This document shows positions 1 through 64,000 of a stretch of 64,000 nt of DNA, piece after piece. The notes under the pieces were generated by a model. That model saw only the letters and a list, made by a program, of their open reading frames with translations. It was not told the origin of the DNA and did not search any database. The position numbers and the translations under genes are program-made. The stretch is taken from the NCBI GenBank assembly GCA_030272155.1, contig CP126197.1, forward strand, positions 3,030,001 to 3,094,000, read 5' to 3'. Origin of the DNA: Tetradesmus obliquus. Its lineage: Eukaryota; Chlorophyta; Chlorophyceae; Sphaeropleales; Scenedesmaceae. Every line of letters starts with the position of its first letter. Positions within the stretch are counted from its first letter, which is position 1.

Positions 1-1676
1 AGAGCTTCTTGCAAATCCACCCACCTTGAGCTCCAGGTCCAGCCAAGCCTCCTAGCAACCTCCCGCCTTGAACATGTGGAGATGTGTGACATGATGCGTC
101 ATTTCTAGCACAATGTAACATGTTACAAATCCACGCACCTTGAGCTCCAGGTCCAGCCAGGCCTCCCCTCCCGCCTCGCCCTTCTCAGCAATGGTCGGCG
201 CTGTGTTGAGGCGTGTTTTGAAGGTGTGGTTGCCGCGCCCGCCGCGGCCCCCCACCATCAGCAGCGCCGTCTGCCCCGGCTGCAGCAGCTCAGCCAGTGG
301 CGGCTCGCCCTCCTGCAGATCAAAGAAGAACAGAATAAGCGGAGATGACCAGCAGAGCAGACATATGTAATGTGCTTGAACCATGTGATCTGTTGAGTGC
401 CGGCTGCCTGCTGCAGGTGCCTGCTGCAAGTGCGTTGCGCAACTCGGCATCAGGAGGCTCGTACAGAATCACTGCTGCTGCTGCTGCTGCCGCTGCTGCC
501 ACTGCTGCCCCAGTTTGCTACAATTTGGCGGCTTGTTTGCTGCAATGTAAGACTTTGCTGCCACTGCTGCCGTCGCTGCTGCTGCTGCTGCCACTGCTGC
601 TGCTGCGCACCTCTGCGTCCTTCTTGCGTATGATGGTGCCCACAGGCACGCGGATGTACATGTCGCTGCCGTCACCACCATCACGGAAGGAGCCCTGGCC
701 TGCAGACACACAACAAATTTACACAAGGCAGAACTTACACAAGGCAGAACATGAAGTAACCACAGTAAGCTGGGCAGCTAGCAAATGCGTGACACAGAAC
801 AGACAGCAGGCTACTGCAAACAAGGGTGCTGCATGCCTGTCACCGCTGCAAGAGTAAGGAGCGCCAGTAAGCATCCTGCCTCTGCTGGATTAAACTTTGG
901 AATCTGTCAAAAACAGATGCAAATCAACGCCTGCATTTCTCAGTGTGACAGCTCCCACCTGGGTAGCCGCAGTTGCCCCTGTAGTGTGCCTGGTTCCTGA
1001 AGCTCAGCAGTGAGTTCAGCCCCTCATCTGCAACTGCCCATACGTGGCCGCCCCTGCCGCCGTTGCCTCCATTAGGGCCTCCATGCTCCACATATGGCTC
1101 TCTTCTGAATGAAACACATCCAGCTCCTCCATCTCCCGATTTGACATAGATTCGAGCTGTGTCGAAGCAGCGCACGATGGCTGGGAGCTTCTTTTTCTCG
1201 CCCACCATCCGGCCGCCGCTGCTGCTGCTTGGGTCAAACGAGTCAAAGTCGTCATCATCGTCATCCATCATCATGCCTCCATAGCCGCTGTCCTCAGTGC
1301 CGTTGAAAGAGACTTCGATTCCATCTGGACTGCCGCTGCTGCCTCCTGCGGGTGATAACTTCTTGCGCTTCTTTTTGGTCAACTGCAGCAGGTTTGACGA
1401 CCAGTCGGCTGATGCTGCTGGTGCGCTGCTGTTGCCAGCAGCTGCTGGCTGCTTGTTGGAGTCAGCAGCATAGCAGAGTATGCTACTGTGCCGCTGCTGC
1501 CGCTGCTGCAGGGCCACCAGCCTGTGTTGCTGCTGCTGCTGCTGTTGCCAGATGCACTGGCAGCCCCATTGATGTGCTGGGGCACGTGTTTGTGTTTGAT
1601 GGTTGGTGGCTGAAGGAATGTGCAGCGGGCCTTGAGGCAGGGCACGCTGCATGGCTCCTGGTTGCAAGCACTGCAT
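1..1676 (-). CDS. Chloroplast-type Obg GTPase (ObgC/CgtA), N-terminal part
   Basis: Obg proteins are GTPases that act in ribosome assembly; plant ObgC works in the chloroplast. Visible exons are 959-1676, 611-699 and 139-312, and their phases agree (1, 0, 0). Exon 1 begins with a long Gln/Ser/Ala-rich leader that could hold a transit peptide, then a basic KKKRKK stretch and an acidic run, and then the start of the glycine-rich Obg fold ([29 protein letters not shown]). Exon 2 carries the [13 protein letters not shown] segment. Exon 3 carries [20 protein letters not shown] and [14 protein letters not shown]. Joining exons 2 and 3 directly reproduces the family pattern 'VPVGT..DAE.GE..AEL..PGQ'. 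The G domain lies beyond the left edge, so nucleotide binding cannot be checked. The start at 1676 is the first Met of the open frame and is provisional. Confidence 0.9.
13..180 (-). repeat. Tandem copy of an Obg exon 3' end plus donor site
   Basis: The segment 127-180 (end of the third visible Obg exon, its GTGCGT donor and the start of the intron) recurs at 13-66 with only a few changes. The intact exon is the upstream one in the transcript, and the copy lies inside the following intron. The spacing is about 114 bp, as in the other junction arrays of this window. Confidence 0.8.
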
Positions 1677-3044
1677 GCCTGGTCAGGCCCAGGGGCCAGC
1701 TACACAGACGACCGGTGCCAAGCAGCTAACAACACGAAACAAAGCAAGTAACAAACTCGCTTAGATGACTTATGTCCGATACCGCACGAACGGGCCAAGC
1801 AGGAACACCGAAACGTGGTGTGCTTTTCAAAGCAGTGCCACCGAAAACAGCTTCAGCACGAACAAATAGAGCTGATAAACGAGGAAGTTTCTATAACACG
1901 AAATCGCGGTGACTGTTGTTCAGTGACAAATGACTGTTCTCTGGTGGCTGGAGTTCACATGCCCTGCACCGCTGCATGTGGTGCTGTGGAGGCGCCTTGA
2001 AGCAGACATGCAGGGCTTACAAAACATTTCAAAATAGGACGCGCAAACGTTGGTGCCCCACAGACACCTGCCAAGTCATCGTGAACTTGCGCCCCTCTCC
2101 CCAGTTGCCAGGTCGGATGTGCTGGGTGCTGGTGCCAACATGACCCCATGCTGGCTACCACAACAACGACATCATTGCCAAAGAAGAATGGCTCGCAGTG
2201 CCATGCCGAAAAAATCAGTTTATTGGCTGTTGTGAGGGCCTCAGCACAGCCGCAACAGCCATTTGCAGTGTCTTGCTGCAGCAACAGGGAAGTCAAGGAG
2301 CAGCATGCAAAGCTGCAACGAGGCCCAAGAATACCACAAAGCATGTCACCATTTTGCTGCTGTCTGCGCAAGATATGGGCTGGCAGCTGCAGAGGTGGGA
2401 ATGGTGCATGCCACATGCAAACCATGGACAATGAGACTGCTGGCATGACTGCACACAAACCTCACAACCACTCTACTGCGTGCAAGGAAAATTCACCACC
2501 AGGAAAGAATGGCAGCAAAGCTGTGGCTGGGGGCATGTACACAGGAAAGGGTAGGTACATACTGTCATAAGTCAAAGCAACATGACGTTAGGGCTGCAGT
2601 GAAAATCAATAGGGTGGCTGCACGTGCATGCCAGCAAGTGCCACAGGATGAGCAACGAGCCGCACACTGTGTGCTGCAAACGTGGTGATCCCGTTTGCCA
2701 ATATGCTGCTGCCGCTGGTCGTCCTGCAAGGATCTGGAGGTGGACATGCCAAGGACGCAGCACCGACTGCATGCATGCAAGTGGGGTCCCGCCCGCTGCT
2801 GCCGCACTCAGCTGTGTATGTCTGCATGCACATGCCATGGCAGTATGCACCAACCTGGCCAGTATGCAGCAACATAAGCACAGACAACAGCAAAATATGT
2901 TCCTGTGCCATGCATGCAGAAGCAACTACCAGCCTAATTGCTCAAGAGGATGATACTAGCGGCTGCCATTCAACGTCAAATATTCAGCATTCACATCAAC
3001 ACCACAGCCATGATGCTTCTAAAGCTACTGCAGCAGCAGGCCAG
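1677..3044. other. Gene-free stretch between Obg and the LEA_2-like gene
   Basis: This stretch holds the 5' flank of Obg and the 3' flank of the next minus-strand gene. Open frames exist on both strands, but they are low-complexity or Cys/Gln-rich and show no recognisable domain or phase-consistent exon structure. I see no gene or RNA that I can support here. Confidence 0.5.
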
Positions 3045-3411
3045 CTAGCTGGTGCTGACGCGCTGCCGCCGCCGCCACGGCTGCTGCTGCTGCTGCTGCT
3101 GCCGCCATGTCTGCCGCCACCAGCCAGGACGACTTGCACTCACTTTACCATCGCTGCTGCTGCTGCTGCTGCTGCCATCAGCAGCACTCCTGCTGCCCCT
3201 GCTGTGCAAGCTGCTGCCGCCAGCAAGCCGTTTTTTGCTGCTGCTGCTCCTGCCCCCGCTGCCGTGCACAGGCAGCCTGCCTGGCATTGCCAGCTCCCAA
3301 TCAAACATCTCCAGCTGCTGCAAATCCCCTGCTGCGGCACCATCACCATGATCACCAGCGGCAGCCGCAAGCCACACATCATTGCCCACAATCTGCGGCG
3401 GCGCCTGCTGC

Positions 3412-3446
<35 letters not shown>

Positions 3447-4718
3447 CTGGTTGCCGCGTAATCCCCCAGCTGCTGCTAGTTGCCCAGCCACCACACCCGC
3501 ACCCAACTCCCTGCTGCTGCTGCTGCTGCTGCCGCTGCTGCGGTTGCCTGCAATAGACAGCATGCTTTGCGCTTCACTGCCCTTCAGCTGCTTGGCCCCT
3601 GAGCAGTCAAGCATGAAATACGTATCAATGCTGGGCAGCTCTGTGGTGTAACCTAAATAAGAGGCCTGGAAAGTTCCCATCAGGAAGAAGATGAGCTTGC
3701 GCGGGAAGTTGAAGCAGTGCGTGTACACCACCTGCGTGTACTTGCGCGGCAGGTTGGAGGCGTCCACCTTGACGGCAAGCACCTGCAGCAGCAGCAGCAG
3801 CAGGTGTGAGAGGTGACATATGTGCTCAGCTTCAGGCTTGACAGCAGCTCGCAAGCAGACATGTTGTGTGCTTGGTGTGGTGCGTGCTGCTACTGGGGAG
3901 CACACAACATGGCAACGTGACACCGAACACCCCTTAGGTGAATGACCACATCACTGTACAGCAGCTGCTCCTGCTGCCGCTGCTGCTCCTGCTGCTGCTG
4001 CTGCCGCCATTGCTTGTCACTCACCGAGGGCTGCTCGCGTGCCGCCAGTGTCACCGGCCCCACTGCTGACCAGCCCGCCTCAGCGTCAAAGAAGCTCACG
4101 CTCACGTTGCCCGTGACAGACGCCTGCGGCAGAGCAGTGCACACACACGATTGCACTAGGCTCAGGCGGGAGCCACGCAGTGTGGGCTGCTACTGCGATG
4201 GCTGCATCAGATATGAACGCCATCGGAGGCACATTCACACCGCAGCAAGGCTGCGCCAAGATTGTCTGCAGCGCTGGCATCTAACGCCCACCTTTAAGTA
4301 GTTGGGGTGGAAGATCGGCACATCTGCTTCAGTGATGGACCAAAACCAACGAGCCCTCCAGGCTTCCGCAGTGAAGATGGCATGCGCAACACTGCACTCA
4401 AACTTCAAACCCACCTGGAGGTAGATGAAGTTGAAGACCAACACACCAGCCCCAGTGACGACCCAAAATTAACGAGCCCTCCAGGCTTCCGCAGTGAAGG
4501 TGGCATGCGCAACACTGTGCATTCAAACCCTAAACCCACCTTGAGGTAGTTGGGGTTGAAGATGGGCACATCTGCCTCCAGGATGATGCGATAGGTCAGT
4601 GTTGTCGCGTTGAAGGTCATCTTGGTGCTGTGCACCTCAATGGTGCCCACACTGACGCCACGCGGCACCAGCACAAACACACCCACCACAGCCATCACCG
4701 CAAGCAGCAGCTGCAACA

Positions 4719-4765
<47 letters not shown>

Positions 4766-5718
4766 GGCACTAGTTAGGCCCACATTGACGCCGCGAGGTG
4801 CCAGCACAAACACGCCAAAGACAGCCATTACTGCCAGCAGCAGCTGCAGGCGGGCGAGTATGAAAGAGAGCAAAAGGCCCAATCTAGCAGGCAGCAGCAG
4901 CAGCACTAGTTGTGCATGTTGGTGGTGGCAAGTCATGTGCTGCTGCCGCTGCCACTGCTGCAAGTGCCGAAAGACAAGCCTTGTAAGAGCAGCTGTGGCC
5001 CGCTGCTGCTGCCTGCAGTGCTGCTGTGCTGTGGTATCCAGCAACCGACACCTCCCAGCCAGCTGGTGCCCCGCCGGCTGCTGCTGCTGCAGCTGCTGCT
5101 GCTGCTGCTCACCAGGCTAGACACGATCAGCTTCGTCCTGCGAGGCTTCAGGCGCGAGTCTGCAGCAGCAGCAGCAGCAGCAGCAGCAGCGGTGAGGCGG
5201 CAACGCCACACTGCGTGCACCAGAGCGAACGCATGATCATGCAGCAATGCCTGTTGCTGTGGCACCACATTCAGGTGCTGGGTTCTGCAGCACAACACGC
5301 TGCTGTTCAGGCTAGCATAGCCACTGAACTTGGCTATTTGCAACCAGCATGCCTGCTGCTGCCCTGCCTCAAAAACTGGTGAAATGCACCAAAGTGAGAC
5401 CGACAGTTGCGTGAGCTGGGCATGCTGCAACACTGCTCCAATGGCCTCGACTGCCTCGCAATGCATCAGACATGCAGTGACATGGATGCCACAGCCGCCT
5501 GAATGCACTACTTTTAGCAAATGTAGGTCAACCAACAAGCCAGTACGCAGGCCACGTTTGTTGCTGTCTGTACTGTTGGCTTCGTCACACACCTGACAAG
5601 GGTATGAGAGTCAGGTACTGGCTCTCATATCGCACAGGTGGCGGCGGGTTGATCCGCCGCCATATGCTTTGGGAGGTGGCTGCAATCCAGCTGCTGCCTT
5701 TTTCACTGAGTGCTGGCA

Positions 5719-5753
<35 letters not shown>

Positions 5754-5899
5754 GGCGAAGGGGGCTCGCTGCTGGCGCTGCCACTGGCGCTGCCACTGTC
5801 TGCTGCTTCGAAGCGGTGCCGCTGTACAGAGTTGCTGCGGGAGTTGACTCTGCTGTTCTGTGGCGAAGCAGCGTTCTCGAAGCGTACATAGTTCTCCAT
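3045..5899 (-). CDS. Single-pass membrane protein with LEA_2-like features
   Basis: The model has exons 5593-5899, 5113-5159, 4540-4710, 3947-4123 and 3045-3782, giving 479 residues in frame. A disordered Ser/Gln-rich N-terminus (about 100 residues) is followed by a basic stretch (RLKPRRTK) and a hydrophobic segment (LIVSSLLLLAVMAVVGVFVL, about residues 111-130), as expected for a type II anchor. The next part (IILEADVPIFNPNYLK, then VTGNVSVSFFDAEAGWSAVG and VLAVKVDASNLPRK) resembles the LEA_2/NDR1-like beta-sandwich that follows a membrane anchor in plant proteins; TMEM106-like proteins are an alternative. The C-terminal 150 residues are Gln/Ser-rich. The donor at 3946 (GTCATT) is non-consensus, so that exon end is the weakest. 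The gene is divergently arranged with the carotene desaturase. Function not assigned. Confidence 0.7.
4288..4850 (-). repeat. Junction repeats around the transmembrane exon
   Basis: The exon 4540-4710 is duplicated in part on both sides. Its start (encoding the LLLAVMAV..GVFVL segment) has an earlier copy at about 4785-4850. Its 3' end with donor (encoding PIFNPNYLK) has two decayed copies at about 4402-4440 and 4288-4340, each with GTGGG in the donor position. The 3'-side copies are spaced about 125 bp apart. Confidence 0.75.
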
Positions 5900-6700
5900 G
5901 AGGCCAGCTGCTGTGGATTATTTGGAACGAAAGGCCGCAGGTGATGCTAGTGCCTGTACAGCTGCCACTGCAGCTGCAGCATGGGGGTCAAGGACGAAGG
6001 ACTAGCATCAGCATATTTGTACGTGAGATACCACAGGGCTATGGGTATGTTCAGCCAGCCAGTTGCAGAGCACGTGATGAATCAAACGGTAGGGCTTCTG
6101 TGGGTCCCTGCAAGTGTCACGGCTTCTGTGCAGGTCCTCGGAACAACCTAACACGCATGCTAAACGCAATAAATGCAGCTAGAGATGCAAAAGTGCGGCA
6201 GTTCACAGGAGCTGGAGCTGCCAGACATCCTGCAGCTCGCACCCTGTAAACTGACAGAGCTCGTAACACATGTGGCAACACCAATGCGCGTGTGGGGCCA
6301 CGTCCATCACCTTGACGAGCCTTTATTGAACCATTGCTGGGCTGAACGTGTCTGATTTGGCGAGACGCCCCTTTAACACGCCGGATCTGGTCGCCCTGCT
6401 GCCGAGTTTGCTGATACGTAAACATGCAGCTTTACAAGCAGTCAGTCCGTAGTGGAACCAGGCCGGCGTCTGGGCGCCCAGCACCTGTGCACAAACTCAC
6501 CACCACAAGCAGGCCATCCCGCAGCTCTTCAATCAAAGGCAAGCCGTAATGAAGTTTTAAACGTTAAATGCGTCATCGGATTGCATACAGCCGCAGCTAA
6601 TTCAGCTTGCGTTCTCAGAGCATGCTTGCACTGCTCTGGGGCTGTGGACAGCCTGCTTGGCTGAGTAGCCATAACTTCTTATGCCTGCTTTCTGCCTGTC
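5900..6700. promoter_or_regulatory. Divergent intergenic region
   Basis: About 800 bp separate the start of the LEA_2-like gene (minus) from the candidate start of zeta-carotene desaturase (plus). Both promoters must lie here, unless an unseen 5' exon of the desaturase also lies here. I see no recognisable control element. Confidence 0.4.
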
Positions 6701-7012
6701 TTGGCCATCACACATATATCACTGCCTCAGCAATCAACAGCAGGTGGTCTGTCGTCTGTGATGCAATGGCTTGTAAAATCGGTGGGCTGGTGTGTGAATT
6801 TCAACCCAAGGCTGGCCAGCACCCTCACACCCCCTGCACCATATGCCTCATGCCTTTTCCTGCATGCAGTCAGCGCCATTGCAGCGCCACCCAAGTCTTC
6901 TGTCACCTCTGACAATGTGAAGTCGGTGGGCCTGAAGGATGCGCCGCTGCCATCGCTGTTCCCTGCTGAGCCAGCACCGCCAGCACCTGTGAGTGCAGCA
7001 GCAGCAGCTTCT

Positions 7013-7047
<35 letters not shown>

Positions 7048-8045
7048 GCAGCAGCAACAGCAACAGCTGAGATTGGCTCAAATGGGTGTGCAGTTGTAGC
7101 TCAGGCCAAACGGCTGCCGGTGATGTCGTGTTGGTGCTGTGCGGCGCTGTTGAGCCACAACCTCGTGATGGGTGGCGCGCTTTGGACAAGCCAAATCCCA
7201 GCTCTGACACGACATGCACCAGGAAATCCTGTTTGTTGATCAAGCAATTGCGTGTTGACAAAAACTCAAATGTGACATCACCTGTCTTGTGGCACGCTGC
7301 GTCATGTTGTGCCATGCTGCTGCAGGGTGCACCTAAGCTCAAGGTGGCCATTGTGGGTGGCGGGCTTGCAGGACTGTCCACAGCAGTGGAGCTGCTGGAC
7401 CAGGGGTGAGCGGGATGGATTTTGACTATGTGTGCTGTCTAGTTGTGTGACCAGGGTAGAGTGAGTTATGGATGTGTGACGAGAGACTGAGGGTTATGTG
7501 GCTGTTTGTAACAGCAGTGGAGCTGCTGGACCAGGGGTGAGCAGGATGGTTGTGTGGGCAGGGTGGGACAGCACTTTGTATATCAAAAATATGGTAACAG
7601 TGAAGCAGCGGAACCAGGGGTGAAGGATGTTGGGTCAACTCTGCACGGCAGATGTGGTTGGAGTCAAACTGCTAGCTGTTGACCGCCCTTTGGTCCGGCG
7701 TTGCTGTGCATGCGGTGCAGCGCATCTATACGCGTTCAGCAGCAGCCATCAAGTATCACTGATTGATGAATGTAGCTTCAGTCCTGCTTTGGCGAAGGCA
7801 GCTGTTCACAGCGCATGGTCAATGAAGTGCTTGCGTTGCGGGCATGTCGCCAATGCAGCGCGCCGTTTGCACCACACTGACCCCAGCCATTTGTTACTTT
7901 GCTGTGTTATTTTTGCAATTTAAATTGTCACACGACAGCTACGAGGTGGACATCTACGAGGGCCGCCAGTGGGTGGGCGGCAAGGTGGCCTCCTTCCAGG
8001 ACAAGGATGGCAACCACATCGAGGTGGGCAGCAGCAGCAGCTGCT

Positions 8046-8080
<35 letters not shown>

Positions 8081-9883
8081 GGCAGCATCGGCGGCAGCGG
8101 CAGCAGCAGCAGATGCAGCAAAAGCATCAGCAGCAGCAGCAAAGGCAGCAGCAGCGGCAGCGAGCAGCTGTTGGTCACTGTGATCGGAGCACTAATGCAC
8201 CAGTGCAGCTGCAGCGGTTGCAGCAACGACCAGCCAGCAGCAATTCGTCTGCGGGTCCTGCGCGGCAAAAATGGCTTTTCAGTAATATTGAGCCAGGCCA
8301 GTGCTTGCTGCTTGCCATCCGCCTCACACCTTCCCTCTGCTGTATGCTCCTTCACTCTCTCCCTTTCTCCCTGCTACTGCAGATGGGCCTCCACGTGTTC
8401 TTCGGCTGCTACTTCAACCTGTTCCGGCTGATGGCCAAGTGCGGCGTGCTGGAGAACCTGCTGGTCAAGGAGCACACACACACCTTCTGCAACAACGACG
8501 GAGACGTGCGCGAGCTGGACTTCAGGTTCTTCGTTGGGGGCCAAAAAATTGGCGCACCCTTCCACGGTGAGTGTGACACAGTGGGGTGATTTGCAGCAGT
8601 GGTTTTGTTTGCAACAGAGGGTGGGTTGCAGTAGCTGGACTTCAGGTTCTTTGTGGGAGGGCAGAAGATTGGCGCACCCTTCCACGGTGAGTGTGAGCAA
8701 TGGGGTTATTTGCAGCAGTGGTTTTGTTAGCAGCAGGGGGTGGGTTGCAGAAGGGGGTGCATGCGCGAGCTGGACTTCAGGTTCTTTGTTGGGGGGCAGG
8801 AGATTGGCGCACCCTTCCACGGCGAGTGAGGCTGCAGCTTTGCAGTGGGTTGTTCGCGGCAGTGTGTGGGTTGCAGCAGCAGTGGAAGGGTCACCCGCAG
8901 CAGTGGACAGCTGGATGTGCATTCGTTTTACTGCAACTGATTATTTGCAAACACGTCACACACTTTTTATCTGAAAACCTCTTACAGGCCTCAAGGCGTT
9001 CTTCACCACACCAGAGCTGGGGCCTAAGGACAAGCTGGCCAACAGCCCGGCTAACTGTGCTGTTCTACCCTGTAAACTTTTGTGCAAACCTTCCTGCAAA
9101 CTGCTCGGTTTCCTGCAGGCCTCAAGGCGTTCTTCACCACACCAGAGCTGGGGCCTAAGGACAAGCTGGCCAACAGCCCGGCTAACTGTGCTGTTCTACC
9201 CTGTAAACTTTTGTGCAAACCTTCCTGCAAACTGCTCGGTTTCCTGCAGGCCTCAAGGCGTTCTTCACCACCCCGCAGCTGGAGCCTAAGGACAAGCTGG
9301 CCAACAGCCTGGCGCTGGGCACCAGCCCCATCGTGAGGGCACTGATTGACCCAGAGGGCGGCATGCAGGTGGGTCAAACATACCATGTTATCTGGTCAAA
9401 CATAAGATGTTCTGCGTTCACAAGTGCTTGTGTCGAGCAAACGTACTAGCATGTGCACAGCGTCCATCGTGAGGGCACTGATTGACCCAGAGATGGCTTG
9501 CAGGTGGGTCAACTCGGTCAAAACATAACATGTTGTTAGTAGTTCGTGGCTGGCCAACAGCCTGGCACTGGGCACCAGCCCGATTGTGAGGGTGCTGATT
9601 GATCCAGGTGGGTCTAACAACCAAGTGGCTGGAACAACCGGATATACTGCAGGGCTGCGCATGTCAGCTGGCATGTGCTGCAATGTTTCTGCAGGCAGTC
9701 TTAGGCTCTGCTGGCACCCAGTAAATGTGCACGAGTGCCTCATGTTTTCTGTTTGTTCTGCTACTTTTTTCTGTCATGCAGGACATCCGCAACCTGGACA
9801 ACATCAGCTTTGAGGACTGGTTCAAGAGCCACGGCGGCAGTGACGCCTCCATCAAGCGCATGTGGGACCCCATCGGTGAGACG

Positions 9884-9921
<38 letters not shown>

Positions 9922-9990
9922 TGCCTCAGCAGCAGCATGCCTCAGCAGCAGCAGCAGCAGCAATAGCACGCCGCTGCCGCCGCCGCAGCA

Positions 9991-10033
<43 letters not shown>

Positions 10034-12889
10034 GCCTCAGCAGCAGCAGCAGTAGCACGCCGCAGCATGCAGCCGCTCATTCTCAAGCATCTAGCCCCTT
10101 GCTGGACGTGCATGCTTGCAAGCGGGTGTTGGGTCTGTCACTAACAAGCCCGCATGCCGCACACGCGTCACCTTGCAAACGGGTACTTCTTTGTTGAGTT
10201 CCCTGTTATTTGTGCATAGTTGCTGGTGTGCACCAGACATTGCGTGTTGCTGCACCGCTCAAAGTTGCACCACATGCATGTTATCCAGTGTGACTAGTCA
10301 CCCTGCAACTTACTGTAGTCAGACCAATCACATTGATGATGTTGCTTGTGCCGCAGCCTACGCGCTGGGCTTCCTCGACTGCAAGGACATCTCCGCGCGC
10401 TGCATGCCTCACTCACTCGCATATCACGCTGCCCTTTCCCCTGCCCTGCCTGCTGCTTGCTTGCCTGTATTTATCTTGCAGCCTACGCGCTGGGCTTCCT
10501 GGACTGCAAGGACATCAGCGCGCGCTGCATGCCTCACTCACCCTGCTGCTGCATGTTTCCTGCATCCTGCCTTCATCATCCTGCTGGCTATGCGCTGGGG
10601 CTTCGTGGACTGCAAGGACATCTCCGCACGCTGCATGCCTCCCTAACCCGCATCTCATGCTGCTTTCTTCCCTGCCCTGCCCGCTGCTTTGCTTGCGTCG
10701 TTTCTCCCTTCAGCCTACGCGCTGGGATTCCTGCACTGCAAGGGCATCTTCGCGCGCTGCATGCTCAATCATCCTGCAACTTACTCTGCCTTCTTCCCTG
10801 CCCTGCCTGCTGCTTGTTTGCCTGTATTTGTCTTGCAGCCTACGCGCTGGGCTTCCTGGACTGCAAGGACATCTCCGCGCGCTGCATGCTGACCATCTTC
10901 CAGTTCTTCGCCACCAAGACTGATGCCAGCGTGCTGCGCATGCTGTCCGGCAGCCCTGCTGACCGCCTGCTGAAGCCTATAACAGACTACATTGAGGCAA
11001 AGGGCGGCCGCATCCACCTGCGCTACGGCTGCAAGTGAGTGCGGGCTATCGGGCTGTGGTTGCTGCACATACACAGCCTGCTTTGGGGCGCTGTGTGTCC
11101 TGTGGACGTTGCACACGGCATTGAGACAATTGGACTGCCATCTGCACCCTGCATGTGTTCTGTTCAACATACCTGCCATAACATGTTGCTGACCATGTTG
11201 CGTTTTGCGTGCCTGCTTCTTTCCTCGCCAACCTTGCAGGGAGGTGCAGTACGAGCAGGGGCCTGATGGCAAGCCGCGCGTTACCGGCCTGCTGCTAGCA
11301 AAGGCGGGGCAGCAGCAGGTGGTGACAGCAGACGCTTACGTGGCAGCGCTGGACATTCCTGGCGTGCAGCGGCTGCTGCCGCAGCAGTGGCGCAGCATGG
11401 CTGAGTTTGACAACATCTACAAGCTGGTGGGGGTGCCGGTGATCACAGTGCAGCTGCGGTGAGTGTTGTGCAGTGCATTTTGCAGGGTTCGAGTCAGCAT
11501 GTAATTGCGATGTGCCTAGTGCAATGTGTGTGGGTATGCGGTGGGTTGTTGTGGTGGAAGGTGGCTGCTTTTGCAGACAGTCTGCGTTGATGCTGCTGCA
11601 CTGCCATGTCAAGCATGTACTTGCATTGAGCCTGCTGCCTGGTGTGGCCTGTGATGAACACTCCTCTGGAGTATATGCCCGAAAAAATCCTGTGGGAACA
11701 TAAACGAGCTTTTTAACCCTGAGGCCTGCACACCGTCCCCATTGTATCTACACCTCTTCACTCCAGCATGCATCAGTATTTTAAGCGTCCCGCAGCAACC
11801 AAGCCCAGCATCTTTGTGACTCATGCCCGCCAATAACCATCTAACCTCCTTTGCTCATCCCTGCAACTGCAGCAGCGATGGCTGGGTCACTGAGCTGAGG
11901 GATCTGAGCCTAATATTTGCTGATCTTATAATCAACGGCCTTTCACTCACCGCGCATGCAGCTACAATGGCTGGGTCACTGAGCGGAAGAATGCAGCACG
12001 TTGCTTCTGCGTTGCTCGACACCATTCAATATCAAATGCCTTGTTACTTTGTCACTTTGCCTGCAGGTATGACGGCTGGGTCACTGAGCTGAAGGATGCA
12101 GCGCGCGTGAAGGACCTGCGGGCAGCTGCAGGCATCGACAACCTGCTCTACTCCGCAGACACCTACTTCTCCTGCTTTGCTGACCTGGCGCTGACCAGCC
12201 CCGTGGATTACTTCAAGGAGGGCCAGGGCAGCCTGATGCAGTGCGTGATCACGCCAGCAGCGCCCTACATGCCTTGGACGAATGAGGCCATCGCAGCAGA
12301 GACAGACAAGCAGGTGCGGCGCTGATCGGGTACTGTTGTTACACTTGGCTGCTGTTGCTGTTGCACATCCCCGAGATCGATGAGGCAATCGCAAGAGACG
12401 TACAAGCATCTTCGCAGTTCAGAAAGGATTGCTTGTGAGTGGTGTGCTTGCTCTGTTGGGTGATTCGTTGTTGGTGGCCTAAGGTCTCTTGTGGTGTTCG
12501 CTTGGTTGCGGCTGTGCATGCCATGAACCAACAAGAAGCAAAAGAATTTCACAACCTCCGTACCTTCTCTGTACCCTCCCGCCCCGCAGGTGCGCCAGCT
12601 CTTCCCCAGCGCGCGCAACCTCAACATGACCTGGCACAGCATCGTAAAGATTGGCCAGTCCCTGTACCGCGAGGCTCCTGGAATGGACCCCTTCAGGCCA
12701 GACCAGGCCACCCCTGTGCCTAACTTCTTCCTGGCGGGCAGCTACACCAAGCAGGACTACATTGATAGCATGGAGGGAGCTACGCTGAGCGGCAGGCAGT
12801 GTGCTGGCGCAGTGCTGGCTGCGGCGCCGCGGCTGGCGGGTGCGGCGGCGAAGCTGCAGCAGCAGGCCAAGCAGGCGGTGGCGGTGTAG
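6701..12889 (+). CDS. ZDS: Zeta-carotene desaturase, plastid carotenoid biosynthesis
   Basis: This FAD enzyme desaturates zeta-carotene towards lycopene in the plastid, with electrons passed to plastoquinone. Exons: 6701-6988, 7326-7405, 7939-8023, 8383-8566, 9250-9368, 9782-9875, 10839-11034, 11240-11458, 12067-12313 and 12590-12889, giving 603 residues, close to plant ZDS length. Recognisable blocks are the dinucleotide-binding motif [98 protein letters not shown] and the C-terminal [20 protein letters not shown]. It is ZDS rather than phytoene desaturase because these blocks match plant ZDS almost word for word. The first 60 residues are Ser/Thr/Ala-rich with few acids, fitting a transit peptide, but an acceptor at 6869 could instead join a 5' exon I cannot see. 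Five of its introns carry partial exon copies. Confidence 0.96.
7382..7625 (+). repeat. ZDS exon-2 3'-end repeats
   Basis: The end of the exon encoding AVELLDQ plus its GGGGTGAGC donor (7382-7410) recurs nearly exactly at about 7509-7545 and in decayed form at about 7597-7625. The first copy is the functional exon end. Confidence 0.75.
8514..8830 (+). repeat. Three-copy ZDS junction array (exon end and donor)
   Basis: A segment encoding [18 protein letters not shown] with its donor GTGAGTGT occurs at 8514-8575, 8636-8698 and 8767-8830. The period is 122-131 bp. Only the first copy is attached to the full exon. The others lie in the following intron yet still read the same peptide with few changes. 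Confidence 0.88.
8985..9615 (+). repeat. ZDS arrays on both sides of one exon
   Basis: The acceptor and first part of the exon encoding [18 protein letters not shown] are present at about 8985-9050, 9114-9180 and 9250 onward (period 129-132 bp). The first two copies are almost identical to each other. The middle of the same exon ([14 protein letters not shown]) is then repeated after it at about 9464-9513 and 9553-9615. A single 119-nt exon is therefore flanked by arrays on both sides. Confidence 0.88.
10355..10900 (+). repeat. Five-copy ZDS acceptor array
   Basis: The acceptor CAG plus the first 45-50 nt of the exon encoding [17 protein letters not shown] occurs at about 10355, 10478, 10585, 10711 and 10839. 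Only the last continues into the full exon ([11 protein letters not shown]). The copies differ by scattered substitutions, and some change residues (for example [12 protein letters not shown] in the fourth). The pyrimidine-rich intron part (CCCTGCCCTGCC...) is repeated with the exon part. Confidence 0.9.
11865..12400 (+). repeat. ZDS exon-9 junction repeats
   Basis: Decayed copies of the start of the exon encoding [10 protein letters not shown] lie at about 11865-11905 and 11960-11990, ahead of the true exon at 12067. A decayed copy of its end (around [11 protein letters not shown]) lies at about 12372-12400, after the true donor at 12314. Confidence 0.65.
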
Positions 12890-14320
12890 GGGAGTGTTGT
12901 CAGAGGCATGGCGGTTTGCTGCTGGGTTGGAGGTTAGCCAAAGTTAGGCAGGTGAATGCAACGAGCGGCTGTTGTTGTGACAGCTGGCTGGCGGGCAGCT
13001 GCCCAAGCGGGAGCTGGGTGCCTGGGGCGGTGATGATCTTTGTAGGCATGTGATTCACTGTGGCAATGTTGGCAGCAGCTTGGGTCGAGCTCGCAGCAGC
13101 AGGTCCAGCTGACCAGCCAATGCAGCTGCCTGGGCTGTCAGAGCAGCAGCGCCAGCAGCAGCAGGAACAGCAGCATCAGCACCACCACCACCAGCAGCAG
13201 CAGCAGCAGCTGCTGCAAAACCCTGGGTTTCTGTGAGGTTGTAGTGAGCACGCTGTTCATTGGATGCATCGCATGTGAGCGCTGCTTCTTGTTACTGGGT
13301 GGTGTGGCTGGGTCTCAAGGGCAGATGAAGAAGGGAGTTTGCTTGAGAGAGCTGGCTTGGTTTCGCTGGGTTGTGCTGTTGCACGCGCAGGTTGAAGCGG
13401 ATATATATCCGGATGCTTGAAACGTGGGCAAGCGGGTGCACATCTCATCAGCCGGCCGTTATAACACCTTGTTATAACAGGCAATAGTCCGGCTGCAGCC
13501 TGCCCTTTCTGGGCTTGCTGCGTCATGTGATGTTGTGAGTGGCAATGCCGTTCAGTTGAGAGCAGCATGTGTGTTTGGTTAGCAGCTTGCGCTGCAGCTG
13601 CAGCGTCATACTATTAGCAGGTTGCCGCTTGTTTGTTTGCTGGCCGCATTGGCTAGTTTTTGTGCTGGGATTGCAGGAGTGTTTTGTTGCCGTTTGAGCA
13701 GCATGCAATAGACTGACATGCGTACCCGCATGCAGGATAAACGTTTGCAGGCAGGCATGTGCCGCTCTGATGGTGGGATCATTTGACCATAAGACATGTG
13801 ACACCACGCTGCTGTGAACTGCCTGCAGGGCGATTTTTAACGCTGTCGGATGCTATCTCTGCTTTTGGCAGGCATTTATAGTGGACAAGGTTTTGACGTC
13901 AGTTTGATGGTCCTGCAGCGGGCGAAAACATCGCTTCACAGTTGAAGCAGCTGTACAGCCTTTGAACGGGATTCTGTGCGCTACAAATCAGCAGCTCCTC
14001 TGCAGTTCCTGTACACAGCATTACGTTCCATGCTTATCTGCTTACCTTAGTGCCAGGCGTGCTGAAATTGCGGCTTGTCAGCTGCCTGCCAAATCTGGCG
14101 CTAGCAAGTGTGACAGACTGCGTCACGGAACGGCGCAGCTAACGTGCAGTAGTTCAAACAGACTCGACGAGGGCCGCCCAGGTAGTCAATAACTATAAAC
14201 TACTAGCCGAGTATTTGCGTTTGGTTGGTTGCTCTGCACGCAACGAGTACAAGCAGCAGTACAACGATGCATAGCTGACCTGCAGCTCTGGACGCAAGCA
14301 TAGTTAATTATCAGCACAAA
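12890..14320. other. Intergenic: ZDS 3' flank and sulfatase promoter
   Basis: No gene is supported here. A CAG/CAC-rich tract lies at about 13138-13216, just after the ZDS stop. The region upstream of 14321 should contain the sulfatase promoter. I see no TGTAA close behind the ZDS stop, so its 3' end cannot be placed. Confidence 0.5.
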
Positions 14321-14793
14321 ATGAGGCGGCTCGTAGCTGTTGCTATAGCTGTGGGTGTGGCGCTGGCGACAGCAGCAGCAGGTGACCTTGATGGCGAAAC
14401 CGTTTCCGCAAGTGGCGCAACCGCATAGCTAGAAAACGTGACAACGTACCTTAATCATCATAAAAGCGTCTGGTGTTTGAATCAGCTGTTTCCTGTGGTG
14501 CCGTTCAGCACTGCGCAGAAAAGGCGGGCTGCAGCATGCAGCAGCATCGCTGGACTGTACCAGAGCAAAATCAGCCTGCTTATATTAGGGAACTGTACTC
14601 CACCTTTTCTCTCACTTTGTACTCGCTGTGCTCGGTACGTGTCGCAGGTTCATCGGCAGCAGACATCCCCCTCAGCACTCCATCACAGATCCAGTGGCCT
14701 GTGTCATTGGACACAGACCTGCTTGCAGACATTGGCAAGGTACATGAAAGCGTTGCCACAGCACCGTCACAGCACATTTTGGAACCGGCAGCT

Positions 14794-14864
<71 letters not shown>

Positions 14865-15258
14865 CAACAGCACTGGATTACCTGCAGGAGCCGCCGCCGC
14901 AGCAGCAGCACAGGGTGATGCTGCCTCAGCATCAGCAGCAGATGTGACAGATGCTGCCAGCACAGCTGCAGCGCCTACTGTTCTTGCAGGAGCAGCAGGA
15001 GCAGCACCAGCTGCACAGTCTGACTGCAGCACCGCAGCAGCTGCTGGCGCCTCTCTGCCAGCTCACGGGGCACCTGCAGATCCTGTGGCTGGCGGACAGT
15101 ATGATAATGAAGGTGATAACGACATTGAGGATGCTGATGCCAACGATGACAAAGAACAAAATGATGTTGAAGAAAATGATGATGAAGAGGTTGGTGGGGA
15201 AGTTGCTTACGAGGAACAAGATGTGGAAGCTGAAGACACGGGCGACTATGACGAGGAC

Positions 15259-15308
<50 letters not shown>

Positions 15309-17530
15309 TGGGGACAGCAACGGCGCAGCAGCGGGCCAGAATGGCACTGCCAATGCCAACTATGGGCCTGCACAGGGCTGCATCCCACCCAGTGAGTCAG
15401 CAGGCGTATCAAGCAGCTGGGCCAGACCTGTTGACAACATTTTGGATTCGTCTTGAACATGAATTGCTTTCACTGCCAGCAGCGGTTGCACGCATCAGCC
15501 CAGCCAGCTACCCTCCCTGGCTGTGAAAGCAACAGGTATTTACAATTTTAACAATCCTGGTGCTGGCCTGACTCGTATACACCTTACACCTATACGTCAT
15601 GTGCCGCTGCTGCAGCCCTGCCAGACCCACAGCCGCTGGGTGTGCGCATCCCCCGCATGGCAGCTGCTGCTGCTGATGGCGGCAGCCGCCCCAACTTCAT
15701 CGTCATCCTCACCGGTGAGACACTCGGCAGCAAGTAACTGGGGCTGCAGCTGTGTAGTTTAGGCTGTGGCTGTTGCTGTGGCTGATGCAGCAGACGCGGC
15801 CAGTGCTGCTGGCGGCAGCCGTCCCAACTTCATCGTCATCCTGGTGAGACACTCGGCAGCAGCCGACTGTGGCTGTGGCTGTGTGGCTGTGGCTGTGTGG
15901 CTGTGGCTGTGTGGCTGTGGCTGTGTGGCTGTGGCTGCGGCTGCGGCTGTGGCTGCGGCTGCGCTGTGGCTGCGGCTGCGGCTGCGGCTGTGGCTGCGGC
16001 TGTGGCTGATGCAGTAGACCCAGCCACTGCTGGCGGCAGGCGTACCAACTTCACTCTCATCAATGGCACATCATTGATCACTTGCAGATGATCAGGGCTG
16101 GGATGACATCAGCCTCAACCACCCGAGGGCCCCAGGCAGTACACCAGACTTCATCAAGACCCCAAACATGGACAAGTTCCTGCAGCGCTCCACTCGCTTC
16201 GACAACTTCTACGTGGCGCCCATGTGCTCCCAGAGCCGCGCTGCGCTGCTCACCGGCAGGGCCTTTGCGCGCACAGGCACTATGCTTGTCAATGTAGGTG
16301 CTGTGATGTCAGCTTAAGGCATGTCATTCGAAAGCAATTGCATGCAGCAGGTGTTGCAAGTCATTCTTGACAGGTGTCCTGCAGATGCAACAGATCCAGA
16401 GCTCAGCTTGTTGTCGTGTGCGGAGCTGCTTTCAGCAGCTCATTATCCCTGCTGCTGCTGCTGCCGCCTCTGCTTGACCACCAGGGTGGCTACGACTACA
16501 TGAACCGTGGTGAGAAAACCGCCGGCCACATCATGGCGGCCGATGGCTACAAGACTGCACACTTTGGCAAGTGGCACAACGGGCGCACGCTGGGCTACGA
16601 GCCGTGGCACTTTGGCTTTGAGGACAGCTGGTTCCCTGAGCTGTACATCAACCTGGACAACATGATGCGGTAAGGCTGGGCGTGCTGGTTGGCTGAGATT
16701 TAGTGTAATTTTTGTGGGTTGGTTGTGTGTGGTGCGGGGGTGGCTGCAAGAGCAATGTAGAACCTGGACAGCATGAATGCGGCGCGGGCAGTGGATGCGG
16801 CTGTTTGCCTGTGAAACCTGTCAGGTGTGGGTTTCGTGGGATATGAGCCATGGCACTTAGATTAGAGCAGAGCTGGTTCCCGGGGCCGTACACAAGCCTG
16901 GACAACATGATACAGTGTGGCCAGTGGAGCTGGCTGCATCCACTCAAAAACCCTGCCAGATAATCTACATCACATTCTACGTGTGGGTGCTGATGTAGCT
17001 TTGGATCTGCTGCAGCTTGTTGTGCTTCTGTGAAGGGGTTGCCCTTCTTCAAAAAACGTAGCGACATACACAGCGCGCCACAAAGCAAGTTGGCATGGAA
17101 AAGCACGGCTAGACATGACAAAAACTGCGGCACTGGTTGCACCCTCCGTACAACCCATACAACTCGTGAACTTCCGACTGACCGCAATGCTGGCATTCCT
17201 CTGCTGCCGTGCTGCTGTGCTGCTGTGATGCTACGCTGATGTGGGTTAACTCCGGACCTTCCACTGGTTGGCATTCAAACAGGCACAACGGTGAGGCCGC
17301 CAGTCTCTGCAGTGCCTGCTGCAGCAGCTATGAGCCGCTCCACCTGCTTTACTTAGTTTTAGTGCTTTTGTGAGCAGCAGCATGAGAAGTGGCAGCTGCC
17401 AACTCACGCAAACTACAGCAGGTGCTGATGCTGTGTGTTGTTTACACAGCCCAACGCATCTAAATGCCATCTGCATGCTGCGGCATTCCAGCTGATGTGA
17501 ATAATGTGATGTTGCAGCTGAGACAAGTGT

Positions 17531-17569
<39 letters not shown>

Positions 17570-19513
17570 AGGCGAGTATGTGCAGACCGAGGGGCTGATG
17601 GAGCAGGACCTCATGGACAAGATGCTGGGGTGGCTCAGCCAGCAGCAGCAGCAGCAGCAGGGCGGCAACAGCAGCCAGCCCTTCTTCCTGTACTATGCTC
17701 CCAACGCCATCCACCAGTGAGCTGCTCTGCGTGTTGGCTGTGCTTGTCTAGCACTGTTTGTGCAAGCGCTGGGCGCTCCCTAAATATGTGCCGGAAGGAA
17801 TGCAGCCCTGCTGGCATCCACCAGTGAGCTGCTCTGCGAGCTTGCTGTTGGGCTCGTGACACAACCAGCACCCTGTTGACATCTGCGCGCTTGCTGTTTG
17901 GCTTGTAACACAGCCAGCATGCTGTTGGTGTCTGTCGGATGTGCTGCCTGCGACGTTGCTTGTGCAAGCGGTTGGACATCGGCTGGCTTTGCGCCAGCAG
18001 GAGGTGCAGCAGTACAGACGGTTGATGACATCTGACCCCTGCTAGTCAAACATACCTTCCAACTGCCCACTGCTGCTGCTGCTGCCGCTGCTGCTGCCGC
18101 TGCTGCTGCCGCTTGGCTGCAGGGGCTGGATGCGCCCTGGGCAGGGCCCCAAGTGGCAGCGGCCCGCGCCTGAGCCCTACCTGCAGAAGTACATGCACCT
18201 GCTGGAGCAGAACGTCTCAATATCCACCATCGAGGTGCGGCGCAACAGCAACAGCAGCATCATCATCAGCAGCAGCAGCAGGATTTCCAGGTGCCCTTGT
18301 TGACCTACTGGATTGATGGTGTGCAGCATGTGCTGCTTGCATAATTTCCTGCAGTTACTGCTGGTGCAGTGCGCACACAACAGAGTGCAAGCCAGGCTGG
18401 AGTATGCAACAACACATCGGCATGCTTATCCTCCACCAGTGCCAAGAAACGTAATACATCGTAAAGAACAGTTTAATAGTCAAATTTTGAACATATGTGG
18501 ATCATTCTTGAGTACATCATTGACGTGCTAGGCCGACTGTTTGGCTAAACAGATGCCAAGCAGCTCACATGAATCCAACTTATTACATGACACTTTTCAA
18601 ACCTGCTGTGACAGGTGTGGGCCATGCTGGAGTACATGGATGATGTCCTGGGCCGGCTGCTTGACTGGCTGGAGGCCAAAAAGAATACCACAAAGTAACA
18701 TGTTATGTAACGCTGTTCAAACCCGCTGCGACAGGTGTGGGCCATGCTGGAGTACATGGATGTTGTCCTGGGCCGACTGTTTGGCTGAACACATGTCAAG
18801 CAACTCAGATCAACCCAACTTGTTACATGACACATTTCAAAACCGCTGTGACAGGTGTGGGCCATGCTGGAGTACATGGATGACGTGCTGGGGCGCCTGC
18901 TTGACTTGCTGGAGGCCAACAAGCACATCAAAATTTCATGGTATGTAACACTTTTCAAACCTGCTGCAACAGGTCTGGGCCATGCTGGAGTACATGGATG
19001 ATGTCCCGGGCCGGCTCTTTGACTTCATTGAGGCCAATATAACAACACAAATCGAAACAGGTTACATAACACTTTTCAAACCGGCTGTGACAGGTGTGGG
19101 CCATGCTGGAGTACATGGATGATGTCCTGGGCCGGCTCTTTGACTTCATTGAGGCCAGCCCGCTGCGCGACAACACCTACGTCATGATCATGGGCGACAA
19201 CGGCAGCGAGCTGTTTGACGGGGAGAGGATCACAGAAGGCAACTTGGAGGTGCGCTGCTGCTGCTGCTGCTGCTGCTGCTTGGATCTGCATATAGAGCTT
19301 AGAAGGCTGGTAGTCACAGCTACTCATAACAGTCCTACACCAATGCACAACCCCAGCCACTTCAAGCACACAAAGTATGACTACCACAACCGAGATCACT
19401 TGAGCCTGCTGCTGCTGTTGCTGCTTTGCTGCTGCTGCCGCACATCAGCACATTTCCAACGGCATGCACGGCTGCAAGCGCCTCATGCAAAAATGGCATC
19501 TGCAACTCAATCG

Positions 19514-19587
<74 letters not shown>

Positions 19588-22500
19588 AGAAGCGCATGCC
19601 CAGTGGCATGCAGGGTTACAAGCGCTCCGTAGAAGAAGGAGGCATCCGCAACTTCCTGGCTGTGCAGGGCCCCGGGGTGCAGGGCGGCGTGGTTGACAGC
19701 ACCCTGCTGGACATCACTGACGTGGTGCCTACTGTGGCTGACCTGGCTGGCGTGCCTGAGGGGGCAGGAGGTATGTTTTGGCAGCCAGTACACCCTGATA
19801 TATCATAACCCATGCTGGACTTTCTGAGTTATGCGCACAGCTGTTTCAGCTCTCTATGGTGGGCCCGGTGCTGAGCTGTTGGTTGTTGAGGTGCTGCGGA
19901 AATGTATTTGGACATTCACTCAAGCATATAGGCCGACAGAATTCTGGCATGCAAGCCTAGTGCTCAGGGTTGCCTCCACTGCTGCTGCTGCTGCTGCTGC
20001 TGCTGCGTCAGGCCACCTGCCCTTCAGCGGCCAGAGCTTTGCCAACCTGCTGCTGGCAGGCGGCAAGGCAGCAGGCAAGGCCCGCAGGGGCAGTGCGCTG
20101 GCCAGCCAGGAGCAGCAGGACCGCTTCCTATTTTCGATGAGCCCCATGTGCTGGGACCCTGACAGCGTGCCTGAGCTGGATGCTGACAGGTGGGTATGGG
20201 CTATGCTGATGCAACCACAGTTGTCTGTGCTTGTCAGATGTGTCAAGGTTTCGACTTTCAGATGTTTGCTGAGCCCCATGCTGGACCCTGACAGTGTGCC
20301 ACAGCTCGATGCAGACAGGTGGGCCGCAGTGGGCTGCATCATTTGTGTTTGTTGGCTGTGTTTGCTTCCTGCTTTAGATGAGCCCCATGTGCTGGCACCC
20401 TGACAGTGTGCCTGAACTGGATGCTGACAGGTGGGGTTGAGTTCAATCGGTGCAAGGCGAATCAGCTGTGCTGTCGGATATGCCAAGGCTTTGCCTATTT
20501 GCCAGTGAGCATCATGTGCTGGGACCCTGACAGTGTGCCTGGGCCTGATGCAAACAGGTGGGCTGTGGTAGGTTGCGGTGGGCTCCGTTGAGTGCAAGCT
20601 GAGTGGGCTGTGCTTGTTGGCTGTGTCTGCGTCCTATTTTGATGAGCCCCATATGCTGGGGTACACTGTACTGACAGCGTGCCAGAGCGTGCAGCAGGTG
20701 GGTGGGCTGCGGTGGGCTGTGCTGCAGTCAAGCTGGGTGAGCTGTGATTGTCAGGTGTGTCAGGGGTTGGGCTTGATCAGGTTCTTTGACGCGCTCCATG
20801 TGCTTTTCAATGCTTGGACCTTGCAGGAAGGTGATCAAGCTGCAGCCGCTGCTGGACTGTGACACTGGCCAGTCCTGGTACTGCTGTTGTACCGACTGGT
20901 GTCATTGTTTAATCCATGCACCCTTGCAGGAAGGTGATCAAGCCGCAGCCGCTGCTGGACTTTGACACGGGTGGTGTCAACAACGCGCTGTACAGCTACA
21001 TCCACAATGACACCGGCAACGCCACGCTCGGCTTTGAGCGCTGCATTGGCGTGCGGTACAAGGAGTACAAGTGGATTGGGCGCACTGGCAAGGTCTACAG
21101 GTGGGGCTGCTGCTGCTGCTGCTGCTGCCACAGTCCTTGTGTGTGTGTTCGTGACTTGCAGATGTGGCATGCGCCTGTGTCAGTCCTGTGGCATTGGCTG
21201 CATCACGAAACCTTTTTCTAAACTGGATGCTTGTGTGTGTTCGGGGCGTAGCTCTACTTGGGTATGTGCACAACAATATCTGCTTGTGTCTGCTGCTGCA
21301 GGCTGCCTGGTGACAGCCACATCGAGCTGCCCTGCAATGAGGTGACCGGGGAAGAAGGGGAGGCGCTCGCTGACCTGATGGCAAGCGCGGCACGGCGCTG
21401 GTGGGCCGACCTGGTGGCTGAGGTGGGCGCTGCGCGATTATGAACTGTATAACACATTTGTCACACATCTGTAACACAGTTGCAATCATGAACTGTTAAC
21501 TGACACATTTGTAACACAGTTGAAAATGCAGTTGTGAGGGCGGTTGGGAGGGCTGACCTGGTGGGCCGACCTGGTGGCTGAGGTGGGTGCCAGATCCATC
21601 TGCGCCAGCCACTAACCATCCTAAACCACCTGTTCTGGGTGCCACAGCAACACAGCTTGCAAATGCCAACCTGCTTTGTCCTGTCCAGCAGCGACATTCA
21701 GCAAACCCCAACTATCTGGTGCACTGCCTGCGGCCAAAAAATCTCATGTACATCTTTCGGGTTGTGCTGCCTCACAGTTTCCAGAAGCCAACCTTCTTCC
21801 TTGGCTGCCAGGGCTGGATTTGATGACTGATTGCACATGCGCATCTGTGCACCGCACCAACTGCAACTGCCTGCCCGGCCTGCCATGACTGCTGTGAATC
21901 CTTGCAGCCTCACAGCTTCCAGAATCCGGCCTCCTGCTTCATGATTCAGCTGTGTCCTGCAGCTACTCAAAAACTGTCTACTGTCCTATCTTGTGTGCCC
22001 TGCAGCCTCACAGCTTCCAGAAGCCCACCTTCTTCCTGGGCTTTGAGGGCTGGAACGTGGCCAATGTGCTTGTGCACCTGAAACACTTGTTCACATCATG
22101 TTGTACAAACTAAACAAAACACTATGCATGGGATGGCCTGCAACAAATATGCAGCAAGCGCATCCTGCTGGTCCTGTTTCATCCATCTGTGCCAGCCACC
22201 AACCTGAACCACCTGCTGCCAACACATTTGTGCCCTGCAGCCTCACAGCTTCCAGAAGCCGACCTTCTTCCTTGGGTTTGAGGGCTGGAACGTGACCAAC
22301 GTGCTGCCGGATGCAGCGCACGACCGCACACAAGACAGGGTGCGGCTGCTGCCCAACGGCGCGACAGGGTTTTCAGAAGTGGGCGACTACATGTGCTTCG
22401 GCACAGAGGTGAGCGCTAATATTTGTTTGTTACGACAAATGCAAAGGTATAAGGGTATCAGGCATCGGCTGACATACAGTTGCGGCGGCAGATTGGTGCT

Positions 22501-23201
22501 GTTGCTGCTGCCTGGCAGTCTTGTCTATGCTGCTGTACAGCTGCCGCTTCACCGTTGTATCACTCATGCCGCTGCTCATGCCACTGCTGCAGGTTGTGGA
22601 AGCTGCGCGGTACGAGGTGGTGCTGATGTACACCTCACGCGCCCTGGCTAGCTTTGCGCTGGCTGTGGGCCCCCTGGCGGAGATTCAGCAGGGCACAGCA
22701 CCAGCCATCACGGCACAGCTGCCGGCAATGGTGAGTAGTGCTGTATTGCTGCAGTGTGCCGCTGGCAGGAATGCATTTGTCTCTGACGCTTGCTTGCTCT
22801 TTCTGGTCCGTTGGCGAAGCATTGCTACCTGCCATGCTGTTATGATGTGTCATGCTGTTGAGGTGAATGTTGTGGCATGCTGTTGGGTCTATCATTTTCT
22901 CTGCACTGTCCAGCTTTGAGCTGGCTGTGGGCCCAGAAACTGAAATGAAAATTATTACTGATAATGCATACCGTTACCCTTGGCTGACATCCAGCAGGGC
23001 ACAGCACCATCCATCACGGCACAGCTGCCGGCCATGGTGCGTCATGCATTGATGCTTAGGGCCTTCAGTATGGTTGAATTTAGTTAGTCTTGTTGCTGTT
23101 TTGAGCCTGTCATGCAGCTAAACGCCACACACGCATGACAGCTTGAACAGATAATGTGTGTGCCTGCAGATGCACAATCACACTCACAACTCCACCTGCT
23201 G

Positions 23202-23240
<39 letters not shown>

Positions 23241-23515
23241 AGAGCGTCATGAACGGCCAGATCATGGGTGTGCTTGACCTGCCATCCTCAGGCGGCAAAC
23301 TCAAGCTGTTCTAATCGTACTGCTGCTGCTGCTGCTGCTGCTGCAGAGCGTCATGAATGGCCAGATCTTGGGTGTGCTTGACCTGCCATCCTCAGGCGGC
23401 AAGGTTGTGGACACCTGCCTCACCCTGGTCAACAATAGCGCCCCGGGAACGCCAGTCTTCCTGAACCTTGGAGATATCCGCATCACCAGGCTGCCGCCTG
23501 CTGACACAGCAGCAG

Positions 23516-23552
<37 letters not shown>

Positions 23553-24894
23553 TGTTGTTGTTGTGCCAAGGCCAGATGCTGCTGCAAACATTGCAGCTGC
23601 AGGCACTGGCAAGGATGCTGATAGCTCTGTGCCGCGTGATGGCAGTGCTCCAAAGCCAAAGAAAGGAAGGAACACAGCAGCAGCAGCAGCAACAGCGGCG
23701 GCAAATCGCTCGGCTCAGTTGCGGCAGCAGCAGCGGCAGCAACAGAGACAGCAACAGAGGCAGCAGCAGCGTCAGCGGCAGCGGCAGCAGAGGTTTGAGG
23801 CTGCAGAGCAGGTTGTGGCTGAGAACCAGGCCTCTGAAGACTTGCCAGTGGTGGCAGCTGCAGCAGTGTCTCGCATGAGGCTCGCAAATCCAAACCCTGA
23901 GAAACAGCACCAGCTACAGCAGGGCCAGCAACTACAGAAGCAGCAGCAGCAGGAGCAGCAGCAGCAGGAGCAGCAGCAGCAGCCGGCTGCTGCTCAGGTG
24001 TCTGTAGCAAGCTGGAGGGATTCCTGGGTTGGCAATGCACTCGCCAATTTGGTGTCAGGCCGATCAGCATCTCCTGCTGCTGCTGGAGACAATGCACTGT
24101 TGATGGTGGGAGTGGCTAGCATTGACAGCAGCAGCAGCAGCAGCAGGCTTGCTCAGCCTGCAACTGGTGTCCGCAATGTGGCAAATCCTCAGCCGCATGT
24201 GTCAGTACAGCAGGCCCACAAGCAGGCAGCAGCCGCGCTGACACAGCAGCAGGCGGTACGGCAGCGGCAGCAGCAGCAGCGGCAGCAGGCCGCCAAGCAC
24301 AACCAGATCATGGCTGCTGCTGCCAAGGCTAGGAGCCAGAGGATAGCAGCAGCACAAGCTGCACGTGTGCCATCTGCTGTTCCTGCGCCTCCACTGAATG
24401 TTCGCCTAGCTCCTAGGACTGCCCCTTCTGCAGCAGCACCTGCAGCCGGCAGCACCAGGGCATTTGCCCCTTCAGCAACAACACCAGGAGCAAGGCAAGC
24501 AGCCGCAGCAGCCACACTAGCAGCAGCAGCAGTTCCAGTTCAGAGGTCAGAGGTGCAGCGCAGGTGGTTGAAGGCCACCCCAGGCATGATGCAGGCCGAG
24601 CAGCAGGCGCGTGCTGCTGCTGCTTCTGCAACAGCGCAAGCTCAGTGGGCCAAGGCGCGCATGCGCATTGCCGGAGCATCGATCGATGCAGCACCAAGTA
24701 CTGCACAAACTACAGCTGCTGCTGTGCCAGCAGCGGGAGCTCAGGAGGCAGCTGCCGGTGATATGCATGCAGAGTGGCAGCAGCTGCGCCTGGCGCAGAA
24801 TTGGCCTGAGGGCCAGACTCGGCTAGAGAGCATGTTCTCGCCATACCAAGCAGAAGGCATTGCAGACTGCCCGCTGTGCCAGCCCAGGCTGTGA
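14321..24894 (+). CDS. Large secreted sulfatase with low-complexity tail
   Basis: Sulfatases hydrolyse sulfate esters. Exons: 14321-14381, 14648-15391, 15616-15714, 16088-16293, 16485-16669, 17283-17290 (8 nt), 17572-17716, 18123-18234, 19094-19249, 19590-19770, 20012-20189, 20930-21100, 21302-21422, 22241-22408, 22593-22730 and 23347-24894. Together they give 1406 residues in frame. A signal peptide (about 1-20) is followed by an Ala-rich, acidic insert. The catalytic domain begins at RPNFIVILTDDQGWDD (metal-binding Asp pair about 302-303). It includes the CSQSR motif at Cys 348, GYKTAHFGKWHNG (Lys and His), IMGDNG and EEGGIRNF. The expected Pro of C-x-P-x-R is Gln here. Length is several times that of a usual sulfatase: the last exon encodes about 500 residues rich in Gln and Ala, ending in a CPLC motif. 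Substrate unknown; extracellular polysaccharide sulfate is an inference. Confidence 0.93.
14788..14862 (+). repeat. Coding GCA tract (poly-Ala) in the sulfatase
   Basis: An almost pure GCA run of about 25 units inside exon 2 encodes poly-Ala. A second coding run lies at about 15259-15307. Confidence 0.93.
15664..16066 (+). repeat. Sulfatase exon-3 donor repeats and GGCTGT hexamer tract
   Basis: The exon end encoding DGGSRPNFIVIL with its donor (to 15720) is repeated at about 15785-15860 and, more decayed, at 16008-16066. Between the last two copies lies a simple-repeat tract (about 15866-16010) of GGCTGT/GGCTGC units. Confidence 0.8.
16755..16922 (+). repeat. Decayed copy of the sulfatase GKWHNG exon end
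   Basis: Inside the intron after 16669, about 16826-16922 still resembles the preceding exon end (encoding GYEPWHFGFEDSWFPELY and LDNMM). It has lost the frame and the donor. A shorter trace is at about 16758-16780. Confidence 0.65.
17283..17290 (+). other. 8-nt microexon in the sulfatase gene
   Basis: GCACAACG lies between a CAG acceptor (ending 17282) and a GTGAGG donor (17291). Without it, the exon ending at 16669 (phase 2) cannot be joined in frame to the exon starting at 17572. With it, the junction reads MMRHNGEYVQTEG, which fits the sulfatase family. Inferred from phase and conserved context; needs cDNA. Confidence 0.7.
18494..19249 (+). repeat. Six-copy acceptor array in the sulfatase
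   Basis: The unit is the end of an intron (TTTTCAAACC.GCTGTGACAG) plus the first ~63 nt of the exon encoding VWAMLEYMDDVLGRLFDFIE. Copies start at about 18494, 18616, 18736, 18856, 18973 and 19094 (period 117-123 bp). Only the last runs on into the full exon. The first is the most diverged. The second reaches an in-frame TAA and the third an in-frame TGA if read on, so inclusion of either would truncate the protein. Confidence 0.92.
19513..19589 (+). repeat. (CTG)n tract forming a sulfatase 3' splice site
   Basis: About 25 uninterrupted CTG units end in CAG directly before the exon at 19590 (KRMPSGMQGYKRS). Confidence 0.93.
20138..20868 (+). repeat. Sulfatase arrays around exons 11 and 12
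   Basis: The exon end encoding MSPMCWDPDSVPELDADR with its donor GTGGG (20138-20194) is repeated at about 20255-20322, 20377-20436, 20505-20563 and, decayed, 20638-20702. Next, an early copy of the following acceptor and exon start (KVIKPQPLLD) lies at about 20820-20868, ahead of the true exon at 20930. Confidence 0.88.
21554..22070 (+). repeat. Sulfatase arrays around exons 13 and 14
   Basis: A copy of the exon end encoding WADLVAE plus donor lies at 21554-21590. Three partial copies of the next exon start (PHSFQKPTFFLGFEGWN) lie at about 21770-21817, 21908-21942 and 22005-22070, ahead of the true exon at 22241. The third still reads PTFFLGFEGWNVANVL. Confidence 0.87.
22910..23303 (+). repeat. 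Sulfatase repeats before the last exon
   Basis: A partial copy of the exon encoding ALAVGPLAEIQQGTAPAIT lies at about 22910-23037. A near-exact copy of the last exon's start (SVMNGQILGVLDLPSSGGK) with its own (CTG)nCAG acceptor lies at about 23203-23303, just before the true exon at 23347. Confidence 0.85.
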
Positions 24895-25130
24895 CGTGTT
24901 CCACTGCTAGTTATTTTGGGAGGCGTTGTTCAAATCAAGTAAAATCAATCGGGCTCTAAACCGGTTACTGTCAACCAAGGTTTGTCTCAGGCAGCTGCAG
25001 CAGCTTGCCTGCTGCAATGGGCTGAGTTTGCACCCTGGCCTGAGGCCCAGACGGGGCTGGAGAATGTGTTCTCGCCAAACCAGGTTGAGGACATTGCAGA
25101 CTGCCCGCTGTGCCAGCCTCTGCAGCCTGC
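24802..25130 (+). repeat. Copy of the sulfatase C-terminal segment after the stop
   Basis: The end of the coding region (WPEGQTRLESMFSPYQAEG and IADCPLCQP, 24802-24891) recurs about 230 bp downstream at about 25030-25125 (WPEAQTGLENVFSPNQ, IADCPLCQP). The second copy lies in the 3' flank beyond the TGA at 24892. Unlike the other arrays it straddles a stop codon, not a splice junction. Confidence 0.85.
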
Positions 25131-25748
25131 TGGTTGTGTTGAGCTTGAATGCTATGTTCCTGAAGGTTGCTCCTGTTGGTGAGGTGAATCGCAGCCCCCA
25201 AAAGTTGTGTTTTTTGTATCCTGCTTTTGAGTGATGGAGATGGGGTGCCTTCTGATGTCTCTTTTGCCTATGAGTGTCTGACTGATTCCTGGTTGTAAAA
25301 AGGTTTGGCAATATCAGAATGCTCCTAAAAGAGGATCTGCTCTGGTGATGGGAGTATATAACGCTTTGCAGTCTCCGGCATGTTGCAGCTGCTTTCACCG
25401 TGAGCGTCATTCTGAGGTGTCCCTGCAATCGCATGAACTCCAATAGATGCTCTTCAGGATGTGAAACGTAGGCTTCTGACCGGTTGGTGTTGGTGTTACA
25501 GTGCTGTTTGATATGCAGACCCTGAGGGCGGAAGTGGTTTGAGACCTGTCAGACAGGTCAAAAGTGACAAAGGTTTACAGAAACATAGCCTGGGATAACA
25601 AGGCCAATAAGCAATCCACTCGGCCTGTGGCAACGCATCACGATCGTTCGACGAATAAGTTTAGGTTTGCGTCGTCTACAAGATACACACGCGGCGTCAG
25701 CGGAAAGCTGTGTCGGAGAAACGCACAGAAGTTCCGGCAGCATTCACC
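24895..25748. other. Intergenic: sulfatase 3' flank and GFA promoter
   Basis: Apart from the C-terminal copy at 25030-25125 and the TGTAA at 25294, I see only a short inverted repeat at about 25541-25557 (GACCTGTC-A-GACAGGTC). Nothing else is supported. Confidence 0.5.
25294..25298 (+). terminator. TGTAA, candidate polyadenylation signal
   Basis: TGTAA is the usual polyadenylation signal in chlorophycean algae. This one is 400 nt after the sulfatase stop. Chance occurrence is possible. Confidence 0.4.
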
Positions 25749-26907
25749 ATGCCTGATGGAGCAGCAGGCACTGCAAGTGTCGCACATGATGCAAGCGGAA
25801 AAACAGTAGTTCACCGTGGAGGCTGCCACTGCGGAGCAGTGAGGTGCGAAGAAGCAGCAGGCAGCAGCAGTAGCAGCAGGAGCAGGCAGCAGCAGTAGCA
25901 GGCACACAGGCGGCAGCAGCATCAGCAACGCCTGTCAGACTACCAGCCTATCAGGCGCACGTTTGTTCACTGCAACGTCTGCTGTGCTTGCAGGTTTGAG
26001 GTGCGTGAAGCAGCTGCTGGTTGCAGGCCTGCTTGCAAGCCAATGGCCAGGCCAGCAATGCCCATGGTGTGGCACTTCGTAATGTATGCAGTGGCTATGC
26101 TTGCCAGTACTTCACTTGCTTGTAAGGCTTGAAAATCTCCCCTTCACCTTCCCTTTCCCTCTTTAAAACCGACAGTTTGAAGCGCCAGCAGACCTCATCG
26201 CCTGGGACTGCAACTGTGAGTGCCGGCTGCTTCTCGTGCAGCACAGACAGTAAGCTCAGCAGCGCATCACTTGATGGCAGCGCTGCTGGGCCATACTGCA
26301 CTGGGTGCCATGATGCAGCATTTGCCCAGCAGCTGCCTAGCGTGCACCTGAGATGCAGCTGCTTTAAAATTAGCTGCTTTGAAATTAGCTTCACACGGTC
26401 TTCCTTGCAGCACAAGCACTCCAGCACATGCATCATGCAGCATCTGCTCAGCAGCTGTCTCATGTGCACCTCAAATGCAGCTGCTTTCAAATCAGCTGCT
26501 TCACATGGCTTCCCTTGCAGCACCGGCACCCCAGCACATGCAGCAGAACCATACCTACTTGCTCACCGCTGTATGAAAATGGCACTGTGCTAAGAACAGC
26601 AACAGCCCTTGCGGCCTGCTGCTGTTTGCCCCTGCAGGCAGCATATGCGCCATGAAGCGCAACACACACACCATCGTGCCGGGCTCTGCATTCAAGCTGC
26701 TGGCTGGAGAAGACAACCTGTCATGCTACCAGGTGTGTGCTGCAAGGCCACTATGATGATGGTCGTTGGTCACGGGAGGGGCAGCAGCATGAGCATGCAA
26801 TGGGGCGGGAGGCATGTACAAGGCAGCAAAGCAGTGGCAGTTTCATGCTCAGCAGGTGGTTCACGGTGTTGGCCACACATCCGCAGGGTTCTCTCCTGCA
26901 GTGCCAT

Positions 26908-26985
<78 letters not shown>

Positions 26986-27088
26986 AATAGGGCCAGCCAG
27001 GTCGTCGCACCAGCTCCTTTTGCCTGTCTACCTGCTTTACTACCCATCTGTGATGTTGATTATGCCAGGGGTCGTATCACAAGATGCG

Positions 27089-27122
<34 letters not shown>

Positions 27123-27502
27123 GCTGCTGTTGCCGACGTCTTCTAGCCACTCCCGCGCATTATCCACCAAACACGACAAACCACCTATTCTGCAGAACCT
27201 GCGGCATCTGCAGCTACTAAACCGTCTGACGCACGTGCTGCCACTGCTGCTGCTGCTGTCTCAAAACATTTGCCATGCAGTTTGGCACCAACACAGCACG
27301 CCACTTGTTCTGCAAGACCTGCGGCATATGCAGCTACTACGTGCCCCGCTCCAACCCTGACGGAGCAGCAGTAACAGTGCACTGCATAGACCCGGGCACA
27401 GTTGCCAGCGTGACGTTGAAGCAGTACGATGGCCAGAATTGGGAGGCCAGCTACCAAGCAACGGGGATACAGGCGGCCAGCAAGCCTGCGACGGGCAGCT
27501 AG
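25749..27502 (+). CDS. CENP-V/GFA family zinc protein
   Basis: The glutathione-dependent formaldehyde-activating (GFA) fold binds zinc through conserved cysteines; the family includes animal CENP-V, and the reaction of most members is not known. Exons: 25749-25843, 25994-26000 (7 nt), 26176-26215, 26638-26732 and 27281-27502, giving 152 residues in frame. Visible motifs in order: GGCHCGAVR, APADLIAWDCNCSIC, HTIVPGSAFKLLAGED, TARHLFCKTCG, YYVPRSNPDG and VHCIDPGTV. These include all the expected zinc cysteines (CxC, CxCxxC, CxxC), so it should be folded and metal-bound. The length is typical of a single-domain member, with no signal peptide or extension. Confidence 0.92.
25994..26000 (+). other. 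7-nt microexon in the GFA gene
   Basis: GTTTGAG sits between a TTGCAG acceptor and a GTGCGT donor. It converts phase 2 at 25843 to phase 0 at 26176 and gives HCGAVRFE followed by FEAPADL, matching the family pattern HCGAVRFEV.APADL. Without it the flanking exons do not join in frame. Confidence 0.6.
26908..26984 (+). repeat. Long CAG tract in a GFA intron
   Basis: An almost pure (CAG)n array of about 75 nt lies in the intron between 26733 and 27280. A separate (CTG)n tract lies at about 27090-27125 in the same intron. Confidence 0.95.
27160..27330 (+). repeat. Copy of the GFA last-exon start
   Basis: About 27160-27225 repeats the start of the last exon (here TNHLFCRTCGICSY then a stop), roughly 121 bp before the matching part of the true exon (TARHLFCKTCGICSYY, from 27281). 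Confidence 0.85.
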
Positions 27503-27676
27503 CAGCGGCTGTGGTGCTGTGTGATGCATCTGCATGCAGTCAGGCATATGGTGCCCACTCTCCCTGTCCCGCCTGTAGACAAAGCATCTTCAGCAGCAAA
27601 GGCATCTACAGGGCCTGCGTATGCCAGGTCAGCATTCAGCCACTTGTTTGTTACTTAAAAGTTGTCGTTTATCTTT

Positions 27677-27681
27677 TGTAA
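27677..27681 (+). terminator. TGTAA, candidate polyadenylation signal of the GFA gene
   Basis: TGTAA lies 175 nt after the TAG at 27500-27502, a plausible 3' UTR length for a chlorophycean gene. Confidence 0.5.
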
Positions 27682-28900
27682 CACATACTCCAACTACAAG
27701 GCAAGCACCGGCGCAGCACATTGCTGCTGTCTGAATGGAAAGGTGTTGTGTGTGCACTGCTGCACCGTTGCACTGCATTAGTGCACGAGCAAGAGCTTTG
27801 TTCAATAGCACAAGGCAAACCTCACCAAACATCAGCTAGAAACAACTTCACCGGCCTGCAGCCAGGATCTATGGTCCTAGTTCACCCCACTTGTTTGTAC
27901 AAATTCATTCACGCGGCGTGCAGCTGCTACGGCCAGGCTGCTGCCCGATACTATGCATTCCAGTGGATATTGGCACAATGTGGCCAGTGTTAAGGTGCAA
28001 GCATTGGCTGTGGCATGAGTTGCAGCACCTGCACAAGCCCGGCATGCTTTCACAACTATGTCGCACTGACAGTGCAGCTTGCCACACACATGCTAAACGT
28101 TGCACTGTGCAGCTAGCCTGGCCCCAGCAGGCTTTCTGCTGAAATGGCACAAGCCCAGCAGCGGCACTAGGCGCAGCCCAACCGCACTGTGCGATGCGTG
28201 CTGTGTCATCACCACGACAGCTTCCTTGCTGAAAGGGGCATGCAGCAGCTGCTCGCAACACATCCATGGTCCTCTACACATATGCATCTTGGCAGTGCAG
28301 CAGAACAGCAGTGCACTGCGCATACAGCTACGCAAGCCATCAAACATAAGCAGGGCCCGGCATGGCCGACATTGGGTTCAGCAGCAGCAGGAGCAACAGC
28401 AGCGGTTGTTGTGCCCAGCCTGCAGCACATAACCGAATACAAGCCCACAATACATTCACATATGTTGGGCACAGCAGTGGCAGCAGCTGCAGTTGCAGCT
28501 GCATCATAAGACATCTTGTTCTGTGACACGTGCGCAGAGCTGATGTTGGCAGCTGGGGCACGTGATGTGCTCTGCCACGCACTCACAAGGCTGCAACCCA
28601 TGACAAACAAGCAAACGGATGGTGGCACATATCGCAGGACACGTGGGTGAGAGTGCTGCCATGAATAAGCTTACCGCAGCATCAGAGTTGAATAAATAAT
28701 ACCAAGATCATATCGAGTCCTGGTGGCCTCTGCAGGTGCATCAATCAGCAGATGGAGGGCCCGCAGCTACTGTACATGCACGCATGTGCGTGCTACAGCA
28801 AAGCAACGGCCAGAATATGCCACCAATCGCTGTGCCCTGTACACGCTACAAACTTGAACACACGCACACAGGTTGTGCCATGTGCATACTACACACTTCA

Positions 28901-28905
28901 TTACA
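28901..28905 (-). terminator. TGTAA (minus strand), candidate polyadenylation signal of GH9
   Basis: TTACA on the plus strand, about 330 nt past the GH9 stop. A second one at 29216-29220 is only 13 nt past the stop and seems too close. Confidence 0.35.
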
Positions 28906-29232
28906 TCTAGTTCCTTGCATATCTCTGCACATCTGCATCAGCAAGCGCGCCCCACGTCACACAACTCAGCATTACGCTGTTTGCTCAGAATGCTGCAACT
29001 CTCCAGCCCAGCAGCTGTGTATGTCACCACCTGTTGTCAAACCACACAGGCCTGTGGCGCAGATACCCACATACCAAATCATTGGCAGAGCTGCCAGCTG
29101 CTGGGCCAGTCCTTGTACCAACCTTGGAGAAAAGCTTCTAAGCAGCGCCTCACACGGACATTGCTCAGCTGCTGGCCTCATTCACTCGTGCAGCGTTGAA
29201 GCACCACACTTCCCTTTACACTGAACCGCGCC

Positions 29233-32200
29233 TCACACCCAAGTGATCTCCACATCATCAGCAGCAACGACAATCGTACCCTTCACGCCACGTGCCCTGG
29301 CAGCCCCCGTCACTGCACTGATCACGCTCGTGTCTGCTGCAGCACCCATAACCCTCCTGGGCATTACCACACTCGCCACACCATATGCTGCTGTTGTGGC
29401 CTCGGATGTAGCAGTAACCGTCATAGTCAAATCAGGCCGTCCTGGTTTGCGCTTTGTTGTTGTCACTGTGATTTGAACTGCCGCCCCTGCGACCGGCTCC
29501 CCCTGGCGGCTCAGCAGCACGCTAATGGTGGGCCGCACGCTTGCAGGAATGTTGTTATCGTTGACCAGAGGCTGGATGGTCAAACTGTCGTAGTTTGACT
29601 GAGCCAGGACAGCTGCAGCTGCTGCTGCTGTCTCCTCAGCGCCAGCAAAAGCAGCGGCAGCCGCACCACCAGAAAAGGCTGAAGGGATAGCTGTGGTGGT
29701 TAGGGAGGGCTTGCACTGGTAGTACCACTCGCTGCTGCGCATACAGGCCGCACCGGACAAGCAGCAGTAGCCCTGCAGCAGCAGCAGCACACATCAAAGC
29801 AACGTTAGAGCTGCCGTCATTCGTCAATCGCAAGCACAACGTGAATCTGGAGGCAACATGCCTGCTGAGCTCGACACGCTGGATTCTGCAAGTGATCAAC
29901 AGGGCTGCGCTGATAACCGCCCAGTTTGCGCCAGCTGTCTCTCAGTTGATACGTCTATGTCTGCGCCGCAACCACACACGCATGGATGGCAGCAGTGGCT
30001 GCCCAACTCACCGCCCACTGAGCATCCAGGCACTTGCCAGCAGCAGCCACGTCATGGTCAAACAAGTGTTGTTGAACATATCAGCAACGGCAGCAGCTGT
30101 GCCACTCACCGCCCACTGGGAGTCCAGGCACTTGTCAGCAGCAGCCACATCAGGAGGGCAGCCGCTCCTGCCTCCACATGCAGCCCACAGCGGCAGCGGC
30201 TTACTGCAGCTGCCGCCTGGTGGGGGCGGGGTGGGTGAGGGAGGCGGCTGCGGCGCGGACTTGTCTTGACTGCACATCCTGCAAGCCGGAACAGTAATTA
30301 GCAGTTGCACATATAGCAGTTAGCAATTTGATGTGACGATGGGACGGCTGTGGTGCTGACTTGTCTTGACTGCACATCCTGCAAGTCGGAGAGATGGCAG
30401 CACATGCAGCAGGTCAAAGACGGGCTGCGGCGACAGCGATAGTGTACGCCGAGCCACGAGTCAGCAGCAGCAGTGCGTGCATGTGCCAACAAAGGTTTTT
30501 GCCAAAGCATCATGTGTGCACCCTGCAGCATGTCCAGCGAAGGGATTCATCACAGCACAAGCACGACAACTTTCCTCACGCACCACAAACAAAAACACAG
30601 GCAGCTCAACTTGCAGGCGCCTGCTGCATGAATCGCCCCACTCACCAATACCAAGCATTGTCGCGTGTGCACTTGAGCCCGCTCGCACAGCACGTCCCTG
30701 CCCACGGCGCATTTGCGCAGCCCGCACAGCCCACACAGCTACAGCTCTGTTGCCGCTTTATTGGGGCGCGGGGCCGATGGCGTTGATGCTATGGCTTGAT
30801 GGATAACATGATGATGATGACAGCTACAGCTCAACACCCAACTACTCAGCAGATCACTCACCCAGTACCATGCGTTGTCGCGTGTGCACTTCAAGCCGCT
30901 TGCGCAGCACATCCCAGCAACACAGCAAAGACATCAGAGCATGCAGCAAGCGCCTGCTGTCTGTACATTAACTCACCAGTACCATGCGTTGTCGCGTGTG
31001 CACTTCAAGCCGCTTGCGCAGCACATCCCAGCAACACAGCAAAGCAGCCACAGCATGCAGCATGCACCTGCTGTCTGTACATTAACTCACCAGTACCAAG
31101 CGTTGTCCCGTGTGCACTTCAAGCCGCTCGCGCAGCGCGTCCCCGCCCACGGCGCATCAGCGCAGCCCCCTCAGCCCACACAGCTACAGCTTAATAGCCA
31201 ACTACTCAGCAGTTCACGCACCAGTACCCTGCGTTGTCGCGAGTGCACTTCAAGCCGCTTGCGCAGCACATCCCAGCAACACAGCAAAGCAGCCACAGCA
31301 TGCAGCATGCACCTGCTGTCTGTACATTAACTCACCAGTACCAGGCGTTGTCGCGTGTGCACTTGAGCCCGGCCGCGCAGCACGTCCCCGCCCACGGCGC
31401 ATCAGCGCAGCTTGCACAGCCGTCCCTGAACCCTCCGCACCGCTGAAAGGCCTGTGCTGTTGTTGTGCAGCCGCCAGATGGTGGCGGCTGAGGAGTAACA
31501 ACAGGCGGGCTGGGAGGGGGGGAGGGTGATGGGGAGGGTGAAGGTGATGGGGAGGGGCGGGTGATGGTGGGTGATGGGGATGGGGTTGATGGTTTAGGGC
31601 TGGGGCTGGGGCTTGGGGATGGGCTAGGGCTTGGTGATGGAGATGGGGACGGGGATGGGGAGGGGACAGGTGGTGGGGATGGCTGGGGGGTGACTGGGCC
31701 TGTAGCAGTGAGCAGCAAAAGGGGTGGACACAGTAGTTGACGGTACAGGGTGACCAGGGGCCAATTCCAGCAAGCAGCAAGCAGCACAGGATAATAGGCT
31801 CAGACTGGTCAGGACCCCAGTCTTGATACTGCATGATGCATTGGTGCTTTGGCTTACAGCGCACCAGCAGCCCGGCCTACTACCGACACACAATCAGCCG
31901 TCTCTGCATCCAACACCCCACAGTTGGTCTCCCTCACCCCACTGCACTAAACCTAAACCTCAAGCCTCACTCACCAGCGCCGCACGCCACCAGCTGTCCA
32001 GCAGCAGCATACTGCGCCAGGCCAGCAGCAGCACCAGTGAAGCCTGCATTGTAATCCAGCGCCACCTCACTGCGCTGGTAGTCAGGCCGCAGGTCTGGGT
32101 AGTTGTCAGACTGATCGGGCCCTCCCACGATTGCTCCTGTGATGGTGATGAGCGCTGCATGGCTGTTGAAGAAGTTGGCAGAGGTGCAGCAGCCGCCAGC

Positions 32201-32544
32201 ACCGACACCTGCGGCAGCAGCAGCAGCAGCAGCAGCAGGTGGCGTTGAGTGTGGACGTAGTGTTTGCTGTTGGTAGCATTGCACAGTGTGTCAAGCACAT
32301 GCTTGGTTGCATGCACTGATCTAGTCACAAGACACACACACAGCTGCCATGCACTGTGTGCCAGGCCATGTCACATGTAGATAGTAGATACATAGAGAGT
32401 ATCTCACCTTGCTCTCCTGCGCAGCAGGTGCCGCCATCGCTGGGGCTGCAGGGCTCGCTGTAGCGGGTGCTGCATGCCGACTGGCGGTGGTGTGGGCGCT
32501 GCGGCTGGCTGGGGCCGTAGCCAAGCACGTAGCTCTTGCCTGTT

Positions 32545-32610
<66 letters not shown>

Positions 32611-35299
32611 GCGGAGGTGGCAACAGCAGCAGCAGCGGCAGCAAGGGCATGAGTGGCAGCAGCACACCGTGCAGTCAAGTGTAAAAGTGCATGATGGGGT
32701 GCCTTGCATGACCGGGCTGATGGCAGAAGCTTGTGTGAAAGAACCGAGTGATGAAGCCAGAGTTGGCTGCGGCTGCCACATTGACTTTCAAGGTTCAGCC
32801 GTACAAAGCAGGTACATAGCTGAGGCAGTGCATTCTGAGAGCAGCTTTATTGCAACAAGTGCTGCTCGCACCTGTGCCGGGCAGGGAGCCTGTGATGTAG
32901 CGCATCTGCATGCGCGTCCAGCAGATGTGCTTCTGCCTGTTGCCTGGCTCAGCGTACTTGCCCATCAGCGCAGCGATGAACATCATGTTGCCGGTGTTGC
33001 GCAGCGTGCCCCTGCAGCAGCAGCAGCAGCAGCAGCAGCCAAAACCATTAAACATCACCTGGACAGACAAACATGCGCACAATAGTAGACTGCACGCCAC
33101 ATGCGACCAAGATTATTGCGTGACAGCGGTCCACTGGCACAACACATCCATCGGCGCGGTCCCTCCCAAACCACTGCCTCAGGCCAGGCCATTGAGGTAG
33201 CAGCACACCTATAAAGTAACAAGTAACAATTCGAAAAGTAACATTGCTGCGGCATTACCCACCAGTCGCTGTAGTAGGCCAGGCCCTTGGGGGTGTAGCA
33301 CACAGCAGAGTAGGCGGGCTTGGGGCAGGCGCTGCTGGTGTCCTGCAAGGCGACAGCACAGTAGCACACACACGTCAGACACAATGCTAACATACCACTC
33401 CGCATTGAATCACATATCAGCTGCCGTGCGGCCCAACACACCTGTATGCTGCTGCTGCGCCACCCCTGCAACTTCAAGTTGCAGGCTGCAAGGCACGGTT
33501 GCATGCTGCTGCAACTTCATGCACTACGCCTGCAAGTCATGGTTGCATGCTGCTGCAGCGCCACCTCTGCAAGAAACACAGCCACCTCAAAGCCTTTCAT
33601 GTGATGCTTGTCATGCCAAACAAGCCGGACGAAGTAACACATGGCATTCGACCCCATACCTCTCACTTTGCGAGCAGGCCGGTCTCCAGGTAAGCCTTGG
33701 CAGCAGGCTAGCATGCGGTGCTTGTCATTTTACATATGTAACACATTCTGTTTCAACACGCGGCCTCCCACTCCCGCAGGCTGTTTTTCAGATAGGCCCT
33801 GGCAGCAGGTGCCTGCAGGCCCATGCTGGAATGCGGTGCTTGTCTTTTCAAACGAAGTAGCACATGTTATGTGACCCCGTACCTCCCACTTTGCCAGCAG
33901 GCCGGTCTCCAGGTAGGCCCTTGCAGCAGGCTAGCATGCGGTACTCGTCACTTTTGTCACTTTTGAAACATAACACATGCTTTTTCACCACGTACCTCCC
34001 ACTTTGCCAGCAGCCCAGTCTCCAAGTAGGCCCTGGCAGCAGGTGCCTGCAGCCCCATGCTGGCCATGAGCACAGCAGCACCAGGCAGCACACTGTCCCA
34101 GTCATTGCCCAGGCTGTACTGGAAGCCTCCGGTGACAGCATCAGTGAAGTACTTCTCTGCAGGCAGTACACACAAAGGCAGTACAGTCGAGGTCAGTGCA
34201 GCAGCAGTACACTGTCACAGTCGTTGCCTAAGCGTGTATTGGAAGCCTCCAGTAACGGCATCAGTGAAGTACTTCTCTGCAGGCAGTACAAATGGTGCAC
34301 TGATGAAGGCAGTACAGTATAATTCGGCACAGCAGCACCAGGCAGCACACTGTCCCAGCCGTTGCTCAGGCTGTACTGGAAGCCCCCAGTGACAGCATCA
34401 GTGAAGTACTTATCTGCAGGCAATACAAAGTATTTGCAGTGGCAACAGCAATACAGTCAGGGCTAGCACAGGAGCCAGCAGTGCTGAGCAGGAAGCACCC
34501 ACTGTCTGCAAATTGCCTTGTCAACCAGGAACTGTGGCACTCAGCATCACGGTTGCCGCCAGCGTAGCCATTGTGCGCTTCACACCAAAAGTAGTAATTG
34601 ACATTGCAAACGATCACTCCGACAGTTCGTGCACTCACCTGCTTTTGCGCAATAGGAGGCATCGTACTTGCACATCCAGGCTGCCGCCCAGGCCAGGTGG
34701 GCCAGGTAGCCGTTGGATGCATACGTGACGTAGGCCTGGAACACACCTGGTGGCGTCACCCAGCTGCAGTCGCACAAGAACGTCGACAGAGTACATATCA
34801 GATGCGTTGACAACAGCAAACGCATTGCAAAATGCAATTTGAGTACATCAAAGGTGTGTGTGCCAGTGATGCCAGCAACTGCAACGCCTACAAGAACAGC
34901 AACATGGCGGCCTCCAGATGCATGTTACACAGCTGACGGCTGCCGCTTCAGCCTCAGCAGTGCTCAGAAGCACGCAAATACAAGCATGTGCTGCTGCTTG
35001 CTGCCTGCCATCCCTGCAACTCACTTGCTCTTGTAGGCCTCCGCAAAGGCAAAGGCCTGCTGCGCGCGCTTGAACAGCACAGCAGCATACGCCGCATCGC
35101 TGCCATTTTTGAACAAACTAGCTGCCGCAGCGAAGGCAGCAGCATACTCTGAGGCCACATCAGCGCCGCCTGTTGCTGCTGTCACGGTGTACACCTGGCG
35201 CGTTTTCGTGTCGTGCTCGGGGCGCCCAAAGTAGCTGTGGTCGCTGCTGTCAGCGAGCTGTACAGGCGGATGTACAGGCGAGCAGGCAAGCAGCAGCAC

Positions 35300-35335
<36 letters not shown>

Positions 35336-36664
35336 AAAGTCAAGCACCCAATGCAGCTGTGGTTGCCGCTGTCGGGGAGCACACACGTGCCAGCATTGTA
35401 GCTGGCCTAAGCTGAGGCACGGAATAGACAAAACCCATGGACTTGGAGGTAATCCTGAGTGCTGAGTGATGCCTGTGAGCTTCAGCCAGATGCATGGCTC
35501 CAATCTGAAGATACATCATTGATCACGTTGTGTCACATGCATCTGGCTGAAGTTCACAGGCATCGCTCAGCACTCAGCATTACCTCCAAGCTGTGCCAGG
35601 GCTTCTTAGAAGTGTCATTTGCAAGCACACCACGCAGCCCACCATGGCTAGCAGCAAGCCTCACCTGGCCCACAAACACGTTGGCTGAGGGTGTGTCTGA
35701 TGCAGTCACATGCGCCTTCATCAGCCAGTCAGTGCCCCACCTGCACCAGCAACAACAACAGCAATGCCAGCAGCAGCATTATTAGCTGAGATGCTGCGCC
35801 TGCATTTGTTTTTTGCTGCTGTGGCTGTGCAGCGTATGCGGACAGCAGCTGCCTGTGACGCCGTGGACGCATAGTATGCCATAGCATTACAGCAATGTGC
35901 TGCCGCCACCGCACAGAGACACCCACAGATGCTCTTGTAGGAATTGCTGGCCTGCTGGCGTACTAGCGGAGTGTGTGCGTGGCACTGATACAAAGATGTA
36001 GTAGCACCACACACTTGGCAATAGCTGCATCAACCTGAAATGCATACTGCAGCTCCTGCTGCGGAGCTGCGTGCAGCAGCAGGTGCCAGGCGCTCACCTG
36101 ATCGCATTCAGTGCACTACACACGTGTGTAAGGCAGCTGGCCGGCTGCATCGTAGGCAGGCCTGAGCTCCATGGCACTCCAAGCAGTTGCTATCACGGTG
36201 CTGTGCATCATACGTTGTTGGCTCATGGTTCACCTGATCACGTTCAGAGCGTAGGGCAGCTGGCCGGCCGCATCATAGGCGGGCCTGAACTCCAAGGCAC
36301 TCCACGCAAGGTTGGCCAGCGCCCAGCCGAGCGGCAGCGGGCACTTCAGGTAGTCTGCAGCACAGCACATGCGGCACACATGACGCAGATAAGTTGTAGA
36401 CTTACACCGCCGCGCTAACATAACATAACAGCTTTAGCAGCAGCAGCCCGCCGCCCGCCTGGGCCTGCAGAGAGCGCCACAGTACTGGAGCTTTGGTTGC
36501 AGCATCTTGCACTACGCCCTCTGATGGTGCTGGGAAGTGCACTGGTATCGGCTTACAGAGTAAGGCAGCTGTGCCAGTGGCACGTGATTGGCCCACTGCT
36601 ACAGTACTGCAGTAGCTGATGACAGCTCTTCTGTGGGTGCAGCATGTGCACACAGCACTGGAAC

Positions 36665-36719
<55 letters not shown>

Positions 36720-37372
36720 GGCTGCCTAAACCCCACCCACCGCCAGCATCGTAAAACCCTCCAGCCAGGTCTTTGTTGATGGTTGCCCCATCATTCAGGT
36801 GGCCACTCTTTTTCCAGCCGCCTGGCTTGCTGGCCAGCAGTCTGTTCCAGGCTGGCAGGCTGCCGCTCATCTGGCCCTCATAGAAGAGGAAGCTATTGCC
36901 TAGCAGCACGCTGTAGTCGTCCTCTGCTTGTGCCTGCAAACAGGGAGGTATATGTGTATATAGTAACATATAAACATATATGTTGCTGTGTGAGCAAGTA
37001 GGGTATGTGTGAGCCAAGAAGCAACAGCAGCAGCTGCCGCAGCAGGAGTCTGGTGCAGGTGCAGCTTGCAAGACGCATGCAGCATCAGCTTGCAGCAACT
37101 ACAGGTGTTTAACCACGTATCTGTACGTTATCAAACGTCTGCTGAATCGCGACTTGGAATGCTAAGTTCTTCCTGGGTGAACTTGCTACACCAGACTATT
37201 AACAGGAGGTGACTGAACATGCATCAGCCGGCACCGCGCAAGGCAAACGAGAGCCGAACATATTATAATAAAATAGTAATATATGGTTCTAGTACGTTAG
37301 GCATGTACTCACCGATCCAAACGCAAGGAGCAGCAGCATAAACGCTGCTGCGTATTTCGGTGTTGTATTCAT
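29233..37372 (-). CDS. Secreted GH9 cellulase with two CBM1-like modules
   Basis: GH9 enzymes hydrolyse beta-1,4-glucan. Exons: 37313-37372, 36741-36933, 36234-36354, 35665-35740, 35025-35257, 34639-34763, 33996-34156, 33263-33342, 32872-33011, 32408-32539, 31975-32208, 31336-31699, 30110-30278 and 29233-29772, giving 875 residues in frame. A signal peptide (about 1-20) precedes the GH9 domain (about 21-518): LLGNSFLFYEGQMSGSLP, the catalytic DAGD (82-85), RWGTDWLMK, and GAIVGGPDQSDNYPDLRPD with the acid Glu in RSEVAL (about 488). A Pro/Ser linker leads to a cysteine-rich module with the CBM1 pattern (RCGG..., WAGTCCAAGLKCTRDNAWYW), a second linker, a second such module (WAACGG..., GYCCLSGAACMRSSEWYYQC) and a 150-residue tail of unknown function. 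Similar CBM-bearing GH9 enzymes are known from green algae. Confidence 0.94.
30009..30387 (-). repeat. GH9 second-CBM exon repeats
   Basis: The start of the exon encoding MCSQDKSAPQP with its acceptor has an earlier copy at about 30330-30387. The end encoding CLDSQWA with its donor has a further copy at about 30009-30045 after the true donor at 30109. Confidence 0.75.
30640..31430 (-). repeat. Six-copy CBM1 exon-end array in GH9
   Basis: The 3' half of the first CBM1-like module (CCASGLKCTRDNAWYW) plus its donor is present in the true exon (ending 31336) and at about 31205-31270, 31085-31180, 30970-31030, 30853-30912 and 30640-30740. The first five are spaced 117-121 bp apart. Copies keep the reading of the module; one reads DNAGYW, one has CC changed to RC and an upstream stop. 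The last copy again has the longer form (GCANAPWAGTCCASGL). Confidence 0.9.
32545..32610. repeat. CAG tract upstream of a GH9 acceptor
   Basis: On the transcript strand this reads (CTG)n followed by CAACAG and the exon starting at 32539, so the triplet tract occupies the polypyrimidine position. Confidence 0.9.
33645..34420 (-). repeat. GH9 arrays around the exon 33996-34156
   Basis: The exon start (KYFTDAVTGGFQYSLGNDWD) is preceded in transcript order by copies at about 34330-34420 and 34201-34277. The exon end (LETGLLAKWE plus donor) is followed by copies at about 33880-33925, 33760-33800 and 33645-33700. Period about 115-130 bp. Confidence 0.87.
35345..35400 (-). repeat. Decayed copy of a GH9 exon start
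   Basis: This segment reads LPDSGNHSCIG in place of LADSSDHSYFG at the start of the true exon (35257). Another decayed GH9 copy, of the exon 36234-36354, lies at about 36125-36190. Confidence 0.65.
35442..35590. repeat. 55-bp-arm inverted repeat in a GH9 intron
   Basis: Arms 35442-35496 and 35536-35590 are complementary over all 55 positions except three, around a 39-nt loop. As plus-strand RNA (antisense to GH9) two of the three become G:U pairs, leaving one C:C mismatch. As minus-strand RNA two become A:C mismatches. It lies wholly inside the intron between exons 35665-35740 and 35025-35257. It could be a hairpin small-RNA precursor or a small inverted-repeat element. Confidence 0.9.
36671..36719. 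repeat. CTG tract in a GH9 intron
   Basis: Pure (CTG)n on the plus strand, about 49 nt. It begins 22 nt downstream of the donor that follows the catalytic DAGD exon in the transcript. Confidence 0.95.
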
Positions 37373-38259
37373 TGTGCGCTCTGTTGCTTGCGCCTCTTGT
37401 AAACTCCTCCTGGAACTCTAAAGTTGTAATTGAACCAGCTCTGAAGCACTTTATGATGTGGCAAACGGCCTTTGCATGTTTGATGCAGCTGCCCGCCCTG
37501 AGACTTCCGCTTTGTTCTGGCTACGGTACAGGAAAGTCTTATGCTTTGAAGTAGCGCTCAATTAGCTTAACTACTGCGTATCGTGATGTTTGATGCGGCA
37601 CACGGCATCTGGGGTGGCAATAGTTTTTCTGGTTGGTACCAGATCGTTTCGTTTGGCGGCACTGTCAGAACCTGCGTAAACTGACGTCCAGCAGGCCAAG
37701 GACTGTCAAAATGTTCGTGAAACTGATTTGAATTGATGTTCGAATGCAAAAACACTCGAATTCACAGCTAACGTTCGCCTTGCAGAGCCTTACATGGCAT
37801 AGGATTACTAGGATCTGTCAAATGACAGCCTAGCAGGTGATCGTGAGCAGTGCTGTGCAGCGTGTTGTCAACCTTTAACACTAAATCATAATATTGAATA
37901 CAACAGCATAGGCGTTCAAGTCGGCGATTGCACTGCGGCTCAACAGCATCACCCAGCAGTAGTATTGGCAGCAGCACCAGTGTCAGCAACTTGCAGCAGC
38001 ATTTTGCGCCGCTGCTGCTTTACATCAACCTCTCCACACTCATGTCCAAGGAACAGTTACAACAGCCTTTCTGACACACAACAGCAACACCACACAGCAT
38101 GCAGCATAGTTATGCCTCCTCAGATTGAAAGATAGGGCGCACCAAGCAGCTTGCAACTTGCTGTGTGCGCAGTCTTCCAGCAACATCGCAAACCGAAACA
38201 TGCTGTGCCATACCAGCCTTCTGCACGAACTCACCACAATAAAAAGAGCAGCCACCTAG
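37373..38259. other. Intergenic: GH9 promoter and 3' flank of the next gene
   Basis: No coding signal is supported in 37373-38259. An AT-rich stretch at about 37259-37285 is unusual for this window, but it lies inside the first GH9 intron. Confidence 0.45.
38057..38061 (-). terminator. TGTAA (minus strand), candidate polyadenylation signal
   Basis: TTACA on the plus strand, about 200 nt beyond the stop at 38260 of the minus-strand helical protein gene. Confidence 0.4.
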
Positions 38260-39182
38260 CTAAGCACTGTTGTCAGCAAAGTGTTTCAGCGCCAGCAGCG
38301 CCCGCCGTGCTTCTGCTGCCGCTGCTGCAGCAACAGGCTCTCCACAGCCAGCAGCGCTGCAAGCATCAACAGCACGCTGCAGATAGCTGCCAGCAGCACG
38401 CACCACGTCACCAGCAACAGCAGACTGCTGTGCAGTGCTGCTGTACTGCTGCGCTGCTGCTGCCAGCAGCACCTGCCGCCCTGCAGGAGTGCTCACAAAG
38501 CCTGACAGCAGCTGCACTACAAGACAGTCAGCCACAGCAACACTGCCGCCGCAGCTGCTGCTGCCGCTGCTGGCTCGACTGCTTGTCTTAATGGTACCAT
38601 CTGCAGCTACTGCAGCACCTGTTTCTCCGGGCACCTCTTCCTTCAGGCACCCTCCTGCACCATCACCCTCTGATCGCTGCTGCTGTTGCTGCTGCTGCTG
38701 TTGTTGTGACAAGTGAGCGGCATGCTGCTGCAGGTGCAGCAGCAGCTGCTGCAGCAGTCCGCTATCAGCTGCCGCCTGCCGCAGGGCCCTGCAGCTCTTG
38801 GCATTTGCACTCAGGCGGTGCCACCAGCCCATAGCTGGGTCAGCCAACAGCAGCTGCTCTGCTAGGCAGACAGCAGACTGCTGCGGCTGACTCATCTCCT
38901 GCTGCTGCTGCTGTGGGTGCTGTGGGTGATGTTGCTTTTGCAGCAATGGCTGCAGCAAGACATCGACAAGTAAGCTGCACAGCTGCTGCGCTGCCTCAGT
39001 ATCCAAAAAGTGCCACTGCCGGGCCAGTTTTGACAGCCCAACCACCAGCAGCTGCACCACACTGCGGGGCCACATGCAGCACCCAGCAGCAGCAGCAGCC
39101 CCAGCAGCTGCCGCTGATCCTGTCGCAGTGCGACCTACTGCTGCTGCTGCTGCTGCTGGAGGTGCCTGCAGGCAGCTGTTAT

Positions 39183-39218
<36 letters not shown>

Positions 39219-40175
39219 GCAGGGACACCAGCAGCTGTGCCAGCGGCTCGGGATTACAGTCCAGCAGTTCCGGAGCCAGCTGCTGCAGCAGCAGCTGCTG
39301 CGCTGCTGCTGCCGTGTCTGTGCTGGTACTCGCCAGTAGCTGCGGCAGCAGCAGCAGCAGCGGCTGCCATGCCTGGCAGTTGATGATGCAGAAGCTGGGT
39401 ATGCTGGGGTGGGTGAGCTGCTGCAGCAGTGACAGTACAGTGCTGGGGTCCTGCGCTGCCACCTGCAGTGCCAGGGAGTGCAGTGATAGGCCATCGGCGG
39501 TACAATCCAAGTTGAGAAGGTGTTTGATTGTGCAGGTAGGGAATGCTGGAATAACAGTCACGACTGCAGAGACAAGATGCTGCCATCTGCAGATGAGGTT
39601 CAGTGGCGGACGATACAAATAAAACAGGCCAGCCACAATGGCGCACAAGCACCACCACCTGCACCACACTCCTGGTCCTTGCAGGGATTCATCACTGGCT
39701 GCATACAAGGCTTGCTGTTACAGCTGTGCCTCACGCTCCCAGCACCACCCCAGCCGCCACAGACTACCACACAGAACAGCTGGTGTGCACAGAGACTGCT
39801 GCACACAAAGCACCAGTTGCAACCCCACCAGTGCATACATCAGTTGTCTCTATGGTTTAGTGAAAGTAGTTAAGTAAAGTAAAATGGATGTCTAGGGCTC
39901 ACCAGTTCTGCCACAAGGTCTTCTACTGCTGGTGCATCAGGTTCGTCATCAAAACTCGCATCATACAATTTGAACCAAGAGCCTGCTGCTGCGTCTGCTG
40001 TTGCATTGGCTGCTAGCTCCGTGTCACTGCCACTCTCGAAGGAGAGTATTTGAGCTTTGGAGTCTGCTAGATCGTGCCTGCCCATTGTGTTTGACTGTAC
40101 TGCAGTTGCTACTGCTGTCTGCTGCTGCTGATCTGGCGCTGTGACAGTCTCTGCACCACAGCTGACCGGCAGCAT
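38260..40175 (-). CDS. Unrecognised alpha-helical Leu/Ala/Gln-rich protein
   Basis: Two coding exons, 39903-40175 and 38260-39462, join in phase 0 to give 491 residues. The junction reads VEDLVAEL then VAAQDPSTVLSLLQQL. The start has an A at -3 (ACCATGC). The first 90 residues are acidic and Ser/Asp-rich. The rest is a series of Leu-rich amphipathic helices (for example LLPQLLASTSTDTAAAAQQL and LLVVGLSKLARQWHF), broken by poly-Ala and poly-Gln stretches, suggesting a helical-repeat (HEAT/ARM-like) fold. I recognise no family, signal peptide or membrane segment. The gene shares a short divergent region with NMNAT. No junction array is seen in it. Confidence 0.6.
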
Positions 40176-40410
40176 GGTGAAGCTTGAGTATTGGGAAATG
40201 TCAAACTGATGGAGTAGTGGCAGATTGATGGTTTTCAACGTGCCTGCCCTGCAGGCCAAAACAGTGGACAGCAGCAATAGGCTGTGGTTTCCACGGTGTG
40301 CAAACGGATGATTGCTCTTGTATTGTTGCACACTGTTGTTTCAGCCAGGTCTTGCGAGTGCTACATTTGGATTGGCTGCTTCGTACGCCTTGAAACCGTG
40401 TCATGACACA
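40176..40410. promoter_or_regulatory. Short divergent promoter region
   Basis: Only 235 bp separate the two start codons (40175 minus, 40411 plus), so the genes probably share a bidirectional promoter. An acceptor-like site at 40249 on the minus strand may mark an upstream non-coding exon of the helical-protein gene. Confidence 0.5.
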
Positions 40411-43718
<3,308 letters not shown>

Positions 43719-44217
43719 AGGAGCCTGCAAGCTTGCTGTTTGTTTGTGCATGTTGCAGTGCCTGACAGTCATGTTGTCAGGCAGCAGTCATATAGCCACC
43801 GTGCCGCCACCACCACCAGCGGCAGTGTTGATAGAGTTGCTGCCAAGTACTATTGCACTTCACATCGTGGTTGCAGCGCCTTCTGTGTCGCGCCTACATG
43901 TTTTGGGTCAGTGTCCACACTCTGTGACATGTCACACTGTACAGAGCAGCAGGCGCCTTGCTGTTGGAGCAGTGTGTTTCGCTTTGTTTTGAGCTGTGTG
44001 CGTAGAACATCACTTTCCATGTGTATACAAATTTGCGGCTACGCATGATGGACACCTGCCGCTGCTCATTGCCTGGTAGTCTTCCTTGTGCATTGGCGGA
44101 GTTGTTCAACAGGAAGTTCTTTCTGTTTGGTTGCTGCACTGCCAGTGAGGGGATTGCCTAACCACATTGGACTGGTTCCTGGATTGTGTGTTGTTATCTT
44201 TTCCTTGACTAGGTTCT
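43719..44217. other. Stretch between NMNAT and the MYND exon
   Basis: It holds the NMNAT 3' flank. I see no exon that would complete the MYND gene that follows. Confidence 0.4.
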
Positions 44218-44544
44218 GAGCTCCACACATCACACAGAGAGAACCAAACTGTGCTTGCAGCTGCTGTGCTGCAGCAGCTGGCTGCCGCCCTGCAAGCACC
44301 TGCTGCTGCTGGCCTGCCTGGATCCTTCATGGCGCTGGAAAGCAGCGTGGTGACGCAGCTGGCTGGGGCCTGGTGCTGTGCGTATGACAGCTGCAGCAAC
44401 ATGGCAGGCATGAGTGACAAGCAGCTGGTGGGCGGCGTGAAATGTGTGTGTGGGCGCTGCAGGGTGGCTAGATTCTGCAGTAGGGAGTGCTTGGAGGCGG
44501 CGTGGCCGCAGCATAGGCCTGTGTGCAAGCGGCTGCGCAGCTGA
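44218..44544 (+). pseudogene. Orphan C-terminal MYND zinc-finger exon
   Basis: MYND fingers bind two zinc ions and mediate protein contacts. This segment encodes an Ala/Leu/Gln-rich helix followed by a full MYND pattern (CCAYDSCSN, VKCVCGRCRVARFCSREC, WPQHRPVC) and a TGA at 44542. A TGTAA lies 144 nt later (44688-44692). The finger is clearly related to the one ending the minus-strand gene at 48860. I found no upstream exons carrying the long N-terminal part of that relative, so it looks like a 5'-truncated duplicate. It could also be the last exon of a small gene with an unseen first exon. Confidence 0.55.
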
Positions 44545-45070
44545 ACTTGGCAGCTGGCAGAACGTGCACAGTCACGTGCTATGAGTGCATCTAAGGAAGC
44601 GTGACGTAGTTGACTGAGTATCTGTTGCTGGTTTACGGGTGTTGTCGCGCAGCACGGTGATGCACGGCTTTCTGAGTGTTGTGTGACTGTAACAATCAAG
44701 GACTTACACGACAGCGTGAACTTTGCATGCATCTGTTCGCTGTAGTTGAGGACTCTGGACCAGCATGATGGTGTAAGTGCGGATCTCCAAATGCCAGGAT
44801 GCCGATCAGGCTTTCCAGCAGGTACATCCTGCTGGTTCCTGTCCATCATTCTCGGATCATTGTAGGTGGGGTGCCGCTGCGCACCGCAGTAAGACGTCTC
44901 TGGATATAACATGAGAGATTTGGTGCTCAAAGGTGTGCAGTGTGTTTGTACGGTGCCCACTCTCCTTTTCTGGTCTCAGACCTGTGTTCAACCTGTTGTG
45001 GCTCATACCTGCGGAGCTTATGTGCCACAACGTGTTGGCACGTTAGAGAGAGAGGGGTTACAACGTGTTG

Positions 45071-45131
45071 GCAGAAGAAGAGGGGTTACACGGTGTGCAC
45101 AGGCAACTACGTTGCAACGAACACCCGAAAA
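45071..45131 (+). repeat. Direct repeat flanking the LINE relic (left copy)
   Basis: About 60 nt, including GGGGTTACACGGTGTGCACA, match 48003-48065 almost exactly. Weaker similarity continues for a further ~110 nt on the right of both copies. Confidence 0.85.
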
Positions 45132-45571
45132 TCTGGAACGTCGCAGATGACTCAGCAAAACAGGCTGTCACTGAAGGAGACTCACCCCAGAAAGTCTCTC
45201 TGTGTGTGTAACTTGACATATGGCCTTGCAGGCAAAGCCGTCAGTCACAGCACACGCAGTGTTGATGCTAAACAAAGGCAGGACTAGTGTAAACAGTGTC
45301 AGTGACAGCAAGCTGCACTTTATGCAGTGCAGCGGGCGGGCTGAACCCACAGAAACAACACCCACCAGCAGCAACACAGCCTGGCAGGCGGTGGTCTGAG
45401 GCGACAAACTGGGGAGAGAGAGCAGAGAACAAGCCAGCTGCTGCAAGGGCCGCACAACTACATGTTGCAGCAGCGATACGGCAACGCACAACTCCTGCAA
45501 AGCAAGACGGCTAGCTCTGGCATGTCAGAAGCTCACAGAGAAAGCACGTACACACAGTGAGAAGAAGGCCA

Positions 45572-48015
45572 TCACCGCCGCACCACACACAAACCATTGC
45601 CACGCAACACAGTATGCCAGGCAATAAAAGGCTGTTGTGTGAGCAGCCGATTTCTATACCGTGACGGCACCCTAGCCGTAGCAGCAAAGTCCGCAAGTGC
45701 ATCCCAAAAAGCACCTACTGCTGCTCTCACAGCCACTTGCTCCACCAGCTGGGGTACCCCAAGGTCACTTGACACAGCCCACGCTGCCCTGCGGCCTTTC
45801 TCAAAAGCATGCACTGCTGCAAGACAGACCATGTCCCACACCAACCGATGTACAGCGTTTTGAGGGGGGCACGCCAACCATATAGCTCGGCACGGCAGTA
45901 CAGCACCTGCCGGCAACAAGTTGAACGCCCTTAGTTGTTTTTCCACCTCACGCCGCACCGCCACAGCAACAGGACATGTCCAAAAATGATGCTCCACCCC
46001 AGGCCCTGCAGCAGAACATGCTGCACACGCAGCAGTAGTCTGCATACGTTGAGCAGTAGGGAATGCATCCAAAGCCAAGCGCCACGCCGCTTCCTTGTAC
46101 ATGTTAGCCACCCGCACCTGCCACCAACGAGACAACACCGACTGCACTGCAGGCAGGCTGACTGCCATCGGCAGGGCATCCAGGGCTCTAACCCGAGTGA
46201 CAAAGGCAGCATGGCGGGGCGCAATGGCATCAAGCGCAGCAAGACGTTGTAGCTTCGTGGCATCAGCAACCTGCAGATCAGCCAAACGTATAAAACCGTC
46301 TGCCCCTGGCCGCTGCCAACCCAAATCCGCACACAACTGTTCGCGCGCAATCAAAATGTCCACAGGAGAAACAGAGGATAATTGTGCTACGCTCGTACCG
46401 GCAGCTTGGGCAGCCGCTAGGTGCGCGCGTGCTGCAGTATGCCACACAGACGGCACAAACGACAGCAAATGCTGCACATGCTGCCGAGCCTGCTGCCGAT
46501 CACCGTACTGCGGTGTACTGCGCAGCCACGGGCCCCATATCTCGCGCTCATAAGCGGAGCGCTGAGCAGGAAACCCTGGCAAGGCACAGACACGTTCAAG
46601 TTCTGACAACAGCAACACTGCCTGACCCAAACACTGTAGCTTAGGGAGCTCCAGCAGGCCACACGGCACCACCTGTTCCAAGCCCACCTCCACTTGACGC
46701 TGCTGATCAAACCATTGCCATGACTGTACCACAGTAAACAGAGGATTGGCCCACAGCGGAGCCTCCCAGCACAAACCATCCACGTCCAAAGGCTGGTTGC
46801 CCACATGACGCAACGGCGGCAGGGCACGCAAACCCATCGCCAAAACACGCAAAGGCGATGGCAAGCAGGCATCCGCAGGAGTCGCAGGGAAGATATGATG
46901 ACGGGCACACAATGCAAGGCCCCAAGGGCTCCCAGCAGCAGCGCGTGTGAAACAATCCACAGCGCTACCCCACTGTGTCCACAACTCCCGTCCCACTGTC
47001 ACCCACGGTGCAGCACCGCCCTGCAGGAAGGGGATTGCTTCACAAGCCCAGCGAGATAACAAATGATGATGAACGGGCAGAAGGCCAAACCCACCACACC
47101 TAGGATGTGCAGCCATACAGTCCCCAGGGATGCCAGGGGCACGCCTAAGATCATCCTCAGGCCCCAAGCCAGCATCAACAAGCGCTGCCGTCCACCTGCT
47201 GAGCTGTTCTGACACATTAGCTGGCAACTGCCCGGCAAACTGCGCTGCATATAGGATGGTGGACAGAGCATATGCATTAGCAGCGAAAGCCCTGCCAAAC
47301 GCAGACAGCTTGGAGATGCGACTGATATTTTGCATGCGGCGACGCACTGTCTCCAGCCTGCCCTCCCAATCCACGCTGCTATTGCCACGCTCACCAAAAA
47401 ACACTCCCAGAGATTTGGCGCGCTGCACAACCTGCATGCCGCCCACATTCTGCGCTGCCCCACCCGGCGCAGCTGCCGCTGCTGGCTGCCGCCCAACATG
47501 CAGCAAACACGACTTGGATGGGTTCAACCGCTGTCCTGACGCTTCCGCAAAATCCTCCATGCAGCCAAGGAAAGTGGGGACATTCGCAAGCGACAGCAGA
47601 AACACCTCGGCATCATCCGCATACTGTGCTGCTACAAGCTGCTGACTAGCTGCAACAATACCAATGCCGCGCTGCTTCAGGAAGCACAACAACGCCTGTC
47701 CAACGAACAATACAACAATACAATACAATACACTTTCGGGACTGAACCCGCCCCCAGGCACTAGCCCAGCGAGCCGCTAATCCGCTCATGGGGGGTAGTA
47801 GTAATTGTACCCAGTCTTTCCTTCGTTGTTTGGGCGATCGAAACCACCCGCGCAAGTCCGTCAACAAATACAGCAGAGGTGCAAGGGGGCAGCCCTGACG
47901 CACCCCAGCCTCACACTTGTAGAAGGGGCTGCAAAAACCATTTGCTGTGGCTCATGTGTATGTCTCCGTCAGCAGAACTTGCATCCAGCTGACAAAACCC
48001 TGCAGAAGAAGAAGA
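45572..48015 (-). mobile_element. 5'-truncated LINE (non-LTR retrotransposon) relic
   Basis: Reading on the minus strand from about 48010: GFVSWMQVLLTETYT, a stop, then the reverse-transcriptase block GVRQGCPLAPLLYLL. After a frame change at a TATTG microsatellite (about 47706-47745) comes a 729-codon open frame with the YADD catalytic box (AAQYADDAEVFL), FAEASGQRLNPSKS, and a C-terminal CxxC...H...C finger (CAACSAAGPGVEHHFWTC), ending at 45572. The order is that of L1-like plant and algal LINEs. The endonuclease and first RT blocks are missing, so the insertion is 5'-truncated. The stop and frameshift make it inactive. Sequence 45132-45571 is probably its 3' UTR. Confidence 0.88.
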
Positions 48016-48180
48016 GGGGTTACACGGTGTGCACAGGCAACTACGTTGCAACGAACACCCGAAAACACAGGAAAACTGCAGGAAGCTCAGCACAGGCCGT
48101 CACTCATGTGAGGCCCAACCCCAGAGAAATGGCCCCCGTGTGTAAGTTTCGGCATATGGCCATGCTAGCACAGCCGCCTT
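48003..48180 (+). repeat. Direct repeat flanking the LINE relic (right copy)
   Basis: This is the partner of 45071-45240. The first ~60 nt are nearly identical; the rest shares blocks such as CAGGC.GTCACT and CATATGGCC. The length and uneven divergence are not those of a simple target-site duplication. Confidence 0.75.
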
Positions 48181-48859
48181 CCTTACTCCACACAGTTCGC
48201 CCCCAGAAAGTGTATCCTCATACAAAACCCTGCCCTACACCCAGTGCTTCGGCCACATCATACACGTTATGGCACGTTCGTGTTGGCACGTTATGGCACG
48301 TTCGTGCCGGGGCGTGGTTATGTCACATATGGGGGGGTGCGCGGACGTAAACGGCACAGGGCAGCTCGGTGAAGTGCAGACGCGAGTTCGATTCCTGGGG
48401 TAAACGCTTTGCCATCCAAGATGGTGCCAGGACCCACATGTAACTTTCCTCTCATCATTGTTGTTAACCCAGGACACTCCCATACCACATGTATTGGCAA
48501 TTCTGTATGCGGCAATGTACTGCAGGTTCCAATGGTAGGCCTATGCACTAAAGCCTCAAGCCCACAAAAAGGATCGAAATACGGCTTATGGGGTCGAGGA
48601 ACACTCTACTCAAAGCATTGCCGTCGATGTATAATGAAGGTCGCTAGTGGTGCCCCATAACAGCTCAACCTCCAATGCTTGCATGCAAAGAAACCTTCAA
48701 AGAAAAGCCACCGCTGCTGTCAAGCACTGCTGTCACAGCAGTGGCACAGCCCACTCAGCTGTCAACGCTTCCAACAACTCGTATGATGCTCTCATTGCTA
48801 TGATTTGGTAATAGGACGATGATACCTTTGACATCACCTTGTTCTTGGTAAGAACACAG
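48181..48859. other. Gene-free stretch with short repeats
   Basis: Short repeats GCACGTTATGGCACGTTCGTG lie at about 48268-48307. A GTTCGATTCC box (about 48388) resembles a tRNA B-box, but no tRNA fold forms. No gene is supported. Confidence 0.4.
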
Positions 48860-51800
48860 CTACTTTGCCGCCCTCAGCCGCAGGCACACCGGCTTGTGGT
48901 GCGTCGGCCACATCTTGACCTGGCAGCCCTTGCTGCAGTACCGCGCAACGCCGCAGCCGCTGCAGATGCAGCTCTTGCCCGCCACCAGCTGCCACTCACT
49001 GAGCTTGGCCATGTTGAAGCAGTCGGGGTTGCCGCAGAAGATGCGCACAGGGAACTCATCAACCACAGCAGTTGCCAGCTCCTGCAGCTGCTGCCAGCAG
49101 GCCTGCAGCTGCTTCTCCATGCTGGTGAACTTCACTGACGTGCTGCTGGCATTGTTGCAGACAAACGCCTGCAGCTGGTCTGCAGCTCTAGTGCCTTGGC
49201 AGTAACTTGGGCACGCATCGACAGCTGCTTTGCTGCTGCTTGCTGCTGCCCAGTGCCGCCAGACAGGCTGCTGCCTGCAGCAGCCTGCAGCTGCTCCCTC
49301 AGCCAGCGCACGGTGCACACAGCACTGTGCAGCAGCAGCACCAGTGGTGAGGTGTGCACAGGGAATTGAAGCAGCAAGCCACCCTGCGCTGCACCATGGC
49401 GCTGATCCAGCAAAAGTGCCTTTGCGCAGGGGCCCATCACACCTGACAAGCCTCCGCTAGAGCTGCGGTCTGCTGCAAGGGAGTACAGGGAACTGAATGC
49501 TGCTTTGATGACGGCCTGCCCTGGCTGCTGCAGCATCCAGGTGCCCAGGTGCAGCATGCACTTTGCAGCCAGGACAACCCAGTCTTTGGCTGGGTTTGCT
49601 GTGGATGCGCTGCTGCAGCTAGCGTTGCTGCTGACCCTGCTGGTGCTGCTTGTGCCGCAGTTGCTGTTGTTGCTGTCTTTCTTGCTCGCTGCTAGCAGAG
49701 CAGGCTTGTGTTCAATCAGAATTGTTCCCAGCTTACAGCAGGCACCAGCTGCTGTTGCTACTGCTGCCAGTTCTGGCCACAGCTTGCCATCTGCTGGCTC
49801 CAGAGGAGCATCAAATGCTGCCCGTGGACCTTTTGCAGCTGCGAGCAGCTGCGCCAGCAGGGGTTGCTTGCTCAGCTGCTGCTGCTCCTGCTGCAGAACA
49901 GCAGATGCTGCCACTCTCTTCACACAAGTGGACACCAGTGACGCCATGCTGCGTGATAGCTGCCCCAGATCCTGCTCACTGCCGCTGGCTGCTGCTTTCA
50001 AAGCTGCATGAGCCTGCTGTGCATTCTTGTTGTTGGGCGTCATGTGAGCATCCACAATTGCCTGGGCATCTTCAGCGCTGCCATCACAGGGGAAGGCGCC
50101 ACTGAAAACCCCATGCACTGCTGATAACAGCGTGCGAGCAAATGTTGCATGTGATGCTGCACTGCGTACAGCATGCCCGCTGCTGCTGCCAGCTGAGCTG
50201 TCTGCAGCCCCTGCCTGCTGAGCTGTAGTTCCGCTGAGGGTTGCAGGTGTCCTGTGCAGGCCGCCCCTGAGACACAGCTCCATCATAGCTGCCCCCAGCG
50301 CAGGCTGCTGCATCATCACTGTCAGGTTCTGCGGCCCGCCTGCGGCACCGAGTTGGAAGCAGCGGGAACAGCAGCAGCAGCAGCAGAGGTAAGAAATCCA
50401 GAACCGTGCTGTCCAGTGTCAATGAACAGCAACTGCTGCTGAAAATCGCATGCCCAGTCAACACAGCAACATGAGAATGTATTTGGCTTGCTGACGTACA
50501 TATATTCCAGTGATATCGTTGTCACGGATACAGTGGTCACAGCTGTACCGGTTGCCCCATTGTCATAAGGACCTCGGAAACACTCCTCAGCCTTCAGGCT
50601 GACCATATACAGAAGACAGCAGTTCAAACAGCGTGGTGAGCTCGCAAACCACCTGCACTCGCGTTTTGCTGTCCCCATAGCTGGGCTGCTGCAGCAGCTG
50701 CTGCACTGCAGGTGCTGTGCACTGCATCAGCGCCTGCACAACCTGCACAGCAAATGCTGCTTCCAATCTAGCGATCCTGGTTGGCCCGATTTTAGCAGTA
50801 AGGCACAGCGTGAGATTGTGCGCAACAGCTCACTCATATCCTCCAGAGGATAAGACAGAGCTGACAGCTCTGCTAGCGTCAGCAGTAGCGGCAACACAAG
50901 CTGCTTGGGCATGCCAGAGGCACACTTGTCGCTGCAGCTCCAGCTGGCGTTGGTGGCGGTGCTCCTGCTGCTGCTGCTGCTGCTGGCCGTCCTGTCAGCA
51001 CCGCCCCTGCACTTGCTGGCATCAGCTGGCATGCGCGCCTCGTCTACATAGGAAGCTGAGGTGCTGCTGTGCTGCCGTGCTGCCATCCCCAGCGCCTTTT
51101 GCAGGGCTGTCACAGGTGCTGAATCAGGGATTTTGAAGTACTTCAGCGCGCAGTCAAGCTGATTCTCCTGCAAGCCCAGTGCTTGCAGCAGCTGCTGGTG
51201 ATGCGTAGGGCTCTGCACAGCTGCGCTTCTGCTAGGAGTGCTACTGCTGCTGCTGCCGCTGGCACGGCTGCTCACAGTGGTAGCAGGCACAGTTGTTGCT
51301 GACGGCAGGTTGCACTTGTAGACAGCTGTTGCTGCTACACTGGTGGCCAGCAGCAGCATCAGGTCTTCTGAGATCATGAAGTCCTTGAAGATGTCCTTGT
51401 AGGGCTCTGAGGTTATTGCAATGGCAAATGAGATGACTCCTGCAAACTTTGTGATCGCTTGCATGGCGGCTGTGTGCATGCCAGCCAGCTTGCTGGGCAG
51501 CTGGGTGCCTGTGCCGACTGTATGTGAGTAGCGCAGCACTGCTGCTGCCAATGAAGCAGCAGCAGGCAGCACGGCAGCAAAGGCCTTGGAGGTCAAAATT
51601 GGGCTGGGCCACATCAAGATGAGGGCCTGGGTGATGCACACCAGCGAGCTCGCCACCCCTATGACGCCTTCTAGGTGCTGCTGCGCCAGGTGCTGCTGCA
51701 GTGGCTGGGGCCTGCCCTGCTTCTGCTGCTCTTTGACCAGCTGGCTGCTTGCACGCTGGTCCTGCTTCAGCTGTGACTGCTGCAGCGTGTTGAAGACTTC

Positions 51801-52585
51801 CGTGAACCTGGAGCATGTTCCTGCAAGTGCTCGCATGATGCCTGCAGCAGTGACACACACTTAGTAAGCACCCTTTTAAGCCCACGAATGACAACAACTA
51901 AGAGACACCTCAATCACTCCTGTTGTTGTATGGCTGGACAATGGTCAAGTGCAGCAGACAAGCACAGGCAAGTGGCAGCCTACCCTAGTGGTACTACTTG
52001 TAGCCAGTGATACGGATGTGCAGCTTGTATAATAGCATGCCCACACTAAGATACATGCAAGTAAAGCTGTAATGGTAGTTTCACGTTGAAGCACGCACCA
52101 TGGGCTTGTACATCACATGCCATCTGCACCCATCTCAGCTGCTGTGTGGCCCACACAAGACGGTCTTGTCTGGAGGCAGGCGACTAAGGTGCTGCTCCAG
52201 CTGCAGCGTAATTTCGAGATTGACCTTTGCCAGCTCTTTTGAAGATTTAATAAGCTTCTCGATGCTGACATGCTGAAGGCATGCGAGGGTCTTGCCGAAG
52301 GCAACCAGCATCACGCCCGTGTCGTCATCCAGCGAGTGCTTCTGTGACTCCGCCATAACCCTCAAGGACGCAGCCTTCACACCCAGAATTGTGGCGTACC
52401 TAATTCAATATCACTGCTTATACGAGGCTGTGTGGCCATGCAAGAATGGCTACCGCATCGGTGCTTAGGCTGTCTGTGCGAAGTTGAGGGCAAACGACGT
52501 GCACCATTTCAATGGTACAGCGGACCCCTGAAAGCAGCTCACAACGCTCGCGAGGTATGATGGTGCCATCGTGCACCAACTGCAT
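48860..52585 (-). CDS. Large protein with C-terminal MYND zinc finger
   Basis: Coding blocks on the minus strand lie at about 52400-52585 (MQLVHDGTIIPRERCELL), 52165-52399 (TILGVKAASLRVMAESQKH), 50750-51841 (MRALAGTCSRFTEVFNTL), about 50620-50742 (VVQALMQCTAPAVQQLLQQP), 49170-50325 and 48860-49168. The body is helical and Ala/Ser/Gln-rich with no domain I recognise. The C-terminus is a complete MYND finger (FCGNPDCFN, CICSGCGVARYCSKGC, WPTHHKPVC). Long proteins ending in a MYND finger are common in green algae and their function is unknown. Intron boundaries are not all resolved. Near 49168-49190 the frame changes by one base with no usable intron, which points to a frameshift or a sequencing error. 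Confidence 0.65.
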
Positions 52586-53103
52586 CTATAACTGCCATGT
52601 GGAAAGTCAAACTGTGTTACTAACAGGTCATGCTTGCGGGTTTAGCCAACGGACATCACACTGCTGTGCTATGCTTCAAAACTGCTAACGGTTCCGTAAC
52701 GTTTGTGTTTGCAGATGCTGAGAAGTTTACGACTGCAGAATCGCGCTGAGACGGGTGCCACTGCTAAATTGCCACCACCAGGACTTGACAGGTGGCTGCT
52801 GAGCGACTGTGCATGTATAAAGCAAAAGCTACGCCTCAATGGAGACATCTTGTAAGCACAATGGAGCAGTGCACTCTCGTCTTGCCGCTCCAGTAGGCCG
52901 GATGAATTTGTTGCGTAGTCAGATGGATTGACATGACAGCCGTCAACATAACAATTGCTCAACACAACAATACATATGCAACAACAGTCAGGTATCCCAT
53001 TAGCAGCCCGTTTTTGTGCTCGACTGCCCACATGCAAAATGCATTATCTCTGTCACCAACATCATATTGCCCTATATGACAGCACCACCGGCTGTGTGTT
53101 CTG
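52586..53103. other. Intergenic: MYND gene promoter and APE2 3' flank
   Basis: No coding region is supported between the start of the MYND gene (52585) and the stop of APE2 (53104). No TGTAA (minus) was seen close to the APE2 stop. Confidence 0.4.
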
Positions 53104-53154
53104 TCAGCATTGTGGCTTGGCCAGGAAAGCATGCAGGCTTGCCTGCTTTTGTCC

Positions 53155-53190
<36 letters not shown>

Positions 53191-53318
53191 CTTGCTGCTG
53201 CCGCTGCTCTTCTTGCCAGCCTGCTTGCTTGGTGCTGCTCTGCCTTTGGCATCAGCTGATTTGCCGGCATCAGCAGCACGGCTGCTTTCAGGATGCTGTT
53301 GGCCCGCAGCACCACCAC

Positions 53319-53352
<34 letters not shown>

Positions 53353-53622
53353 TTGGGGTTCTTGGCTGGCAAGCTGCTGCTGCTGCCACTCGCCTCCAGT
53401 GTCTGACAGCTGCTGCTGCTGCTGCTGCTGCTGCTGCACAAGCTTTTGCTGGCGTGTATGCTGCTGACGTGCCTCCTGCTGCTGTGTTGTCTGTTGTATC
53501 TGTTCGTGCGTTCCCAATGCTGCGTCAGCGAGCCTTGCGCTCTTGGCACCCCTGCTTCCAACGCCCTCAGCAATGTAACCCGCTGGACTCCCATCCCTGC
53601 TGCTGGCAGCAGCAGATCCGTG

Positions 53623-53663
<41 letters not shown>

Positions 53664-55527
53664 CCAAAGGCCGCTTGGCAGTTGCCTGCTGTGCACCAGC
53701 TTCCATCTGGGAGCATTGCGCAGCAGCTGGGACTGCTGAGTCGGCAGCTGCCAGCCTGCTGGTGGCAGCACCTACTGCGGCCGCTTTGCTGCTGCTGGGC
53801 TTTGCAGCCTTGAACATAGATGCTATTGACCGTTGACTGGGGTCAGCAAACCGCTTCAGCAGGTCCCGCCACATTGGACATGCCTGCTGCTGCTGCTGCT
53901 GCTGCTGTGATTGCTGGCCTGATCCAACTGCTGCTGCTGCTTCTGGTGGCGGAAGCTGCAGTTCCAGCATGAGGGGCGCATGGTCGCTCCATTTGGGCGG
54001 CATGTTAAGCAGCACCTCACATGACTGCAGGTGATCCAGCAGCTGCTTGCTGCACAGCGCGTAGTCAATGCGCAACCCCTGCACACATAGATGAACGACC
54101 GTGCACATGATCAGCCACTCATCTGCCGACGAAGCCTGTAACTGGCTTCTTCAACGGGCAGAACCAACACCTATAGGCAAGCGGTCAAGTGCCATGCTCC
54201 CGTACCTCTGCCAACCGCACACACCGCCAGATGCACAGGCACCTGCCTGTCCTGCAAGCTACAAGCTGGCACCGTGCTGCCCATTTGACATGCACAACAC
54301 TGCTGAGGTAATCATGCGACTTCAGCGTTGCCACAGGCTGCTCATCACGTTCCTGCGTGACTCACCACATTGAAGGCGCGTGCGCTCGTCTTCTCATCCC
54401 ACACTGTGTACACGCCCTCCTGCTGCGGGTGCAGGCGCCGCCAGCTGTCATCCAGCGTTTGAATCAGCTGCTGCAGCGCCTGCAGCTCGCTTTCAGCATA
54501 CAGGGTATCCCAGCTGATGGCGCTGTGCACGTCACGCGGCTCTGCTGCTATGTTAAAGTCGCCGACAGCAATCACCTGCGCAGGGCAGGCGGAGTGTGCG
54601 ATTACGGTGCAAGATACCGGGTGGCTTGGGGTCGGCCACACGCATGCAGAACCGCTCCTGCCAATCCTCAACATCACTGCCAGCTAAGCTAAGCTGGCAG
54701 CTACAACAAACACAGGAGACTCAGCCTGCATGCACAGCAGCTGCCCACCTGTGGAGCAGCACACCCATGTACTCTGCAGGGCTTGCAGGAAAGCCAGCCT
54801 AGCTGGCAGCAAAACAATACACAAGCAGAGTAACACAGCATAGCAAACATGCTGCATCCACACCACCTGCCCACCTGCCGCCCACCTGCCCAGCAGCGCA
54901 TCGACCGCTCCTGCAAAAGACTTGCAGGAAGGCCATTTTGTCCGCGGGAACCACACCAAGCAGACACAACACAGCATAGCAGAGCACAGCACAGCCCACA
55001 GGCACTAATGCACAATTCATGCCCACCTTCCGCCCACTTCCTAGCGGCGCATCAACCCGCTCCTGCAAGGCTTGCAGGAAAGCCAGTTTGTCCGGCAAAG
55101 CCACACCAAGCAGACACAACACAGCACAGCGCAGCTCAGCGCAGCCCACAGGCACTACACACAATTTATGCCCACAGCGCTTACAGGAAGGCCAGCTTGG
55201 CAGGCACAATCACACCAAGCAGTCACAACACACAGCCACCACTACATAGCAGCTGCCCACCTGCCGCCCACTGCCCAGCAGCGCATCAACCCTCTCCTGC
55301 AGGGCTTGCAGGAAGGCCAGCTTGGCAGGCAGCCTCGCTCGTGCTGTCCTGTCCCCGGCATTCGGCACGTACACATTGAACAGCACGAATGCGCCATGGT
55401 CCGTGATGAGCGCCCTGCAAAAGCGGCAGCAACAATAAGAAAAGCAGCAGCATCCACAGCAGCAGTTGCGGTTACCACTCAAACTCCAGCCAATGGTAGC
55501 AAGCCCACCCAAGCAGGGTGCCTGAGC

Positions 55528-55566
<39 letters not shown>

Positions 55567-55660
55567 CACCTGCCCTCCCGCTCGCAGCCCTCTGCCAGCA
55601 GTGTGTCAGCCTCAGCGCTGACTGCAGCACACGCCTCACGAGCCCAGGTGGACACACCTG

Positions 55661-55707
<47 letters not shown>

Positions 55708-56401
55708 CCAATTGTGTGTGGATGTGCCCGGTTTTTGAGCATCTGCTGCGTCACATGTGCTGTTGTACGCTGTCAAGCAGCATATATTGTGTCTGGTGGC
55801 GTCTCCTAATCACCGGCTTGTTTGCCTTGTCATAACAAGGCAAACATGATGTTGGGAGAAAGACATTCTATAATTGACCAGAGAGCTCACCGCTGTATCC
55901 TGTCTTGCCTTCAGAGCATGCCCAGTAAGACTGCAGGCAGATGAAACAAGTGCAGGGCGCAGCAGAGCAAACACAAGATACTGCATTCGCTCTGCTTGCA
56001 ACAGGGTGATCCAAGAGGACAAGTCAAAAGCAACGGTTGATTAGACACACAAAGGTGCTGGCATAGCAGCTGCTGCAACAGCATACAGCTGTTGGTTAAT
56101 GAACACAGCAACTATGCAACCAGCAAGTGTACAGCACGCTCCTCCGACCGCCAAACCTGGTACCCCGGCACCACTACAAGCTCTTTTGTCAGCTTCTGCT
56201 GAGGCAGCTTGACCTCCTGCAATTCGGCAAGAATTGTAACAACTTTGTAACAATGTTGTAACAATGTTGTAACAGTGCCAAGGTGCACAGCAACGATTTG
56301 CTGCTGTTGCTGCTGCCGTCGCCCTGCCCCTGGCCCTGCTGCGCCTGCTGCTGCAAAACTCCATGCCCATCATGTCTGTGCTGCTACCACTGAAACTGCA
56401 A

Positions 56402-56434
<33 letters not shown>

Positions 56435-56545
56435 CTGCTGCTGCGCAGCTTCGTGCCCTTAGTGCCATGCTGCTGCCAGTGCAACTGCAGCTGCCAACGC
56501 TCCTGCAACTGCCACTGCACATGTCACTGTTGCTGGCCCCATCTT

Positions 56546-56581
<36 letters not shown>

Positions 56582-57209
56582 GCACACCTGCATGCACACG
56601 ATGTCTGCATCCAGGTGCTTGAAGAACGCCTCCTGCAGCAGCAGCAACAATATGCTCATGCTTTGATGTGTTACAAATCAGTAAAGTCGCTAGCCAGTGT
56701 GTGGAGCTTGCTGCTGCTACATGTGCTGCTGTCAGTCTCATGTGGTAACAGCGGCAGGCGCACAGTAGCGCCTGCTGGTTGCTGTGCTGCTCTTGCCACG
56801 GGAGCATGCCGTGCCTGCTGGCGCTGCTGCAGCAAGGCCGGCTGCACTGCAGGGCGCATTGCTGCTGCTGCTGCTGCTGCCTGGCTCACCAGGGACCCAT
56901 ACTTCAGGTTGATGTTGCGCACTGTCGGCACCTGCAGCAGCAGCAGCACGCATCACTCACAAAGCGTGTGATGCACCCGACTGTCACATGTGCACATGCA
57001 GCAACCGTGTGGGCAAGTGCTGAATCAATGGGGTGGCGGTGGCAGCGCAGCACAAGCTGCATCGTACGGGTGGCTTTACAGCGCATATTGGTGCTGCGTG
57101 TTGAAGCACCCATCAGGGCAGGATAATCATAATGTTACAGCATGCCATGCATACTACAGGCCTTGATATTACTCACCAAGCTGTTGACGTTCCAGCAGAA
57201 AATGCGCAT
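53104..57209 (-). CDS. APE2: AP endonuclease, APE2-like (ExoIII family)
   Basis: The family cleaves abasic sites and trims 3' ends during DNA repair. Exons: 57177-57209, 56890-56931, 56588-56632, 56157-56216, 55891-55930, 55570-55657, 55261-55414, 54366-54575 and 53104-54078, giving 548 residues in frame. Catalytic blocks in order: MRIFCWNVNSL, LDADIVCMQEVK (metal-binding Glu 41), GKTGYSGVSTW, FVLFNVYVPNAGD, VGDFNIAAEPRDVHSAI (Asp 160, Asn 162), GLRIDYALCS and PKWSDHAP (Asp 256, His 257). All expected catalytic residues are present. The assignment to APE2 rests on GYSGVSTW and on the long C-terminal extension. QRSIASMF (about 306-313) and QASLHAFL near the end look like PCNA-binding PIP boxes. 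The GRF zinc finger of many APE2 proteins is not seen; its place is taken by Gln/Ala-rich sequence. Confidence 0.94.
54745..55335 (-). repeat. Five-copy APE2 donor array
   Basis: The end of the exon 55261-55414 (LPAKLAFLQALQERVDALLG and donor) is repeated after it at about 55170-55205, 55025-55095, 54868-54950 and 54745-54800. Period about 115-160 bp. The copies decay with distance; the fourth reads LPASLLQER and the last only LAFLQALQ. Confidence 0.85.
55664..55706. repeat. CAG tract ahead of an APE2 acceptor
   Basis: On the transcript strand (CTG)n ends in TCAG and the exon at 55657 follows directly. A second tract (about 55528-55564) lies just beyond the 3' end of that exon. Confidence 0.9.
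55820..55845. repeat. Perfect 11-bp inverted repeat
   Basis: GTTTGCCTTGT-CATA-ACAAGGCAAAC lies in the APE2 intron between 55658 and 55890. A short hairpin with no evident function. Confidence 0.8.
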
Positions 57210-57934
57210 GCTGAGGGATGCACCTGCTGCAATTGCAGGAGCTAGCCGGTGGTCCCCACAAGTCCAGAGATGTACTGCTGGGTTGCTGCAGGTTACAAGC
57301 TGCTATCATACAGACATCGTAATAGCATATGAGCTGTTCAATGTCGGCAGTTCAAACAGCCGGATGATTGTGGGCTGACAATCAAACAGCAGTAACAACA
57401 GCAGGCCTGCTGCTGCTGCTGCTTGCTGTTTGTTGCTGCTGCTGCCGCTGCTCCAAGCAGGCTCGTTGTAGTCAAGCAGTGCTACTGCATGGAAGATCTG
57501 GCACCGGGGTTGGGTTCGCAAAGCAGCACAAATGATCCCACGACAGGGCACAGACAGTAGTGTACAGGCCAGACACCAGCAGACGCAACAAAGAACAGAT
57601 GATTGGCGGAACAGCAAACCAAAGATGTGTGGTTTATGACATAATTGTTTCTCGGCGAAGCATTGCTGTCACATGGGCCCTCCGTGGTTCAAAACGGGTG
57701 GGGACCTATGGTGACAGAGGTGGTGGTGAAAGACACAGCTGACATATCACCACATCTCAATTGTTACACATAATATCATTGTATATGCGTGCTTGCCTAT
57801 CGGAGCAAGCACAAGTAGGATCGGCCGAGCAGTACGGTACAGCTCGTGGCGCGCAAGCTCCATCCAGCCAAGAGCCAGCCAGAAGCAACTACATGCAGCA
57901 TACATAACCACAAACGTTCGAAATAACCGGCCGC
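57210..57934. promoter_or_regulatory. Divergent intergenic region
   Basis: About 725 bp lie between the APE2 start (minus) and the TBL-like gene start (plus). It should hold both promoters. No control element is recognised. Confidence 0.4.
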
Positions 57935-58593
57935 ATGGCGCACGCGGGCATCCTGGTGCTCGCTGGCGCCTTGCTGGCTTTGTGCAGCAGCACAGCTTTG
58001 GCACAGCAATCGGCGCCAGCATGCCCCGTCAAATACAACATGCAGAGCAACAGCAAAGAATTCGACCCGCTGCTGCTGGGTGGCGTGTACGATAGATGCG
58101 AGTCTGGTTGCCAGCCAAGGACAGACACATGGTGAGTGAAGACGCAGCAATGTGGCAAGCTATCTTGCACAAAGCAGATGATCTAGCTACTCAAAGTAAA
58201 CGGCAAAAACTGCAAAGCAGAAAACACAGGAGCCTTGGCAACTCAGAGGGTCTGGAGAATTTCAGCAGCATCACTGGCAGCAGGAGTTGGTAGCGATGCA
58301 TTGAGCAGCAACTGTGGCCGGGCCCCTCTCCTGACAGAAGCAGCGCAAAGGGAAAATCCATACATTCACTCACTAATTTCAACCTCCTGCAGGAGTGACA
58401 TGTGCAAGGCAGACCCTGATGAGCTGTCAACCATCAACGTGTGTGAGCGCAGCCAGCGGCAGTCCATCCTGGAGGTGGCTGACGTGGTCAGCAGCGGCGC
58501 CATCAGCGCCTTCAGCCCCTGCGAGCTGCACTCATTTCTGGGCAACAGGACGCTGTGGCTGGTCGGGTGAGTGGGGATTCGGCGGCTGGGCAG

Positions 58594-58645
<52 letters not shown>

Positions 58646-58970
58646 CGGGGTGGTGGGTCACTTGTCGCCGGCAGGTGGGTCCATCAGCGCCTTCAGCCCC
58701 TGCGAGCTGCACTCATTCCTGGACAACCGCACACTGTGGCTGGTGGGGTGAGTGGGGTTATGTGACTTCAGGCAGTGAGGCACACAAACTCCAGCACTGA
58801 GGCAGGCAGGCAGTTCATTCTGTTGTATTTGGCCAGGCACAGGGGGCGAAGAGTAACTTTTTGCAGACAGGTGGCGCCATCAGCGCCTTCAGCCCCTGCG
58901 AGCTGCACTCGTTCCTGGGCAACAGAACGCTGTGGCTGGTCGGGTGAGTGGGGATTCGGCGGCTGGGCAG

Positions 58971-59026
<56 letters not shown>

Positions 59027-62000
59027 TGGGGTGGTGAGTCACTTGTTGCAGGTAGGTGCTGGGCAACAGGAGGCAGTGGCTGGTGGGATGAGTGGGAGCT
59101 TCTGGGACCATCAACCCAGCGCACTCAGCACATTGGCAATGTGTGTTCCTGCCCCACCCCTCTTTCCTTGCATCGACTCCCACACAAACAACACCTTCAC
59201 TGTGCTGCATTGCTCCATCAGAAGCCAACCAACCAGCACACTGACGCCGCTACGCTATTACGGTGCTGTCTCTTCCATGCACCCTTTGCGCCTTGCAGTG
59301 GCTCGCATACAAAGAACACGTTTACAGCGCTGCGCTGCTTCATGCTTCCTGAACCATGCCCAGGGAGAGTGCCAGGCCATCAGCATTGCACTGCTGCCTC
59401 CTTCCTCTCTCTGCTTGCAGTGACTCCCACACCAAAGACACTTGCACTGCCCTGTGCTGCCGCTGACCAATGCCGTTGGTAGCGTTGTGGCCGGCGCAAA
59501 CGCTGACCAGTCCTAACATGAACTCAATCCTGGTTTTGTTGTGCCCCCGCAGCGACTCCCACACCAACAACACCTTCACGGCCCTGCGCTGCTTCATGCT
59601 GGACCTCTGGGACCACAAAACAACCCAGCACGACCAACACATTGCCACTGTCGATTTCTGCCGCACCCTGACTCTCCCTGCGTGCAGCGACTCCCACACC
59701 AAGAACACGTTTACAGCGCTGCGCTGCTTCATGCTGGACTTCTGGGACCACTCCCAGGGAGAGTGCCAGGCCAGCAGCATTGCACTGCTGCAGCAGCAGC
59801 TGGAGAAAGCGGCGCTGCGCGGGCACATCTACAACACGCCGCCGCGCTGCTTGCACCTGATTGGCGGCGGCCGCATCTGCCTAGTGCACAGCCCCATGGG
59901 TACTACCCTGCTGAATGATGACCCATATGTGAGTGGCTGGTTTTGGTGTGCAGTTTGTGCTTTGACAGCTTTTTCAGTCATTCAAAAGCAGCAGCAGCAG
60001 CTGGAGAAGGCGGCGCTGCGCGGCCACATCTACAACACGCCGCCACGCTGCCTGCATGTGATTGGCGGTGGCCGCATATGTTTGGTGCACAGCCCCATGG
60101 GTACTACCCTGCTCAACAACGACCCTTACGTGAATGGCTGGTTTGGTGTGGCAGTTTGTGGTTTGGTGTTATCTAGTGGTGCAAAGGCAGCAGCAGCTGG
60201 AAAAGGCAGCGCTGCGCGGCCTCATCTACAACACGCCGCCTCGCTGCTTGCACCTGATTGGCGGCGGCCGCATCTGCCTGGTGCACAGCCCCATGGGGAC
60301 TACCCTGCTGAATGATGACCCTTACGTGAGTGGCTGCTTTTGGTGTGACAATTTGTGGTTTGGTGTTATCTAGTGGTGCAAAGGCAGCAGCAGCTGGAGA
60401 ACGCGGCGCTGCGCAGCCACATCTACACAACACGCCGCCGCGCTGCCTGCATTTGATCGGCGGCGGCTGCATCTGCCTGGTGCACAGCCCTATGGGCACC
60501 ACGCTGCTGAATGATGACCCATGTGTGAGTGCCTGGTTTTGGTGCGCAGTTTGTGCTTTGACAGCTTTTTCCAGTTGTTGAAAAGCAGCAGCAGCAGCTG
60601 TAGAAGGCTGCGCTGCGCGGGCACATCTACAACACGCCGCCTCGCTGCTTGCACCTGATTGGCGGCGGCCGCATCTGCCTGGTGCACAGCCCCATGGTGA
60701 CTACCCTGCTGAATGATGACCCTTACGTGAGTGGCTGCTTTTGGTGTATCTCTCTGAGATAGCATTTCTGCGGTATAGGGGTACTGTGTATGCTTGGTGA
60801 ACGAGCAGCAACAGCAGCAGCTGACAGTGGCTGGCAGCTAGAACGCAGAAAGAAAGCACCATACATCATACGCCACCTCCGCTCATCAAACACCTGTGCC
60901 TTAATCCACCCTGCAGGACCCCGGCACGCTGCAGCTGCTGCACGCCTTCTTTGCTGCCGCGCACGACATCTTCTACATCAGCTTCTGCCGCTGGCACAGC
61001 AACAACCGCTGTTATGTAATAACCGCTGCACCTGCCAAACCCCGTGCTTAATGCACCCTGCAGGACCCCGGCACGCTGCAGCTGCCTGCTTACCATCAAC
61101 AACTATCAAGTGCATCACCACTGCACCTGCCATTACACAGACATCCCTTGTGCCTTGATGCACCCTGCAGGACCCTGGCACGCTGCAGCTGCCTGCTTAC
61201 CATCAACAATTATCAAGTGCATCACCACTGCACCTGCCATTACACAGACATCCCCTGTGCCTTGATGCACCCTGCAGGACCCTGGAACGCTGCAGCTGCT
61301 GCACTCCTTCTTTGCTGCTGCACACGACATCTTCTACATCAGCTTCGGCCTCTGGCACAGCAACAACCACTGTTATGTTACAACCACTGCACCTGCCAAA
61401 CCCCGTACTTGATGCACCCTGCAGGACCCCGGGCACGCTGCAGCTGCCTGCTTACCATCAACAACTATCAAGTGCATCACCACTGCACCTGCCAAACATC
61501 CCCTGTGCATTGATGCACCCTGCAGGATCCTGGCACGCTGCAGCTGCTGCACTCCTTCTTTGCTGCTGCCCATGACATCTTCTACATCAGCTTTGGGCGC
61601 TGGCACAGCAACAACTGCGACGGCGTGGACGCATCGTATGCTGATGCGCTGGAGGCACTGGGAGGCTACCTGCAGGTGGGCGGCAGCAGCAAGAGCAGCA
61701 GCAGCAGCAGCAGCAGCATTGTGCCAGCAGAATAACCAGCAAGCGTGAATGCCTCATGTTCTGACGCGCTGCAGGCGCTGCAGGTGAGGCGGCAGCAGCA
61801 GCAGCAGCAGCATGAACAACTGCGGCAGCAGCGGCGGCCATAATCAGCCGGGCGGAAACTTGGGCAGCATGGAGACCATTTAAGTCGCGGCAGCTTTGGG
61901 TTGTGCCAGCAAAGCGCAAGCTGTAAGCACTCAGCAGCAGAGACAGCAGGCTGGAAATTACACTTACAGTTACAAAAATGCTGAAGGCCCTTATGATTTT

Positions 62001-62135
62001 AGCACCCTGTATGCTGATTTGAAAGGCAAGCAGCTGCGCCGTCAGCAACAGCATGCACACCTGCATCTGGCGCAGCTGCGGCGGGCAACTTTAACCGCTG
62101 CCTTGATCAGCTGTTCCTGAGATGGATGCCGCTGC

Positions 62136-62198
<63 letters not shown>

Positions 62199-63144
62199 AG
62201 GACCAGCGCCCCACCTTCCCCAACGTCTTCTTTGCTGCTCCGCTGCATGACCACACCAGCTGCACCAACGGCGCATTCAACGACTCCCTGGGCTACTGCC
62301 TGCCGGCAACGGAAGGTGAGCCACCTATCATTGGTGGGATGTCATCTCCTCAACGGTTGCCTGCCTGCAGAGATAGCTGGTCGAAAAAGTTGCGTCTGAA
62401 CCCAGTCATCACACCCACCTTTTAATAGTGTGAGCCGCCACAGGATGAAGTGTGCAGTGTCCAGTACAGCGTGTCATTGCAGTAAGGACCGCCATGTGTG
62501 TTATTTTTTATATGTAGTACGGTCTACCGTTAAACAGCACCTGGGTGGCTGCTGGCTGCTGTCTTTGTGCAGGCGGCTACCCTCTTGAGTTTGGCAAGAC
62601 GCTGCAGCGAGCGGCACGCGACATCCTTACAGTCAAGTGAGCACATGTTACTGCAATGAGGGGCTGTACATTCTTACTGTCAAGCGAGCACACATTGTTG
62701 CACATGGCTGCAAGCGAGCGGTGTGGAGCAGCTGGTGTATTGTCACCCGCTGTTATATGGCAGCATGCGGCTGACGTGGCTGGCAGCTCATGCAGCTGGC
62801 AGCCGCAGCTAGCCCTGCCTGTGACAGATGCCGCACCCTGTTTTCATGTGCAAGCAGGCGGCAGTGCGGCCCACCAACTTCTCATGTGTTTTACAGTGAT
62901 GCCCATCAGCAAGTCGCTAGGACCAGTGCAATTCAGCACAGGATTCAGCTGCAACACCCATCAACACGTCATCTTTCTATCTGTTACAATAACTGTTATA
63001 ACATATGTTATACCATGTGTCACAGGTATGGTGTGCCGCTCATCAGCTCCTACCAGGCCAGCCTCATGCTGCATGACGGCCATGTGCTGCCCAGGCAGAC
63101 CATCGCGGGGCGCGTGGACTGCCTGCACTACTGCAGGTGAGCCC

Positions 63145-63184
<40 letters not shown>

Positions 63185-63316
63185 GCTTGTTTACTGGCAG
63201 CATGTGGAGCACTGCCAGCTGTTGTCTGCCGCAGTTGCATAGCGTGGCAGCGCGTGGACTGCCTGCACTACTGCAGGTGAGCCTGGCAGCAGCAGCAGCA
63301 AGTAGGAGCAGCAATG

Positions 63317-63353
<37 letters not shown>

Positions 63354-63381
63354 AGAGCAGAGGATAGCGCTAGCAGCAGAG

Positions 63382-63421
<40 letters not shown>

Positions 63422-63611
63422 GCGACAGCCGCAGTCACAAGCAGCAGCAGCATGATGTCAATGGTGTCACTGCCGGCAGACGCTCAATAATCGATGCAGT
63501 GCGCTTGCTGAAGCTTACCAGGCACACAAACACTGACTCACATGCTGCTGTGCTTTTTCTACTGCTGTCATGCTGTCCATGTTGTGCTGCTCCAGGCCGG
63601 GTATGCCAGAG
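57935..63611 (+). CDS. TBL/PC-esterase-like secreted SGNH protein (3' end unresolved)
   Basis: The plant TBL family O-acetylates cell-wall polysaccharides through a Ser in GDS and a C-terminal Asp-x-x-His. Exons: 57935-58131, 58393-58566, 59688-59928, 61526-61675, 62201-62315, 62573-62636, 63026-63136 and 63596-63611, giving 356 in-frame codons. A signal peptide (MAHAGILVLAGALLALCSST) precedes CELHSFLGNRTLWLVGDSHT (Ser about 126) and FTALRCFMLDFWD. Next come LIGGGRICLVHSP, FYISFGRWHSNN and PTFPNVFFAAPLHDH. The end RVDCLHYC then RPGMPE (Asp 345, His 348) matches the TBL pattern DCxHWCxPGxPD. GDSHT replaces the usual GDS(L/I). The last exon ends at a GTAAGG donor, so at least one more exon follows and may lie beyond the window. 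Enzyme versus structural role is not decided. Confidence 0.82.
58490..59090 (+). repeat. TBL-like donor array with GGCA tetranucleotide runs
   Basis: The exon end encoding GAISAFSPCELHSFLGNRTL plus donor is present at 58490-58568, 58670-58750 and 58874-58945, and as a stub at about 59053-59090. After the first and third copies the intron is a pure (GGCA)n run (about 58588-58646 and 58965-59027), copied along with the unit. Confidence 0.9.
59165..59735 (+). repeat. Five-copy TBL-like acceptor array
   Basis: Acceptor plus exon start encoding DSHTKNTFTALRCFMLDFWD, which carries the nucleophile Ser, occurs at about 59165, 59297, 59420, 59553 and 59688. Copies vary (DSHTNNTFTVLHC, GSHTKNTFTALRC). 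The last is joined to the full exon. Confidence 0.9.
59795..60728 (+). repeat. Five-copy TBL-like exon-end array, 140-nt exon part
   Basis: The segment encoding QQLEKAALRGHIYNTPPRCL, IGGGRICLVHSPMGTTLL and NDDPY plus donor occurs at 59795-59930, 59993-60130, 60190-60327, 60385-60525 and 60588-60728. This is the longest and best-kept repeat in the window (period 193-203 bp). One copy has a stop in place of a codon (CAGCTGTAG at 60595) and one a frame change (near 60425). Confidence 0.92.
60900..61675 (+). repeat. TBL-like acceptor array, about six copies
   Basis: Acceptor CTGCAG plus GACCC.GGCACGCTGCAGCTG occurs at about 60911, 61060, 61166, 61274, 61423 and 61521. Three copies carry the longer exon part (LLHSFFAAAHDIFYISF); only the last continues to the exon end at 61675. 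The intervening intron text (ATCAACAACTATCAAGTGCATC) is itself repeated three times. Confidence 0.88.
62140..62200 (+). repeat. (CTG)n tract forming a 3' splice site
   Basis: About 20 CTG units ending in CAG abut the exon starting at 62201 (DQRPTFPNVFF). Comparable tracts precede exons at 17572, 19590, 20012, 23347 and, on the minus strand, 5159 and 33011. Confidence 0.92.
63112..63440 (+). repeat. TBL-like last-motif donor repeat and CAG tracts
   Basis: The exon end encoding RVDCLHYC plus donor (63112-63142) is repeated at 63253-63285. Interrupted CAG tracts follow each copy (about 63148-63182, 63287-63360 and 63385-63420). Confidence 0.85.
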
Positions 63612-64000
63612 GTAAGGCTGTGCCAACCCTGATATAATATTAATGATGCAAAAGGGTTTAGTGGTGTTTCAGCCGCCGCAGAAAACGACTGCAGCCCATT
63701 TGCACCCAAGCTAGCACATCACCGCACAGCTATACAACAGGCCGCACGCATGAAGCAGACCATCAGCTACTGTATCTGAGCCCCGGTGTGCTAGCATGCT
63801 GAGCAACTTTTCAGACCCAATCAACAAGAGAGCTATTCAAACTGTACGTCTGTAGCTTTAGCCAGTCGCACAACACTCTGCCTTTTCAATTCAGCTATAT
63901 TGCCACCTACCTCTGTAGCCAAAGCAGCCTGGCAGGGATTTGGCTGCTGGCCACACACATTCAACATACTCCCCAACATTCTAAAGCACCCTGTTGTTGC
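63612..64000. other. Right edge: intron or 3' end of the TBL-like gene
   Basis: After the GTAAGG donor at 63612 I cannot identify the next exon with confidence. Confidence 0.4.

Follow-up and report, generated by a model that had tools for sequence, protein, structure and literature searches.

According to one study, duplications within genes, some of them with introns, are reportedly common. Tandem duplication has also been tied to the birth of introns: in the potato RdRp gene, one tandem duplication with an acceptor-spanning anatomy made an intron (PMC4974935), and the mechanisms of intron gain by tandem duplication have been reviewed (PMC3443670; the papers named here and below are cited from excerpts). 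A survey of plants and green algae describes significantly more intron tandem repeats near intron-exon junctions, especially in Chlamydomonas and Volvox (PMC3887541), so that repeats near green algal intron ends and one acceptor-spanning duplication are both already in print. Short tandem duplications arise in mouse stem cells from fill-in and joining of staggered breaks with overhangs of 43–50 bp (PMC8355091). Tetradesmus obliquus itself has been included in a comparison of Sphaeropleales, which gives 7.8 introns per gene and a mean intron of 462 bp, and the excerpts of that paper do not mention exon-edge copies (PMC5966456). Among the matches listed in a mostly freely readable literature, at the level of titles and abstract openings, exon-edge copying on the scale described here was not found.

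Results

Genes of the window

The window, the whole stretch of 64,000 nucleotides that was analysed, is bases 3030001–3094000 of contig 7 in a T. obliquus genome read as 104,662,953 bases in 17 contigs. A preliminary description had placed arrays of repeated exon edges in nine named genes. Repeats are present at all nine places, with edges that are protein-anchored in three genes (ZDS on protein P0001, sulfatase on P0121 and TBL-like on P0241) and taken from an ab initio model in the remaining six (Obg, LEA_2-like, GFA, GH9, NMNAT and APE2). Only the ZDS anchor is a likely transcript; P0121 is from another T. obliquus annotation, and P0241, a relative of the TBL-like gene, is annotated with PF13839. 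Pfam supports the Obg domain in the Obg-like gene, GH9 (PF00759), the NMNAT-type CTP_transf_like domain (PF01467) and the APE2-type Exo_endo_phos domain (PF03372); the LEA_2-like fragment matches TMEM106 alone, below the cut-off, and the GFA and TBL fragments gave no Pfam match.

The gene finder was trained three ways, and the second training was used, with exons of at least 60 bases and a coding score of at least 8; the first had come to favour CTG-repeat acceptors and the third very small exons. Part-exon copies confuse gene prediction, and several were taken for exons by the ab initio model here. A predicted protein on the minus strand at about 44857–49612, perhaps merged by the gene finder, resembles, in our view, the terminal part of a reverse transcriptase from a non-LTR retrotransposon, beside a MYND-type zinc finger. 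A distant repeat pair, 79% alike, lies at 45073–45240 and 48007–48176.

Anatomy of the arrays

Each cluster in the anchored genes repeats the beginning or the end of an exon, in most cases 25–126 bases, together with a part of the intron, and in the arrays read each copy carries its own splice site and repeats the same edge. At 17716 in the sulfatase gene the repeated exon part is about 9 bases. As first described, acceptor-type arrays in ZDS, sulfatase and TBL-like end with the intact exon and donor-type arrays begin with it. By our own count, at least one copy lies at 20 of the 58 internal exon edges of these three genes.

ZDS (plus strand) has a donor pair at 7380–7549 (offset 131; the real exon ends at 7405), a donor array of three copies at 8507–8880 (offsets 120 and 255; real exon ending at about 8567), an acceptor array at 8985–9313 with a period of 131 and the real exon last, starting at 9250, a donor array at 9296–9607 (offsets 136 and 253; real exon end 9368), an acceptor array at 10353–10890 with four copies ahead of the real exon at 10839, and an acceptor pair at 11954–12105 (offset 105; real exon start 12067).

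In the sulfatase gene (plus strand) donor pairs are at 15671–15911 (offset 133; real exon end 15714), 16591–16911 (offset 246; end 16669), 17708–17848 (offset 107; end 17716), 21398–21590 (offset 160; end 21422) and 22671–23042 (offset 306; end 22730), and acceptor pairs at 20819–20971 (offset 103; real exon start 20930) and 23216–23402 (offset 104; start 23347). An acceptor array with a period of 120 at 18490–19157 places five copies ahead of the real exon at 19094, and another at 21765–22305 has offsets of 235, 236 and 471 and its real exon starting at 22241. In the donor array at 20123–20774 the real exon ends at 20189 and is followed by four more copies, with a match at 20366–20431 that crosses a stop codon. 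Within 22671–23402, two part-exon copies agree with P0121 at residues that are different in the working exon (D for E; M for L), which looks as though the copies had kept an older state.

The TBL-like gene (plus strand) has a donor array at 58496–59096 (offsets 181 and 377; real exon end about 58566), acceptor copies at 59101–59771 ahead of the real exon at about 59686, a donor array with a period of 201 at 59787–60747 (real exon end 59928), an acceptor array at 60887–61618 with a period of 107 and nested repeats (real exon start 61526), and a donor pair at 63110–63276 (offset 140; real exon end about 63137). Within 59787–60747, the match at 60589–60735 crosses a stop codon and that at 60399–60521 begins out of frame.

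Where edges are ab initio, the repeats on the minus strand are a donor-side pair in the Obg-like gene at 9–176 (offset 114), a pair or triple in the LEA_2-like gene at 4287–4578 (offsets 123 and 248), a GH9 array at 30639–31421 (period about 114) and two adjoining GH9 arrays at 33629–34429 (offsets 118–119 and 223–336), and an APE2-like array at 54719–55333 (offsets 109, 152 and larger). On the plus strand, the NMNAT-like gene has an array at 41188–41766 (offsets 111, 160 and larger) and a pair at 42064–42439 (offset 271).

Short local repeats across the genome

For comparison with the window we took a systematic sample of twenty 10-kb stretches, one from base 200001 of every contig (17 in all) and three from base 1200001 of contigs 1–3; stretch L010 is N throughout and was dropped, leaving 19 readable stretches. 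Self-BLAST of the window gave 95 near pairs (offset below 2500) versus four far ones and, with simple repeats masked, 94 near (offset up to 1500) and one far; a control shuffled in 6-base blocks, one shuffle per sequence, gave no near repeats. Masking takes out 9.0% of the window, across which CAG/CTG-type triplet tracts are very common. Local direct repeats make up 16.4% of the window, and in the sample near repeats are present in 16 of the 19 readable stretches, with a mean coverage of 10.7% and a median of 3.8%. The repeat feature is dense, widespread and real, and the genome-wide reach claimed for it is supported by these stretches, taken at fixed places on 17 contigs. Two sample stretches, L012 and L024, lack short local repeats but have distant ones, and predicted genes recur in both at about 3.6 and 4.3 kb.

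Near pairs are overwhelmingly direct (300, versus three inverted), and the copies lie head-to-tail and close together, as local tandem duplication would leave them. The smallest spacing over 102 clusters of window and sample has a median of 120 bp and quartiles of 102 and 160. Copies had been said to recur mostly every 115–130 bp; the median agrees, but only nine of the 35 window clusters have their smallest offset in that range, and 26 fall within 96–135. The single masked match beyond 1500 bases means that the genes of the window share no array element, the 14-bp palindrome discussed below alone recurring, and this does not fit introner-type mobile introns.

The arrays were read at the DNA level in a single assembly, and an assembly artefact is a rival reading. 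We find it hardly credible: the exon parts of the copies mostly differ from one another (0.68 to 1.00 identical in 64 comparisons), the spacing varies, and the repeats recur in stretches across chromosomes.

Enrichment at exon edges

With six partly read sulfatase paralogs added, the anchored set comprises nine genes with 71 exons over 46 kb. For paralogs C4, C5a and C5b the anchor was a related T. obliquus protein (P0121, P0144), and for the others it was their own or nearly their own. The set is biased: the window sulfatase and its six paralogs make up seven of its nine genes, and all six paralogs were hit when the window array served as the DNA query, a route that tends to pick up genes carrying arrays at this junction. 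The script places 31 of the 35 clusters in these nine genes at an exon edge versus 19.6 expected, with none of 2000 shifts as high; the four script misses (ZDS 7405, C8 4277, C8 4414 and C5b 605) touch an edge on reading by eye, but the expectation uses script edges and the like-for-like figure is 31 and not 35 of 35. The test regions were cut at gene ends and so leave out two clusters that lie off splice edges, a 61-bp pair 5′ of C7 and a repeat of 22-bp period at the 3′ end of C8. For the three window genes alone, 17 of 19 clusters are at an edge by script (10.4 expected, P 0.0004), and of the two misses one is next to a masked CTG tract, at 23347, while the other is at 63137, the final edge in the list, which that test did not count as a junction.

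Ab initio exons give a similar picture. Thirty of the 35 window clusters touch a confident edge versus 17.6 expected, and in the systematic sample, which is a fairer test than the nine-gene set, 45 of 67 do so (27.0 expected, sd 3.6; none of 1000 shifts as high). Clusters with no confident edge (five of 35 in the window, 22 of 67 in the sample) result partly from the incomplete exon model. Exon-only clusters number none in the window versus 1.9 expected, and two in the sample versus 6.4. When all ab initio exons are admitted the excess is weaker, with 173 of 364 copy intervals at edges versus 134.1, and repeat coverage is equal, at 0.110 in exons and 0.119 in introns (0.125 and 0.124 unmasked). 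The preliminary description had offered to give up its claim if repeats were no commoner at junctions than elsewhere; in the sample they are commoner. Its statement that the repeats are limited to pieces spanning splice sites is nearly right for the anchored genes, but the C7 pair, the C8 repeat and an intron-only repeat in the window (49 bp × 1.9 at 17833–17927) fall outside it.

Such an excess would be expected if breaks or nicks tied to transcription, splicing or exon-positioned chromatin occurred at exon borders and their repair duplicated about 120 bp. All 35 anchored clusters touch an edge once the four read by eye are included, none is intron-only at that threshold, and the spacing is fairly narrow. 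We nevertheless hold this boundary-directed origin to be unlikely, for reasons that emerge when the copies are sorted by likeness.

Arrays in sulfatase paralogs

Copies stand ahead of the exon encoding VWAMLEY in five of seven sulfatase-family genes; C1 and C8 are without them. Of 12 copies of this exon, nine find their nearest match in another copy of the same gene, and three tie with a close paralog. The intron parts of several paralogs also resemble each other, so that, on these alignments, a long-standing array that turns over is just as probable as independent origin at the same junction. In the C1 paralog (contig 1, 5096495–5100692; L005, L032) the VWAMLEY exon is divided by an additional intron, at the point where five family members carry copies. 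No repeat cluster is present in the C1 gene region, and a duplication origin of this intron found no support, there being no significant remnant (score 33 versus a maximum of 37 in 200 shuffles).

Likeness among copies

Copies had been said to diverge with distance, and this is not general. The outermost copy of the sulfatase 19094 array is indeed the least alike (0.70), the others being in no order, but identities in the ZDS 10839 array run 0.98, 0.96, 0.94 and 0.92 from the farthest to the nearest copy, and those in the TBL 59928 array run 0.85, 0.94, 0.88 and 0.95 from the nearest to the farthest. Over 30 copy-to-copy pairs, exon parts are 0.869 identical on average and intron parts 0.769, with random sequence at 0.72.

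Whether duplication seeks out borders can be judged from pairs that are alike over the whole unit, the least eroded class. Keeping whole-unit pairs leaves 14 clusters in the nine genes, partly alike pairs 33 and all pairs 35. At edges, whole-unit clusters show no significant enrichment: 11 of 14 versus 10.3 expected in the nine genes (P 0.46), 17 of 30 versus 14.2 in the sample (P 0.195) and 12 of 14 versus 9.6 in the window (P 0.13), although with 14, 30 and 14 clusters, and such arrays being long, these tests have low power. Partly alike clusters carry the excess, with 30 of 33 at edges versus 16.8, 42 of 60 versus 21.4 and 30 of 34 versus 15.7 in the same three sets, and their partial likeness may be erosion or the original state. 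Pairs of at least 90% identity are also in excess at edges (18 of 22 versus 9.4, 20 of 33 versus 10.4 and 16 of 17 versus 6.9), which speaks for a boundary-directed process. The suggestion that duplication is targeted to or tolerated at junctions divides: tolerance fits, and targeting finds no backing in whole-unit pairs, which are near chance at edges in these low-power tests.

A neutral simulation, in which duplication ages were spread evenly up to 0.4 change per site and exon-internal and two-edge units were purged, bears on the same question. Between 0.51 and 0.53 of the random placements that selection tolerates span an edge anyway, which again weakens the case for border-seeking. Because one partner is constrained, edge copies remain detectable for longer, which raises edges to 57–64% of detected cases; whole-unit pairs make up 70–80% of detected edge cases. 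Simple survivorship, that is, random duplication with neutral decay, consequently falls short of the 31 of 35 found by script, and it also predicts a larger whole-unit class than the 14 clusters seen beside 35 for all pairs. An exchange step or a real edge preference must carry much of the signal. Targeting of duplication to splice junctions is possible but unproven. The form of this idea in which exon-intron borders direct duplication through breaks linked to co-transcriptional splicing or exon-positioned chromatin we think improbable; if it were true, splice junctions would be mutation hot spots and introns would be lengthened copy by copy.

The two halves of a copy can also be compared. For this, 34 pairs were picked by hand in three genes; they come from 17 arrays and do not include those at 9368, 17716, 59686 and 63137 or certain copies within other arrays. 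Between the members of a pair, the intron flank differs more than the likeness of the exon part would allow under drift (P <0.05) in 16 or, at the lower indel rate, 18 of the 34 pairs, while five or nine have P >0.5. Eleven of the 16 over-diverged flanks score no better than unrelated sequence, and the exon parts of the 16 are 83–100% alike. Plain duplication and drift leave this exon-limited likeness unexplained.

One way to obtain it is to copy exon-edge pieces into the intron with no flank at all, as templated insertion in the course of break repair might do; likeness would then end at the splice site from the outset. The over-different flanks are what this predicts, and in ZDS 9250 and 10839, read by eye, the likeness of the outermost acceptor copies ends at the acceptor CAG. 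However, flanks are alike in ZDS 8568/8688 and TBL 58566/58943, the C8 pair 2710/2932 and ZDS 7405 show by eye flanks that are eroded but still recognisable, and nothing in templated insertion would make it end at splice sites. We judge flankless copying quite improbable as the source of the arrays.

Are the copies used?

In the ZDS protein P0001, which is transcript-like and 99% identical over the whole query, each duplicated segment appears once. P0001 appears to come from spliced RNA, since its longest source contig is 2216 bases for 585 residues, versus a gene span of about 6.4 kb. No exonised copies were seen in 17 sulfatase-family and two SGNH/TBL-family T. obliquus proteins, among the matches listed; one of these 19 has a glutamine-rich repeat of another kind.

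Free drift of a copy beside a constrained exon gives differences of about 1:1:2 by codon position, whereas two coding copies give a far stronger third-position excess. Differences between copies and working exons are distributed 63:60:130 over 28 copies and 628 codons, with three stop codons, in copies found by protein likeness (at least 12 codons, less than 25% difference), a choice that biases against changes at positions 1 and 2. Of 18 acceptor-side copies 15 retain the AG, and of 16 donor-side copies 15 retain the GT when its position may vary by a base or two, near the 0.81 expected under drift at about 0.1 change per site. Spacing modulo 3 over the 102 clusters is 40:31:31, with no clear frame preference.

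These data bear on the proposal that the copies are functional, as decoy splice sites or as poison or alternative exons under selection. Most copies do keep their AG or GT, and exon parts are better kept than intron parts. Against this stand codon positions near 1:1:2, stop codons and a frameshift within copies, the indifferent frame of the spacing, the single occurrence of each segment in P0001 and the lack of exonised copies in the 19 proteins, and we consider a function very improbable. The roles that had been suggested for the copies, as decoy splice sites, poison exons or new introns, are so far not supported, the extra intron of C1 included. Judged from such substitution patterns, the copies are probably neutral part-exons, unused debris; their tolerance at boundaries, also proposed at the outset, agrees with the ZDS protein.

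A recurrent palindrome

The 14-bp palindrome TGTAACATGTTACA lies at window 114–127, between the copies of the Obg-like pair. It has 60 sites in the genome, versus one for a reversed control, and several site pairs are spaced 120–240 bp apart. Some sites are 15–45 bases from an acceptor-like CAG, and a branch-site region, a hairpin and an element remnant are candidates for its role. By eye, eight of eight TAACATGTTA sites in the sequence then at hand lie inside arrays, and seven of the eight are in the window sulfatase and its paralogs. Among 20 further TGTAACATGTTACA stretches, of which 301–401 bases each were read, seven have a duplication of at least 36 bases at an offset of 109–265 and 13 have none. 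Palindrome words are raised only 1.4- to 2.3-fold in array interiors. The palindrome was rejected as a general duplication trigger.

Discussion

The reading that we favour, at evenly balanced confidence, is that ordinary short duplication is tolerated where splicing ignores part-exons, and that the exon part is kept alike by exchange with the working exon. Short local tandem duplications, typically of about 100–135 bp, would occur frequently across the T. obliquus genome, and one that falls over a single exon edge would yield a complete exon and a part-exon stranded in the intron. Under exon definition, which we assume for this alga, a part-exon with a single splice site goes unrecognised and a complete exon is recognised. 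Splicing would then stay with the complete exon, the part-exon having no partner splice site nearby, and because part-exons would go unrecognised, several near-identical acceptors or donors could leave the mRNA undisturbed. The stray copy would be tolerated and drift freely, as the codon positions, the stop codons and the unremarkable loss of splice dinucleotides suggest.

Selection would presumably purge exon-internal and whole-exon duplications, consistent with exon-only clusters being below expectation, and intron-only duplications would lose likeness faster and fall out of detection. The exon half of an edge copy, in contrast, faces a constrained exon, and in about half of the pairs measured it is more alike than flank and drift allow. 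The copies do not seem to be under protection as coding sequence; from this we infer that the working exon refreshes the exon part, and that copies are added, through gene conversion or unequal crossing, although conversion tracts were not seen directly. Exchange would operate only where likeness persists, and hence on the exon part, and would explain why copies mostly resemble those of their own gene. The anchoring of arrays at junctions would on this account stem mainly from tolerance and persistence and not from a duplication machine that seeks boundaries.

If the feature is general, part-exon copies would contribute much to intron growth at little cost and would supply many splice sites that are near-perfect yet unused. 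The copies would be natural replicates for how the spliceosome picks among nearly identical sites, and part-exon arrays would offer a mutation process whose placement is testable between strains.

Among known systems, tandem exon duplication with mutually exclusive exons differs from these arrays, in which the copies are part-exons and each segment occurs once in P0001. The excerpts of the mouse stem cell work (PMC8355091) describe a known route to short direct duplications that needs neither repeats nor homology, and draw no link to exon edges. In the survey of plants and green algae (PMC3887541) the frequent intron motif is GT/AC; its excerpts leave exon-edge copies unmentioned, and T. obliquus is not among its two algae. 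The nearest counterpart in anatomy, the potato RdRp duplication (PMC4974935), is described in its excerpts as producing one new intron, whereas in T. obliquus many genes are involved, with multi-copy arrays at donor as well as acceptor sides, and the duplications leave the mRNA apparently unchanged.
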